A DNA stretch of 64,000 nucleotides from Arenicola marina (taxonomy: Eukaryota > Annelida > Polychaeta > Arenicolidae), in contig OZ025252.1 of NCBI GenBank assembly GCA_964019135.1, forward strand, positions 11,610,823-11,674,822, given 5' to 3'. Below the pieces are notes generated by a model. The model was not told the DNA's origin, did not search any database, and saw nothing but the letters and a program-made list of their open reading frames with translations. This document shows, one piece after another, positions 1 through 64,000 of this stretch (positions are counted from its first letter, which is position 1; every line of letters begins with the position of its first letter). The translations under genes and the position numbers were made by a program.

Positions 1-476
1 TTTTAGTGCAATAATCATTCGCTCCGATTCCCGCGCCAAAAAAGCCATGCGACTCGAGGCAGACAGCCAAATATAAACATCAGTGGCCGAACCAGGGTTT
101 ACTGGGTTTGTGTGTGTGTGGTGGGGGGTTATGTTTGTACATCATCGATTTGAGAATCCGGGGAAGTAAGGGTAGGGGAAGGAGGTCCGAAACCGTCAAA
201 GCGACGTCTGTGCACACTTTTCCTTGAAAACCTTGTAACGTCAAATCATAGACATTTATGTCTGTGGTCAAATACAACTGACGTAAATGGTATGACGTCA
301 CTAAGCTTATTCCCGCTCGTGCCTTTATTTCGCGCGCGACACTTGACACTAACTTGACGTACTTAACGTGTAGGTGTAAACCTACATCTATAGAGGATAC
401 GTATACTATTTTGAACAGTTCCAGTTTAAGAAAGACTTGAAGCAAAGACTTATAAGAACTTGCACCAAAACTCAGT
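1..476 (+). promoter_or_regulatory. CATSPER1 upstream region with CRE palindrome
   Basis: This is non-coding sequence before the channel start codon. A perfect TGACGTCA cyclic-AMP response element lies at 293-300, about 180 bp before the ATG, with a CGCG-rich patch around 329-340. CREB/CREM-type factors are known to drive many testis genes through such sites, which would fit a sperm channel. That link is inference. I see no clear TATA box, and the transcription start cannot be placed. Confidence 0.4.
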
Positions 477-819
477 ATGCCAATTCTAGAGGAGCTTCAG
501 ACAATTCGCCGAGCCAGTCATGGCCACGGCACACCATCGCATTTTCGACGTCAAACCATTAATATCAGCGAAGAGGACAAAAGGAGAATGAGTATGGGTT
601 ACGACCAATTTGTCTTCAATGACAATATAGGCCTACAAGGTCAAGAGCAGGCGAAACAGCCTAAAATTGTTGGTGGCATTGTGTTTACAAGCGAATTTCA
701 TGAAATAATGCATACGCTTACCGAATCTCGCTTTTTCACTTTTTTTATTTTGTTCATAATCTTATTAAACACCATGATGCTTGTGGCACAGACATGGCAA
801 ATTGTTCTCGTACGGGCAA
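477..819 (+). CDS. CATSPER1: CATSPER1 exon 1: N-terminus and S1
   Basis: Encodes residues 1-114 plus one base. Ends at the donor GTAAGT (820). S1 reads FFTFFILFIILLNTMMLVAQ, very like the S1 of vertebrate CATSPER1. Confidence 0.9.
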
Positions 820-3800
820 GTAAGTGATATATCTAGACCAATTATACTTATCTTGACACTTAAGTTGGCCTAAATCAATGAACATTATTCATTATATAGA
901 TCTTAGTAGACCTAAGATCGAAGGGCGAGTAATGGCTAATGCAAAGGTCTCTTGGTCGATCTACTTAATCATGTAGCCTAATTAGATTCTAACATCAAGT
1001 GTGATGTAGCCTATTGTATCGATTTGAAGAGCGGAACCAACTATTTAGATCTTTGCCTATACTGGTCAAATATGCGGAATTTGAGCATTCATGAAGCTTT
1101 TATACTACCTCATTGGCTTGTTCATTGTTATCCTGGATATATCGAGTACTTCTCTTTACAGCCTGGTATTTCACCGCCATAGACAATGTCTTCTTAGGCA
1201 TCTATCTTACGGAGATAATACTAAAATTGTACGTCTGGCGCTCCAAGTTTTTTTCGGAAGGATGGAATATCTTAGGTTTGTCACTTATACACCCTAAAAG
1301 CCACCCTTTGGAAATGGCAAATATCTAGTACGTACAAATCTGTTTGTGAGTGTTTTTTAATCCGTGAATCAAGGCCTCTGTTAATGAAGTGTGTAAAAAG
1401 GATATAGGCCTATGTAGATCTAGCTTTGAAAATCAAGGGGCTGAATCCATGTGTTGAAAAGCGGCAAATTTATGTCTTCTATAATTATTACGACCGACTG
1501 CTCGAGACCACGGCTAATACCAAAGAAATCCACACCTAAAATACCATGCAAATTGCGTTGGGAACTGGTGTCCACACTAAAAATACAAAAAGGGGATTGG
1601 ATTTGAAATAATTAATAGACCTACATCCCATTCTCATTAAAATAGTGCAGTTATCAATGGATATGTAGATCTATCTTGGCGCTACCCTTTCTTTCCTGCT
1701 TTCTTTTATTTTCAGATTTGACCATTGTCGTCTTCAATCTGGTCGACTTTCTAGTGAATCTTGTTCTCCAGAACGTCGGGGGTTTCAACGGAGCCGCCAT
1801 CTTTCGCCTTCTGAGGATTTTTCGTGCCGTGAAGGCCATCCGAGCTCTTCGCGTGCTGAGAACTATTCGGTAACATACAGGCCTACTCAGACATGACACG
1901 GCCGTACTATTGATATTTTCCACATTGGTTTATTACTGACAGAAGTCTAAAGACTTCTGTCAGTATACTACTCAGCTCGGTTTGTAAATTTCTTTGTATG
2001 TTTGTTTGTCAGCTTGCTTGTCACATCGATACAGGTCGTAATTCGACAGCTACGGTCATCGGTCTTTACCAAAAGGTAGATTGGTGAAATGGCTCGGTCA
2101 AGTTCGTTAATGGCATATGTAGGTCAAAGGTCAAGGTCACAGCGATTTTTTATAAAAAAAGTTAACGCATATATCTCCGTTAATATTAGAGATAGAGATC
2201 TCGGGTAAGTTTCAAAATGTGCTGCCCATCAAGGGGCATCTTTCGTGTATTGTTAACTTTTTGACGCGTCATACTCATTTTCGAGCAAAATGAGATAATA
2301 GGTTTTTCGGAAAACACACTAAATCACCTCTGTCAGTTTTGTGGCTTTTGGACACATTTAAAACCAAGTTATCGCTATAAGGTTCTGACATGTCATAGAA
2401 ATATGAATAGGAATAACCTCTGTAGAATCTTAGGTCTCTCCAGTGCGTCACGTGACGTCACGATGACGTCACTTTCGGTACATACAAAAAATTGTCAAAA
2501 ATCGAAAAAAGCTAGACCGGGGTCATATTGTGGGGAAAGTGATCTCTGGCAGAGCTAGAGAGTAAAAACAATACGTTCCAATCTTACTTCCGGTTCCAGA
2601 GCGGCGGGAAGTTGTCTGTGGGACTTCCCATGTTAAATCCCTCCATCTCTCAAGCTTGGAAAAATGTTTTGTCGCATATTTCTCAAGTGCCTTCGTCAAA
2701 CACTACCAGGATTTTTTCTTTGATTCAATATGGTACTTAGTAGAAACAATGGATACCATGTGGTATTTGAATAAAAAATGACGTCAGAGGATTTTTTTGA
2801 AATTTGGCCAATGGTAAAAGATGGGGATTTTTATCGCTGGCAAAGGCTCCCACGGGCGACCTATGCCAGTTATCGTTTAATGCTTGCAGTTGTGGATGGA
2901 CCGGACTGAGATGAGCCACCAACGGTAAACATGGTGACATAACGTACTAACTTTTCGGTATATAGTCGAAAACGTTTAACATGGAACCCTATGGGGAAAA
3001 TCTAATTTCATTCAATTTGACATACTTTCGTTTGAGCGATCTCACTTTGCTTTACCATGGTGAGAGATGTGGACGAGTACAAGAGTCCCAGAGTAGGCTG
3101 ACGGCAAACGCGCGTCTCAGTTTCGTTTCCATGGCAACCGAAGATTTGCTCAATGATAAAGTATACAAACTGGGTCTAACTTAGAAAAATCCTCAAAAAT
3201 CGGAAAAACTAGCTGGACCTTCGATCGTTGCGTATAATTGTAGGGAGGATATGTCTCCAGATCGCTATTGGCAGTAAAGCATTATTATCCTTTACATCTT
3301 AGGTGCAGAATCTTTTCTTCGTCTGCTAGTTTTTCATTTATCCGCAATGATGAACAATAGCAATTTCGGTAATTATGTCAAGCCATATCAGAAGAGCTGA
3401 CAGTCCTACCGCCGTTCTAGTCAACGTTTTTGATTGATAGTACAAAGGTTTGTGTTTTGGTATTTGGACGTGGTCGTGCGTCATGCCATGAGGTCAGCAT
3501 GACGTGATGACGTCATAATTTGGTAAATGCCATTACTCGCCTATAAAACGTCATAGAGACTTCCGGTTTGTTTGAGGTTAAACCTTATACCAAGAGACAA
3601 CTGGTGGTATGCGTAAATTTTTTGGTGGTACTGAAGCGTGTGCGTCAAAAAGGACGTCCAAGTTTACGTTACCCGACTTAATCGCGAGATCGTCTAAGTT
3701 TCAACTACATAGGCACTAGCTGAAATCACTAGGTACATAAGCAGGTAAAGTGAAAAACATTGAAGCTAAATTGTTCATTTTTGTAAGCGTCAGTGACGTC

Positions 3801-4263
3801 ATGTGACGTCACGTTGACGTTTCCATGGCAACGGAACTAAGCCTAAAGTAAAAGTATAGAGAGTCTGGCCAAATTGGAAAATTCAATACAAATCAGGTGA
3901 AGAGAGAGAGAGAGAGGAGCTGTACGACATGGGTGCAAGTTACTTCTGTCAGTTCCATTCAGCCTACGGCTGATTATGGTCTTGTTTATTTCACTACATT
4001 AAAGTTCATGGATCACATACACGTCACGTTCAATGATAACATCGTATCGTTATTCATGTTATAACTTTGTTTGTCCTTTTTTTGCCCTGTTACAAAAATA
4101 ACCGCAAACTGACGAACCATGGCGTCCTAATTCTAAATACCATCACGTAACAGTTATAATGATAACATAGTTTTTCCTGTTTTAGCAGTCACCGATAGGC
4201 TTCATTGACACTAGAACACGCTGCCCACAATGAAATGTTATGTCGTTGTCCTTATCATTACAC

Positions 4264-4303
<40 letters not shown>

Positions 4304-7300
4304 ATAGTTCATGCTTTTACGGCAAAATGTAACCTAAAGACTACCACATCATGGGTATTTCGCCGGCTGTATGCGTTCAGGCTGACGGGCAGATTTTCTT
4401 GTTGCATGACCTTATTATTGTTTGCAGCTTCCTTGCCAACCTGCAGGTGATCATGGCAACCTTACTGCAGTCCATTAAGTCGATCGGCGCCATTGTTATC
4501 CTGATGTCCCTCTTTGTCTGTATCCTTGTTATTATTTGCTAACTTCGGTCTTCTGCGAAGCTTTTCTGAAGCGATCAAAACGATCGCTCTGGATTATTTC
4601 TTTCACGTTGGTGTCATTGCAATTATGTATTGTACACTATTATTGGCCCGGGGGGGGGGGGGGGCACTATTATACATATCTGTTGGAGGGGGAAGAGGAG
4701 TCCGCGGGTGCCCCTTGATGCCTGCGTACGCCGAAGTGTGATGGAAGAGATACCCTACAGAGTGAACATTTATGAAGAAAAAGATACCCATATGGAGCGA
4801 ACATTTAGGATAAAAAGATATTTTATAACTTGCGACCGTGGGAAGGGTGGGGGGGGGATTCTCACGATTGCGACCGGGCGTAAGGCGGGGGGGAGGGGGG
4901 GGTGGGGGCTATGAAAATGTGCGTTCATAGACAGGGTTTGCCGGGCAAGAGAAATGGTTTGCATGGAACAGCGACAGAGTGGGTCAACGGAAATATTGGC
5001 GGTAAAACACCCGTTCCGAGCGGCTTTTCGAGGTGAAACCCCCCCGTATTTTTGAGGTGAAAAAAAGGGAGGGGGGCTTTACCGCGGAATCCCCCCAACC
5101 CAGCAATGTATTAAGTACCCCCTCCCCCCTGGGATTATTGGAGTGATGCTTATGGGATTTACCTGAACAAACGACAGATATGTTTGCCGTCATTGGTCGA
5201 GGCTTGTACGCTGATGTTGATGAAGAACGTTTTGGTTCTCTCTGGATAACCATATTTACGCTTTTTCAACTTCTGACACTGGATGATTGGTTCGAGATTT
5301 ACAATACCAACAACGAGCGAGGTAACATTACAGCCAGAAGACATTATCATAATCCGTTAATGATATTATATCATTGTTTTGCTGTCTTCTGCAATTGCAA
5401 CTTGCCCCGCATGAGAAGTTATAAATTGTTATACTTTATTTGAATTAAATCTCACGACGTCGAATTACCGGCATGTTTAATAAATATGTCGCACTGAACA
5501 CGTTAACTGCATGTTTTTTGTCAAAGCTTGTCAATCGCCGGATTAAGTTTAAAAACAACTTCATACGCCTGGTGATAGCATTGACAACTTTAAAAAGGAA
5601 CCTCGTTGACGTCAATTGGCTCCAAAACAAAGTTAAGAGTTTTCGAGATTTCAAGGCCATAAATCGAGCGACAACCAGTTTATCGTGCAGTTCCGACCAA
5701 AGTGCTTCGTTAAATAGAACACCCAAGAACTTTCATTCTAGAGTAATGCAAAAGAATGAAGAAATGGATGAGCCTACAGATTGAACTAAGCCAAACTGTG
5801 GTGTAGGAACACAATTATAGCAACATGGGTGTCTTTTTTCAGGCAGAGGACATATCCTGCTCTACCTGTTTCTCTATATTGTTGTAGAGTATTTCATATT
5901 TCTCAAGTAGGTATATATGCGTTCTCCGAGTTGTCTGTCTCGCGTGCGTAATGTGATAATAAGGTTAAATTGTTCAGATTATGCACCATAACTAAGAAAC
6001 TGGTCGAAAAATGTGTGATGTAATCCCCGCCCCCTGCATGCCTTCCCCTATGCCTTATCATTGACTGGTGCAGTGCATAGAAAAGGCCTCTATAGCCTAC
6101 TGATGGTCATATTGTAGTATGTGTAGACCTAGCGCTAAATAATACATTATAAGGTTAACTTAATAAAAGTTATCTTACAAGTTGGTATTTTCATGTTTTC
6201 TGTTCGTGTGTGTTGACCAATTAGGTGCGAATATGTAATGGTATAGGCGTGTACATAAATTTGTATTCCAGCTTGTTTGTTGCGGTGTTGGTGGACAACT
6301 TTCAGCTGACACTCGAGGCGGCGAATGAAACGAGAAAGAAGAAGGTGGTGATATATATACGTAACGTTAGCAGTTAGTAGATGGTTTCACAGCTACGTAG
6401 ACCTATGCGATGTAAGACGGTTGCCGTAGAAACTCTGATTTCACTTGGTCTAATGCATCACTCACGAACTTGATATTCGCCAGGTGGCTCCTTAACACGT
6501 ATATAAGTCAGCTCCCTAACACGTATATAAGTCAGAACTTTCCTTTCCTCAAGAAAAGACTTTGTGAATTCCGTAGAATGTAAAGTGTGTTGCTCTGAGC
6601 AATGCAGACGCTCATAAACGTCTATTTAGCTATCATTACATGTAACCTCCTATATTAATGTGCATATTATTTAATGATTTAAGAGTCTTGAAGATAGTGA
6701 CGATGAAGATGAGCTCTACGCCCCCTCTGTCAGTTCAGGTAGGAAGAGGGGAGGGACGAGTTTGTTATGTAACGCCAGGACATCGTGGTCCAGATATATA
6801 ACGCCCGAAAGCTTATATTTTGTGGAACAAAATAACATCTTGTACTTAATGAGGCTTTTATCTAATGGTGCTTTGTGGTCCATCATAGCGCCTAGTGTGT
6901 GCACATCCAAATCAGAATATAAACTGTATCCTTCTGATCCTGATAATATCGTAATATATTGTGGATCCAGCTGGCAGTGTGGAGTCTCGGGAGTCGGACG
7001 AGCAAAGAGAGAGAAAGGTTCTGGAAGAACATTTCCCCAGCGTGAGCGATCAGTACGGCATTTGTTTTCTCTACCTTGAAACTTTGTGTATTTGGTGAAG
7101 ATTATAGAATCGCCAGAGAAAACGTTCCAATTGCACCACCGATGGAATAATAACCACACGCATTTATTTCTATATTTAATAATGTGTCACATGAGTAGTT
7201 TAAACCTAATGTCTTGGCCTTAAAACAGGAAACGCGAGACGTTGCGTGAATACTTTCGCGTGCTGACGTCACTAGAGTACAACTCGATGATCTTGGCCAA

Positions 7301-7648
7301 GCAGCAGCGGATATTGGACATGATGGTGGACATGTGTGCCGACGTACGTACCCAAGGTTTATCTAGAAGCAAACATTGCAATAAGAACACGGTCTGGTCC
7401 CGGTGTCGTGGCAAACAATTTAGGTGGGCATTGAGGGGGCCTTAAGGGAAAAGCGCTTGAACATACGGGCCCAGATCACCTTGGGACGTAAGCTGCTGTC
7501 AACCACAGCAATCAATTAAGTAACGACAAATGTAGCAGAAGCTAACTATTATATATCCAACCTCTATTACTATCGCCGGTAGTTAGGAGATATCCTTGCA
7601 TATTTTATATATTTGGTATTTATTTCTCAGACCAACGACGACTTATAG
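477..7648 (+). CDS. CATSPER1: Cation channel sperm-associated protein 1-like (11 exons, 417 aa)
   Basis: This is a pore-forming alpha subunit of the CatSper sperm calcium channel, which acts in the flagellar membrane. Exons: 477-819, 1162-1275, 1716-1869, 4428-4519, 5178-5321, 5843-5906, 6272-6344, 6684-6738, 6971-7052, 7229-7343 and 7631-7648. All introns are GT-AG and phases match throughout. S1 is about residues 86-108 and S2 about 116-137. S4 carries R/K at 183, 186, 189, 192, 195, 198, 201 and 204. The pore motif TLDDW is at 268-272 and S6 is about 284-316. The tail is acidic and then helical. The TLDDW pore fits CATSPER1 better than CATSPER2, 3 or 4, whose pore motifs I recall as different. 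The N-terminus is short (about 85 residues before S1) and lacks the long His-rich tail of mammalian CATSPER1. Introns 5, 6 and 7 (5322-5842, 5907-6271, 6345-6683) hold nothing I recognise. The first ATG of exon 1 is taken as start; an extra 5' exon is possible. Confidence 0.93.
1162..1275 (+). CDS. CATSPER1: CATSPER1 exon 2: S1-S2 linker and S2
   Basis: Acceptor TCTTTACAG ends at 1161; donor GTTTGT at 1276. Encodes WYFTAIDNVFLGIYLTEIIL followed by the S2-S3 loop ending GWNIL. Enters at phase 1 and leaves at phase 1. Confidence 0.9.
1716..1869 (+). CDS. CATSPER1: CATSPER1 exon 3: S3 and voltage sensor S4
   Basis: Acceptor TATTTTCAG ends at 1715; donor GTAACA at 1870. The first codon joins to Asp (NILD), as in the family. 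S4 has a basic residue at every third position; the core is RAVKAIRALRVLRTIR. Confidence 0.92.
1934..1965. repeat. Perfect 15-bp-arm palindrome, possible element end
   Basis: Arms 1934-1948 and 1951-1965 are exact reverse complements separated by AA. The core ACTGACAGAAGT is found once more, inverted, at 3942-3953. This pairing would suit terminal repeats of a non-autonomous DNA element about 2 kb long. No target-site duplication is obvious. Confidence 0.5.
2121..2139 (+). promoter_or_regulatory. Overlapping nuclear-receptor half-sites (DR1 plus ERRE)
   Basis: The run AGGTCAAAGGTCAAGGTCA holds a perfect DR1 (2121-2133) and a perfect TCAAGGTCA extended half-site (2131-2139), which is the ERR/SF-1 type. 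The match to these consensus sites is direct. A role in the channel gene is inference, and it may belong to the inserted element. Confidence 0.3.
3125..3138. promoter_or_regulatory. RFX X-box-like palindrome, copy 1
   Basis: GTTTCCATGGCAAC matches the palindromic RFX site (GTNNCC-AT-GGNAAC). RFX factors control many ciliary and flagellar genes. The site is inside intron 3 of a sperm-flagellum channel gene. Confidence 0.35.
3819..3832. promoter_or_regulatory. RFX X-box-like palindrome, copy 2
   Basis: Identical 14-mer to the site at 3125, here directly after a cluster of GACGTCA motifs (3792-3815). Two identical copies 694 bp apart argue either for selection or for copies of one repeat. Confidence 0.35.
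4267..4300. repeat. (TA)17 microsatellite
   Basis: An uninterrupted TA run just before exon 4 of CATSPER1. Confidence 0.95.
4428..4519 (+). CDS. CATSPER1: CATSPER1 exon 4: S4-S5 linker and S5
   Basis: Acceptor GTTTGCAG ends at 4427; donor GTATCC at 4520. Encodes FLANLQVIMATLLQSIKSIG and then the S5 core AIVILMSLFV. Phase 2 in, phase 1 out. Confidence 0.9.
4520..5177 (+). other. CATSPER1 intron 4, G-rich
   Basis: The coding strand carries a run of about 15 G (4650-4664) and further G runs at about 4849-4857 and 4888-4907. These could form quadruplexes in the nascent RNA and are prone to assembly error. Short open frames here are low-complexity artefacts. Confidence 0.6.
5178..5321 (+). CDS. 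CATSPER1: CATSPER1 exon 5: S5 end and pore helix/filter
   Basis: Acceptor ACGACAG ends at 5177; donor GTAACA at 5322. Contains TIFTLFQLLTLDDWFEIYN. The T-x-D-x-W filter with a pore-lining aspartate is the calcium-selective CatSper signature. Confidence 0.93.
5843..5906 (+). CDS. CATSPER1: CATSPER1 exon 6: S6 first half
   Basis: Acceptor TTTTTTCAG ends at 5842; donor GTAGGT at 5907. Encodes RGHILLYLFLYIVVEYFIFL. Too short to be found by length alone. Confidence 0.9.
6272..6344 (+). CDS. CATSPER1: CATSPER1 exon 7: S6 second half
   Basis: Acceptor TATTCCAG ends at 6271; donor GTGGTG at 6345. With the split Asn codon it continues NLFVAVLVDNFQLTLE, closely matching the family's NLVITVLVDSFQ. Confidence 0.9.
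6684..6738 (+). CDS. CATSPER1: CATSPER1 exon 8: acidic post-S6 linker
   Basis: Encodes SLEDSDDEDELYAPSVSS. Acceptor TTTAAG ends at 6683; donor GTAGGA at 6739. The acceptor tract is weak, but this frame is the only one that joins both neighbours without a stop. Confidence 0.75.
6971..7052 (+). CDS. CATSPER1: CATSPER1 exon 9: charged tail
   Basis: Acceptor GGATCCAG ends at 6970; donor GTACGG at 7053. Encodes SRESDEQRERKVLEEHFPSV. Needed to restore the frame between exons 8 and 10, and it aligns with the segment before the terminal coiled coil in vertebrate CATSPER1. Confidence 0.8.
7229..7343 (+). CDS. CATSPER1: CATSPER1 exon 10: C-terminal helix
   Basis: Acceptor TTAAAACAG ends at 7228; donor GTACGT at 7344. 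Encodes LREYFRVLTSLEYNSMILAK and QQRILDMMVDMCAD, matching the conserved terminal coiled-coil region of the family. Confidence 0.88.
7631..7648 (+). CDS. CATSPER1: CATSPER1 exon 11: last five residues and stop
   Basis: Acceptor TTTCTCAG ends at 7630. Reads TNDDL then TAG. The protein length and the ending (family: VD...E-D-F) support this micro-exon, but an alternative donor 4 bp downstream in exon 10 would change the tail. Confidence 0.65.
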   Translation, partial: TNDDL

Positions 7649-7697
7649 TTTTGAGGCAAAATTTGACGCGATGTGAGCTGCTGTCTGGCAGAAGCAA

Positions 7698-7871
7698 ATC
7701 ACGTGGTATCACCTACTACATCACGAGGTATCGTCTACCACATCACGTGTTATCGTCTACCACATCACGTGGTATCGTCTACCACATCACGTGGTATCGT
7801 CTACCACATCACGTGTTATCGTCTACCACATCACGTGGTATCGTCTACCACATCACGTGTTATCGTCTACC
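7698..7871. repeat. 22-bp tandem repeat in CATSPER1 3' UTR
   Basis: About eight copies of a 22-bp unit with core CACATCACGTGGTATCGTC; some copies read GTGTTATC instead of GTGGTATC. Each good copy has a CACGTG E-box palindrome. It lies 50 bp after the stop codon, so it should be transcribed. Confidence 0.9.
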
Positions 7872-7974
7872 ATTGTACTATCGTATCATGGATTTCTCTA
7901 TATGTTATAGAAAAACATTAGATTAAGTATCCGTTAATAAGACAATTGTTAATTAAGAAACTGTGTGTAAAATT

Positions 7975-7980
7975 AATAAA
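7975..7980 (+). promoter_or_regulatory. CATSPER1 polyadenylation signal
   Basis: AATAAA in an A/T-rich setting 330 bp after the stop codon. It is the first canonical signal after the coding end. Confidence 0.7.
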
Positions 7981-8170
7981 ATATTTCAAAAGTGGACTGA
8001 GTTGTCCTTGTCTCTTTCCTATCATGTAAAGCAGCGGTGGTTTGTTACATATTATACATATTGGTGCTAAGCGGACGCTGCATGCACCATACTAACGAGC
8101 AATGACTTCAGAATTATATGGCTTATATTCTTAGAATAACTAAGGCTGCGGCAAAAAACAAAATACAGCC

Positions 8171-8471
8171 TTATGTTGTAGCAAGACACTTGTTGATCAG
8201 TGTTAATGTGTGGCGCCACAGCTCTACAGAGGCCAGCACTGTGAGTGCGGCCAGAGCCAGCCACGGACCTCCCCCAGCATGGAGGCTTCCCACTGAGTTG
8301 TCCGCGTGGGAGATGAGCTCTGGCGGGGGCAGAATATCAGAATTACACAGGTTTCCTTGGCAACACACGGTACAGGAACCGTTGAGACGAGTCCACAGTG
8401 ACACCAGCTCGTCCATGAAGGTCTGGCTGAAGTCCATCGAAGGGTCTTCCACGGAATCCGAGAGGTATACA
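8171..8471 (-). CDS. Terminal exon: end of three-finger domain and C-terminal hydrophobic tail
   Basis: Acceptor CTACCTTTCAG precedes 8471; stop TAA at 8173-8171. Contains [14 protein letters not shown], the CC-x4-C-N signature that closes Ly6/uPAR domains. This is followed by a spacer and the hydrophobic stretch [16 protein letters not shown] with a short tail. That pattern suggests GPI-anchor attachment; a transmembrane helix with a 14-residue tail is the alternative. Confidence 0.82.
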
Positions 8472-11400
8472 CTGAAAGGTAGTTTATATAATTTAGCTGC
8501 CGCCATGTTTTTCGAACACACTTTCTGAAATATAGGAACACCATATTTGTTGTTCCATATATGTTTTTTGGTAATAGGTAAACGAATTCTAAGCATTAAA
8601 TGGTACTGACATATCTCATCACAAATTTAGTTTATTATAATACATGTATATATAATTTATATTCGGTCACTTTTTAACTCGTGACCGAACATACCAATAG
8701 ATGAACAAAACCAAGGGCCTATAGCGCGTGAGGACATCCCATAACGTCACCATGGTGACGCTATGTTTATCTGTATACTGACCGGAAGGAGATCGCCGCC
8801 GTGAGAGCCAAGAGACGGGTACAGAAGGGGTCGCTCTGCGTCCCCACGGCCTCATCACACTCAGGCTTCGTGGCACACCTAGGGCGGCAACAAATACATG
8901 TTACGACCAACCCAGGGCACAATATATATCTGTATATCTTAATATATGGACCATCAATTCGTTACATTGATATCCGGCCTTGTTAAGTTAAATAAGGAAA
9001 TACCAAAAATCGTTAGGTTTCCCGGTTGATGTAATATTGCAACAAATACATGTTACGACCAACCCAGGGCACAATATATATCTGTATATCTTAATATGTG
9101 GACCATCAATTCGTTACATTGATATCCGGCCTTGTTAAGTTAAATAAGGAAATACCAAAAACGTTAGGTTTTCCGGTTGATGTAATATTGGTTCGTCTTG
9201 CAATATGTGACGTCAGCCATGGCAGCTCAGTGACTTCAGTGGTCGAAGCCCGGCGGTCCCTGTTGTCATTGCTTTGAGGTGGGGTGCGTAGACCGTTAGG
9301 TACCATAAGGTATATAGGGTATAATTGACTAACTGTTTTTGTAGAGAGAGCCCGCTGTCGAAGCCGTACGCCGTCATGCAGTGGTCGCCCTCGGAGCCAC
9401 AGGTCTGAGCGGCTTGGCAGTTGATGACACTCGCCACATCCGGGAATTCACCGCTACAAACTGCACATTCCAGTTCTAACTCGCAAAAGAAAGAAAGGAA
9501 AGAGTATTGTGTGTGAGAACTGCTCACGTTGACAAATCGTCTCTTTTCCAACGTCAACGACCATGCCACAATAATAAGGGACGTTACAAAACATTAGCTG
9601 ACGTGTCGTCTTGTTACGTCAAAAGGCACTAGCTACCGCGTCGTCTTGTGACGTCACAAAACACTAGCTGACGTGTCGTCTTGCGTCATAAGGCACTAGC
9701 TACCTCATGGTTTTGTGACGTAACGAACCACGAGCTGGCCCTTCAGTTTGTGACGTCACAAAACATGAACTGGCGCGTCGTCTTGAGACGTCACAAAACA
9801 CTTGCTGGTTCGTCGTCTTGTGACGTCACAAAACACTGGCTGGTCGTCGTCTTGTGACGTCACACAAAGGCAGCTGAGACGACGTGGCGAGAATGAACCA
9901 TTCACTAATATTATTAACATACAGCTAATTTAACATTGATATCCGAAGAATAAAGGTCGTAACAATAACAAATCTATTAAAAAGGCTGGACATGTTGGGC
10001 AGGCTGGACATGTCAGTCAGGCTAGACATATCGGACAAGCTGGACAGGTCGATCAGGTTGGACATGTCGGACAGGCTGGACAGGTCGATCAGGCTGGACA
10101 TGTCGGACAGGCTGGACATGTCAGACAGGCTAGACATGTCGGACAGGCTGAATATGTTGGACAGGCTGAACATGTCAGTCAGGCTGGACATGTCCGACAA
10201 GCTGCACATGTCGGACAGGCTGAATATGTTGGACAGATTGGATATGTCGGACAGGCTAGACATGTCGGACAGTCTGATTATGTTGGACAGGCTGAACATG
10301 TCAGTCAGGCTGGACAGGTCGATCCGGCTGGACAGGTCGATCCGGCTGGACATGTCGGACAGGTTGAATATGTCAGACAGATTGGATATGTCGGACAGGC
10401 TAGACATGTCGGACAGTCTGATTATGTTGGACAGGCTGAACATATCAGTCAGGCTGGACACGTCAGTCAGGCTGGACATGTCGGACAGGCTGGACAGGTC
10501 GATCAGCCTGCACATGTCGGACAGGCTGGAGATGTCGGACAGGCTGGACATGTCGGACAGGTTGAATATGTCGGACAGGCTGGACATGTCGGACAGGCTG
10601 AATATGTCGGACAGGCTGGACATGTCGGACAGGCTGAATATGTCGGACAGGCTGGACATGTCGGACAGGCTGAATATGTCAGTCAGGCTGGACATGTCAG
10701 ACAGGCTGGACATGTCGGACAGGTTGAATATGTCAGACAGATTGGACATGTCGGACAGGCTAGACATGTCGGACAGTCTGATTATGTTGGACAGGCTGAA
10801 CATATCAGTCAGGCTGGACATGTCGGACAGGCTGGACAGGTCGATCAGGCTGGACATGTCGGACAGGCTGGACATGTCGGACAGGCTGGACATGTCGGAC
10901 AGGCTGGACATGTCGGACAGGCTGAATATGTCAGACAGGCTGGACATGTCGGACAGGCTGAATATGTCAGTCAGGCTGGACATGTCGGACAGGCTGGACA
11001 TGTCGGACAGGTTGAATATGTCAGACAGATTGGACATGTCGGACAGGCTAGACATGTCGGAAAGGCTGAATATGTCGGACAGGCTGGACATGTCGGACAG
11101 GCTGAATATGTCAGTCAGGCTGGACATGTCCGACAGGTTGAATATGTCAGACAGATTGGACATGTCGGACAGGCTAGACATGTCGGACAGTCTGATTATG
11201 TTGGACAGGCTGAACATATCAGTCAGGCTGGACACGTCAGTCAGGCTGGACATGTCGGACAGGCTGGACAGGTCGATCAGGCTGGACATGTCGGACAGGC
11301 TGGACATGTCGGACATGTAGGACAGGCTGGACATGTCGGACAGGGTGGACATGTCGGACAGGCTGGACATGTCGGACAGGCTGGACATGTCGGACAGGCC

Positions 11401-14400
11401 GGACATATCGGACAGGCTGGGTCATGTCGGACAGGCTGGACATGTGGGACAGGCTGGGTCATGTCGGACAGGCCGGACATATCGGACAAGGCTGGGTCAT
11501 GTCGGACAGGCCGGACATATCGGCCAGGTTGAACGCTAGTCTGCGACGGCTCACCTTGCGCCTGACAGCCCTCCGGCGTGCAGCGTTCCTCACTCGCCTC
11601 GATGCGATAGGTGGCCTCGTCCACCACCACGGTCAGAAGGTCACCGGGGGCGTCACATGACCTCGTCCGATTCCGCGATGCTGTGGCGCAGTCTCCGTCA
11701 CAGTCAGACCACGTGGTCCACTCCTCACACAGGCTGAAATCTGTCACACATAGAACTATTTAGACCACGTGGCCCACTCCTCACACAGGCTTAATCTGTC
11801 ACACCTAGAACTATTCAGACCACGTGGTCCACTCCTCACACAGGCTGAAATCTGTCACACATAGAACTATTCAGACCACGTGGTCCACTCCTCACACAGG
11901 CTGAAATCTGTCACACATAGAACTATTCAGACCACGTGGTTCCCCCCTTACACAGGCTGAAATCTGTCACACATAGAACTATTCAGACCACGTGGCCCAC
12001 TCCTCACACAGGCTTAATCTGTCACACCTAGAACTATTCAGACCACGTGGTCCACTCCTCACACAGGCTGAAATCTGTCACACATAGAACTATTCAGACC
12101 ACGTGGCCCACTCCTCACACAGGCTGAAATCTGTCACACATAGAACTATTCAGACCACGTGGTTCCCCCCTTACACAGGCTGAAATCTGTCGCACATAGA
12201 ACTATTCAGACCACGTGGCCCACTCCTCACACAGGCTTAATCTGTCACACATAGAACTATTCAGACCACGTGGTAATCACATTGTAGCGTTGAACATATA
12301 TAGTATAAGCAGCAAAAGCTATATGTAATATACATATACAAGGAGAACACTGACGAGGACAGGGCATATTCTCGCAGATGATGATTTTCTGGGAAGGTCC
12401 GACACACTCCTGGCCTCCGAGTTGTGGTTTTGGATCGCTGCAGTAGCGGACGGCCGTCTGGAAGCCTGGGCCGCACGTGGCGGAACAAGGTCCATCGGGG
12501 GTCCACCCCGCCCACCCACCGTCCACTGGAACACACACGTGACGTCACCGGTATTATATACAGTCCGCATTATACAAGTCTCTCTCTTGGCCTTACAAGT
12601 ATTTATGTAGTACAAACAAGGTTATAATAATAATTTAGTGACAAAACTAAGGAATATGAGAATAATTTTAATTTAAACCCCACACTAAATGCCGTTTAAG
12701 GCAGATCAGTCGCTCGTGGCCCTCCCAACATTCACGGCGGCCACCTCAGTTTGGGTGTATCACACGTGATGTTGAAGACAATTCATGGCAAAAACTAGTA
12801 GCGTGTGTAGAGTGGTGGTGGGGGTGGGGGGGGGGGGGTCAATGCACCCCGTTGAAGTATTGAGTGGGCAGAATGTGAACGGCGTCCCTTTGAAAAGTGG
12901 AAGGGAAGGCGCGCCCCATCATATTGGTAGGAGGGGACCAACTTATTCCCGCTTCCGCAATCGTTCTTCGCCTCTGGTGTGGCTGATGCAGGAAGACACA
13001 CGAGGGAGGGCGGGAGATGACAGTGTATTTTGCACTGAAGCGGACGCAGGTGGAGAGATGAAGGTAGAGGATGACAGGCATAGATGCAGTGTATATTAAT
13101 TTAGCACATGGAAAAGGAAATATATAAGCAAGATATCAATATAGAGATTTACCGGGGTCGCACTCTGGTAACGAGCAGCTGTTTGACTGTGACGCGGATC
13201 CCGGGCAGAAGGCTTCCCTTCCGTCCGCCTGATCCGGAATGCATTCCCTGGTCCTGAGAGACACGCCAGTGCTGCAGCTGACAGAGCACTCCGTCCAACC
13301 ACTCCAGGAGCTCCACGAGCCGGAATTATCCGCGTCTGCAGCATGGAGGGCTTTCATAAGTAACAACTATGTCTATGTATGATCAATAAACAGCGGCGGC
13401 TGATCAGAGCTCACCAGAGAAGTTGAACAGTAGTGAATGTGTATCACCTTAATAACTTAGCATATGACAGTTCGAAGTACGTACAGTTTTGGCATTCCTT
13501 GCCGGTGAAACCTTCCAGACACTGACACTCGTAGTCCTCTATCAGGTCAACGCATTGCACGTGGTTGTTGCACGGTTCGCTTGAACAATCGTCGATATCT
13601 GCCCAATGATCAAATGTACAAACGAGTTATGTTATCTTCAGAAAGCTATTATATAACTCCAATCGTTGCTAGTGTAGGTGGCAGATATTCCATGAGGGCA
13701 TGTCAAGCGGACCCCTTTATCATCGTGCTGCGGCCTATGACATGGCATGGTAAGTGTGGTTCAGTGCAGATACATAGACATGTTATGGTATGGTAAGTGT
13801 GGTACAGTGCAGATACATATCATTGTATGGTAAGTGTGACACAGTTAAAGCAGCCTAATTACATGCGCCATCTTTAATTTTTTACATTTTAGAACCAGTA
13901 CTAAAAGTATCTCAAAATTATGATGCATATGTTTTATATCTCTTGGAGTCTGTACAACAACAAGTTCAACATAAAAACTGCGCGGTTTATTTATATCGCG
14001 CGCGGACGTCGTAGCGAGGCTCGGCCGACATCACACACAGTATACCGACAGCGAACAGGCGCGCGGGGATATAAGGCCGGCCACCAACTTCTGCTCCGGT
14101 GAACCAATTTGCTTTTCTCCGGATAGCCCAAAGGCTATCAGGATTTAAAGCTAGATATAATATACCTATTTGACATGAAGAAGAAGTTGGTTACACACAA
14201 AAATTACAGAACATATTGCTTTAACAATATACTCCAGAAGACGGTCATAACCTTAACAATATACTCCAGAAGACGGTCATAACCTTAACAATATACTCCA
14301 GAAGACGGTCATAACCTTAACAATATACTCCAGAAGACGGTCATAACCTTAACTATTTACTCCAGAAGACGGTCATAACGTTAACAATATACCCCAGAAG

Positions 14401-17400
14401 ACGGTCATAACGTTAACAATATACTCCAGAAGACGGCCATAACGTTAACAATATACTCCAGAAGACGGTCATAACCTTAACTATACTCCAGAAGACGGTC
14501 ATAACGTTAACAATATGCTCCAGAAGACGGTCATAACGTTAACAATATACTCCAGAAGACGGTCATAACGTTAACAATATACTCCAGAAGACGGTCATAA
14601 CCTTAAAGTCCATCTCTTGGGGGGGTATTTGTTACTAAACCCCTTCCAAATATACATTTCCCAGTGGTTACTAAAGCCATTTATCAGATGCAATTATTTT
14701 ACAATGTCTCTTATGCCATGAATATTAATATCTAAAGTCACCAAAATAAACTCAAGCCGTGAACGATCCATTTCCAAACCCCCGCCCAGAGTAGAGATTT
14801 GTGACGTCACAAGATGAACCGGTTTGAGTGCGCCTCGCTCGCTTCGACTGCCCGCGGTGTTTGAATGTAGCCTACGTGCGACAGGGAAGCTCTAACTTAG
14901 ATGTCTATTTCGGTCAACATTATCTCATGATGAATATTTGCCACATGTAGATCTAGATAGACCTAGATCTATGACATTAGAGGTGTGGTCTTGTTGGTTG
15001 GAGCACCATTCGTGACAATGGCTCACAGACTGTTTCAGTCTGTCACTGAAAACACACAGATGCGGTGGCCACTGCCACTGGCACTGCCAGTGTGTTGCCA
15101 TCCTACGGGCTACGTTTCTTCTCAAAAATGGAAAGGGTGGGCTAGGCTACAGTAGGGGACGGGCCGTCTCGGAGATGTCCGTCCAATCGTAGACATACAA
15201 TCTAGATCCAGCGTTAAATGTATGTACTAAAAGAAGTTCTTTATGCACATCAGAAGGGAGGGAGGGCGGCATTTATCGGCCTAGCCTAAAAAGCAGCCAG
15301 CGCACTAATCTAGTCATAAGATTCTTCACGTACTTTTTATAGTAATACTTGTGGAAACCCGAACGTTATGGTGTCCGGTTGGGACAAATAACTAAGTAGC
15401 TTTCACCAATTTGTCTGCTGGTCGCCCAATTAATATTTTATTTGATTACAAGACATATTAGCAGGTTTTTAATCTAGATCCCATGATATAATAAGCATCG
15501 CTTTTTATGAATGTAGCGTTCGCACTACTGTTTTGCGAAGGGCGTTTTGAGGTTTTCAACTTTTACAGTTCCTTAGCAATCTCCAGTCGAGATGGCTCGA
15601 AGCGATACGTACGGCGGCAGAACACATGCTCCGATTGCCCGAATACCTCCACTTGTTCTTCTTCACCCTCACTATCATTAATTCCAAATAATCGTGCTGG
15701 CATAGCTGCATCCCGATTAATGCGGAAGGACGATGGCCCTCCTATAGACGCCATGCTCAAAAGTAGCGTTTACCGTATTGCGCAACGAAACCGGTTAATC
15801 TTGTGACGTCACGAATCAATGAAAAACTTGCCCCTGTCTATCTTATACTTTTTTGGGTAGGTCTGTGATAAAATGGCTAATATTGTTAATATTGGTGGCG
15901 AATAAATTCAGTGCGTATCGAATTTCGTTAATATAGTGCAAATGGATCAGATATATGCAAAGTAACATAGGACATAAGAGATGGACTTTAACTATATACG
16001 TCAGAAGACGGTCATAACGTTAAAGTGGCACGTCGAGGTCTTTCCCGCCAAAACTAAGCCCAGGGGAAATTTGTATCAAAATTTGCAGAAAACTCGATTG
16101 TCTCATTCTATAAATTTAGAAACCTGATAAACCTCGCCGTTTCGGCTGTGGTGTGGCAAACGTGTCTGTCCCACGACACCACAGAACTCCGTCGCGGCAC
16201 TGTTACTTATACCAAAGCATCGCGAAGCACACAAACTGATGACGTTTACCACTAAAATGAAAATTTGTGGTAAATTGATATCACGGGCAAAGCTAAGAGA
16301 CACTATTTGGCAGTCTGGCATGCGTGGAATATGGACAAAAGAAATTTTGAATGATTCAAGAACTGATTCTTATTTGTATTTTGACCTCTTTAGTTTTGGC
16401 GGGAAAGAGCTCGACATGCAACTTTAACAATATACCCCAGGAGACAGTCACAACGTTTACATATATCGTTCAGTACGCGGAAGGCCTTTGTATTAAACGG
16501 TGTATAAATGTGGTTGAGGGTTGTGGCGCACTTACTTGTCTGGCAGAGGAGTCCCGTGAATCCCGAGGGACATGCGCACTGGAAGCCGGCCACCTGCTCC
16601 AGACACTGTCCGCCGTTCTGGCAGGGCGTGCTCAGACACTCCAGGATCTCTGTGTGGCGATACAGAACAGCAGCACCATGGAATCACTGCAGCGGTAAGC
16701 CCAACCGATCATGAGTAGTGTCACAGCTGACTTTCTATATTTGATACATTTCAGTTATCTATTTATATGGTCTACGAAATGTGGATACATGCGTGTTACG
16801 TCTTAATAACAAAACATGTTAAGGCGAAGCCAAATATGCTGCATATGTTGTCATGGTGACTAGGTGTTAGGCTAGAGTGTGTCAGGCCACACGGGCCACC
16901 CCTAGTCTCTACCCACACCCCGCGCCACGGTGAGGTGTCGGCCGTACCTGTCTGGCAGTGGGTACCGGTGTAGCCGGACCCACAGAAGCAATAGTACCAG
17001 TCAATGCTGTCCTCGCACGTCCCACCATTCAGGCACGGACCGCTTGCGCACTCGTCCAACTCTAACACCAATAATGGATAAGAAATACACTTTAATACAT
17101 CGTTAATATTAGACCCAATGGCTGAAATACCCCCAAACAATTGCAGCAAAAGTCTAAGGAAACCCACAACGTTCACACAACGTTGCTTTTTGGTCGTAAT
17201 CACGTCTGACAGTTAACATCAGGATAACGTTATTACAACGTTTGTCGCAAACATTGAACTAATATGTTCTAGCCTATATTCCATAAAAATTAAACCTTTG
17301 CCATGTTTAGTGACTAATAAAAATTAGCATTGTGTAGAAGTCGGGAGTGGACGTTTTCACAACGTGAACATGTAATTCTTTGTCTTTGACAGTCATGTGA

Positions 17401-20400
17401 TCATTGCAAATATAAATACATGTAGTTGCGATTCTTGGCTTCAATCCTGACTTCAATCATGGCTGACACTGGTGGTAACAGAGACACACTGACCTGTCTG
17501 ACACTGGTGGTAACAGAGACACACTGACCTGTCTGACACTGGTGGTAACAGAGACACACTGACCTGTCTGACACTGGTGGTAACAGAGACACACTGACCT
17601 GTCTGACACTGGTGGCAAAGAGACACACTGACCTGGCTAACACTGGTGGCAAAGAGACACACTGACCTGTCTGACACTGGTGGTAACAAAGACACACTGA
17701 CCTGTCAGACACTGGTGGTAACAGAGACACACTGACCTGTCTGACACTGGTGGTAACAGAGACACACTGACCTGTCTGACACTGGTGGTAACAGAGACAC
17801 ACTGACCTGTTTGACACTGGTGGTAACAGAGACACACTGACCTGTCTGACACTGGTGGTAACAGAGACACACTGACCTGTCTGACACTGGTGGTAACAGA
17901 GACACACTGACCTGTTTGACACTGGTGGTAACAGAGACACACTGACCTGTCAGACACTGGTGGTAACAGAGACACACTGACCTGTCTGACACTGGTGGTA
18001 ACAGAGACACACTGACCTGTTTGACACTGGTGGTAACAGAGACACACTGACCTGTCTGACACTGGTGGTAACAGAGACACACTGACGTGTCTGACACTAG
18101 TGGTAACAGAGACACACTGACCTGTTTGACACTGGTGGTAACAGAGACACAATGACCTGTTTGACACTGGTGGTAACAGAGACACACTGACCTGTTTGAC
18201 ACTAGTGGTAACAGAGACACACTGACCTGTCTGACACTAGTGGTAACAGAGACACACTGACCTGTCTGACACTGGTGGTAACAGAGACACACTGACCTGT
18301 CTGACACTGGTGGTAACAGAGACACACTGACCTGTCTGACACTGGTGGTAACAGAGACACACTGGCCTGTCTGACACTGGTGGTAACAGAGACACACTGA
18401 CCTGTCTGACACTGGTGGTAACAGAGACACACTGACCTGTCTGACACTGGTGGTAACAGAGACACACTGACCTGTCTGACACTGGTGGTAACAGAGACAC
18501 ACTGACCTGTCTGACACTGGTGGTAACAGAGAAACACTGACCTGTCTGACACTGGTGGTAACAGAGACACACTGACCTGTCTGACACTAGTGGTAACAGA
18601 GACACACTGACCTCTCTGACACTGGTGGTAACAGAAACACACTGACCTGTTTGACACTGGTGGTAACAGAGAAACACTGACCTGTCTGACACTGGTGGTA
18701 ACAGAGGCACACTGACATGTCTGACACTGGTGGTAACAGAGACACACTGACCTGGCTGACACTGGTGGTAACAGAGACACACTGACCTGTCTGACACTAG
18801 TGGTAACAGAGACACACTGACCTGTCTGACACTGGTGGTAACAGAGACACACTGACCTGTCTGACACTGGTGGTAACAGAGACACACTGACCTGTCTGAC
18901 ACTGGTGGTAACAGAGACACACTGACCTGTCTGACACTGGTGGTAACAGAGACACACTGACCTGTCTGACACTAGTGGTAACAGAGACACACTGACCTGT
19001 CTGACACTGGTGGTAACAGAGACACACTGACCTGTCTGACACTAGTGGTAACAGCGACACACTGACCTGTCTGACACTGGTGGTAACAGAGACACACTGA
19101 CCTGTCTGACACTGGTGGTAACAGAGACACACTGACCTGTCTGACACTGGTGGTAACAGAGACACACTGACCTGTCTGACACTGGTGGTAACAGAGACAC
19201 ACTGACCTGTCTGACACTGGTGGTAACAGAGACACACTGACCTGTCTGACACTAGTGGTAACAGCGACACACTGACCTGTCTGACACTGGTGGTAACAGA
19301 GACACACTGACCTGTCTGACACTGGTGGTAACAGAGACACACTGACCTGTCTGACACTGGTGGTAACAGAGACACACTGACCTGTCTGACACTGGTGGTA
19401 ACAGAGACACATTGACCTGTCTGACACTGGTGGTAACAGAGACACACTGACCTGTCTGACACTGGTGGTAACAGAGACACACTGACCTGTCTGACACTGG
19501 TGGTAACAGAGACACACTGACCTGTCTGACACTAGTGGTAACAGCGACACACTGACCTGTCTGACACTAGTGGTAACAGAGACACACTGACCTGTCTGAC
19601 ACTGGTGGTAACAGAGACACACTGACCTGTCTGACACTGGTGGTAACAGAGACACACTGACCTGTCTGACACTGGTGGTAACAGAGACACACTGACCTGT
19701 CTGACACTGGTGGTAACAGAGACACACTGACCTGTCTGACACTAGTGGTAACAGCGACACACTGACCTGTCTGACACTGGTGGTAACAGAGACACACTGA
19801 CCTGTCTGACACTGGTGGTAACAGAGACACACTGACCTGTCTGACACTGGTGGTAACAGAGACACACTGACCTGTCTGACACTGGTGGTAACAGAGACAC
19901 ATTGACCTGTCTGACACTGGTGGTAACAGAGACACACTGACCTATTTGACACTGGTGGTAACAGAGACACACTGACCTGTCTGACACTGGTGGTAACAGA
20001 GACACACTGACCTGTCTGACACTAGTGGTAACAGAGACACACTGACCTATTTGACACTGGTGGTAACAGAGACACACTGACCTGTTTGACACTGGTGGTA
20101 ACAGAGACACACTGACCTGTTTGACACTAGTGGTAACAGAGACACACTGACCTGTTTGACACTAGTGGTAACAGAGACACACTGACCTGTCTGACACTGG
20201 TGGTAACAGAGACACACTGACCTGTTTGACACCGGTGGTAACAGAGACACACTCACCTGTCTGACACTGGTGATAACAGAGACACACTGACCTGTTTGAC
20301 ACTGGTGGTAACAGAGACACACTGACCTGTCTGACACTGGTGGTAACAGAGACACACTGACCTGTCTGACACTGGTGGTAACAGAGACACACTGACCTAT

Positions 20401-23400
20401 TTGACACTAGTGGTAACAGAGACACACTGACCTGTCTGACATTAGTGGTAACAGAGACACACTGACCTCTCTGACACTGGTGGTAACAGAGACACACTGA
20501 CCTGTCTGACACTGGTGGTAACAGAGACACACTGACCTGTCTGACAATGGTGGTAACAGAGACACACTGACCTATTTGACACTAGTGGTAACAGAGACAC
20601 ACTGACCTGTCTGACACTAGTGGTAACAGAGACACACTGACCTCTCTGACACTGGTGGTAACAGAGACACACTGACCTGTCTGACACTGGTGGTAACAGA
20701 GACACACTGACCTGTCTGACACTAGTGGTAACAGAGACACACTGACCTGTCTGACACTAGTGGTAACAGAGACACACTGACCTGTCTGACACTGGTGGTA
20801 ACAGAGACACACTGACCTGTTTGACACTAGTGGTAACAGAGACACACTGACCTGTCAGACACTGGTGGTAACAGAGACACACTGACCTGTCTGACACTAG
20901 TGGTAACAGAGACACACTGACCTGTCTGACACTGGTGGTAACAGAGACACACTGACCTGTTTGACACTGGTGGTAACAGAGACACACTGACCTGTCTGAC
21001 ACTAGTGGTAACAGAGACACACTGACCTGTCTGACACTAGTGGTAACAGAGACACACTGACCTGTCTGACACTGGTGGTAACAGAGACACACTGACCTGT
21101 TTGACACTGGTGGTAACAGAGACACACTGACCTCTCTGACACTGGTGGTAACAGAGACACACTGACCTCTGACACTGGTGGTAACAGAGGCACACTGACC
21201 TGTCTGACACTGGTGGTAACAGAGACACACTGACCTGTCTGACACTGGTGGTAACAGAGACACACTGACCTCTCTGACACTGGTGGTAACAGAGACACAC
21301 TGACCTCTCTGACACTGGTGGTAACAGAGGCACACTGACCTGTCTGACACTGGTGGTAACAGAGACACACTGACCTGTCTGACACTGGTGGTAACAGAGA
21401 CACACTGACCTGTCTGACACTGGTGGTAACATAGACACACTGACCTGTTTGACACTGGTGGTAACAGAGACACACTGACCTGTCTGGCACTGGTGGTAAC
21501 AGAGACACACTGACCTGTCTGACACTGGTGGCAAAGAGACACACTGACCTGTCTGACACTGGTGGTAACAGAGACACACTGACCTGTCAGACACTGGTGG
21601 TAACAGCGACACACTGACCTGTCTGACACTGGTGGCAAAGAGACACACTGACCTCTGACACTGGTGGTAACAGAGACACACTGACCTCTCTGACACTGGT
21701 GGTAACAGAGACACACTGACCTCTCTGACACTGGTGGTAACAGAGGCACACTGACCTGTCTGACACTGGTGGTAACAGAGACACACTGACCTGTCTGACA
21801 CTGGTGGTAACAGAGACACACTGACCTGTCTGACACTGGTGGTAACAGAGACACACTGACCTGTTTGACACTGGTGGTAACAGAGACACACTGACCTGTC
21901 TGACACTGGTGGTAACTGACCTGTCTGACACTGGTGGCCAAGAGACACACTGACCTGTCTGACACTGGTGGTAACAGAGACACACTGACCTGTCAGACAC
22001 TGGTGGTAACAGCGACACACTGACCTGTCTGACACTGGTGGCAAAGAGACACACTGACCTCTCTGACACTGGTGGTAACAGAGACACACTGACCTGTCTG
22101 ACACTGGTGGCAAAGAGACACACTGACCTGTCTGACACTGGTGGTAACAGAGACACACTGACTGTCTGACACTGGTGGTAACAGAGACACACTGACCTGT
22201 CTGACACTGGTGGTAACAGAGACACACTGACCTGTCTGACACTGGTGGTAACAGAGACACACTGACCTGTTTGACACTGGTGGTAACAGAGACACACTGA
22301 CCTGTCTGACACTGGTGGTAACAGAGACACACTGACCTGTCTGACACTGGTGGCAAAGAGGCACACTGACCTCTGACACTGGTGGTAACAGAGACACACT
22401 GACCTCTCTGACACTGGTGGTGACAGAGACACACTGACCTCTCTGACACTGGTGGTAACAGAGGCACACTGACCTGTCTGACACTGGTGGTAACAGAGAC
22501 ACACTGACCTGTCTGACACTGGTGGTAACAGAGACACACTGACCTGTCTGACACTGGTGGTAACAGAGACACACTGACCTGTTTGACACTGGTGGTAACA
22601 GAGACACACTGACCTGTCTGACACTGGTGGTAACAGAGACACACTGACCAGTCTGACACTGGTGGCAAAGAGACACACTGACCTGTCTGACACTGGTGGT
22701 AACAGAGACACACTGATCTGTCAGACACTGGTGGTAACAGCGACACACTGACCTGTCTGACACTGGTGGCAATGAGACACACTGACCTGTCTGACACTGG
22801 TGGTAACAGAGACACACTGACCTGTCAGACACTGGTGGTAACAGCGACACACTGACCTGTCTGACACTGGTGGCAAAGAGACACACTGACCTGTCTGACA
22901 CTGTTGGTAACAGAGACACACTGACTGTCTGACACTGGTGGTAACAGAGACACACTGACCTGTCTGACACTAGTGGTAACAGAGACACACTGACCTGTCT
23001 GACACTGGTGGTAAAGAGACACACTGACCTGTTTGACACTGGTGGCAACAGAGACCCACTGACCTGTCTGACACTGGTGGCAACAGAGACACACTGACCT
23101 CTCTGACACTGGTGGTAAAGAGACACACTGACCTGTCTGACACTGGTAGTAACAGAGACACACTGACTTGTCTGACACTGGTGGTAACAGAGACACACTG
23201 ACCTGTCTGACACTGGTGGCAAAGAGACACACTGACCTGTCTGACACTGGTGGTAACAGAGACACACTGACCTGTCTGACACTGGTGGCAAAGAGACACA
23301 CTGACCTCTCTGGCACTGGTAGTAAAGAGACACACTGAACTGTCTGACACTGGTGGTAACAGAGACACACTGACCTGTCTGACACTGGTGGTAACAGAGA

Positions 23401-26400
23401 CACACTGACCTGTCTGACACTGGTGGTAACAGAGACACACTGACCTGTCTGACACTGGTGGTAACAGAGACACACTGACCTGTCTGACACTGGTGGTAAC
23501 AGAGACACACTGACCTGTCTGACACTGGTGGTAACAGAGACACACTGACCTGTCTGACACTGGTAGTAACAGAGACACACTGACCTGTCTGACACTAGTG
23601 GTAACAGCGACACACTGACCTGTCTGACACTAGTGGTAACAGAGACACACTGACCTGTCTGACACTGGTGGTAACAGAGACACACTGACCTGTCTGACAC
23701 TGGTGGTAACAGAGACACACTGACCTGTCTGACACTGGTGGTAACAGAGACACACTGACCTGTCTGACACTGGTGGTAACAGAGACACACTGACCTGTCT
23801 GACACTAGTGGTAACAGCGACACACTGACCTGTCTGACACTGGTGGTAACAGAGACACACTGACCTGTCTGACACTGGTGGTAACAGAGACACACTGACC
23901 TGTCTGACACTGGTGGTAACAGAGACACACTGACCTGTCTGACACTGGTGGTAACAGAGACACATTGACCTGTCTGACACTGGTGGTAACAGAGACACAC
24001 TGACCTATTTGACACTGGTGGTAACAGAGACACACTGACCTGTCTGACACTGGTGGTAACAGAGACACACTGACCTGTCTGACACTAGTGGTAACAGAGA
24101 CACACTGACCTATTTGACACTGGTGGTAACAGAGACACACTGACCTGTTTGACACTGGTGGTAACAGAGACACACTGACCTGTTTGACACTAGTGGTAAC
24201 AGAGACACACTGACCTGTTTGACACTAGTGGTAACAGAGACACACTGACCTGTCTGACACTGGTGGTAACAGAGACACACTGACCTGTTTGACACCGGTG
24301 GTAACAGAGACACACTCACCTGTCTGACACTGGTGATAACAGAGACACACTGACCTGTTTGACACTGGTGGTAACAGAGACACACTGACCTGTCTGACAC
24401 TGGTGGTAACAGAGACACACTGACCTGTCTGACACTGGTGGTAACAGAGACACACTGACCTGTCTGACACTGGTGGTAACAGAGACACACTGACCTATTT
24501 GACACTAGTGGTAACAGAGACACACTGACCTGTCTGACATTAGTGGTAACAGAGACACACTGACCTCTCTGACACTGGTGGTAACAGAGACACACTGACC
24601 TGTCTGACACTGGTGGTAACAGAGACACACTGACCTGTCTGACAATGGTGGTAACAGAGACACACTGACCTATTTGACACTAGTGGTAACAGAGACACAC
24701 TGACCTGTCTGACACTAGTGGTAACAGAGACACACTGACCTCTCTGACACTGGTGGTAACAGAGACACACTGACCTGTCTGACACTGGTGGTAACAGAGA
24801 CACACTGACCTGTTTGACACTAGTGGTAACAGAGACACACTGACCTGTCTGACACTAGTGGTAACAGAGACACACTGACCTGTCTGACACTGGTGGTAAC
24901 AGAGACACACTGACCTGTTTGACACTAGTGGTAACAGAGACACACTGACCTGTCAGACACTGGTGGTAACAGAGACACACTGACCTGTCTGACACTAGTG
25001 GTAACAGAGACACACTGACCTGTCTGACACTGGTGGTAACAGAGACACACTGACCTGTTTGACACTGGTGGTAACAGAGACACACTGACCTGTCTGACAC
25101 TAGTGGTAACAGAGACACACTGACCTGTCTGACACTAGTGGTAACAGAGACACACTGACCTGTCTGACACTGGTGGTAACAGAGACACACTGACCTGTTT
25201 GACACTGGTGGTAACAGAGACACACTGACCTCTCTGACACTGGTGGTAACAGAGACACACTGACCTCTGACACTGGTGGTAACAGAGGCACACTGACCTG
25301 TCTGACACTGGTGGTAACAGAGACACACTGACCTGTCTGACACTGGTGGTAACAGAGACACACTGACCTCTCTGACACTGGTGGTAACAGAGACACACTG
25401 ACCTCTCTGACACTGGTGGTAACAGAGACACACTGACCTGTCTGACACTGGTGGTAACAGAGACACACTGACCTGTCTGACACTGGTGGTAACAGAGACA
25501 CACTGACCTGTCTGACACTGGTGGTAACATAGACACACTGACCTGTTTGACACTGGTGGTAACAGAGACACACTGACCTGTCTGACACTGGTGGTAACAG
25601 AGACACACTGACCTGTCTGACACTGGTGGCAAAGAGACACACTGACCTGTCTGACACTGGTGGTAACAGAGACACACTGACCTGTCAGACACTGGTGGTA
25701 ACAGCGACACACTGACCTGTCTGACACTGGTGGCAAAGAGACACACTGACCTCTGACACTGGTGGTAACAGAGACACACTGACCTCTCTGACACTGGTGG
25801 TAACAGAGACACACTGACCTCTCTGACACTGGTGGTAACAGAGGCACACTGACCTGTCTGACACTGGTGGTAACAGAGACACACTGACCTGTCTGACACT
25901 GGTGGTAACAGAGACACACTGACCTGTCTGACACTGGTGGTAACAGAGACACACTGACCTGTTTGACACTGGTGGTAACAGAGACACACTGACCTGTCTG
26001 ACACTGGTGGTAACTGACCTGTCTGACACTGGTGGCCAAGAGACACACTGACCTGTCTGACACTGGTGGTAACAGAGACACACTGACCTGTCAGACACTG
26101 GTGGTAACAGCGACACACTGACCTGTCTGACACTGGTGGCAAAGAGACACACTGACCTCTCTGACACTGGTGGTAACAGAGACACACTGACCTGTCTGAC
26201 ACTGGTGGCAAAGAGACACACTGACCTGTCTGACACTGGTGGTAACAGAGACACACTGACTGTCTGACACTGGTGGTAACAGAGACACACTGACCTGTCT
26301 GACACTGGTGGTAACAGAGACACACTGACCTGTCTGACACTGGTGGTAACAGAGACACACTGACCTGTTTGACACTGGTGGTAACAGAGACACACTGACC

Positions 26401-29400
26401 TGTCTGACACTGGTGGTAACAGAGACACACTGACCTGTCTGACACTGGTGGCAAAGAGACACACTGACCTCTGACACTGGTGGTAACAGAGACACACTGA
26501 CCTGTCTGACACTGGTGGTAACAGAGACACACTGACCTGTTTGACACTGGTGGTAACAGAGACACACTGACCTGTCTGACACTGGTGGTAACAGAGACAC
26601 ACTGACCTGTCTGACACTGGTGGCAAAGAGACACACTGACCTGTCTGACACTGGTGGTAACAGAGACACACTGACCTGTCAGACACTGGTGGTAACAGCG
26701 ACACACTGACCTGTCTGACACTGGTGGCAATGAGACACACTGACCTGTCTGACACTGGTGGTAACAGAGACACACTGACCTGTCAGACACTGGTGGTAAC
26801 AGCGACACACTGACCTGTCTGACACTGGTGGCAAAGAGACACACTGACCTCTCTGACACTGGTGGTAACAGAGACACACTGACCTGTCTGACACTGGTGG
26901 CAAAGAGACACACTGACCTGTCTGACACTGGTGGTAACAGAGACACACTGACTGTCTGACACTGGTGGTAACAGAGACACACTGACCTGTCTGACACTGG
27001 TGGTAACAGAGACACACTGACCTGTCTGACACTGGTGGTAACAGAGACACACTGACCTGTTTGACACTGGTGGTAACAGAGACACACTGACCTGTCTGAC
27101 ACTGGTGGTAACAGAGACACACTGACCTGTCTGACACTGGTGGCAAAGAGACACACTGACCTCTGACACTGGTGGTAACAGAGACACACTGACCTCTCTG
27201 ACACTGGTGGTGACAGAGACACACTGACCTCTCTGACACTGGTGGTAACAGAGGCACACTGACCTGTCTGACACTGGTGGTAACAGAGACACACTGACCT
27301 GTCTGACACTGGTGGTAACAGAGACACACTGACCTGTCTGACACTGGTGGTAACAGAGACACACTGACCTGTTTGACACTGGTGGTAACAGAGACACACT
27401 GACCTGTCTGACACTGGTGGTAACAGAGACACACTGACCAGTCTGACACTGGTGGCAAAGAGACACACTGACCTGTCTGACACTGGTGGTAACAGAGACA
27501 CACTGACCTGTCAGAAACTGGTGGTAACAGCGACACACTGACCTGTCTGACACTGGTGGCAATGAGACACACTGACCTGTCTGACACTGGTGGTAACAGA
27601 GACACACTGACCTGTCAGACACTGGTGGTAACAGCGACACACTGACCTGTCTGACACTGGTGGCAAAGAGACACACTGACCTCTCTGACACTGGTGGTAA
27701 CAGAGACACACTGACCTGTCTGACACTGGTGGCAAAGAGACACACTGACCTGTCTGACACTGGTGGTAACAGAGACACACTGACCTGTCTGACACTGTTG
27801 GTAACAGAGACACACTGACTGTCTGACACTGGTGGTAACAGAGACACACTGACCTGTCTGACACTAGTGGTAACAGAGACACACTGACCTGTCTGACACT
27901 GGTGGTAAAGAGACACACTGACCTGTTTGACACTGGTGGCAACAGAGACCCACTGACCTGTCTGACACTGGTGGCAACAGAGACACACTGACCTCTCTGA
28001 CACTGGTGGTAAAGAGACACACTGACCTGTCTGACACTGGTAGTAACAGAGACACACTGACTTGTCTGACACTGGTGGTAACAGAGACACACTGACCTGT
28101 CTGACACTGGTGGCAAAGAGACACACTGACCTGTCTGACACTGGTGGTAACAGAGACACACTGACCTGTCTGACACTGGTGGCAAAGAGACACACTGACC
28201 TCTCTGGCACTGGTAGTAAAGAGACACACTGAACTGTCTGACACTGGTGGTAACAGAGACACACTGACCTGTCTGACACTGGTGGTAACAGAGACACACT
28301 GACCTGTCTGACACTGGTGGTAACAGAGACACACTGACCTGTCTGACATTGGTGGTAACAGAGACACATTGACCTGTCTGACACTGGTGGTAACAGAGAC
28401 ACATTGACCTGTCTGAGACTGGTGGTAACAGAGACACACTGACCTTTCTGACACTGGTGGTAACAGAGACACACTGACCTGTCTGACACTGGTGGTAACA
28501 GAGACACACTGACCTGTCTGACACTGGTGGTAAAGAGACACATTGACCTGTCTGACACTGGTGGTAACAGAGACACACTGACCTGTCTGACACTGGTGGT
28601 AAAGAGACACACTGACCTGTCTGACACTTGTGGTAACAGAGACACACTGACCTGTCTGACACTGGTGGCAACAGAGACACACTGACCTGTCTGACACTGG
28701 TGGTAAAGAGACACACTGACCTCTCTGACACTGGTAGTAAAGAGACACACTGACCTGTCTGACACTGGTGGTAACAGAGACACACTGACCTGTCTGACAC
28801 TGGTGGTAACAGAGACACACTGACCTGTCTGACACTGGTGGTAACAGAGACACACTGACCTGTCTGACACTGGTGGCAAAGAGACACACTGACCTGTCTG
28901 ACACTGGTGGTAACAGAGACACACTGACCTGTCTGACACTGGTGGTAACAGAGACACACTGACCTGTCTGACACTGGTGAAAACAGAGACACACTGGCCT
29001 GTCTGGCACTGGTGGTAACAGAGACACACTGACCTGTTTGACACTGGTGGTAACAGAGACACATTGACCTGTTTGACACTGGTGGTAACAGAGACACACT
29101 GACCTGTCTGACACTGGTCCCCGGTGTATCCCGCTTTGCACGTGCAGCTGAAGGCGTTCATCTGGTCATCACACGTGCCTCCGTGGCGACAGGGGGCGCT
29201 CTCGCACTCATTAATATCTAAACAGGTACAGATAATCTTTGTCAACGGTGAAGCAACATTCTATGTGCTTGGAACGTTTATTTAATAATATTATATCGCA
29301 GTTAAATATGCTAATGTCAACAAATCGTTGCTATGTTAATGTGACAAAGTCAGTTTTACGTTTTTTTAAGATTACAGAGATACGGAACACCTAATGGTGC

Positions 29401-32400
29401 TGTAAGATACTATGTGGTTTAAAGGTGTTGCGTATTGGTATCTTTTTGGTATGTGCTGCCATCTGGCGAGGCACCGCTTCCGAAGATCCGTTTCCGCTCA
29501 GAGAGATTCCTCTTGTTTTCAACAGTTCAAAATCGCTCGACGAGCTCCATGGGGTTTTCATCAAGAGCCGCATCAAGAGTTTAGTCCTTTGTCATTTTTA
29601 CCGTCACTCAGGTTAGTTACTGATATAATTCAGGCGTTATGTCACTCATTATAGCATTTTGAAAACAATTCTTAGTCAGTGTTAAGCCTGGAAATACACC
29701 ACGTGGGTATGCCACCCTCTGTCTTTGTGAGCATTTGAAGTCTGTTTAGGCGTTGCATTTCATCCCAGTTTGTGTTCAGTTTGGCCGCAAGTGTTAGTTG
29801 GATTCTTGGGATACTTACCGGAGTGACGTGTTATCAATATTGAATATTTTAAAAGGGATAGATAAATTTAAAACTATTGAGTTGGCACTCGTTGTGAGTG
29901 TAGACCTTTAAAAGCTGTGGTCATGACAGTTTGTTGTAGGCTACAGCTTGTCAGGCAGCAGCGGATCACTTTTGTCTAAGGCTTGATTGAAAATATTTTC
30001 TAAGGAGTTGGTGCATCATCTTAGGCTCATTCTTTTCAGAAATGTACGCTCTTTTCATGTGTAGCGAACTTGCTCATTCTCCAGCAACAACATGTCTAAA
30101 ATGGTCCATTTTGTAGGGCACTAGGCAGTAACCGATTACTTTAGGCAGTAGCGGATCACGCCTGTAGCGGCCCGTTTTGACAGTGAAGCAGGTATCTTAA
30201 TGCAGGGACTAAAAAATTCGACATTAGGTTGTCGACGACGTAATATCACATACAGTGTATAGTGTGGTATAATAATTCATAGCTTATTTTGATATTTTCG
30301 GATATACCGTTACTGATATTCGGCCAATGATTCATGCCATGCCACCTGGCGGTAAAGCTTGGCGGCAAAGACGAGCGTCACTGATCCGCTACTGCCGAGA
30401 AAGCAGCGAACACAATTTGGATGACAACAGCAATTCTGCTTTACAGAGGGACCTGATTCTTTTATTGAAGATTCAAGGAATATACAGCTATGTAAAAAAT
30501 AGAAATAATAGAAACAGTGCAACGGTGAACAGCGAAGTGAGCTGTTTACACAGCTGTGGTGAAGCAACCTGCTGCTGTTGTCAACTTTAAATTAAACACC
30601 CCCTGGAAATGCGGTAAGCGAAATCATATCACTTTGGGTTAATTATGTCACCTCAGGGTAGTTCGTTATTATGTTCAAAGATATCAGTACACGGTGTAAT
30701 AATATCTGTGTTATGTTATATTACGGATGAGGAATGTCCATAACTATACGTTTAACAGGGCATCTCGCTATTATTTTTATATTGGACGAGGAATAATATA
30801 ATATGTTATAATATGTTGTGATATGGGATTATGATATCATAGATAATACCAAGTTGTTTGTAAACTTAAGCGTTTATATTGCTTCGTTCATTATACTGAA
30901 TGAAGACATTCAAATCTTGGGAATATTGATATTGGTTTTAAAATTGTATTTCTGATGATAAACTATATCTGAAATTTGTTGCAATAAATAACTTACTGCG
31001 GTTTAATTTGAGAATTAATTATTTCATACTGAATATATGTATTGTAGAGCAATTGCATATAATGTTGTCCGGCTACAATACCAATGAAATCATTGAATAA
31101 TACAAATTGCTCATTCGAAACAAAACTGTTGTGATTCAGAGACGAAATTCTGATTATTTCATAATTTTGTTTATTGTAATCATCTCGCCTTCGAAGCTTA
31201 CTGCCAGAAGTCTTTGTTACCAATCATTGGAATTAGGTTCCAACATGTTTATGTTTTTTTAATTTTGTCTCCTGTCGTTACAGGGTGTAGTGTTTTGATA
31301 TACCCAGTAAATTGACCCTGTAGACCCCCACCCCCGACTGACCTGTTTCGCAGTGGGTTCCTGTGAAACCCGGGACACAGGTACAGATGTAGCTGTCGGG
31401 ATCAGGGTCATCGCAGGTCCCGGCGTTCTGACACGGATCGCTGGCACACTCGTCGATATCTATTAAAGTGGATCATGGAGGTCGGTGAATAGATTTAAGC
31501 ATTTGTTTTATATTGCCACCACGGTGACAGCCCCGATGCCATACCTACAACTAATACACTAACGGGCAAGACCAATACGCCGCCGACATACGACACGCAA
31601 TAGGATAGATAGACCAGGATCAATATGGTGAATGGACTAGGACAACGTGGACTGGTGGATGAACCAGGATCAATATGATAGACTGTACCTCCCTGTCTCC
31701 CACACAGTGAGTGCCAGTGAAGTCCGCTGGACACAGACAGCTGTACCTACCTGTCTCCCACTCAGTGCCAGTGACGCCCGCTGGACACCGACAGCTGTAC
31801 CTACCTGTCTCGCAGTGAGTGCCCGTGAAGCCCGCTGGACACAGACAGCTGTACCTACCTGTCTCGCAGTGAGTGCCAGTGAAGCCCGCTGGACACAGAC
31901 AGCTGTACCTACCTGTCTCCCACTCAGTGCCAGTGACGCCCGCTGGACACAGACAGCTGTACCTACCTGTCTCCCACTCAGTGCCAGTGACGCCCGCTGG
32001 ACACAGACAGCTGTACCTACCTGTCTCCCACTCAGTGCCAGTGACGCCCGCTGGACACAGACAGCTGTACCTACCTGTCTCACAGTGAGTGCCAGTGACG
32101 CCCGCTGGACACAGACAACTTGACCTACCTGTCTCGCAGTGAGTGCCAGTGACGCCCGCTGGACACAGACAGCTGTACCTACCTGTCTCACAGTGAGTGC
32201 CAGTGACGCCCGCTGGACACAGACAGCTGTACCTACCTGTCTCCCACTCAGTGCCAGTGACGCCCGCTGGACACAGACAGCTGTACCTACCTGTCTCGCA
32301 GTGAGTGCCAGTGAAGCCCACTGGACACAGACAACTTGACCTACTTGTCTCGCAGTGAGTGCCCGTGAAGCCCGCTGGACACAGACAGCTGTACCTACCT

Positions 32401-35400
32401 GTCTCGCAGTGAGTGCCAGTGAAGCCCGCTGGACACAGACAGCTGTACCTACCTGTCTCCCACTCAGTGCCAGTGACGCCCGCTGGACACAGACAGCTGT
32501 ACCTACCTGTCTCACAGTGAGTGCCAGTGACGCCCGCTGGACACAGACAGCTGTACCTACCTGTCTCCCACTCAGTGCCAGTGACGCCCGCTGGACACAG
32601 ACAGCTGTACCTACCTGTCTCGCAGTGAGTGCCAGTGACGCCCGCTGGACACAGACAGCTGTACCTACCTGTCTCACAGTGAGTGCCAGTGACGCCCGCT
32701 GGACACAGACAGCTGTACCTACCTGTCTCACAGTGAGTGCCAGTGACGCCCGCTGGACACAGACAACTTGACCTACTTGTCTCGCAGTGAGTGCCCGTGA
32801 AGCCCGCTGGACACAGACAGCTGTACCTACCTGTCTCCCACTCAGTGCCAGTGACGCCCGCTGGACACAGACAGCTGTACCTACCTGTCTCGCAGTGAGT
32901 GCCAGTGAAGCCCGCTGGACACAGACAGATGTAGGCGTTGAGTTCATCTTGACAGGTGCCTCCGTTCAGGCACGGTATGGACCCACACTCGTCTACCTCT
33001 GGATATGCACAACACAGACATTCAGAGATCTGACAACGAGAGTCAGTAGACTTTGGTTAATCAAATGTAGTCAAAGAAGTGAGAATAGATAATTTCACTG
33101 AAAAATTCAGAGATTATGTATAGATTACTTTGTACGACCTCTGGTGATCGAGTTTAACAGACTGACCCGTTTCGCAACGAACTCCAGTGTAGCCGGCCAC
33201 ACAGTCGCAAGCAAAGTCGTCGCCGACAGTGGAACAGGTGCCGCTATTCAAACATGGGTCGTCATCGCATGCATCTGTGCAATGGTAGGGACAGGTCTTT
33301 AAGCGGAACACAGACATCTGCACAATGGTAGGGACAGGTCTTTAAGCGGAACACAGACATCTGCACAATGGTAGGGACAGGTCTTTAAGCGGAACACAGA
33401 CATCTGCACAATGGTAGGGACAGGTCTTTAAGCGGAACACAGACATCTGCACAATGGTAGGGACAGGTCTTTAAGCGGAACACACATATGTACCCTGGTA
33501 AAGACATGTCTCTAAGCGGAACACAAACATCTGTAGACTGGTAAAGGCATTTCTCTAAGCGGAACACAAACATCTGTACACTGGTAAAGGCATGTCTCTA
33601 AGCGGAACACAAACATCTGTACACTGGTAAAGGCATGTCTAGGCGGAACACAAGTCACTGGTACAGTGGCAGGTACAGGTTTCTAAGCGAAAGTTTGAAC
33701 GAGCGATATCTACGCCAAGTAAACATTTTTAATTCGATAACTGTTATAACTTGCGTGTGACGCGCTTATTGTAATTACAATAAGTACCTGGCTATAATTA
33801 TACAATATAAGCAGTGTAGCTACCATAGGGTCGCTGGCAGAGGAAGCGCAGCTCCCGCCCGCCGCACACCGCCCGGTCGAACATGAAGCCGCCATCACCA
33901 GGCACCGTGCCGACAGCAGAGAAGATGGAGTCCCGCAGGTAGTAGCAATCACTGTCCACTGCCGGAGACAGTCATGGTTACGTCATGTACCTTTAATAAC
34001 AATATCTGCATTTTCCACGGAAAATAATTATCCGCTGAAATTAGTTCCAGATGGAGCCATATACATATTACTCAAGTCAATTTAAAAAATATTCTAATAT
34101 GAAAATTATGTAGCAATCACAGACATTTCAAAATTCAAATTAAATGCCCTCCTCCCCCCCCCCCCCCCACACACAGAAACATTTGCACGTGCGGTGTCTC
34201 GTGCAGTGCAATGTTATCCTACCTGACCCCTGGGTGCTGTATACGTTCATAGACCATGGTCCACCACAGGCCTCGCCCCACCCAGCGCAGTAGATGTTGC
34301 AATACCCATTGCGGCCATACCGCCCGTACGAGTCGTCACAAAAACACTCCCATGACGACTGCAAACAGCAAGGTTAATGCTCTGAACATGTGATATAAGA
34401 CGTGAGTCACGTCATCTAATACAAAGCCTTTCTCAGCTTCTACTTCCGTATATCACTAAATTCACAATTTCTGCATTCTGCAAGTATTCTACGAAAGGTT
34501 CCGGCGACCCATGATTGACGCTTTACATTAGTAAGCGCCATAAAGCAATGGATAGCAAAGTACCACGGACAGATCCAATAATGTTGGTGAGAAGGCGTGT
34601 GTTATTTAAAGTCACGGTGAAGCCGGGGGTGGGGGTGGTCTCCTTTCTCAACCTTAGTGACCCACTGATCTGTGAAATGATTACACTTGTTTTATCTCTC
34701 CTAATAATGCCCCTTAAGCTATATCGTGTGGTGGAGGACTTCTTTGATTCCCAACGTCCATATTTATTTGATGCATTTCAAGACGTCGGCCTGAAACACG
34801 CTTCCGACATGCAACGTACTATAGGTCATAAATTGCATGTCGCGCAAGAAGATTGTTTGTCACAAACGAAGAACCTCTGTACCTTTAAACCTCTGTACCT
34901 TTAAACCTCTGTACCTTTAAGACTGGTCGACACAAATGAAGAACCTCTGTACCTTTAAACCTCTGTACCTTTAAGACTGGTCGACACAAATGAAGAACCT
35001 CTGGACCTTTAAGACTGGTCGACACAAATGAAGAACCTCTGTACCTTTAAGACTGGTCAACACAAATGAAGAACCTCTGTACCTTTAAACCTCTGTACCT
35101 TTAAGATTGGTCGACACAAATGAAGAACCTCTGTACCTTTAAACCTCTGGACCTTTAAGACTGGTCGACACAAATGAAGAACCTCTGTACCTTTAAACCT
35201 CTGTACCTTTAAGACTGGTCGACACAAATGAAGAACCTCTGGACCTTTAAGACTGGTCGACACAAATGAAGAACCTCTGTACCTTTAAACCTCTGTACCT
35301 TTAAACCTCTGTACCTTTAAGACTGGTCGACACAAATGAAGAACCTCTGGACCTTTAAGACTGGTCGACACAAATGAAGAACCTCTGTACCTTTAAACCT

Positions 35401-38400
35401 CTGTACCTTTAAGACTGGTCGACACAAATGAAGAACCTCTGTACCTTTAAACCTCTGTACCTTTAAGATTGGTCGACACAAATGAAGAACCTCTGTACCT
35501 TTAAACCTCTGGACCTTTAAGACTGGTCGACACAAATGAAGAACCTCTGTACCTTTAAACCTCTGTACCTTTAAGACTGGTCGACACAAATGAAGAACCT
35601 CTGTACCTTTAAACCTCTGTACTATAAGACTGGTCAACACAAATGAAGAACCTCTGGACCTTTAAACCTCTGTACCTTTAAACCTCTGTACCTTTAAGAC
35701 TGGTCGACACAAATGAAGAACCTCTGGACCTTTAAGACTGGTCGACACAAATGAAGAACCTCTGTACCTTTAAACCTCTGTACCTTTAAGACTGGTCGAC
35801 ACAAATGAAGAACCTCTGTACCTTTAAACCTCTGAACCTTTAAGACTGGTCGACACAAATGAAGAACCTCTGGACCTTTAAGACTGGTCGACACAAATGA
35901 AGAACCTCTGTACCTTTAAACCTCTGTACTATAAGACTGGTCAACACAAATGAAGAACCTCTGGACCTTTAAACCTCTGTACCTTTAAACCTCTGTACCT
36001 TTAAGACTGGTCGACACAAATGAAGAACCTCTGGACCTTTAAGACTGGTCGACACAAATGAAGAACCTCTGTTATTACAGTACCTTTAAGACTGGTCGAC
36101 ACAAATGAAGAACTACCGTACTTTTCATTTACATATTTACTACCACTGCCATGTCTTCACCTCTACAGCGGCGTAGGCCCAGTTGCCGGCGGCACAGAAG
36201 TCGATACAGTCCTGTACAGCCATGGGCACGATGGCGTTGTTGTAATCACCGCTCATATCTCTCTCCGAGCGGTCTTGGAAGCACCCTATGTGACCTGGGT
36301 TGTATGTCACCTCGACGGGGGGACCTGTAGGATGTGCAACCATATGGCTTTTCGATAAGGTACCGTTTAACATCTATACAAAGAGTGGTCCACTGTAACT
36401 GGTTGAAATTATTGAAATAATTAATACATTTTGCGCTCAATCTCAGTATTATTACTGTTTTATGCAGGATTGAGTAATGGAAAAACAGAAAACCTTGCAG
36501 AGAGCGACAGGTGACCGACAACTACTACATCAGCAAACCTAGGTGCAAGGGAAGCTATATGGGTCTTTTGCTAAGTTGGTTGTTTCCAGGTGAAAGGTCC
36601 CGAATGTCACTCAGCTCGGCGTATCCTTCCTCTAAAACATGTCCTTTACTAATTTACTCCTATTACAAGTTAGTACGCATGATCATGTCATCATAAATGT
36701 GGGGAAGTGGAATAGCAAAATGCGCTTACTGGTGACCAAGTCGAAGAAGACCATGTATGTGTAGTAGGAGATCTGGGTGCAAGAGGTGCTCTTGATGAAG
36801 ACATGGTACTGCGGGCAGCCCCCGTTCGAGTAGGGGCACGTCCCTATGGCGACAGCCCCAGGGGTGTTCATCATCTCAGTGTAGGCCTGGCCCAAGGATA
36901 GTAACGGCCAGGAGTAGTCGTTGCCGTGACACTCCCCCTGACGCATACTCACCCCAAGTGTATCTGCAAGATATTAGGCGGCAAGAGATACAACCATCGA
37001 TGTTTAGGACGGACCATTTTCGGGAAAAATATGGCCTAGAACTTTAGAGAAAATAATTAATTTAGCAATATAATGTCCGCGCTCCTTAAAAATTCCATAT
37101 CTGGTAAAATAACAATATTACTCTATGTCGGCAAAAGGATACTTCCATTGCAACGAAACAACAATCGCATAACATGATCCAAGAAGAGTCCTAACTTTAT
37201 TCTGTCTACGAAATAAACTCTTGTAACTTCGAAAGTTATTGTCCACGAAATTGTACTCTTGTACTGACATAAGCTTTGTTTGTCGACAAAATGCACTTCA
37301 TAACAAGAAAAGTTTGTTCTGTCAACAAAATGAACTCTATAGTCAACGAAATGTACTTTTGTAGAGAAAAAAGAGCATTCGGTCTGAGAAACACACTTTG
37401 GTCTCTACAAAAGTATATTCTGTCTATGAAATAAACTTAGGTTTCTGTATTCTGCGAAATAAACTTAGGTTTCTGTATTCTGCGAAATAAACTTAGGTCT
37501 CTACAAAAGTTTTTTCTCTCGCAATAAACCTGTGTCCGTACAAGCACGTGTGACCGAGGAAATAAACTCATGTACAACTGGCGCTTCATATTGGCGGATG
37601 TGAACAAACGTTAGAGAGAACGGTATGTCTACCTGTCAGGGAGAATGTGAGGCTGTCCGGGTCGGCAAACAGCTGTCCGCTGTCACATTCTGCCTGGTCC
37701 CGCAGGTAACAGAAGTCCGCCTCCGGTCCGTACACAGCGTAGACGAAGCCTTGACACGCGGCTGTGCTCCGACAGAGGTTCTGACACTCAACCATAGTTG
37801 AGACGGTCTGACTTATATCATGGCCGTCATCGCAGAATCCGTCCTGGATGGCCCAGCCGTACGCTGTAAAGACATTGGAGAGTTACCCAAATGTCACGGC
37901 CCCATTCATCGGGGAATGTCATCCACCGCCAAAATCAGCTCTCAGATTTACGAATATATATATATATATATGGAGAGTTCTGAGAGCACTACTACTAATA
38001 ATAATAATTGTTTATTGTCCAAAGGTATGCATCGCAAGTAAACAAACATATATTACATTGACAATAGCAGAAACAGAAGCTTATATGATAACATAAAGTG
38101 ATACAGATACAGGAATAAAGAAAGAAAGAAAAGTAACATGAAAGGGCCACAGTAATAGGCTTTTTACCTCAAGGAATTAGTGGGAAATCGGATCTCGTTC
38201 CACATGATGGATATAAATGTAATAAACTAGTTATAAATAAACTAGTTTCGACTAGTTTACTTCTAAGGACGACATAATTGCTCTCTCCAATGAGTGAAGA
38301 ATGAGTTAAATCTTGTTATACCATTTATTAAAGAAAGTAATAGCCGAATATCTTAAAGATTTTCTAAAATGATCACTTCTAGCCTTTGTGATATGCAGTA

Positions 38401-41400
38401 GCTCCGCTCCTCTAGTATTAAGACTGTAAATGCTAGATCTCGTAACAAATAAAGACTGAATAGGTTCAGGTAATATACCCTGGTAATGCTTAAACATGAA
38501 TAGAAAAAAACACTATATTCATGCCATTTCGTCAAAGATAAAATAGTAATTTCTTTAAACAGATTTAGCGTGTGAGAACACTTGAGAATAATTTTACGAA
38601 CAGGCCATTTCTGCAAAATAAACATTGGATGTAAATAGGACTGATAGACCGCACACCAAACTTCTTTGGCGTATGAAAGATATGGATAAACAAATGCAAA
38701 ATAAAGGCTATGCAATATATCATTGGTAAACACCTTCCTAGCCCAAGTAATTACCCCTGGCAACCTTGCCTTTAATGTATTGTAGGTGTGCTTTCCAGAG
38801 CAGGCTACTATCGAGTTGAACTCTTACAAAATTTAAGCATGAGACCTGCTCAATAGCATGACCCGAAATTTGTATTTTGGATAACATTGACATTTTTTAC
38901 AAGGGAATTTAAAGATCATAAGATTAAGCGTTAATTTATTAACCTGGAGACAATGCTTAATTTTGTCCAAGTCTAAGTTTACTGTTTGGATCTCTTTTCA
39001 ATGGCATTCCCCAGAAATAAAGTTTGAATCGTCTGCAAATAGCACGCTAAACAGTTTGCTACTCAGAGATGCTGAGTCATTTATATAAACGAGGAATAAA
39101 AGTGGTCCAAGAACAGAGCCTTGCGGAATTCCGCAGTTTATGCTTACCGGAGTTAGCCCCATCGTATTCCACATATTGTTCCCTGTCAAAAAGGTAACTT
39201 TTAAACCAGTCTAACGCAATGCCTCTGACACCATATCTTCCTAATTTAAAAAATAAGATATTGTGATTAACAGTATCAAATTCTTTAGAAAGATCTACGA
39301 TAATTCCGATTGTCGATTCCCGACTATCTAAGGCAGATGATATTTTGTCAACTAGTAGTATCAAAGCCAAAGTCGTTGAATGTTTGGCTCTGAAACCAAA
39401 CTGGTGTTCATGTAACAAACGCTTTTTGTTTATAAAATTAAGTAGCCTAGTATACACTATCTTTTCAAATATCTTTGATATAATGGGAAGGACTGGTACG
39501 TTTCCATAATTGGTAAACATCTTCGTATGTCTAATGACTAATGTCTGCAAACAGCTGCAAAGTAACATTTGCCAGCGATGAATAACGGTAACAATTCAAG
39601 CCCGCAAACTGGGTCTCAACGTCGCTGACATTTGTGAAACAGTTATAGAATATCGCTCACGGTCGTTGGCCCAGACTTGGACGTGAGCGAAGCCGTTGTC
39701 CATCGTAGAATACACAGTCGTGGCCTCTATCTTGAGGAAGGATGACGTCACTGGGGTCAGAACCAACTCGTCATAGAAACGCCGCTCGCCGCTGTCCAGT
39801 CTCTCCCGCAGCGCCATCTGTGTAAAGATGCATGGGTGTTTGACCATGTGAAAATTGTGACGTTTCCCCACCTTTAGTTGTTAACGCATAAATCCGCTTT
39901 CACTTTTTCAATGTGCATCACAACGACTTTTCGTTCACACAGCCGACGTTGGCACTCACGGTCTGTTCCGAAAAGTCAGAGAAGGTCAGTGTGACGTCCT
40001 TGAACTGTCCGTCTGGGTCAGGTCTCTGGAGCAGACGCACCTTCCTCAGCACGTAGACGTATCTGAAGGTCACCTTGAACCAGGCGCTCACTCCCTCGTT
40101 ATTTGTAGCCCATTCTATGGCTGTCAATAAGCACCGTAAAGTTACTCATCCAGTAAAATATTCTGCCTGAAACGTTTTAAAAAAATTTGGAATGAAAATG
40201 ATGTACAGTGGAATCCCGCTTTAAGACCACTCCGGTAATGTGACCACCCCACCACTAAGACCACTTTTTCGCAGTTTCGAAGTTTGGCCTCTAACATTGG
40301 CCTGAACCCCGCCAACGTGACCACCCCGCTAATCCGGCATTAAGACCACCAAGACCAGACCCAACCAATCAATTTCAATGCGACCACCGACGTTTCGAAG
40401 TTTTTTTTCGAAACTCGTGGACACCAATAAACATCCAACGAACTGTTTTTCCCCAATGAGTGTCCGAGTTACACGAGCTCTGAAGCAAAGAGTAACTGCT
40501 TCCTTGTGACGCGAGACCGTGAATGCACTTGTGGACATTGTTGTTACAAAGACAGATGTGTTATATCAGGGACACTGCAGCGGGCTCTGTCTTTTTTGTT
40601 AGTGAAATGTTTATTGTGCAGATTAAAGGATGCGGATTAACCTCTTGCCGACTGATGCACGGTATTGATTGCGGTGTACGTGTGAACATTGACGGGTACA
40701 AAGAGAGTAACACACATCGTTATTTGATCTGTTATATACCAGGGACACGGATTTGCTAGTGAAATGTTTATCAAGTCACCTGGTTTTAAACTGGTCCACC
40801 GGGCTTCATTGTTTCATGCCTGATTGACACTGACTTGGTGGTGAAGGTGTATAAAAGGACATCAGAGACTGTACTTCTTTTCGTCCTACATAACGTCCTC
40901 CATCGATCCCCCCCCCCGTGCATGTGGGCGTCAGTGATAACCTCAGTAGTAATAACACTAACTGTTGTTATTGGGGAAGTTTCGCTAATGAGACTACCTT
41001 TGCTCAGTCTCGTAAGTGGTCTTCATAGCGGAGATCCACTGTATTTCACTTATTAGCATGAAAAACACACACCTATTGTATGCAATTAATTGCAGGGACT
41101 GTTTGTTAAGCCACATTTTGTTGGCCAAACTGATGTTGACGTGGGAATACGCGTAGTCAAACTGTCGACATCGTTGGCGTGGTTAGCCTTTTAACCCATT
41201 CTAGCATATGACGGATGGATGCCAACCGACATATGACCGATTTCGTACAGAGTTAACTTTGACACAGTCAGACACTGTGTCTAGGACGCTTATCCAAAAG
41301 ATTTTGAAAATCATAATGCAGGTGGGAAATCGATATGCTAGCAACAGCTTTAAGCTTTGATGTATTTTGTCTCCTTTGTCAACCACATCAGGGGCCGTAT

Positions 41401-44400
41401 TCATAATCCCCTCGTAAGTTACGCACAAAAACGGCATTTTGGTCTTATTCTCACCAGCTCGTTGTGGTGGTGCTTATGATTAAGAAATTCTCTTTTATAT
41501 AATTTTAGCACTTTCCTAATTCAGAAAATCTACTTTTTTTGTGACTACTTATATGATTTAAACCCGATAATTGCTCGACAAATCTTCCTAGCGGTAAGTC
41601 TAGTGGCGTAGCCTAAGTGGTGATTATGAATACGGCTCCAGATGGGTGTCATTGATACATATTGGCCAATGTTACTCATATTGCCAGTCAACTGACTTCG
41701 GCAACATGAAATGCAGATAGTATAGAAAAGGAAGATATTTCCATGTAAGTATCATGCCAACTAATTTGGTATGACACATTTCTGCGCCCAGCCGAGCAGT
41801 GGTACTTGCCCTGGTTATCGTCCAGTGCGTTCTCGCATATTTTACCGCCTGCGCTCTCTGACGACGCTGTGCAAGACGCATCGTAGCTCCAGTGGGCCAC
41901 ATTGTGAAGAGGCCCTGCAGTGGAGGCAGCCACAATTAATGCGCGCCATGTATAGAGTACCTTATAAAACTATTCATACAGCAATATTTTCCTGGCGAAA
42001 AATGATGTATATTTTGAATGGAAATGATGTATTTAGTTGTGTATAAGAACACATATATCGTATGCAATAAATAAGAGGGCATGACAGGTAAATATGGCAA
42101 TAGTAAAGCCATAGCGATAACCAATACGCCATCGTCCGTAGTTCAAAGAGACTAACATCACTTACAAGTATCGACGTCGGCTGGATAAGGGTCGGTGGCG
42201 ATATTGTCCACCCAGACACCTTGTACATCCCACACACCCTGGTCGGTGATGTACTGAGCGGCGGCCTGGACATCAGCATCCTCCCCCATGTGGGCCAGGC
42301 CGCCGAACCGCTCATCGCATATGATCTGGGCCTTGTCCCGGGTGGTTAGCGTATCCGACAGCCAGTAGCGGCCCACTGCAAACACACAATCAACGAGTCG
42401 TCACAGTAATCATTGGCGACTTCAATGCATCATTGACGAACGGAGTTTTCATAATAGATCGATCATAGCGCAAGCTATGTCGACAATTGTCTGGTCAAGG
42501 TGACATCTATTATCTTTAGACATCAATGGCAAATAAACCTATCGTCACTGCCACAAATGACTGAGCACATCAATGCAAGAATGGCACACAGACGTACAGT
42601 CCCTCCGCAGTTAGAAACGAGTGATAACGCACACCTCTGGCAAGTTACAGCGATTAACACGAGCAATGATTTAGTGTCTACGGCAAAACCCCGAATGTTA
42701 AAAGCAGTTCTTTTTACTTGGCCAGGTTAATGGGTGAATTAGGTACGCTGCTCTTGGTGTCAACCCCCGCTTAGCACTACCCCGATATCAAAACGTAAAG
42801 TTCAGTCAAGTTGAGTGCCATTTTATGATACAGATCATAGCCATGATAGCATGACGACATTGATTCAATGTTGGAAATCGGGTGGTAACGTCGGCGAACG
42901 TCGATAATGTTGATTCGACACAATTTCAATGTCGAAATTTCAACCATCGTTAAAAGCCCTGAGCGCTGACCGATGATACAAAATTGATCCAATGTCACAC
43001 TTTCAACCATACGGTATCCTAATATAAAACAAAACGATATACCGTAATGTACGCAAACCAACATTTCACGAAGAAGGTTTTCCTGTGACAACCATGCAAC
43101 TAAAAATTAATTTGGATTAATTGTAGTGACACCTATTAGGGAACGGTCCATTGTTCTGTCCTCGTTCAGACGGTAAAAGTTTCAAACATTGTCATTCGTC
43201 GTAGTCGCGGTGGCGCATTGGGTAAGCATGCCGGCAGGCGTGCGAAAGGTAGGTAGTGCGAAACCAACCAGTGACGCAGTCCTGTTCTATGTATGTTTGT
43301 TCCTTCCTAAGAAACAAGTAACTTTTCATGCAAGCAATGAAAAATTGGTGCTGTGGCGGGCAGGTTACAAAATAATATTGAATCGACACTTTTTCAATGA
43401 GCAAAATTAACATCTATTCAATGTTGCATATCGACATTTAATCAATGTTCAAAAGAAACATTTAATCAATGCTGAATCAACGTTTTTATGTTATCTGGGA
43501 GAGGCCAACCCATGCGCAGAGACAACAATTGTTTGAAGGGGACCATGTATATATCCGAGACAAATATGTTTGAATTTTGACAGGTGGTCACCAACCTTTA
43601 TGTATCATTCTCTCCAGTATTCTACTTTGTAGTAAACCTTTGCAACTGACGTAGTGTTATTAAAGACAGTCTCAAGCTTACCTGATGTGGTCAAAACTTC
43701 CACTTCGCACAGCGTTAAAGTAGCTGGTATCACTGTATTGTAGCCATGGATAGCTACAAAGTTGCCAAGGGTGTTGTAGATACATTGAATTTGCCGTCTT
43801 TCGCCAAGGGCCAGGTTCTCCTCTATACTGATGCACTCAGGGCCATCGAATAATTTAGCCGCGTAATTTGACACTGTAGCCGCAAAATCTTCCGTTACTC
43901 CCACTCGAATGGTGAATTGCTTCAATCTAAATTCTGCAAAATTAACCAAGATATCCATGAATGTATTATCAGTGTCTGTGTCAACAGAATAATTGCCATC
44001 AACAAAGCAAAATATCAGTACTGAAGTAATAAACTGAGCACTTTATGTGGCGTGAATAAAATCGGAAACCAGAAGGCCAGGATGACTTACCACAACAGTC
44101 GGCCCTGTTGGCCAGGATGACTTACCACAACAGTCGGCCCTGTTGGCCAGGATGACTTACGACAACAGTCGGCCCTGTTCGCCAGGATGACTTACCACAA
44201 CAGTCGGCCCTGTTGGCCAGGATGACTTACCACAACAGTCGTCCCTGTTGGTCAGGATGACTTACCACAACAGTCGGCCCTGTTGGCCAGGATGACTTAC
44301 CACAACAGTCGGCCCTGTTGGCCAGGATGACTTACCACAACAGTCGGCCCTGTTGGCCAGGATGACTTACCACAGCAGTCGGCCCTGTTGTCCAGGATGA

Positions 44401-47400
44401 CTTACCACAACAGTCGGCCCTGTTGGCCAGGATGACTTACCACAACAGTCGGCCCTGTTGGTCAGGATGACTCACCACAACAGTCGGTCCTGTTGGCTAG
44501 GATGACTTACCACAATAGACGGCCCTGTTGGCCAGGATGACTTACCACAACAGTCGGCCCTGTTGGCCAGGATGACTTACCACAACAGTCGGCCCTGTTG
44601 GCCAGGATGACTTACGACAACAGTCGGCCCGGTTGGCTAGGATGACATACCACAACAGTCGGCCCTGTTGGCCAGGATGACTTACCACAACAGTCGGCCC
44701 TGTTGGCCAGGATGACTTACCACAACAGTCGGCCCTGTTGGCCAGGATGACTTACCACAACAGTCGGCCCTGTTGGCCAGGATGACTTACCACAACAGTC
44801 GGCCCTGTTGGCCAGGATGACTTACCACAACACTCGGCCCTGTTGGCCAGGATGACTTACTACAACAGTCGGCCCTGTTGGCCAGGATGACTTACCACAA
44901 CAGTCGGCCCTGTTGGCCAGGATGACTTACCACAACAGTCGGCCCTGTTGGCCAGGATGACTTACCACAACAGTCGGCCCTGTTGGCCAGGATGACTTAC
45001 CACAACAGTCGGCCTGTTGGTCAGGATGACTTACCACAACAGTCGGCCCTGTGGGCTAGGATGACGTACCACAACAGTCGGCCCTGTGGGCTAGGATGAC
45101 TTACCACAACAGTCGGCCCTGTTGGCCAGGATGACTTACCACAACAGTCGGCCCTGTTGGCCAGGATGACTTACCACAACAGTCGGCCCTGTTGGCCAGG
45201 AGTTGGTCCTGTTGGCCACGAGGACTTACCCACAACAGTCGGCCCTGTTGGCTAGGATGACTTACCACAACATTCGGCCCTGTTGGCTAGGATGACTTAC
45301 CACAACAGTCGGCCCTGTTGGCCAGGATGACTTATCACAACAGTCGGCCCTGTTGGCCAGGATGACTTACCACAACAGTCGGCCCTGTTGGCCAGGATGA
45401 CGCCAGTGACGCTGACGACCTTGTCGAGGCTGACGATCCACCATGGCTGGACCTCCTCCAGGGTGTGGCTGCAGGTGAAGTCCCCCAGGAGTCGACCGTT
45501 GACGTCCCCGTCCACAGCCAGCTCTGCTGCTCCCGGCCACTCCGTAAGGGTGGAACTCTGGTGAGCGGGCCGCCCCAGCGCCACGGTCGACACTGCGGGT
45601 CACACCAACACATGACACGGTATAGTGTCACCACACACACTGCGGGTCACACCGACACACGACACGGTATAGTGTCACCACACACACTGCGGGTCACATC
45701 GACACACGACACGGTATAGTGTCACCACACACACTGCGGGTCACATCGACACACGACACGGTAGAGTGTCACAACACACACTGAGGGTCACATTGACACA
45801 CGACACGGTAGAGTGTCACCACACACACTGCGGGTCACACCGACACACGACACGGTATAGTGTCACCACACACACTGCGGGTCACATCGACACACGACAC
45901 GGTAGAGTGTCACAACACACACTGCGGGTCACATCGACACACGACACGGTAGAGTGTCACAACACACACTGCGGGTCACACCGACACACGACACGGTATA
46001 GTGTCACCACACACACTGCGAGTCACACCGACACACGACACGGTATAGTGTCACCATAGACACTGCGGGTCACACCGACACACGACGCGCTTTAGTGTCA
46101 CCTTGACACTACGGGTCACATCGACAAACGACACGATATAGTGTCACCTTGACACTGCAGGTCACATCGACACACGACACGGTATAGTGTCACCTTGACA
46201 CTGCAGGTCACAGTGACAGACGACACGGTATAGTGTCACCTTGACACTGCAGGTCACAGTGACAGACGACACGGTATAGTGTCACCATAGACACTGCGGG
46301 TCACACCGACACACGACGCGGTATAGTGTCACCTTGACACTACGGGTCACATCGACACACGACACGGTATAGTGTCACCATAGACACTGCGGGTCACACC
46401 GACACACGACACGGTATAATGTCACCTTGACACTGCGGGTCACATCGACACACGACACGGTATAGTGTCACCATAGACACCGCGGGTCACATCGACACAC
46501 GACACGGTATAGTATCACCATAGACACTGCGGGTCACACCGACACACGACACGGTATAGTGTCACCATAGACACTGCGGGTCACATCGACACACGACACG
46601 GTATAGTGTCACCATAGACACTGCGGGTCACATCGACACACGACACGGTATAATGTCACCTTGACACTGCAGGTCACATCGACACACGACGCGGTATAGT
46701 GTCACCATAGACACTGCGGGTCACATCGACACACGACACGGTATAGTGTCACCATAGACACTGCGGGTCACACCGACACACGACGCGGTATAGTGTCACC
46801 TTGACACTACGGGTCACATCGACACACGACGCGGTATAGTGTCACCATAGACACTGCGGGTCACATCGACACACGACACGGTATAGTGTCACCATAGACA
46901 CCGCGGGTCACATCGACACACGACACGGTATAGTGTCACCACACACACTGCGGGTCACACCGACACGCGACACGGTATAGTGTCACCACACACACTGCGG
47001 GTCACACCGACACACGACACGGTATAGTGTCACCATAGACACTGCGGGTCACACCGACACACGACGCGGTATAGTGTCACCATAGACACCGCGGGTCACA
47101 TCGAAACACGACACGGTATAATGTCACCTTGACACTGCAGGTCACAGTGACAGATGACACGGTATAGTGTCACCACACACACTGCGGGTCACATCGACAC
47201 ACGACACGGTATAGTGTCACCATAGACACTGCGGGTCACATCGACACACGACACGGTATAGTGTCACCATAGACACCGCGGGTCACATCGAAACACGACA
47301 CGGTATAATGTCACCTTGACACTGCAGGTCACAGTGACAGATGACACGGTATAGTGTCACCACACACACTGCGGGTCACATCGACACACGACACGGTATA

Positions 47401-50400
47401 GTGTCACCATAGACACTGCGGGTCACATCGACACACGACACGGTATAGTGTCACCATAGACACCGCGGGTCACATCGACACACGACACGGTATAATGTCA
47501 CCTTGACACTGCAGGTCACAGTGACAGACGACACGGTATAGTGTCACCACACACACTGCGGGTCACATCGACACACGACACGGTATAGTGTCACCACACA
47601 CACTGCAGGTCACAGTGACAGACGACACGGTATAGTGTCACCTTGACACAGCAGGTCACAGTGACAGACGACACGGTATAGTGTCACCTTGACACTGCAG
47701 GTCACAGTGACGGACGACACGGTATAGTGTCACCATAGACACTGCGGGTCACATCGACACACGACACGGTATAGTGTCACCATAGACACTGCGGGTCACA
47801 TCGACACACGACACGGTATAGTGTCACCATAGACACTGCGGGTCACATCGAAAAACGACACGGTATAGTGTCACCTTGACACTGCAGGTCACAGTGACAG
47901 ACGACACGGTATAGTGTCACCTTGACACTGCAGGTTACAGTGACAGACGACACGGTATAGTGTCCCCTTGACACTGCAGGTCACAGTGACAGACGACACG
48001 GTATAGTGTCACCTTGACACTGCAGGTCACAGTGACAGACGACACGGTATAGTGTCACCATAGACACTGCGGGTCACATCGACACACGACACGGTATAGT
48101 GTCACCATAGACACCGCGGGTCACATCGACACACGACACGGTATAATGTCACCTTGACACTGCAGGTCACAGTGACAGACGACACGGTATAGTGTCACCA
48201 CACACACTGCGGGTCACATCGACACACGACACGGCATAGTGTCACCATAGACACTGCAGGTCACATCGACACACGACACGGTATAGTGTCACCATAGACA
48301 CCGCGGGTCACATCGACACACGACACGGTATAATGTCACCTTGACACTGCAGGTCACATCGACACACGACACGGTATAGTGTCACCATAGACACTGCGGG
48401 TCACACCGACACACGACGCGGTATAGTGTCACCTTGACACTACGGGTCACATCGACACACGACACGGTATAGTGTCACCATAGACACTGCGGGTCACACC
48501 GACACACGACACGGTATAATGTCACCTTGACACTGCAGGTCACATCGACACACGACACGGTATAGTGTCACCATAGACACTGCGGGTCACACCGACACAC
48601 GACGCGGTATAGTGTCACCTTGACACTACGGGTCACATCGACACACGACGCGGTATAGTGTCACCATAGACACTGCGGGTCACATCGACACACGACACGG
48701 TATAGTGTCACCATAGACACCGCGGGTCACATCGACACACGACACGGTATAGTGTCACCACACACACTGCGGGTCACACCGACACGCGACACGGTATAGT
48801 GTCACCACACACACTGCGGGTCACACCGACACACGACACGGTATAGTGTCACCATAGACACTGCGGGTCACATCGACACACGACACGGTATAGTGTCACC
48901 ATAGACACCGCGGGTCACATCGACACACGACACGGTATAGTGTCACCATAGACACCGCGGGTCACATCGACACACCACACGGTATAATGTCACCTTGACA
49001 CTGCAGGTCACAGTGACAGACGACACGGTATAGTGTCACCACACACACTGCGGGTCACATCGACACACGACACGGTATAGTGTCACCATAGACACTGCGG
49101 GTCACATCGACACACGACACGGTATAGTGTCACCATAGACACCGCGGGTCACATCGACACACCACACGGTATAATGTCACCTTGACACTGCAGGTCACAG
49201 TGACAGACGACACGGTATAGTGTCACCACACACACTGCGGGTCACATCGACACACGACACGGTATAGTGTCACCATAGACACCGCGGGTCACATCGACGC
49301 GCGACACGGTATAATGTCACCTTGACACTGCAGGTCACAGTGACAGACGACACGGTATAGTGTCACCACACACACTGCGGGTCACATCGACACACGACAC
49401 GGTATAGTGTCACCACACACACTGCAGGTCACAGTGACAGACGACACGGTATAGTGTCACCTTGACACTGCAGGTCACAGTGACAGACGACACGGTATAG
49501 TGTCACCTTGACACTGCCGGTCACAGTGACAGACGACGCGGTATAGTGTCACCTTGACACTGCAAGTCACAGTGACGGACGACACGGTATAGTGTCACCA
49601 TAGGCACTGCGGGTCACATCGACACACGACACGGTATAGTGTCACCATAGACACTGCGGGTCACATCGACACACGACACGGTATAGTGTCACCATAGACA
49701 CTGCGGGTCACATCGACACACGACACGGTATAGTGTCACCTTGACACTGCAGGTCACAGTGACAGACGACACGGTATAGTGTCACCTTGACACTGCAGGT
49801 CACAGTGACAGACGACACGGTATAGTGTCACCTTGACACTGCAGGTCACAGTGACAGACGACACGGTATAGTGTCACCTTGACACTGCAGGTCACAGTGA
49901 CAGACGACATAGATGGTTCACAGATAAAGGCGGCATCTATACAACGTTTATTATATTGCACCATTGAGCCGGGATTAGATCAATTTGTTAGATCAATTAT
50001 ATACTGACAGATTCCCCTGGAGAAGTCGAAGCCATAATCGTCTGGCATCACCGTCTCCGTGCAGGCGGCGCTGTAGGGGTAGCAACCGTCCCTGTAGTAC
50101 GAGAAGCCTTGACAGGCGGCGCTGGCGTCGCATATCTGTTGACAGTCCTGGTGGGAGCTGGGTCCATCCACTGCCAGCTCGGTCATCCGGTCGGTCTCAC
50201 ACACACCCGGCCGGTACATGTACTCAAACGACTCGTCTACAAGAACACCATTTACAACAGAACAATATAAAGAGTCGTATTCGGCTAATTATTTGCATAA
50301 TTATAATGAGGTAGATAAGGCACCCTTACCCAGACACTCCACTGTACGTACGGTAGATGCCGCACCCTTATCCAGACTTTCCACTGTACGTACGGTAGAT

Positions 50401-53400
50401 ACCGCACCCTTATCCAGACTTTCCACTGTACGTACGGTAGATGCCGCACCCTTACCCAGACACTCCACTGTACGTACGGTAGATACCGCACCCTTACCCA
50501 GACACTCCACTGTACGTACGGTAGATACCGCACCCTTACCCAGACACTCCACTGTACGTACGGTAGATACCGCACCTTTACCCAGACACTCTACTGTACG
50601 TACGGTAGATACCGCACCCTTACCCAGACACTCCACTATACGTACGGTAGATACCGCACCCTTACCCAGACACTCTACTGTACGTACGGTAGATACCGCA
50701 CCCTTACCCAGACACTCCACTGTACGTACGGTAGATACCGCACCCTTACCCAGACACTCCACTGTACGTACGGTAGATGCCGCACCCTTATCCAGACACT
50801 CCACTGTAGGTACCGTAGATACCGCACCCTTACCCGACACTCCACTGTACGTACGGTAGATACCGCACCCTTACCCAGACACTCCACTGTACGTACGGTA
50901 GATACCGCACCTTTACCCAGACACTCCACTGTATGTACAGTAGATACCGCACCCTTACCCAGACACTCCACTGTATGTACAGTAGATACCGCACCCTTAC
51001 CCAGACACTCCACTGTACGTACAGTAGATACCGCACCCTTACCCAGACACTCCACTGTACGTACGGTAGACACCACACCCTTACCCAGACACTCCGCTGT
51101 ACGTACGGTAGATGCCGCACCCTTACCCAGACACTCCACTGTACGTACGGTAGATACCGCACCCTTATCCAGGCACTCCACTGTACGTACGGTAGGGGCC
51201 GCACCCTTATCCAGGCAGTCCACTGTACGTACGGTAGATACCGCACCCTTACCCAGACACTCCACTGTACGTACGGTAGATACCGCACCCTTACCCATAC
51301 ACTCCACTGTACGTACGGTAGATGCTGCACTCTTACCAAGACACTCCACTGTACGTACGGTAGATACCGCACCCTTACCCAGACACTCCACTGTACGTAC
51401 GGTAGATACCGCACCCTTACCCAGACACTCCATTGTACGTACGGTAGATGCCGCACCCTTACCCAGACACTCCACTGCACGTACGGTAGATGCCGGACCC
51501 TTATCCAGACACTCCACGGTATGTACGGTAGATGCCGCACCCTTATCCAGACACTCCACTGTACGTACGGTAGATACCGCACCCTTATCCAGACACTACA
51601 CTGTACGTACGGTAGATACCGCACCCTTATCCAGACACTCCACTGTACGTACGGTAGATACCGCACCCTTACCCAGACACTCCACTGTACGTACGGTAGA
51701 TACCGCACCCTTACCCAGACACTCCACTATACGTACGGTAGATACCGCACCGTTATCCAGACACTCCACTGTACGTACGGTAGATTCCGCACCCTTACCC
51801 AGACAGTCTACTGTACGTACGGTAGATACCGCACCCTTATCCAGACACTACACTGTACGTACGGTAGATACCGCACTATTACCCAGACACTCCATTGTAC
51901 TTACGGTAGATACCGCACCTTACTCAGACACTCCACGGTACGTACGGTAGATACCGCACCCTTACCCAAACACTCCACTGTACGTACGGTAGATACCGCA
52001 CCCTTACCCAGACACTCCATTGTACTTACGGTAGATACCGCACCTTACTCAGACACTCCACGGTACGTACGGTAGATACCGCACCCTTACCCAAACACTC
52101 CACTGTACGTACGGTAGATACCGCACCCTTACCCAGACACTCCACTGTACGTACGGTAGACACCGCACCCTTACCCAGACACTCCACGGTACGTACGGTA
52201 GATACCGCACCCTTACCCAGACACTCCACTGTACGTACGGTAGATACCGCACCCTTACCCAGACACTCCACTGTACGTACGGTAGATACCGCACCCTTAC
52301 CCAGACACTCCATTGTACGTACGGTAGATACCGCACCCTTACCCAGACACTCCACTGTACGTACGGTAGATACCGCACCCTTACCCAGACACTCCACTGT
52401 ACGTACGGTAGATATCGCACCCTTACCCAGACACTCCACGGTACGCACGGTAGATACCGCACCCTTACCCAGACACTCCACTGTACGTACGGTAGATACC
52501 GCACCCTTACCCAGACACTCCACTGTACGTACGGTAGATACCGCACCCTTACCCAGACACTCCACTGTATGTACGGTAGATACCGCACCCTTACCCAGAC
52601 ACTCCACTGTACGTACGGTAGATGCCGCACTCTTACCCAGACACTCCACTGTACGTACGGTAGATGCCGCACCCTTACCCAGACACTCCACTGCACGTAC
52701 GATAGATGCCGCACCCTTACCCAGACACTCCACTGTACGTACGGTAGATGCCGCATCCTTATCCAGACACTTCACTGTACGTACGGTAGATACCGCACCC
52801 TTACCCAGACACTCCACGGTACGTACGGTAAATACCGCACCCTTACCCAGACACTCCACTGTACGTACGGTAGATGCCGCACCCTTATCCAGACACTACA
52901 CTGTACGTACGGTAGATACCGCGCCCTTACCCAGACACTTCACTGTACGTACGGTAGATACCGCACCCTTACCCAGACACTCCACTGTACGTACGATAGA
53001 TGCCGCACCCTTACCCAGACACTCCACTGTACGTACGGTAGATGCCGCATCCTTATCCAGACACTTCACTGTACGTACGGTAGATACCGCACCCTTACCC
53101 AGACACTCCACGGTACGTACGGTAAATACCGCACCCTTACCCAGACACTCCACTGTACGTACGGTAGATGCCGCACCCTTATCCAGACACTACACTGTAC
53201 GTACGGTAGATACCGCGCCCTTACCCAGACACTTCACTGTACGTACGGTAGATACCGCACCCTTACCCAGACACTCCACTGTACGTACGGTAGATACCGC
53301 ACCCTTACCCAGACACTAAACTGTACGTACGGTAGACACCGCACCATTAGCCAGACACTACACTGTACGTACGGTAGATACCGCGCCCTTACCCAGACAC

Positions 53401-56400
53401 TCCACTGTACGTACGGTAGGTGCCGCACTCTTACCAAGACACTCCACTGTACGTACGGTAGATGCCGCACCCTTACCCAGACACTCCACTGCACGTACGG
53501 TAGATGCCGCACCCTTGTTCAGACACTCCACTGTAGTACGGTAGATACCGCACCCATATCTAGACACTACACTGTATGTACGGTAGATGCCGCACCCTTA
53601 TCCAGACACTTCCCTGTACGTACGGTAGATACCGCACCCATATCCAGACACTACACTGTATGTACGGTAGATGCCGCACCCTTTTCCAGACACTCCACTG
53701 CACGTACGGTAGATACCGCACCCTTACCCAGACACTCCACTGTACGTACGGTAGATACCGCACCCTTACCCAGACACTCCACTGTACGTACGGTAGATAC
53801 CGCATCCTTGCCCAGACACTCCACTGTACGTACGGTAGATACCGCACCCTTACCCAGACACTCCACTGTACGTACGGTAGATACCGCACCCTTATCTAGA
53901 CACTCCACTGTACGTACGGTAGATACCGCACCCTTACCCAGACACCCCACTGCACGTACGGTAGATACCGCACTTTTACCCAGACACCACAATGTACGTA
54001 CGGTAGATACCGCACCCTTACCCAGATACTCCACTATACGTACGGTAGATGCCGCACCCTTTTCCAAACACTCCACTGTACGTACGGTAGATACCGCACC
54101 CTTACCCAGACACTCCACTGTACGTACGGTAGATATCGCACCCTTACCCAGACACTCCACTGTACGTACGGTAGATATCGCACCCTTACCCAGACACTCC
54201 ACTGTACGTACGGTAGATACCGCACCGTTATCCAGACACTCCACTGTACGTACGGTAGATACCGCACCCTTTCCCAGACACTCCACTGTACGTACGGTAG
54301 ATACCGCACCCTTACCCAGACACTCCACTGGACGTACGGTAGATGCCGCACCCTTACCCCGACACTCCACTGTACATACGGTAGATACTGCACCCTTACC
54401 CAGACACTCCAAGGTACGTTCGGTAGATACCGCACCCTTACCCAGACACTCCACTGTACGTGCGGTAGATACCGCACCCTTATCCAGACACTCCACTGTA
54501 TGTACGGTAGATACCGCACCCTTACCCAGACACTCCACTGTACGTACGGTAGATGCCGCACCCTTACCCAGACACTCCACTGTGCGTACGGTAGATACCG
54601 CACCCTTACCCAGACACTCCACTGTACGTACGGTAGACACCGCACCCTTACCCAGACACTCCACTGTACGTACGGTAGATACCGCACCCTTACCCAGACA
54701 CTACACTGTACGTACGGTAGACACCGCACCCTTACCCAGACACTCCACTGTACGTACGGTAGATACCGCATCCTTGCCCAGACACTCCACTGTACGTACG
54801 GTAGATACCGCACCCTTACCCAGACACTCCACTGTACGTACGGTAGATACCGCACCCTTATCTAGACACTCCACTGTACGTACGGTAGATACCGCACCCT
54901 TACCCAGACACTCTACTGTACGTACGGTAGATACCGCACCCTAACCCAGACACTTCACTGTAGGTACGGTAGATACCGCACCCTTCCCCAACATTCCACT
55001 GTATGTACGGTAGATACCGCACCCTTCCCCAACACTCCACTGTACGTACGGTAGATACCGCACCCTTAGCCAGACACTCTACTGTACGTACGGTAGATAC
55101 CGCACCCTTACCCAGACACTTCACTGTAGGTACGGTAGATACCGCACCCTTACCCAGACACTTCACTGTAGGTACGGTAGATACCGCACCCTTCCCCAAC
55201 ATTCCACTGTATGTACGGTAGATACCGCACCCTTCCCCAACACTCCACTGTACGTACGGTAGATACCGCACCCTTAGCCAGACACTCCACTGTACGTACG
55301 GTAGATACCGCACCCTTACCCAGACACTCCACTGTATGTACGGCAGACACCGCACCCTTACCCAGACACTCCACTGTACGTACGGTAGATACCGCACCCT
55401 TACCCAGACACTCCACTGTACGTACGGTAGATACCGCACCCTTAACCAGACACTACACTGTACGTACGGTAGATACCGCACCCTTACCCAGACACTCCAC
55501 TGTACGTACGGTAGATACCGCACCCTTACCCAGACACTCCACTGTACGTACGGTAGATACCGCACCCTTACCCAGACACTCCACTGTACGTACGGTAAAT
55601 ACCGCACCCTTACCCAGACACTCTACTGTACGTATGGTAGATGCCGCACCCTTACCCAGACACTCCATTGTACGTACGGTAGATACCGCACCCTTATCCA
55701 GGCACACCACTGTACGTACGGTAGATACCGCACCCTTACCCAGACACTCCACTGTACGTACGGTAGATACCGCACCCTTACCCAGACACTCCACTGTACG
55801 TACAGTAGATACCGCACCCTTACCCAGACACTCCACTGTACGTACGGTAGATACCGCACCCTTACCCAGACACTCCACTGTACGTACGGTAGATACCGCA
55901 CCCTTACCCAGAAACTCCACTGTACGTACGGTAGATACCGCACCCTTACCCAGACACTCTACTGTACGTACGGTAGATACCGCACCCTTCCCCAACACTC
56001 CACTGTACGTACGGTAGATACCGCACCCTTAACCAGACACTCCACTGTACGTACGGTAGATACCGCACCCTTACCCAGACGCTCTACTGTACGTACGGTA
56101 GATATCGCACCCTTTCCCAGACACTCCACGGTACGTACGGTAGATACCGCACCCTTACCCAGACACCCCACTGTATGTTCGGTAGATACCGCACCCTTAC
56201 CCCGACACTCCACTGTAGGTACGGTAGATACCGCACCCTTACCCAGACACTCCACTGTACGTACGGTAGATACCGCACCCTTACCCAGACACTCCACTGT
56301 ACGTACGGTAGATACCGCACCCTTACCCAGACACTCCACTGTACGTACGGTAGATACCGCACCCTTACCCAGACACTTCACTGTAGGTACGGTAGATACC

Positions 56401-59400
56401 GCACCCTTCCCCAACATTCCACTGTATGTACGGTAGATACCGCACCCTTCCCCAACACTCCACTGTACGTACGGTAGATACCGCACCCTTAGCCAGACAC
56501 TCTACTGTACGTACGGTAGATACCGCACCCTTACCCAGACACTTCACTGTATGTACGGTAGATACCGCACCCTTCCCCAACCCTCCACTGTACGTACGGT
56601 AGATACCGCACCCTTAGCCAGACACTCCACTGTACGTACGGTAGATACCGCACCCTTACCCAGACACTCCACTGTATGTACGGCAGACACCGCACCCTTA
56701 CCCAGACACTCCACTGTACGTACGGTAGATACCGCACCCTTACCCAGACACTCTACTGTACGTACGGTAGATACCGCACCCTTAACCAGACACTACACTG
56801 TACGTACGGTAGATACCGCACCCTTACCCAGACACTCCACTGTACGTACGGTAGATACCGCACCCTTACCCAGACACTCCACTGTACGTACGGTAGATAC
56901 CGCACCCTTACCCAGACACTCCACTGTACGTACGGTAGATACCGCACCCTTACCCAGACACTCTACTGTACGTATGGTAGATGCCGCACCCTTACCCAGA
57001 CACTCCACTGTACGTACGGTAGATACCGCACCCTTATCCAGGCACACCACTGTACGTACGGTAGATACCGCACCCTTACCCAGACACTCCACTGTACGTA
57101 CGGTAGATACCGAACCCTTACCCAGACACTCCACTGTACGTACAGTAGATACCGCACCCTTACCCAGACACTCCACTGTACGTACGGTAGATACCGCACC
57201 CTTACCCAGACACTCCACTGTACGTACGGTAGATACCGCACCCTTACCCAGAAACTCCACTGTACGTACGGTAGATACCGCACCCTTACCCAGACACTCT
57301 ACTGTACATACGGTAGATACCGCACCCTTCCCCAACACTCCACTGTACGTACGGTAGATACCGCACCCTTACCCCGACACCCCACTGTATGTACGGTAGA
57401 TACCGCACCCTTACCCCGACACTCCACTGTAGGTACGGTAGATACCGCACCCTTACCCAGACGCTCTACTGTACGTACGGTAGATATCGCACCCTTACCC
57501 AGACACTCCACTGTACGTACGGTAGATACCGCACCCTTACCCAGACACCCCACTGTATGTACGGTAGATACCGCACCCTTACCCAGACACTCCACTGTAG
57601 GTACGGTAGATACCGCACCCTTACCCAGACACTCCACTGTACGTACGGTAGATACCGCACCCTTACCCAGACACTCCACTGTACGTACGGTAGATACCGC
57701 ACCCTTACCCAGACACTCCACTGTACGTACGGTAGATACCGCACCCTTACTCAGACACTCCACTGTACGTACGGTAGATACCGCACCCTTCCCCAACACT
57801 CCACTGTACGCACGGTAGATACCGCACCCTTACCCAGACACTCTACTGTACGTACGGTAGATACCGCACCCTTCCCCAACACTCCACTGTACGTACGGTA
57901 GATACCGCACCCTCACCCAGACACTCCACTGTACGTACGGTAGATACCGCACCCTTACCCAGACACTCCTCTGTACGTAGGGTAGATACCGCACCCTTAC
58001 CCAGACACTCCACTGTACGTACGGTAGATACCGCATCCTTACCCAGACACTCCATTGTACGTACGGTAGATACCGCACCCTTACCCAGACACTCCACTGT
58101 ACGTACGGTAGATACCGCACCCTTACCCAGACACTCCACTGTACGTACGGTAGATGCCGCACCCTTACCCAGACACTCCACTGCACGTACGGTAGATACC
58201 GCACCCTTACCCAGACACTCCACTGTACCTACGGTAGATATCGCACCCTTACCCAGACACTCCACTGTACGTACGGTAGATACCGCACCCTTACCCAAAC
58301 ACTCCACTGTTCGTACGGTAGATACCGCACCCTTACCCAGACACTCCACTGTACGTACGGTAGATACCGCACCCTTACCCAGCCACTCCACTGTACGTAC
58401 GGTAGATACCGCACCCTTACCCAGACACCCCACTGTACGTACGGTAGATACCGCACCCTTATCCAGTCACTCCATTGTGCGTACGGTAGATACCGCATCC
58501 TTACCCAGACACTCCATTGTACGTACGGTAGATACCGCACCCTTACCCAGACACTCCACTGTACGTACGGTAGATACCGCATCCTTATCCAGACACTCCA
58601 TTGTACGTACGGTAGATACCGCACCCTTACCCAGACACTCCACTGTACGTACGGTAGATACCGCACCCTTGCCCAGACACTCCACTGTACGTACGGTAGA
58701 TACCGCACCCTTACCCAGACACTCCACTGTACATTCGGTAGATACCGCACCCTTACCCAGACACTCCACTGTACGTACGGTAGATGCCGCACCCTTACCC
58801 AGACACTCCACTGTACGTACGGTAGATACCGCACCCTTACCCAGACTCTCCACTGTACGTACGGTAGATACCGCACCCTTACGCAGACACTCCACTGTAC
58901 GTACGGTAGATACCGCACCCTTATCCAGACACTCCACTGTACGTACGGTAGATACCGCACCCTTATCCAGACACTTCATTGTACGTACGGTAGATACCGC
59001 ACCCTTACCCAGACACTCCACTGTACGTACGGTAGATACCGCACCCTTACCCAGACACTCCACTGTACGTACGGTAGATGCCGCACCCTTACCCAGACAC
59101 TCCATTGTACGTACGGTAGATACCGCACCCTTATCCAGGCACACCACTGTACGTACGGTAGATACCGCACCCTTACCCAGACACTCCACTGTACGTACGG
59201 TAGATACCGCACCCTTACCCAGACACTCCACTGTACGTACAGTAGATACCGCACCCTTACCCAGACACTCCACTGTACGTACGGTAGATACCGCACCCTT
59301 ACCCAGACACTCCACTGTACGTACGGTAGATACCGCACCCTTACCCAGAAACTCCACTGTACGTACGGTAGATACCGCACCCTTACCCAGACACTCTACT

Positions 59401-62400
59401 GTACGTACGGTAGATACCGCACCCTTCCCCAACACTCCACTGTACGTACGGTAGATACCGCACCCTTAACCAGACACTCCACTGTACGTACGGTAGATAC
59501 CGCACCCTTACCCAGACGCTCTACTGTACGTACGGTAGATATCGCACCCTTTCCCAGACACTCCACGGTACGTACGGTAGATACCGCACCCTTACCCAGA
59601 CACCCCACTGTATGTACGGTAGATACCGCACCCTTACCCCGACACTCCACTGTAGGTACGGTAGATACCGCACCCTTACCCAGACACTCCACTGTACGTA
59701 CGGTAGATACCGCACCCTTACCCAGACACTCCACTGTACGTACGGTAGATACCGCACCCTTACCCAGACACTCCACTGTACGTACGGTAGATACCGCACC
59801 CTTACCCAGACACTTCACTGTAGGTACGGTAGATACCGCACCCTTCCCCAACATTCCACTGTATGTACGGTAGATACCGCACCCTTCCCCAACACTCCAC
59901 TGTACGTACGGTAGATACCGCACCCTTAGCCAGACACTCTACTGTACGTACGGTAGATACCGCACCCTTACCCAGACACTTCACTGTATGTACGGTAGAT
60001 ACCGCACCCTTCCCCAACACTCCACTGTACGTACGGTAGATACCGCACCCTTAGCCAGACACTCCACTGTACGTACGGTAGATACCGCACCCTTACCCAG
60101 ACACTCCACTGTATGTACGGCAGACACCGCACCCTTACCCAGACACTCCACTGTACGTACGGTAGATACCGCACCCTTACCCAGACACTCCACTGTACGT
60201 ACGGTAGATACCGCACCCTTAACCAGACACTACACTGTACGTACGGTAGATACCGCACCCTTACTCAGACACTCTACTGTACGTACGGTAGATACCGCAC
60301 CCTTACCCAGACACTCCACTGTACGTACGGTAGATACCGCACCCTTACCCAGACACTCCACTGTACGTACGGTAGATACCGCACCCTTACCCAGACACTC
60401 CACTGTACGTACAGTAGATACCGCACCCTTACCCAGACACTCCACTGTACGTACGGTAGATACCGCACCCTTACCCAGACACTCCACTGTACGTACGGTA
60501 GATACCGCACCCTTACCCAGAAACTCCACTGTACGTACGGTAGATACCGCACCCTTACCCAGACACTCTACTGTACATACGGTAGATACCGCACCCTTCC
60601 CCAACACTCCACTGTACGTACGGTAGATACCGCACCCTTACCCCGACACCCCACTGTATGTACGGTAGATACCGCACCCTTACCCCGACACTCCACTGTA
60701 GGTACGGTAGATACCGCACCCTTACCCAGACGCTCTACTGTACGTACGGTAGATATCGCACCCTTACCCAGACACTCCACTGTACGTACGGTAGATACCG
60801 CACCCTTACCCAGACACCCCACTGTATGTACGGTAGATACCGCACCCTTACCCCGACACTCCACTGTAGGTACGGTAGATACCGCACCCTTACCCAGACA
60901 CTCCACTGTACGTACGGTAGATACCGCACCCTTACCCAGACACTCCACTGTACGTACGGTAGATACCGCACCCTTACCCAGACACTCCACTGTACGTACG
61001 GTAGATACCGCACCCTTACTCAGACACTCCACTGTACGTACGGTAGATACCGCACCCTTCCCCAACACTCCACTGTACGCACGGTAGATACCGCACCCTT
61101 ACCCAGACACTCTACTGTACGTACGGTAGATACCGCACCCTTCCCCAACACTCCACTGTACGTACGGTAGATACCGCACCCTCACCCAGACACTCCACTG
61201 TACGTACGGTAGATACCGCACCCTTACCCAGACACTCCTCTGTACGTAGGGTAGATACCGCACCCTTACCCAGACACTCCACTGTACGTACGGTAGATAC
61301 CGCATCCTTACCCAGACACTCCATTGTACGTACGGTAGATACCGCACCCTTACCCAGACACTCCACTGTACGTACGGTAGATACCGCACCCTTACCCAGA
61401 CACTCCACTGTACGTACGGTAGATGCCGCACCCTTACCCAGACACTCCACTGCACGTACGGTAGATACCGCACCCTTACCCAGACACTCCACTGTACCTA
61501 CGGTAGATACCGCACCCTTACCCAGACACTCCACTGTACGTACGGTAGATACCGCACCCTTACCCAAACACTCCACTGTTCGTACGGTAGATACCGCACC
61601 CTTACCCAGACACTCCACTGTACGTACGGTAGATACCGCACCCTTACCCAGCCACTCCACTGTACGTACGGTAGATACCGCACCCTTACCCAGACACCCC
61701 ACTGTACGTACGGTAGATACCGCACCCTTATCCAGTCACTCCATTGTGCGTACGGTAGATACCGCATCCTTACCCAGACACTCCATTGTACGTACGGTAG
61801 ATACCGCACCCTTACCCAGACACTCCACTGTACGTACGGTAGATACCGCATCCTTATCCAGACACTCCATTGTACGTACGGTAGATACCGCACCCTTACC
61901 CAGACACTCCACTGTACGTACGGTAGATACCGCACCCTTGCCCAGACACTCCACTGTACGTACGGTAGATACCGCACCCTTACCCAGACACTCCACTGTA
62001 CATTCGGTAGATACCGCACCCTTACCCAGACACTCCACTGTACGTACGGTAGATGCCGCACCCTTACCCAGACACTCCACTGTACGTACGGTAGATACCG
62101 CACCCTTACCCAGACTCTCCACTGTACGTACGGTAGATACCGCACCCTTACGCAGACACTCCACTGTACGTACGGTAGATACCGCACCCTTATCCAGACA
62201 CTCCACTGTACGTACGGTAGATACCGCACCCTTATCCAGACACTTCATTGTACGTACGGTAGATACCGCACCCTTACCCAGACACTCCACTGTACGTACG
62301 GTAGATACCGCACCCTTACCCAGACACTCCACTGTACGTACGGTAGATGCCGCACCCTTACCCAGACACTCCACTGTACGTACGGTAGATACCGCACCCT

Positions 62401-62913
62401 TACCCAGACCCTCCACTGTACGTACGGTAGATACCGCACCCTTACCCAGACACTCCACTGTACGTACGGTAGATACCGCACCCTTACCCAGACACTCTAC
62501 TGTACGTACGGTAGATACCGCACCCTTACCCAGACACTCCACTGTACGTACGGTAGATACCGAACCTTTACCCAGACACTCCACTGTACGTACGGTAGAT
62601 ACCGCACCCTTACCCAGACACTCCACTGTACGTACGGTAGATACCGCACCCTTACCCAGACACTCCACTGTACGTACGGTAGATACCGCACCTTTACCCA
62701 GACACTCTACTGTACGTACGGTAGATACCGCACCCTTACCCAGACACTCCACTGTACGTACGGTAGATACCGCACCCTTACCCAGACACTCCACCACGAT
62801 ATTAGGGTCGACGTAGGGGTAGTCTAAGTCTGGGCACAGCCACTCCGTTGTCGCCTCGTAGGGAAAACTCTCTGAGCCTTGCAAAGCGTAACACTTTAGG
62901 TCGTTTAAAGATT
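8171..62913 (-). CDS. Mosaic PAN/lectin/WSC/EGF/TSP1/Ly6 surface protein, 3' 26 exons (5' end outside window)
   Basis: A large extracellular protein, read right to left, with about 1,413 residues in this window. Order: Cys-rich piece (62,782-62,913), PAN (50,009-50,236), fucolectin-type domain (45,371-45,592 + 43,682-43,933), C-type-lectin-like piece (42,166-42,375), F5/8-like domain (41,810-41,914 + 39,960-40,120 + 39,661-39,817), PAN (37,633-37,863), unassigned (36,730-36,963), WSC (36,161-36,324 + 34,223-34,358), unassigned (33,824-33,958), seven EGF (33,274 to 13,485), three TSP1 (13,335 to 11,555), and a Ly6/uPAR three-finger domain (9475 to 8171). All 25 junctions agree in phase and most are phase 1, typical of exon shuffling. 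The likely role is adhesion or glycan binding at the cell surface; this is inference from domains. I do not recognise a named orthologue. No signal peptide is visible because the N-terminus is off the right edge. Confidence 0.85.
8783..8878 (-). CDS. Three-finger domain, middle exon
   Basis: Acceptor CGCCCTAG; donor GTCAGT. Encodes [19 protein letters not shown] and then [11 protein letters not shown]. Phase 2 in and out, matching both neighbours. Confidence 0.75.
8888..9190. repeat. 152-bp tandem duplication
   Basis: Sequence from 8888 to about 9038 recurs from 9040 to about 9190 with only a few differences (for example ATATATGG versus ATATGTGG). It starts only 7 bp from the acceptor of the middle three-finger exon. 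The near-identity suggests a recent event. Confidence 0.9.
9334..9475 (-). CDS. Three-finger (Ly6/uPAR) domain, first exon
   Basis: Acceptor GCGAGTTAG; donor GTTAGT. Starts [11 protein letters not shown], the usual L-x-C-x-x-C opening of Ly6 domains, and goes on through [20 protein letters not shown]. The acceptor comes right after the TSP1 modules. Confidence 0.78.
9590..9870. repeat. Degenerate repeat rich in TGACGTCA
   Basis: About seven degenerate copies of an approximately 35-45-bp unit containing GCTGACGTGTCGTCTTGTG and CACAAAACACTAGCTG. At least four units carry a perfect TGACGTCA (around 9650, 9750, 9820 and 9856). Confidence 0.7.
9980..11530. repeat. 18-bp minisatellite in intron after third TSP1 exon
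   Basis: About 86 copies of an 18-bp unit, consensus GGCTGGACATGTCGGACA on the plus strand, with common variants CTGAATATG, ATTGGATATG and CAGGTCGATC. The period is a multiple of three, so both strands give very long open frames (LSDMSS / RLDMSD); these are artefacts. It begins about 25-40 bp past the exon donor and does not contain it. Confidence 0.95.
11555..11740 (-). CDS. TSP1-like domain 3
   Basis: Acceptor GTGTGACAG; donor GTGAGC. Encodes [17 protein letters not shown], then RNRTRSC and ERCTPEGC. The W-x-x-W-S-x-C and C-x-x-C spacing fits thrombospondin type-1 but is divergent (no CSxxCG). Confidence 0.78.
11741..12273. repeat. 57-bp minisatellite containing the 3' splice site of TSP1 exon 3
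   Basis: About nine to ten copies upstream of the exon. On the minus strand every unit has GTGTGACAG|ATTTCAGCC, i.e. the acceptor, plus the first ~37 bp of the exon. The true exon start at 11,740 is the last copy. The exon frame inside the other copies meets an early TAG, so use of upstream acceptors would truncate the protein. Confidence 0.92.
12355..12525 (-). CDS. TSP1 domain 2
   Basis: Acceptor GTGTTCCAG; donor GTCAGT. Encodes [20 protein letters not shown], then RYCSDP, CVGPSQ and CENMPCP: a standard thrombospondin type-1 repeat with W-x-x-W, CSxTCGxG and six cysteines. Confidence 0.9.
12526..13152. other. Intron between TSP1 domains 1 and 2
   Basis: Contains a G run near 12,824-12,838. 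I see no exon, RNA gene or clear element in this stretch. Confidence 0.5.
13153..13335 (-). CDS. TSP1 domain 1
   Basis: Acceptor GCTGCAG; donor GTAAAT. Encodes [27 protein letters not shown] and [10 protein letters not shown]. This is a canonical thrombospondin type-1 repeat with the W-x-x-W-x-x-W C-mannosylation/heparin-binding motif. Confidence 0.93.
13485..13598 (-). CDS. EGF domain 7 (calcium-binding type)
   Basis: Acceptor TTGGGCAG; donor GTACGT. Encodes [17 protein letters not shown] then [14 protein letters not shown]. The D-I-D-D-C start and central F/Y are typical of calcium-binding EGF. 114 bp, phase 1-1. Confidence 0.9.
13599..14217. other. Intron stretch with small duplication and GC-rich patch
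   Basis: Around 13,745-13,845 a segment with TGGTAAGTGTGG and CAGTGCAGATACATA is duplicated in tandem. At 13,978-14,080 a GC-rich patch with CGCGCGCG is seen. No coding evidence. Confidence 0.5.
14218..14606. repeat. 32-bp minisatellite carrying TTAA in each unit
   Basis: About 12 copies with core CTCCAGAAGACGGTCATAAC preceded by TTAACAATATA. Further copies occur at 15,988-16,023 and 16,424-16,457, beyond two inserted elements, so the array was once continuous. Confidence 0.92.
14607..15987. mobile_element. TTAA-flanked inverted-repeat DNA element, 1.38 kb
   Basis: Ends are AGTCCATCTCTT (14,607) and AAGAGATGGACT (to 15,987), exact inverted repeats flanked on both sides by TTAA, the target duplication of the piggyBac superfamily. 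It sits in a copy of the 32-bp repeat. Internally a minus-strand open stretch around 15,563-15,760 (residues [19 protein letters not shown]) has no match I recognise. The terminal bases are not the CCC typical of piggyBac itself, so the family call is tentative. Confidence 0.65.
16024..16423. mobile_element. TTAA-flanked MITE, 400 bp
   Basis: Terminal inverted repeats of about 35 bp (16,024-16,058 and 16,389-16,423, about four mismatches; both contain CTTTCCCGCCAAAACTAA or its complement). TTAA is found at 16,020-16,023 and 16,424-16,427. Copies of the 32-bp repeat lie on both sides. Non-autonomous; no coding capacity. Confidence 0.8.
16536..16649 (-). CDS. EGF domain 6
   Basis: Acceptor CCACACAG; donor GTAAGT. 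Encodes [15 protein letters not shown] then [14 protein letters not shown]. Non-calcium type start (L-E-C). 114 bp, phase 1-1. Confidence 0.92.
16948..17061 (-). CDS. EGF domain 5 (calcium-binding type)
   Basis: Acceptor GGTGTTAG; donor GTACGG. Encodes [19 protein letters not shown] then [14 protein letters not shown]. 114 bp, phase 1-1. Confidence 0.93.
17062..17458. other. Unique end of the intron carrying the 35-bp array
   Basis: A/T-rich intron sequence before EGF exon 5 on the minus strand. I see nothing recognisable apart from short ACGTT repeats. Confidence 0.5.
17459..29103. repeat. 11.6-kb, 35-bp minisatellite built on the 5' splice site of EGF exon 4
   Basis: About 330 copies. On the minus strand the unit holds the exon end and donor, GTGTCAGACAG|GTCAGTGTG, then TCTCTGTTACCACCA. 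The copy nearest 29,104 is the genuine exon-intron boundary. Unit variants include TTTGACA, CTAGTGG and shorter copies with GGCAAAGAGA. None of the three frames of the minus strand has a stop in the consensus, which explains the long open frames. Rare variants recur at spacings of 4,063 to 4,894 bp, showing block duplication. Confidence 0.97.
29104..29217 (-). CDS. EGF domain 4 (calcium-binding type)
   Basis: Acceptor CTGTTTAG; donor GTCAGT, the first donor of the 35-bp array. Encodes [20 protein letters not shown] then [17 protein letters not shown]. 114 bp, phase 1-1. Confidence 0.93.
29218..31342. other. Intron between EGF 3 and 4, non-repetitive
   Basis: Mostly unique A/T-rich DNA. The motif GGCAGTAGCGGATCAC at about 30,144 recurs as its inverse near 30,375-30,393 (TGATCCGCTACTGCC), with a variant at about 29,951 (GGCAGCAGCGGATCAC); this may be an old inverted-repeat element. 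A plus-strand open stretch at 29,425-29,610 ends at a good donor but lacks an ATG, so I do not call it a gene. Confidence 0.45.
31343..31459 (-). CDS. EGF domain 3 (calcium-binding type)
   Basis: Acceptor TTTAATAG; donor GTCAGT. Encodes [18 protein letters not shown] then [17 protein letters not shown]. 117 bp, phase 1-1. Confidence 0.93.
31684..32884. repeat. 54-bp minisatellite built on the 5' splice site of EGF exon 2
   Basis: About 22 copies. Each minus-strand unit repeats the last ~43 bp of EGF exon 2 plus its donor: TGCGAGACAG|GTAGGTACAG. 54 bp is 18 codons, and the exon frame stays open through the copies, repeating the EGF C-terminal loop ([18 protein letters not shown]). Alternate units read GTEWETG, losing the sixth Cys, or carry an ACAA|GTAGGT donor. 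Confidence 0.96.
32885..32998 (-). CDS. EGF domain 2 (calcium-binding type)
   Basis: Acceptor ATATCCAG; donor GTAGGT. Encodes [20 protein letters not shown] then [17 protein letters not shown]. The exon end is the source sequence of the adjoining 54-bp array. Confidence 0.93.
33167..33274 (-). CDS. EGF domain 1
   Basis: Acceptor CATTGCACAG; donor GTCAGT. Encodes [20 protein letters not shown] then [17 protein letters not shown]. 108 bp, phase 1-1. Confidence 0.92.
33275..33660. repeat. 43-bp minisatellite containing the 3' splice site of EGF exon 1
   Basis: About nine copies, better preserved near the exon. On the minus strand each unit has the acceptor CTACCATTGTGCAG|ATG; the real acceptor at 33,275 is the last copy (CATTGCACAG). 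The far copies diverge to TTTACCAGTGTACAG. Confidence 0.9.
33824..33958 (-). CDS. Cys-rich exon of unknown fold before the EGF array
   Basis: Acceptor TCTCCGGCAG; donor GTAGCT. Encodes [18 protein letters not shown], then [20 protein letters not shown]. The ending (C-x6-RFLCQRP) resembles the last strand of a C-type lectin domain, but the exon is too short to be a whole one. Unassigned. Phases fit both neighbours. Confidence 0.7.
34223..34358 (-). CDS. WSC domain, second half
   Basis: Acceptor GTTTGCAG; donor GTAGGA. Encodes [15 protein letters not shown], then [20 protein letters not shown]. The CFC, C-x3-C and CGG-(x)-NVY pattern is the signature second half of the WSC carbohydrate-binding domain. 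Confidence 0.9.
34359..36160. other. Phase-0 intron splitting the WSC domain
   Basis: Holds the 34,868-36,100 minisatellite. The remaining unique part (34,359-34,867) has a plus-strand open stretch with no recognisable protein. Confidence 0.55.
34868..36100. repeat. Compound minisatellite with two alternating modules
   Basis: A 28-bp module starting GACTGGTCGACACAAATGAA and a 16-bp module GTACCTTTAAACCTCT combine in varying numbers. Copies with GTCAACAC and CTGGACC recur in order, showing higher-order units of a few hundred bp (for example the stretch near 35,630-35,700 recurs near 35,930-36,010). Unlike its neighbours it does not include either exon boundary. Confidence 0.93.
36161..36324 (-). 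CDS. WSC domain, first half
   Basis: Acceptor ATCCTACAG; donor GTGAAG. Encodes [18 protein letters not shown], then [20 protein letters not shown]. The G-C-F-x-D opening, M-x-x-x-C-x-x-x-C and Y-A-x-(V/L)-E are WSC signatures. It leaves at phase 0 and joins the second half at E-S-S-W-E-C. Confidence 0.9.
36730..36963 (-). CDS. Unassigned Cys-rich exon between PAN and WSC
   Basis: Acceptor TCTTGCAG; donor GTAAGC. Encodes about 78 residues including [35 protein letters not shown] and [10 protein letters not shown]. Four to five cysteines. I do not recognise the family. Phase 1-1. Confidence 0.75.
37199..37575. repeat. Degenerate tandem repeat of ~28 bp
   Basis: Poorly conserved copies of a unit with ATTCTGTCTACGAAATAAAC; the last three (from about 37,418) are nearly identical (TTCTGCGAAATAAACTTAGG). 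It lies in the intron after PAN domain 2. Confidence 0.75.
37633..37863 (-). CDS. PAN/Apple-like domain 2
   Basis: Acceptor TCTTTACAG; donor GTAGAC. Encodes [15 protein letters not shown], then [20 protein letters not shown] and [14 protein letters not shown]. It shares the C-x3-C-x4-ACQGF-x-Y core with the exon at 50,009-50,236, so the two are internal paralogues. Confidence 0.82.
37950..37972. repeat. AT microsatellite
   Basis: ATATAT run next to the 3' end of the LINE fragment. Confidence 0.85.
37985..39570 (-). mobile_element. 5'-truncated non-LTR retrotransposon (LINE), reverse transcriptase fragment
   Basis: Minus-strand reverse transcriptase blocks in order: [20 protein letters not shown], then [58 protein letters not shown] and the catalytic LFADDS box near 39,020. 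The thumb region ([15 protein letters not shown]-like) follows to about 38,300. The blocks lie in at least three frames, so it is inactive. The A/T-rich TTATTATTATTAGTAGTAGT tail near 38,009-37,988 marks the 3' end. Jockey/CR1-like clade by motif style. It sits in the intron after the F5/8-like domain, in the host gene's orientation. Confidence 0.85.
39661..39817 (-). CDS. F5/8 type C-like (discoidin-like) domain, third exon
   Basis: Acceptor TTTACACAG; donor GTGAGC. Encodes [20 protein letters not shown], then [20 protein letters not shown]. The closing beta-strands with NGF-x-x-V-QVW are typical of this galactose-binding-fold family. Confidence 0.82.
39960..40120 (-). CDS. F5/8 type C-like domain, second exon
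   Basis: Acceptor TATTGACAG; donor GTGAGT. Encodes [20 protein letters not shown], then [20 protein letters not shown] and SDFSEQT. The EWAT-N-x-EG and [10 protein letters not shown] motifs are shared with many invertebrate lectin-like surface proteins. Confidence 0.87.
40206..41041. mobile_element. pogo/Tigger-like non-autonomous DNA transposon, 836 bp
   Basis: Ends CAGTGGAATCCCGCTTTAAG (40,206) and the inverse near 41,014-41,041 ending GGAGATCCACTG; about 27-bp terminal inverted repeats with a few mismatches. TA flanks both ends. The CAGTGGA-type terminus with TA duplication is known for pogo/Tigger elements. No transposase is recognisable inside. Confidence 0.8.
41391..41639. mobile_element. 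MITE with 18-bp terminal inverted repeats, 249 bp
   Basis: Starts GGGGCCGTATTCATAATC and ends GATTATGAATACGGCTCC; these are inverse of each other with one mismatch. No coding capacity. I could not identify a convincing target duplication, so the superfamily is open. Confidence 0.8.
41810..41914 (-). CDS. F5/8 type C-like domain, first exon (GC donor)
   Basis: Acceptor CCACTGCAG; ends with CAGG|GCAAGT, a GC-AG type donor, the only one in this gene. Encodes [20 protein letters not shown], then CENALDDNQ. Using the GC donor gives phase 1 and the expected join [13 protein letters not shown]. The GT 4 bp further on would give the wrong frame. Confidence 0.82.
42166..42375 (-). CDS. C-type-lectin-like exon
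   Basis: Acceptor TGTTTGCAG; donor GTAAGT. Encodes [40 protein letters not shown] and QGVWVDN. It resembles the first half of a C-type lectin fold (helix with A-x-x-x-C, LAH strand, AAAQYI helix), but the second half with the Ca-binding WND is not seen. Confidence 0.68.
42376..43681. other. Intron with SINE and old repeat sequence
   Basis: About 42,850-43,490 is full of CAATGTTG/CATTGAT palindrome-like words (for example ATTGATTCAATGTTG) on both sides of a tRNA-like segment. This suggests an old DNA element into which a SINE inserted. No exon is seen. Confidence 0.4.
43196..43335 (+). mobile_element. tRNA-derived SINE fragment
   Basis: GTGGCGCATTGGGTAAGCAT resembles a pol III A box in a tRNA head, followed about 35 bp later by a B-box-like AGTGCGAAACC. 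The tail is undefined. Too degenerate for a tRNA gene. Confidence 0.4.
43682..43933 (-). CDS. Fucolectin-type (FTP) lectin domain, second exon
   Basis: Acceptor AATTTTGCAG; donor GTAAGC. Encodes [13 protein letters not shown], then [18 protein letters not shown] and [10 protein letters not shown]. With the preceding exon it reads [18 protein letters not shown], the hallmark of the eel-fucolectin/tachylectin-4/pentraxin-1 family. Confidence 0.9.
44083..45370. repeat. 35-bp minisatellite built on the 5' splice site of FTP exon 1
   Basis: About 37 copies. On the minus strand each unit is the last ~29 bp of the exon and its donor: GGCCGACTGTTGTG|GTAAGT followed by CATCCTGGCC. The copy at 45,371 is the real exon end. 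Many units retain GTAAGT exactly; a few have GTATGT or GTACGT-type changes. Confidence 0.96.
45371..45592 (-). CDS. Fucolectin-type (FTP) lectin domain, first exon
   Basis: Acceptor GACCCGCAG; donor GTAAGT. Encodes [49 protein letters not shown] and ILANRADCC. Matches the VALGKPA-x-QSS, AVDG and PWW motifs of F5/8-fold fucose-binding lectins. Each end is embedded in its own splice-site minisatellite. Confidence 0.92.
45593..49905. repeat. 4.3-kb, 46-47-bp minisatellite containing the 3' splice site of FTP exon 1
   Basis: About 92 copies. On the minus strand each unit carries GTGACCCGCAG|TGTC, the exon's own acceptor and first bases, or the variant GTGACCTGCAG|TGTC. Three spacer variants (CCATAGA, CCACACA, CCTTGA) alternate. 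Groups of units recur in order (for example around 47,100-47,160 and 47,285-47,345). Confidence 0.95.
50009..50236 (-). CDS. PAN/Apple-like domain 1
   Basis: Acceptor GTTCTTGTAG; donor GTCAGT. Encodes [20 protein letters not shown], then [31 protein letters not shown] and FDFSRGI. PAN-type cysteine spacing; paralogous to the exon at 37,633-37,863. Confidence 0.83.
50312..62781. repeat. 12.5-kb, 42-bp minisatellite built on the 5' splice site of the first visible exon
   Basis: About 297 copies. On the minus strand each unit reads GTACAG|TGGAGTGTCTGG|GTAAGGG: the exon end with donor, and an AG just before it. Variant units with GGATAAGG have lost the GT; others have CTTGGTAAG or shorter forms with GTTGGGGAAGG. 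42 bp is 14 codons, so the exon frame ([14 protein letters not shown]) stays open for about 1 kb into the array. Rare variants recur 3,269 bp apart (57,911 and 61,180). Open frames on the plus strand are by-products. Confidence 0.97.
62782..62913 (-). CDS. First visible exon of the mosaic gene, Cys-rich piece
   Basis: Acceptor CTGATTGCAG; donor GTAAGG, the first donor of the 42-bp array. Encodes [20 protein letters not shown], then [20 protein letters not shown] and CL. Probably the end of a domain begun upstream; family not recognised. The phase-1 donor joins to D-ESFEY of PAN domain 1. Confidence 0.78.
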
Positions 62914-63031
62914 CTGCAATCAGACGGAGAGTTAGCTTAGGTGAGGAAAGGAATGACGATGTACCACCGTGCCCCGGCCCCATGCTAGTTGTGCGCTTTA
63001 CACTAGGAGGTAATCTGTTTTTGGGCCAGTG
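62914..63031. other. Unique spacer between exon and edge repeat
   Basis: Intron of the mosaic gene. Nothing recognisable in 118 bp. Confidence 0.5.
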
Positions 63032-64000
63032 GGTTTGGGTTAGTGTGTGTGGGTCAGTGTGTGTGGGTCAGTGTGTGTGGGTCAGTGTCCGAGGGTCAAT
63101 GTGTGTGGGTCAGTGTGTGTGGGTCAGTGTCTGAGGGTCAATGTGTGTGGGTCAGTGTTTGTGGTCCAGTGTGTGTGGGTCAGTGTGTGTGGGTCAGTGT
63201 GTGTTGGTCAGTGTGTGTGGGTCAGTGTGTAGGGGTCAGTGTGTGTGGATCAGTATGTGTGGGTCAGTGTGTGCGGTTCAGTGTGTGTGGTTCAGTGTGT
63301 GTGGTTCAGTGTGTGTGGTTCAGTGTGTGTGGGTCAGTGTGTGGGGGTCAGTGGGTAGTTGTCAGTGTGTGTTGGTCAGTGGGTGTGGGTCAGTGTGTGT
63401 GGGTCAGAGGGTGTGGTTCAGTGTGTGTGGGTCAGTGTATGTTGGTCAGTGTGTGTGGGTCAGTGTATGTTGGTCAGTGTGTGTGGGTCAGTGTGTAGGG
63501 GTCAGTGTGTTTTGGTCAGTGGGTGTGGGTCAGTGTGTGTGGGTCAGTGTGTGTGGGTCAGTGTGTGTGGGTCAGTGTGTGTGGGTCAGTGTGTGTGGGT
63601 CAGTGTGTGTGTGTCAGAGGGTGTGGTTCAGTGTGTGTGGGTCAGTGTGTGGGGGTCAGTGTGTGTGGGTGAGTGTGTGGGGGTCAGTGTGTGTTGATCA
63701 GTGGGTGTGGGTCAGTGTGTGTGGGTCAGAGGGTGTGGTTCAGTGTGTGTGGATCAGTGTGTGTGGGTCAGTGTGTGTGGGTCAGTGTCTGAGGGTCAAT
63801 GCGTGTGGGTGAGTGTTTGTGGGTCAGTGTCTGAGGGTCAATGTGTGTGTGTCAGTGTATGTTGGTCAGTGTGTGTGGGTCAGTGTGTGTGGGTCAGTGT
63901 GTGTTGGTCAGTGTTTGTGGGTCAGTGTGTGTGGGTCAGTGTGTGTGGGTCAGTTTCTGAGGGTCAATGTGTGTGTGTCAGTGTATTTTGGTCAGTGTGT
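63032..64000. repeat. 14-bp minisatellite running off the right edge
   Basis: About 69 copies of GGGTCAGTGTGTGT with many single-base variants (TTGGTCAG, GGTTCAG, CTGAGGGTCAA). The array continues beyond the window. On the transcribed (minus) strand the unit has no GT donor, so unlike the others it shows no splice-site content. Confidence 0.95.

Follow-up and report, generated by a model that had tools for sequence, protein, structure and literature searches.

Tandem arrays over exon edges in one gene and elsewhere in its genome

Why should a single gene carry minisatellites over seven of its exon boundaries? We examined this question in a window of 64,000 nucleotides (C5:11,610,823-11,674,822 of an 867-Mb assembly in 762 contigs), for which an initial annotation had proposed that the splice sites themselves seed the arrays. 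The gene lies on the minus strand, and 24 exons were built for it, from E1 (62,913-62,782) to E24 (about 8,471), encoding a mosaic of EGF, TSP1 and WSC domains. The frame, traced by translation across the joined exons E1-E5, E7-E9 and E11-E24, stays open, and most junctions are phase 1; E6 and E10 were placed by length only, with a guessed donor for E6, and the starts of several exons are uncertain. Pfam recognized, above its curated cut-offs, an F5/8 type C domain, a WSC domain, seven EGF stretches and two TSP1 stretches, with the PAN domains falling slightly under the cut-offs (PAN-like exon E2, 50,009-50,236), and the domains run through the joined exons. No close homologue of the protein was found; the 12 matches comprised 11 with F5/8-type domains and one EGF-rich protein. 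The 23 introns total 50,769 bases, 35,819 of which (70.6%) are array, and 15,625 bases remain once every array is reduced to a single unit; array growth can thus lengthen introns several-fold (50.8 kb against 15.6 kb). The large intron 6 has no listed array, and at 38,356-39,595 (minus strand) it carries fragments that resemble a LINE-type reverse transcriptase when their translation is read.

Tandem Repeats Finder (TRF) recovered all seven boundary arrays, and direct reading of the minus strand, on which all of them are given, placed the splice site inside the terminal copy each time. The coding exon always joins that terminal copy, which is the first donor or the last acceptor, and both the frame and the Pfam domains continue from it; the existence of the arrays and the terminal position of the genuine boundary are therefore borne out. 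At E1 (62,782-62,913), the donor at 62,782 is the terminal copy of a 42-bp array of 298 copies, 297 of them full (D1; 50,310-62,794), with 13 of 42 bases exonic and 99.4% of intron 1 occupied. Exon E3 (45,371-45,592), with an F5/8 type C-like domain, has an array at each edge. Its acceptor at 45,592 ends a 47-bp array of 93 copies, 92 full (A3; 45,589-49,909; 4 of 47 bases exonic), which fills 97.8% of intron 2, and its donor at 45,371 begins a 35-bp array of about 38 copies, 37 full (D3; 44,075-45,401; 31 of 35 bases exonic), which fills 96% of intron 3. Three EGF exons follow: the acceptor of E12 (33,167-33,274) at 33,274 has a 43-bp array of 9.8 copies (33,272-33,689; 3 of 43 bases exonic), the donor of E13 (32,885-32,998) at 32,885 lies within a 54-bp array of 23 copies (31,683-32,933; 49 of 54 bases exonic), and the donor of E15 (29,104-29,217) at 29,104 lies within a 35-bp array of 335 copies, 334 full (D15; 17,463-29,118; 15 of 35 bases exonic), which occupies 96.7% of intron 15. 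Finally, the acceptor of E21 (11,555-11,740; TSP1-like from a reading of its sequence) at 11,740 lies in a 56-57-bp array of 10 copies (11,704-12,274; 37 of 57 bases exonic). Here the frame favours GTGACAG|ATTTCAG over ATTTCAG|CC, both of which lie inside the unit.

The claim that each unit contains the exon edge holds well at five of these sites. It is weak at the acceptors 45,592 and 33,274, because those arrays include only 4 and 3 exonic bases, and the two are closer to an array that stops at the splice site than to one that includes the exon edge. The units had also been described as unrelated apart from the splice consensus. That description was judged by eye only, and the units at 32,885 and 29,104 both carry CAGACAGGT, which combines the last bases of an EGF exon with the donor. 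Eight further arrays of the gene region (63,022, 37,428, 34,872, 14,221, 13,742, 9,983, 9,580 and 8,887) cross no edge. By way of contrast, the 18-bp array of intron 21 (9,983-11,528, minus strand) begins 26 bp into the intron and lacks the E21 donor, and the 16/38/54-bp compound array of intron 9 (34,872-36,113, minus strand) touches no exon. The 14-bp array at 63,022 extends for about 3.9 kb in the intron upstream of E1 (window 63,022-64,000, then L026:1-2873); beyond it, L026 holds one more exon of the gene and then a 42-bp array (3105-10000) that reaches the end of that stretch.

Tandem arrays are abundant in the sampled DNA of this genome. In 21 stretches of 10 kb, taken at round coordinates from ten chromosomes, TRF arrays with a period of at least 10 cover about 81 of 210 kb (about 39%, by addition), and masking of all periods gave 38.7%. 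Forty-nine arrays in these stretches score at least 100, three of which cross an exon edge identified here. We set exon edges by hand in recognizable genes elsewhere. Arrays cross 3 of 42 edges in one set and 3 of 32 in another, and two ERK edges checked by eye have none, giving 6 of 76. Three planned edges were absent from the sequence and were dropped (one in L031, two in L032). These 76 edges are not a random sample of exons: L040 and L041 were chosen since their genes already showed an array, and the L027-L039 stretches were chosen by kinase match. Two of the 76 edges (L026) belong to the exon of the window's own gene that lies upstream of the window. The names ClC, WASHC4, TRPM, CDK9 and others come from reading translations; only the kinase domains of L027-L039 come from a search.

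The six arrays lie in conserved genes and comprise donor arrays in ClC (L010; 71 bp x 32) and WASHC4 (L012; 70 bp x 14), two more donor arrays in WASHC4 (L041; 41 bp x 7 and 29 bp x 9), an acceptor array in TRPM (L015; 92 bp x 2.3) and a TRPM donor array cut off at the end of its stretch (L040; 41 bp x 136), so that boundary arrays occur at three exons of WASHC4 and two of TRPM. Three further arrays start or stop within 5 bp of a junction (one in L027, two in L041). Some related structures were left out of the strict count. The copies of a 47-bp array at L015:2448-2559 resemble the donor region of TRPM that lies about 700 bp upstream (L015:1716), making it a displaced boundary array. The units of a 31-bp array at L030:1395-2400 carry CACACAGGTAAAC, which is similar to the genuine donor 52 bp upstream, CTACACAG|GTAAGC (L030:1343), and the array may be a boundary array that has diverged. 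A ClC acceptor region is imperfectly duplicated in two copies (L010, minus strand, 5165-4925), which drew no TRF report. An 84-bp array at L014:5186-6015 lies, by our reading, in a zinc-finger-like open frame and is a coding repeat and not a boundary array.

These counts bear on the claim that seven such arrays in one gene would be exceptional. In the window, 7 of 46 edges have a boundary array compared to 6 of 76 elsewhere (Fisher P = 0.23), or 13 of 122 in total, including the 7 in a window chosen for the pattern. The window gene is not exceptional within its genome, because other genes have boundary arrays too and the rate is not significantly different. One further case has the design of a boundary array without any splice site. 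In CDK9, a 107-bp array of 9.6 copies (L036:1710-2701) covers the stop codon: the first copy codes for the C-terminus of the protein (HFERVF, stop), and the later copies lie downstream of the stop.

Are there more arrays on exon edges than chance would place there? As a null for the window, 14 seeds of unit length were placed uniformly on the array-collapsed gene, the 14-bp array at 63,022 being excluded since its intron leaves the window. Uniform seeding predicts that 1.65 of the 14 arrays cross an edge, and 7 were observed (P = 3.6e-4, an optimistic value because the window was chosen for showing the pattern); with the two weak arrays dropped, five or more crossings have P = 0.016. When each array is confined to its own intron, the expectation rises to 4.1 crossings, since the seven introns in question measure 89-436 bp once collapsed, and the probability becomes 0.056 for seven crossings and 0.38 for five or more. 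Much of the pattern in the window is therefore short-intron geometry. For the 76 edges outside the window, uniform seeding predicts 2.36 crossings against 6 observed (P = 0.034), and for the window and the 76 edges together 4.0 against 13 (P = 2.8e-4). This roughly threefold excess over uniform seeding remains. Short introns lessen it and may explain it, but perhaps not wholly, and exon edges may in addition be subject to a bias in mutation or in retention. Without the window and without L040 and L041 there is no evidence of an excess (3 observed against about 1.9 expected, by subtraction).

Such an excess is what would be seen if exon edges, chiefly splice sites, were mutational hot spots, through co-transcriptional R-loops, polymerase pausing or slippage between AGGT-like direct repeats. 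We consider this unlikely, even though the crossing counts under uniform seeding favour it, since its support shrinks with arrays kept in their own introns or with the selected stretches removed, and since the CDK9 array lies over a stop codon. Nor do the units point to it. Unit statistics cover 13 arrays (the TRPM acceptor array has one full copy only), and the splice site shows a uniform distribution along the unit (KS P = 0.99), with GT or AG no better preserved than the remaining dinucleotides (mean rank 0.50, KS P = 0.87), although with 13 arrays a modest tendency in the position or conservation of the splice motif could escape detection. The fixed motif position or special conservation of a splice-site-seeded class is thus not seen in these 13 arrays. 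Sense-strand GC skew is positive in five of the window's seven arrays (one negative, one zero), as R-loop seeding would have it; over all 13 arrays, however, the signs are mixed, with six positive, six negative and one zero.

Donor motifs, scored in the 49 arbitrary arrays with a weight matrix, are mildly enriched (mean percentile 0.60, KS P = 0.011), which also favours hot spots. Motif counts exceed expectation at scores of 5 (22 vs. 15.5), 8 (6 vs. 3.1) and 9 (4 vs. 1.8). At a score of 6, however, there is no excess (10 vs. 9.95), and the boundary arrays of ClC and WASHC4 themselves make up two of the four arrays that score highest. The proposal of the initial annotation that splice sites seed arrays, whether through R-loops or otherwise, is therefore not upheld by motif position, motif conservation, GC skew or the stop-codon array.

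The copies themselves record how the arrays grew. The first copy matches the array consensus at 1.00 in D1, D15 and D3 and at 0.98 in the TRPM donor array, such that the genuine terminal copy of these four large donor arrays equals or nearly equals the consensus. For the acceptor array A3, the match of the genuine end copy is 0.91, no better than that of other copies. Blocks were copied as well: a run of 19 identical consecutive copies in D1 and one of 25 in D15 reappear at a distance of 78 and 118 copies, respectively. The large donor arrays look as if they were born from the exon edge and enlarged partly by block copying, without detectable coding constraint. Long near-identical arrays assemble poorly, and an assembly artefact is for that reason a natural suspicion. 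However, the copies differ from one another (113 of 297 are distinct in D1 and 61 of 335 in D15) and form higher-order blocks, genes on several chromosomes show the same pattern, and boundary arrays of amphioxus appear in two papers, passages of one of which argue from re-sequencing against assembly error (PMC3087553, PMC3902484). We regard an artefact as extremely improbable.

A functional role for the repeated, or decoy, splice sites would require that they be used, giving isoforms of variable length or slow or regulated splicing, and that selection keep them. Many decoys do have a perfect splice dinucleotide (329 of 334 in D15, 135 of 135 in the TRPM donor array), two of the four donor arrays in the window have periods divisible by 3 (42 and 54), and long open frames traverse the arrays. 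On the other hand, splice dinucleotides are kept no better than others, and in D1 the GT is the worst-kept dinucleotide of all (intact in 224 of 297 copies). Only 3 of 13 periods are divisible by 3 (42, 54 and 57), which is no more than chance. Decoys show no constraint by codon position in nine arrays, with 44, 36 and 48 variants at positions 1, 2 and 3 (98, 97 and 97 sites; P = 0.42). Variants per site are lower in the exonic than in the intronic part when the nine arrays are pooled (0.44 vs. 0.73, P = 5.6e-5), but this difference reflects the mix of arrays, because within seven of the nine the exonic part is the more variable one. Selection for or against decoy splice sites was not detectable in the 13 arrays, and a functional role appears very unlikely.

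The reading that we prefer, with a probability of roughly 0.72, is that tandem duplications arise at random in a genome prone to arrays, are neutral, are tolerated where they cross the edge of a constrained segment, and then expand by blocks. The genome would make and retain short tandem duplications at a very high rate. A duplication of about 30-90 bp across a constrained edge would spare the outermost copy and would be harmless while the terminal copy stays in use; a duplication lying fully within an exon would usually be purged. Donors, acceptors and stop codons would be alike in this tolerance. The array could then expand into its free side, intronic or 3', partly via blocks of tens of units, and its growth would turn short introns into long ones. 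Several of these steps can be read directly: edge-crossing arrays in several genes, the terminal position of the genuine copy, block copies, decoys free of codon-position constraint and one stop codon, the support from stop codons coming from that one gene. Neutrality and the purging of exonic duplications are what we infer from this pattern.

Only the terminal splice site is presumably used, by analogy with amphioxus, for which Adh3 data and globin RT-PCR suggest normal splicing despite comparable boundary arrays (PMC3087553). Four observations count against neutral duplication with edge tolerance: the roughly threefold edge excess, the 0.91 match of the A3 end copy, the lower pooled variation of the exonic part and the donor-motif enrichment. 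The suggestion that selection to keep a boundary intact underlies the arrays survives as a filter on random duplications, though not as a seed. Edge tolerance replaces the notion that splice sites attract repeats; it is simpler, and it predicts the same behaviour at stop codons and other edges. We also entertain, as a doubtful proposition, that minisatellites of this genome really do arise preferentially at exon edges, that the splicing machinery picks by position (first donor, last acceptor) among up to 335 near-identical sites, and that array growth mainly sets intron length. If so, about one edge in ten would have a boundary array, which amounts to many thousands genome-wide.

We examined the lineage of the host with its single-exon DYRK2 gene, considering the best 120 of 3,465 matches. 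Among these the highest identity is 89%, and named sequences are led by the tubeworm Ridgeia at 80%, with the chiton Liolophura at 77%, Patella at 76%, Lineus at 75% and Branchiostoma lanceolatum at 71%. An IQ-TREE analysis of 36 rows, in which no annelid other than Ridgeia is named, groups the host sequence with Ridgeia and unnamed sequences in a clade with support (96/87 for the 10-row set, 99/97 for the 13-row set), apart from molluscs, nemerteans and deuterostomes. On these sequence comparisons the host groups as an annelid. An amphioxus host, as a candidate, is ruled out by the DYRK2 identity and tree. The kinase matches also brought out other features of the assembly. On the small contigs C443, C465, C504, C652, C330 and others, in-frame TAG and TAA codons are read through and TGA does not occur, as in ciliates, and these contigs probably represent ciliate contamination or symbionts. 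Chromosome C3 shows a large expansion of kinase-like genes: it holds dozens of them, many at 45-57 Mb, and in each a single open frame (usually about 280-320 codons) contains the domain. At C5:5402476-5437356, five kinase genes that share the same score and lie about 8.5 kb apart form a recent tandem gene array.

Among matches listed in literature searches on mirage minisatellites, on minisatellites of annelid or polychaete genomes and on related subjects, titles and the beginnings of abstracts disclosed no other boundary-spanning arrays, and the passages of the Ridgeia genome paper relevant to repeat terms do not mention them (PMC9921365). Neighbouring topics include changes that tandem repeats cause in human gene structure (PMC2812944) and minisatellites tied to alternative splicing in C. 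elegans (PMC4039745). Ordinary intronic minisatellites have the same unit length and array form as boundary arrays, and the window gene has them (9,983-11,528, 34,872-36,113 and 14,221-14,606); unlike boundary arrays, their unit has no exon edge. Outside amphioxus, a potato gene described in PMC4974935 likewise has a tandem duplication across an intron-exon boundary. There the duplication created a new intron, whereas here an existing intron was apparently only lengthened by the arrays.

The closest counterparts are the 'mirage' minisatellites of amphioxus, reported for Adh3, TnC, the globins BflGb6 and BflGb9, and PGBD5 in excerpts of PMC3087553 and PMC3902484, with somatic instability also reported for amphioxus. 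As in those excerpts, the units described here span exon-intron boundaries at donors and acceptors of several genes and repeat the splice signals, and the comparison with mirage repeats drawn in the initial annotation is supported by the passages of PMC3087553. Seven arrays in the window (two with only 3-4 exonic bases) and six elsewhere have a unit lying across an exon-intron boundary, and in the window gene the genuine boundary is terminal and the coding frame intact. The host differs, grouping with an annelid and not a cephalochordate; we treat a cephalochordate host as where mirages were reported and not as part of their definition. The arrays here also reach 334 full copies and 11.7 kb, compared to 3 and 6 units given for BflGb6 in the relevant passage of PMC3087553, and they cover 13 of 122 edges, 7 of them in a window chosen for the pattern, with one array over a stop codon besides. 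If this reading is true, such genes offer natural tests of spliceosomal choice between hundreds of nearly identical sites, and an amphioxus curiosity extends to a second, distant phylum, where it can be common.
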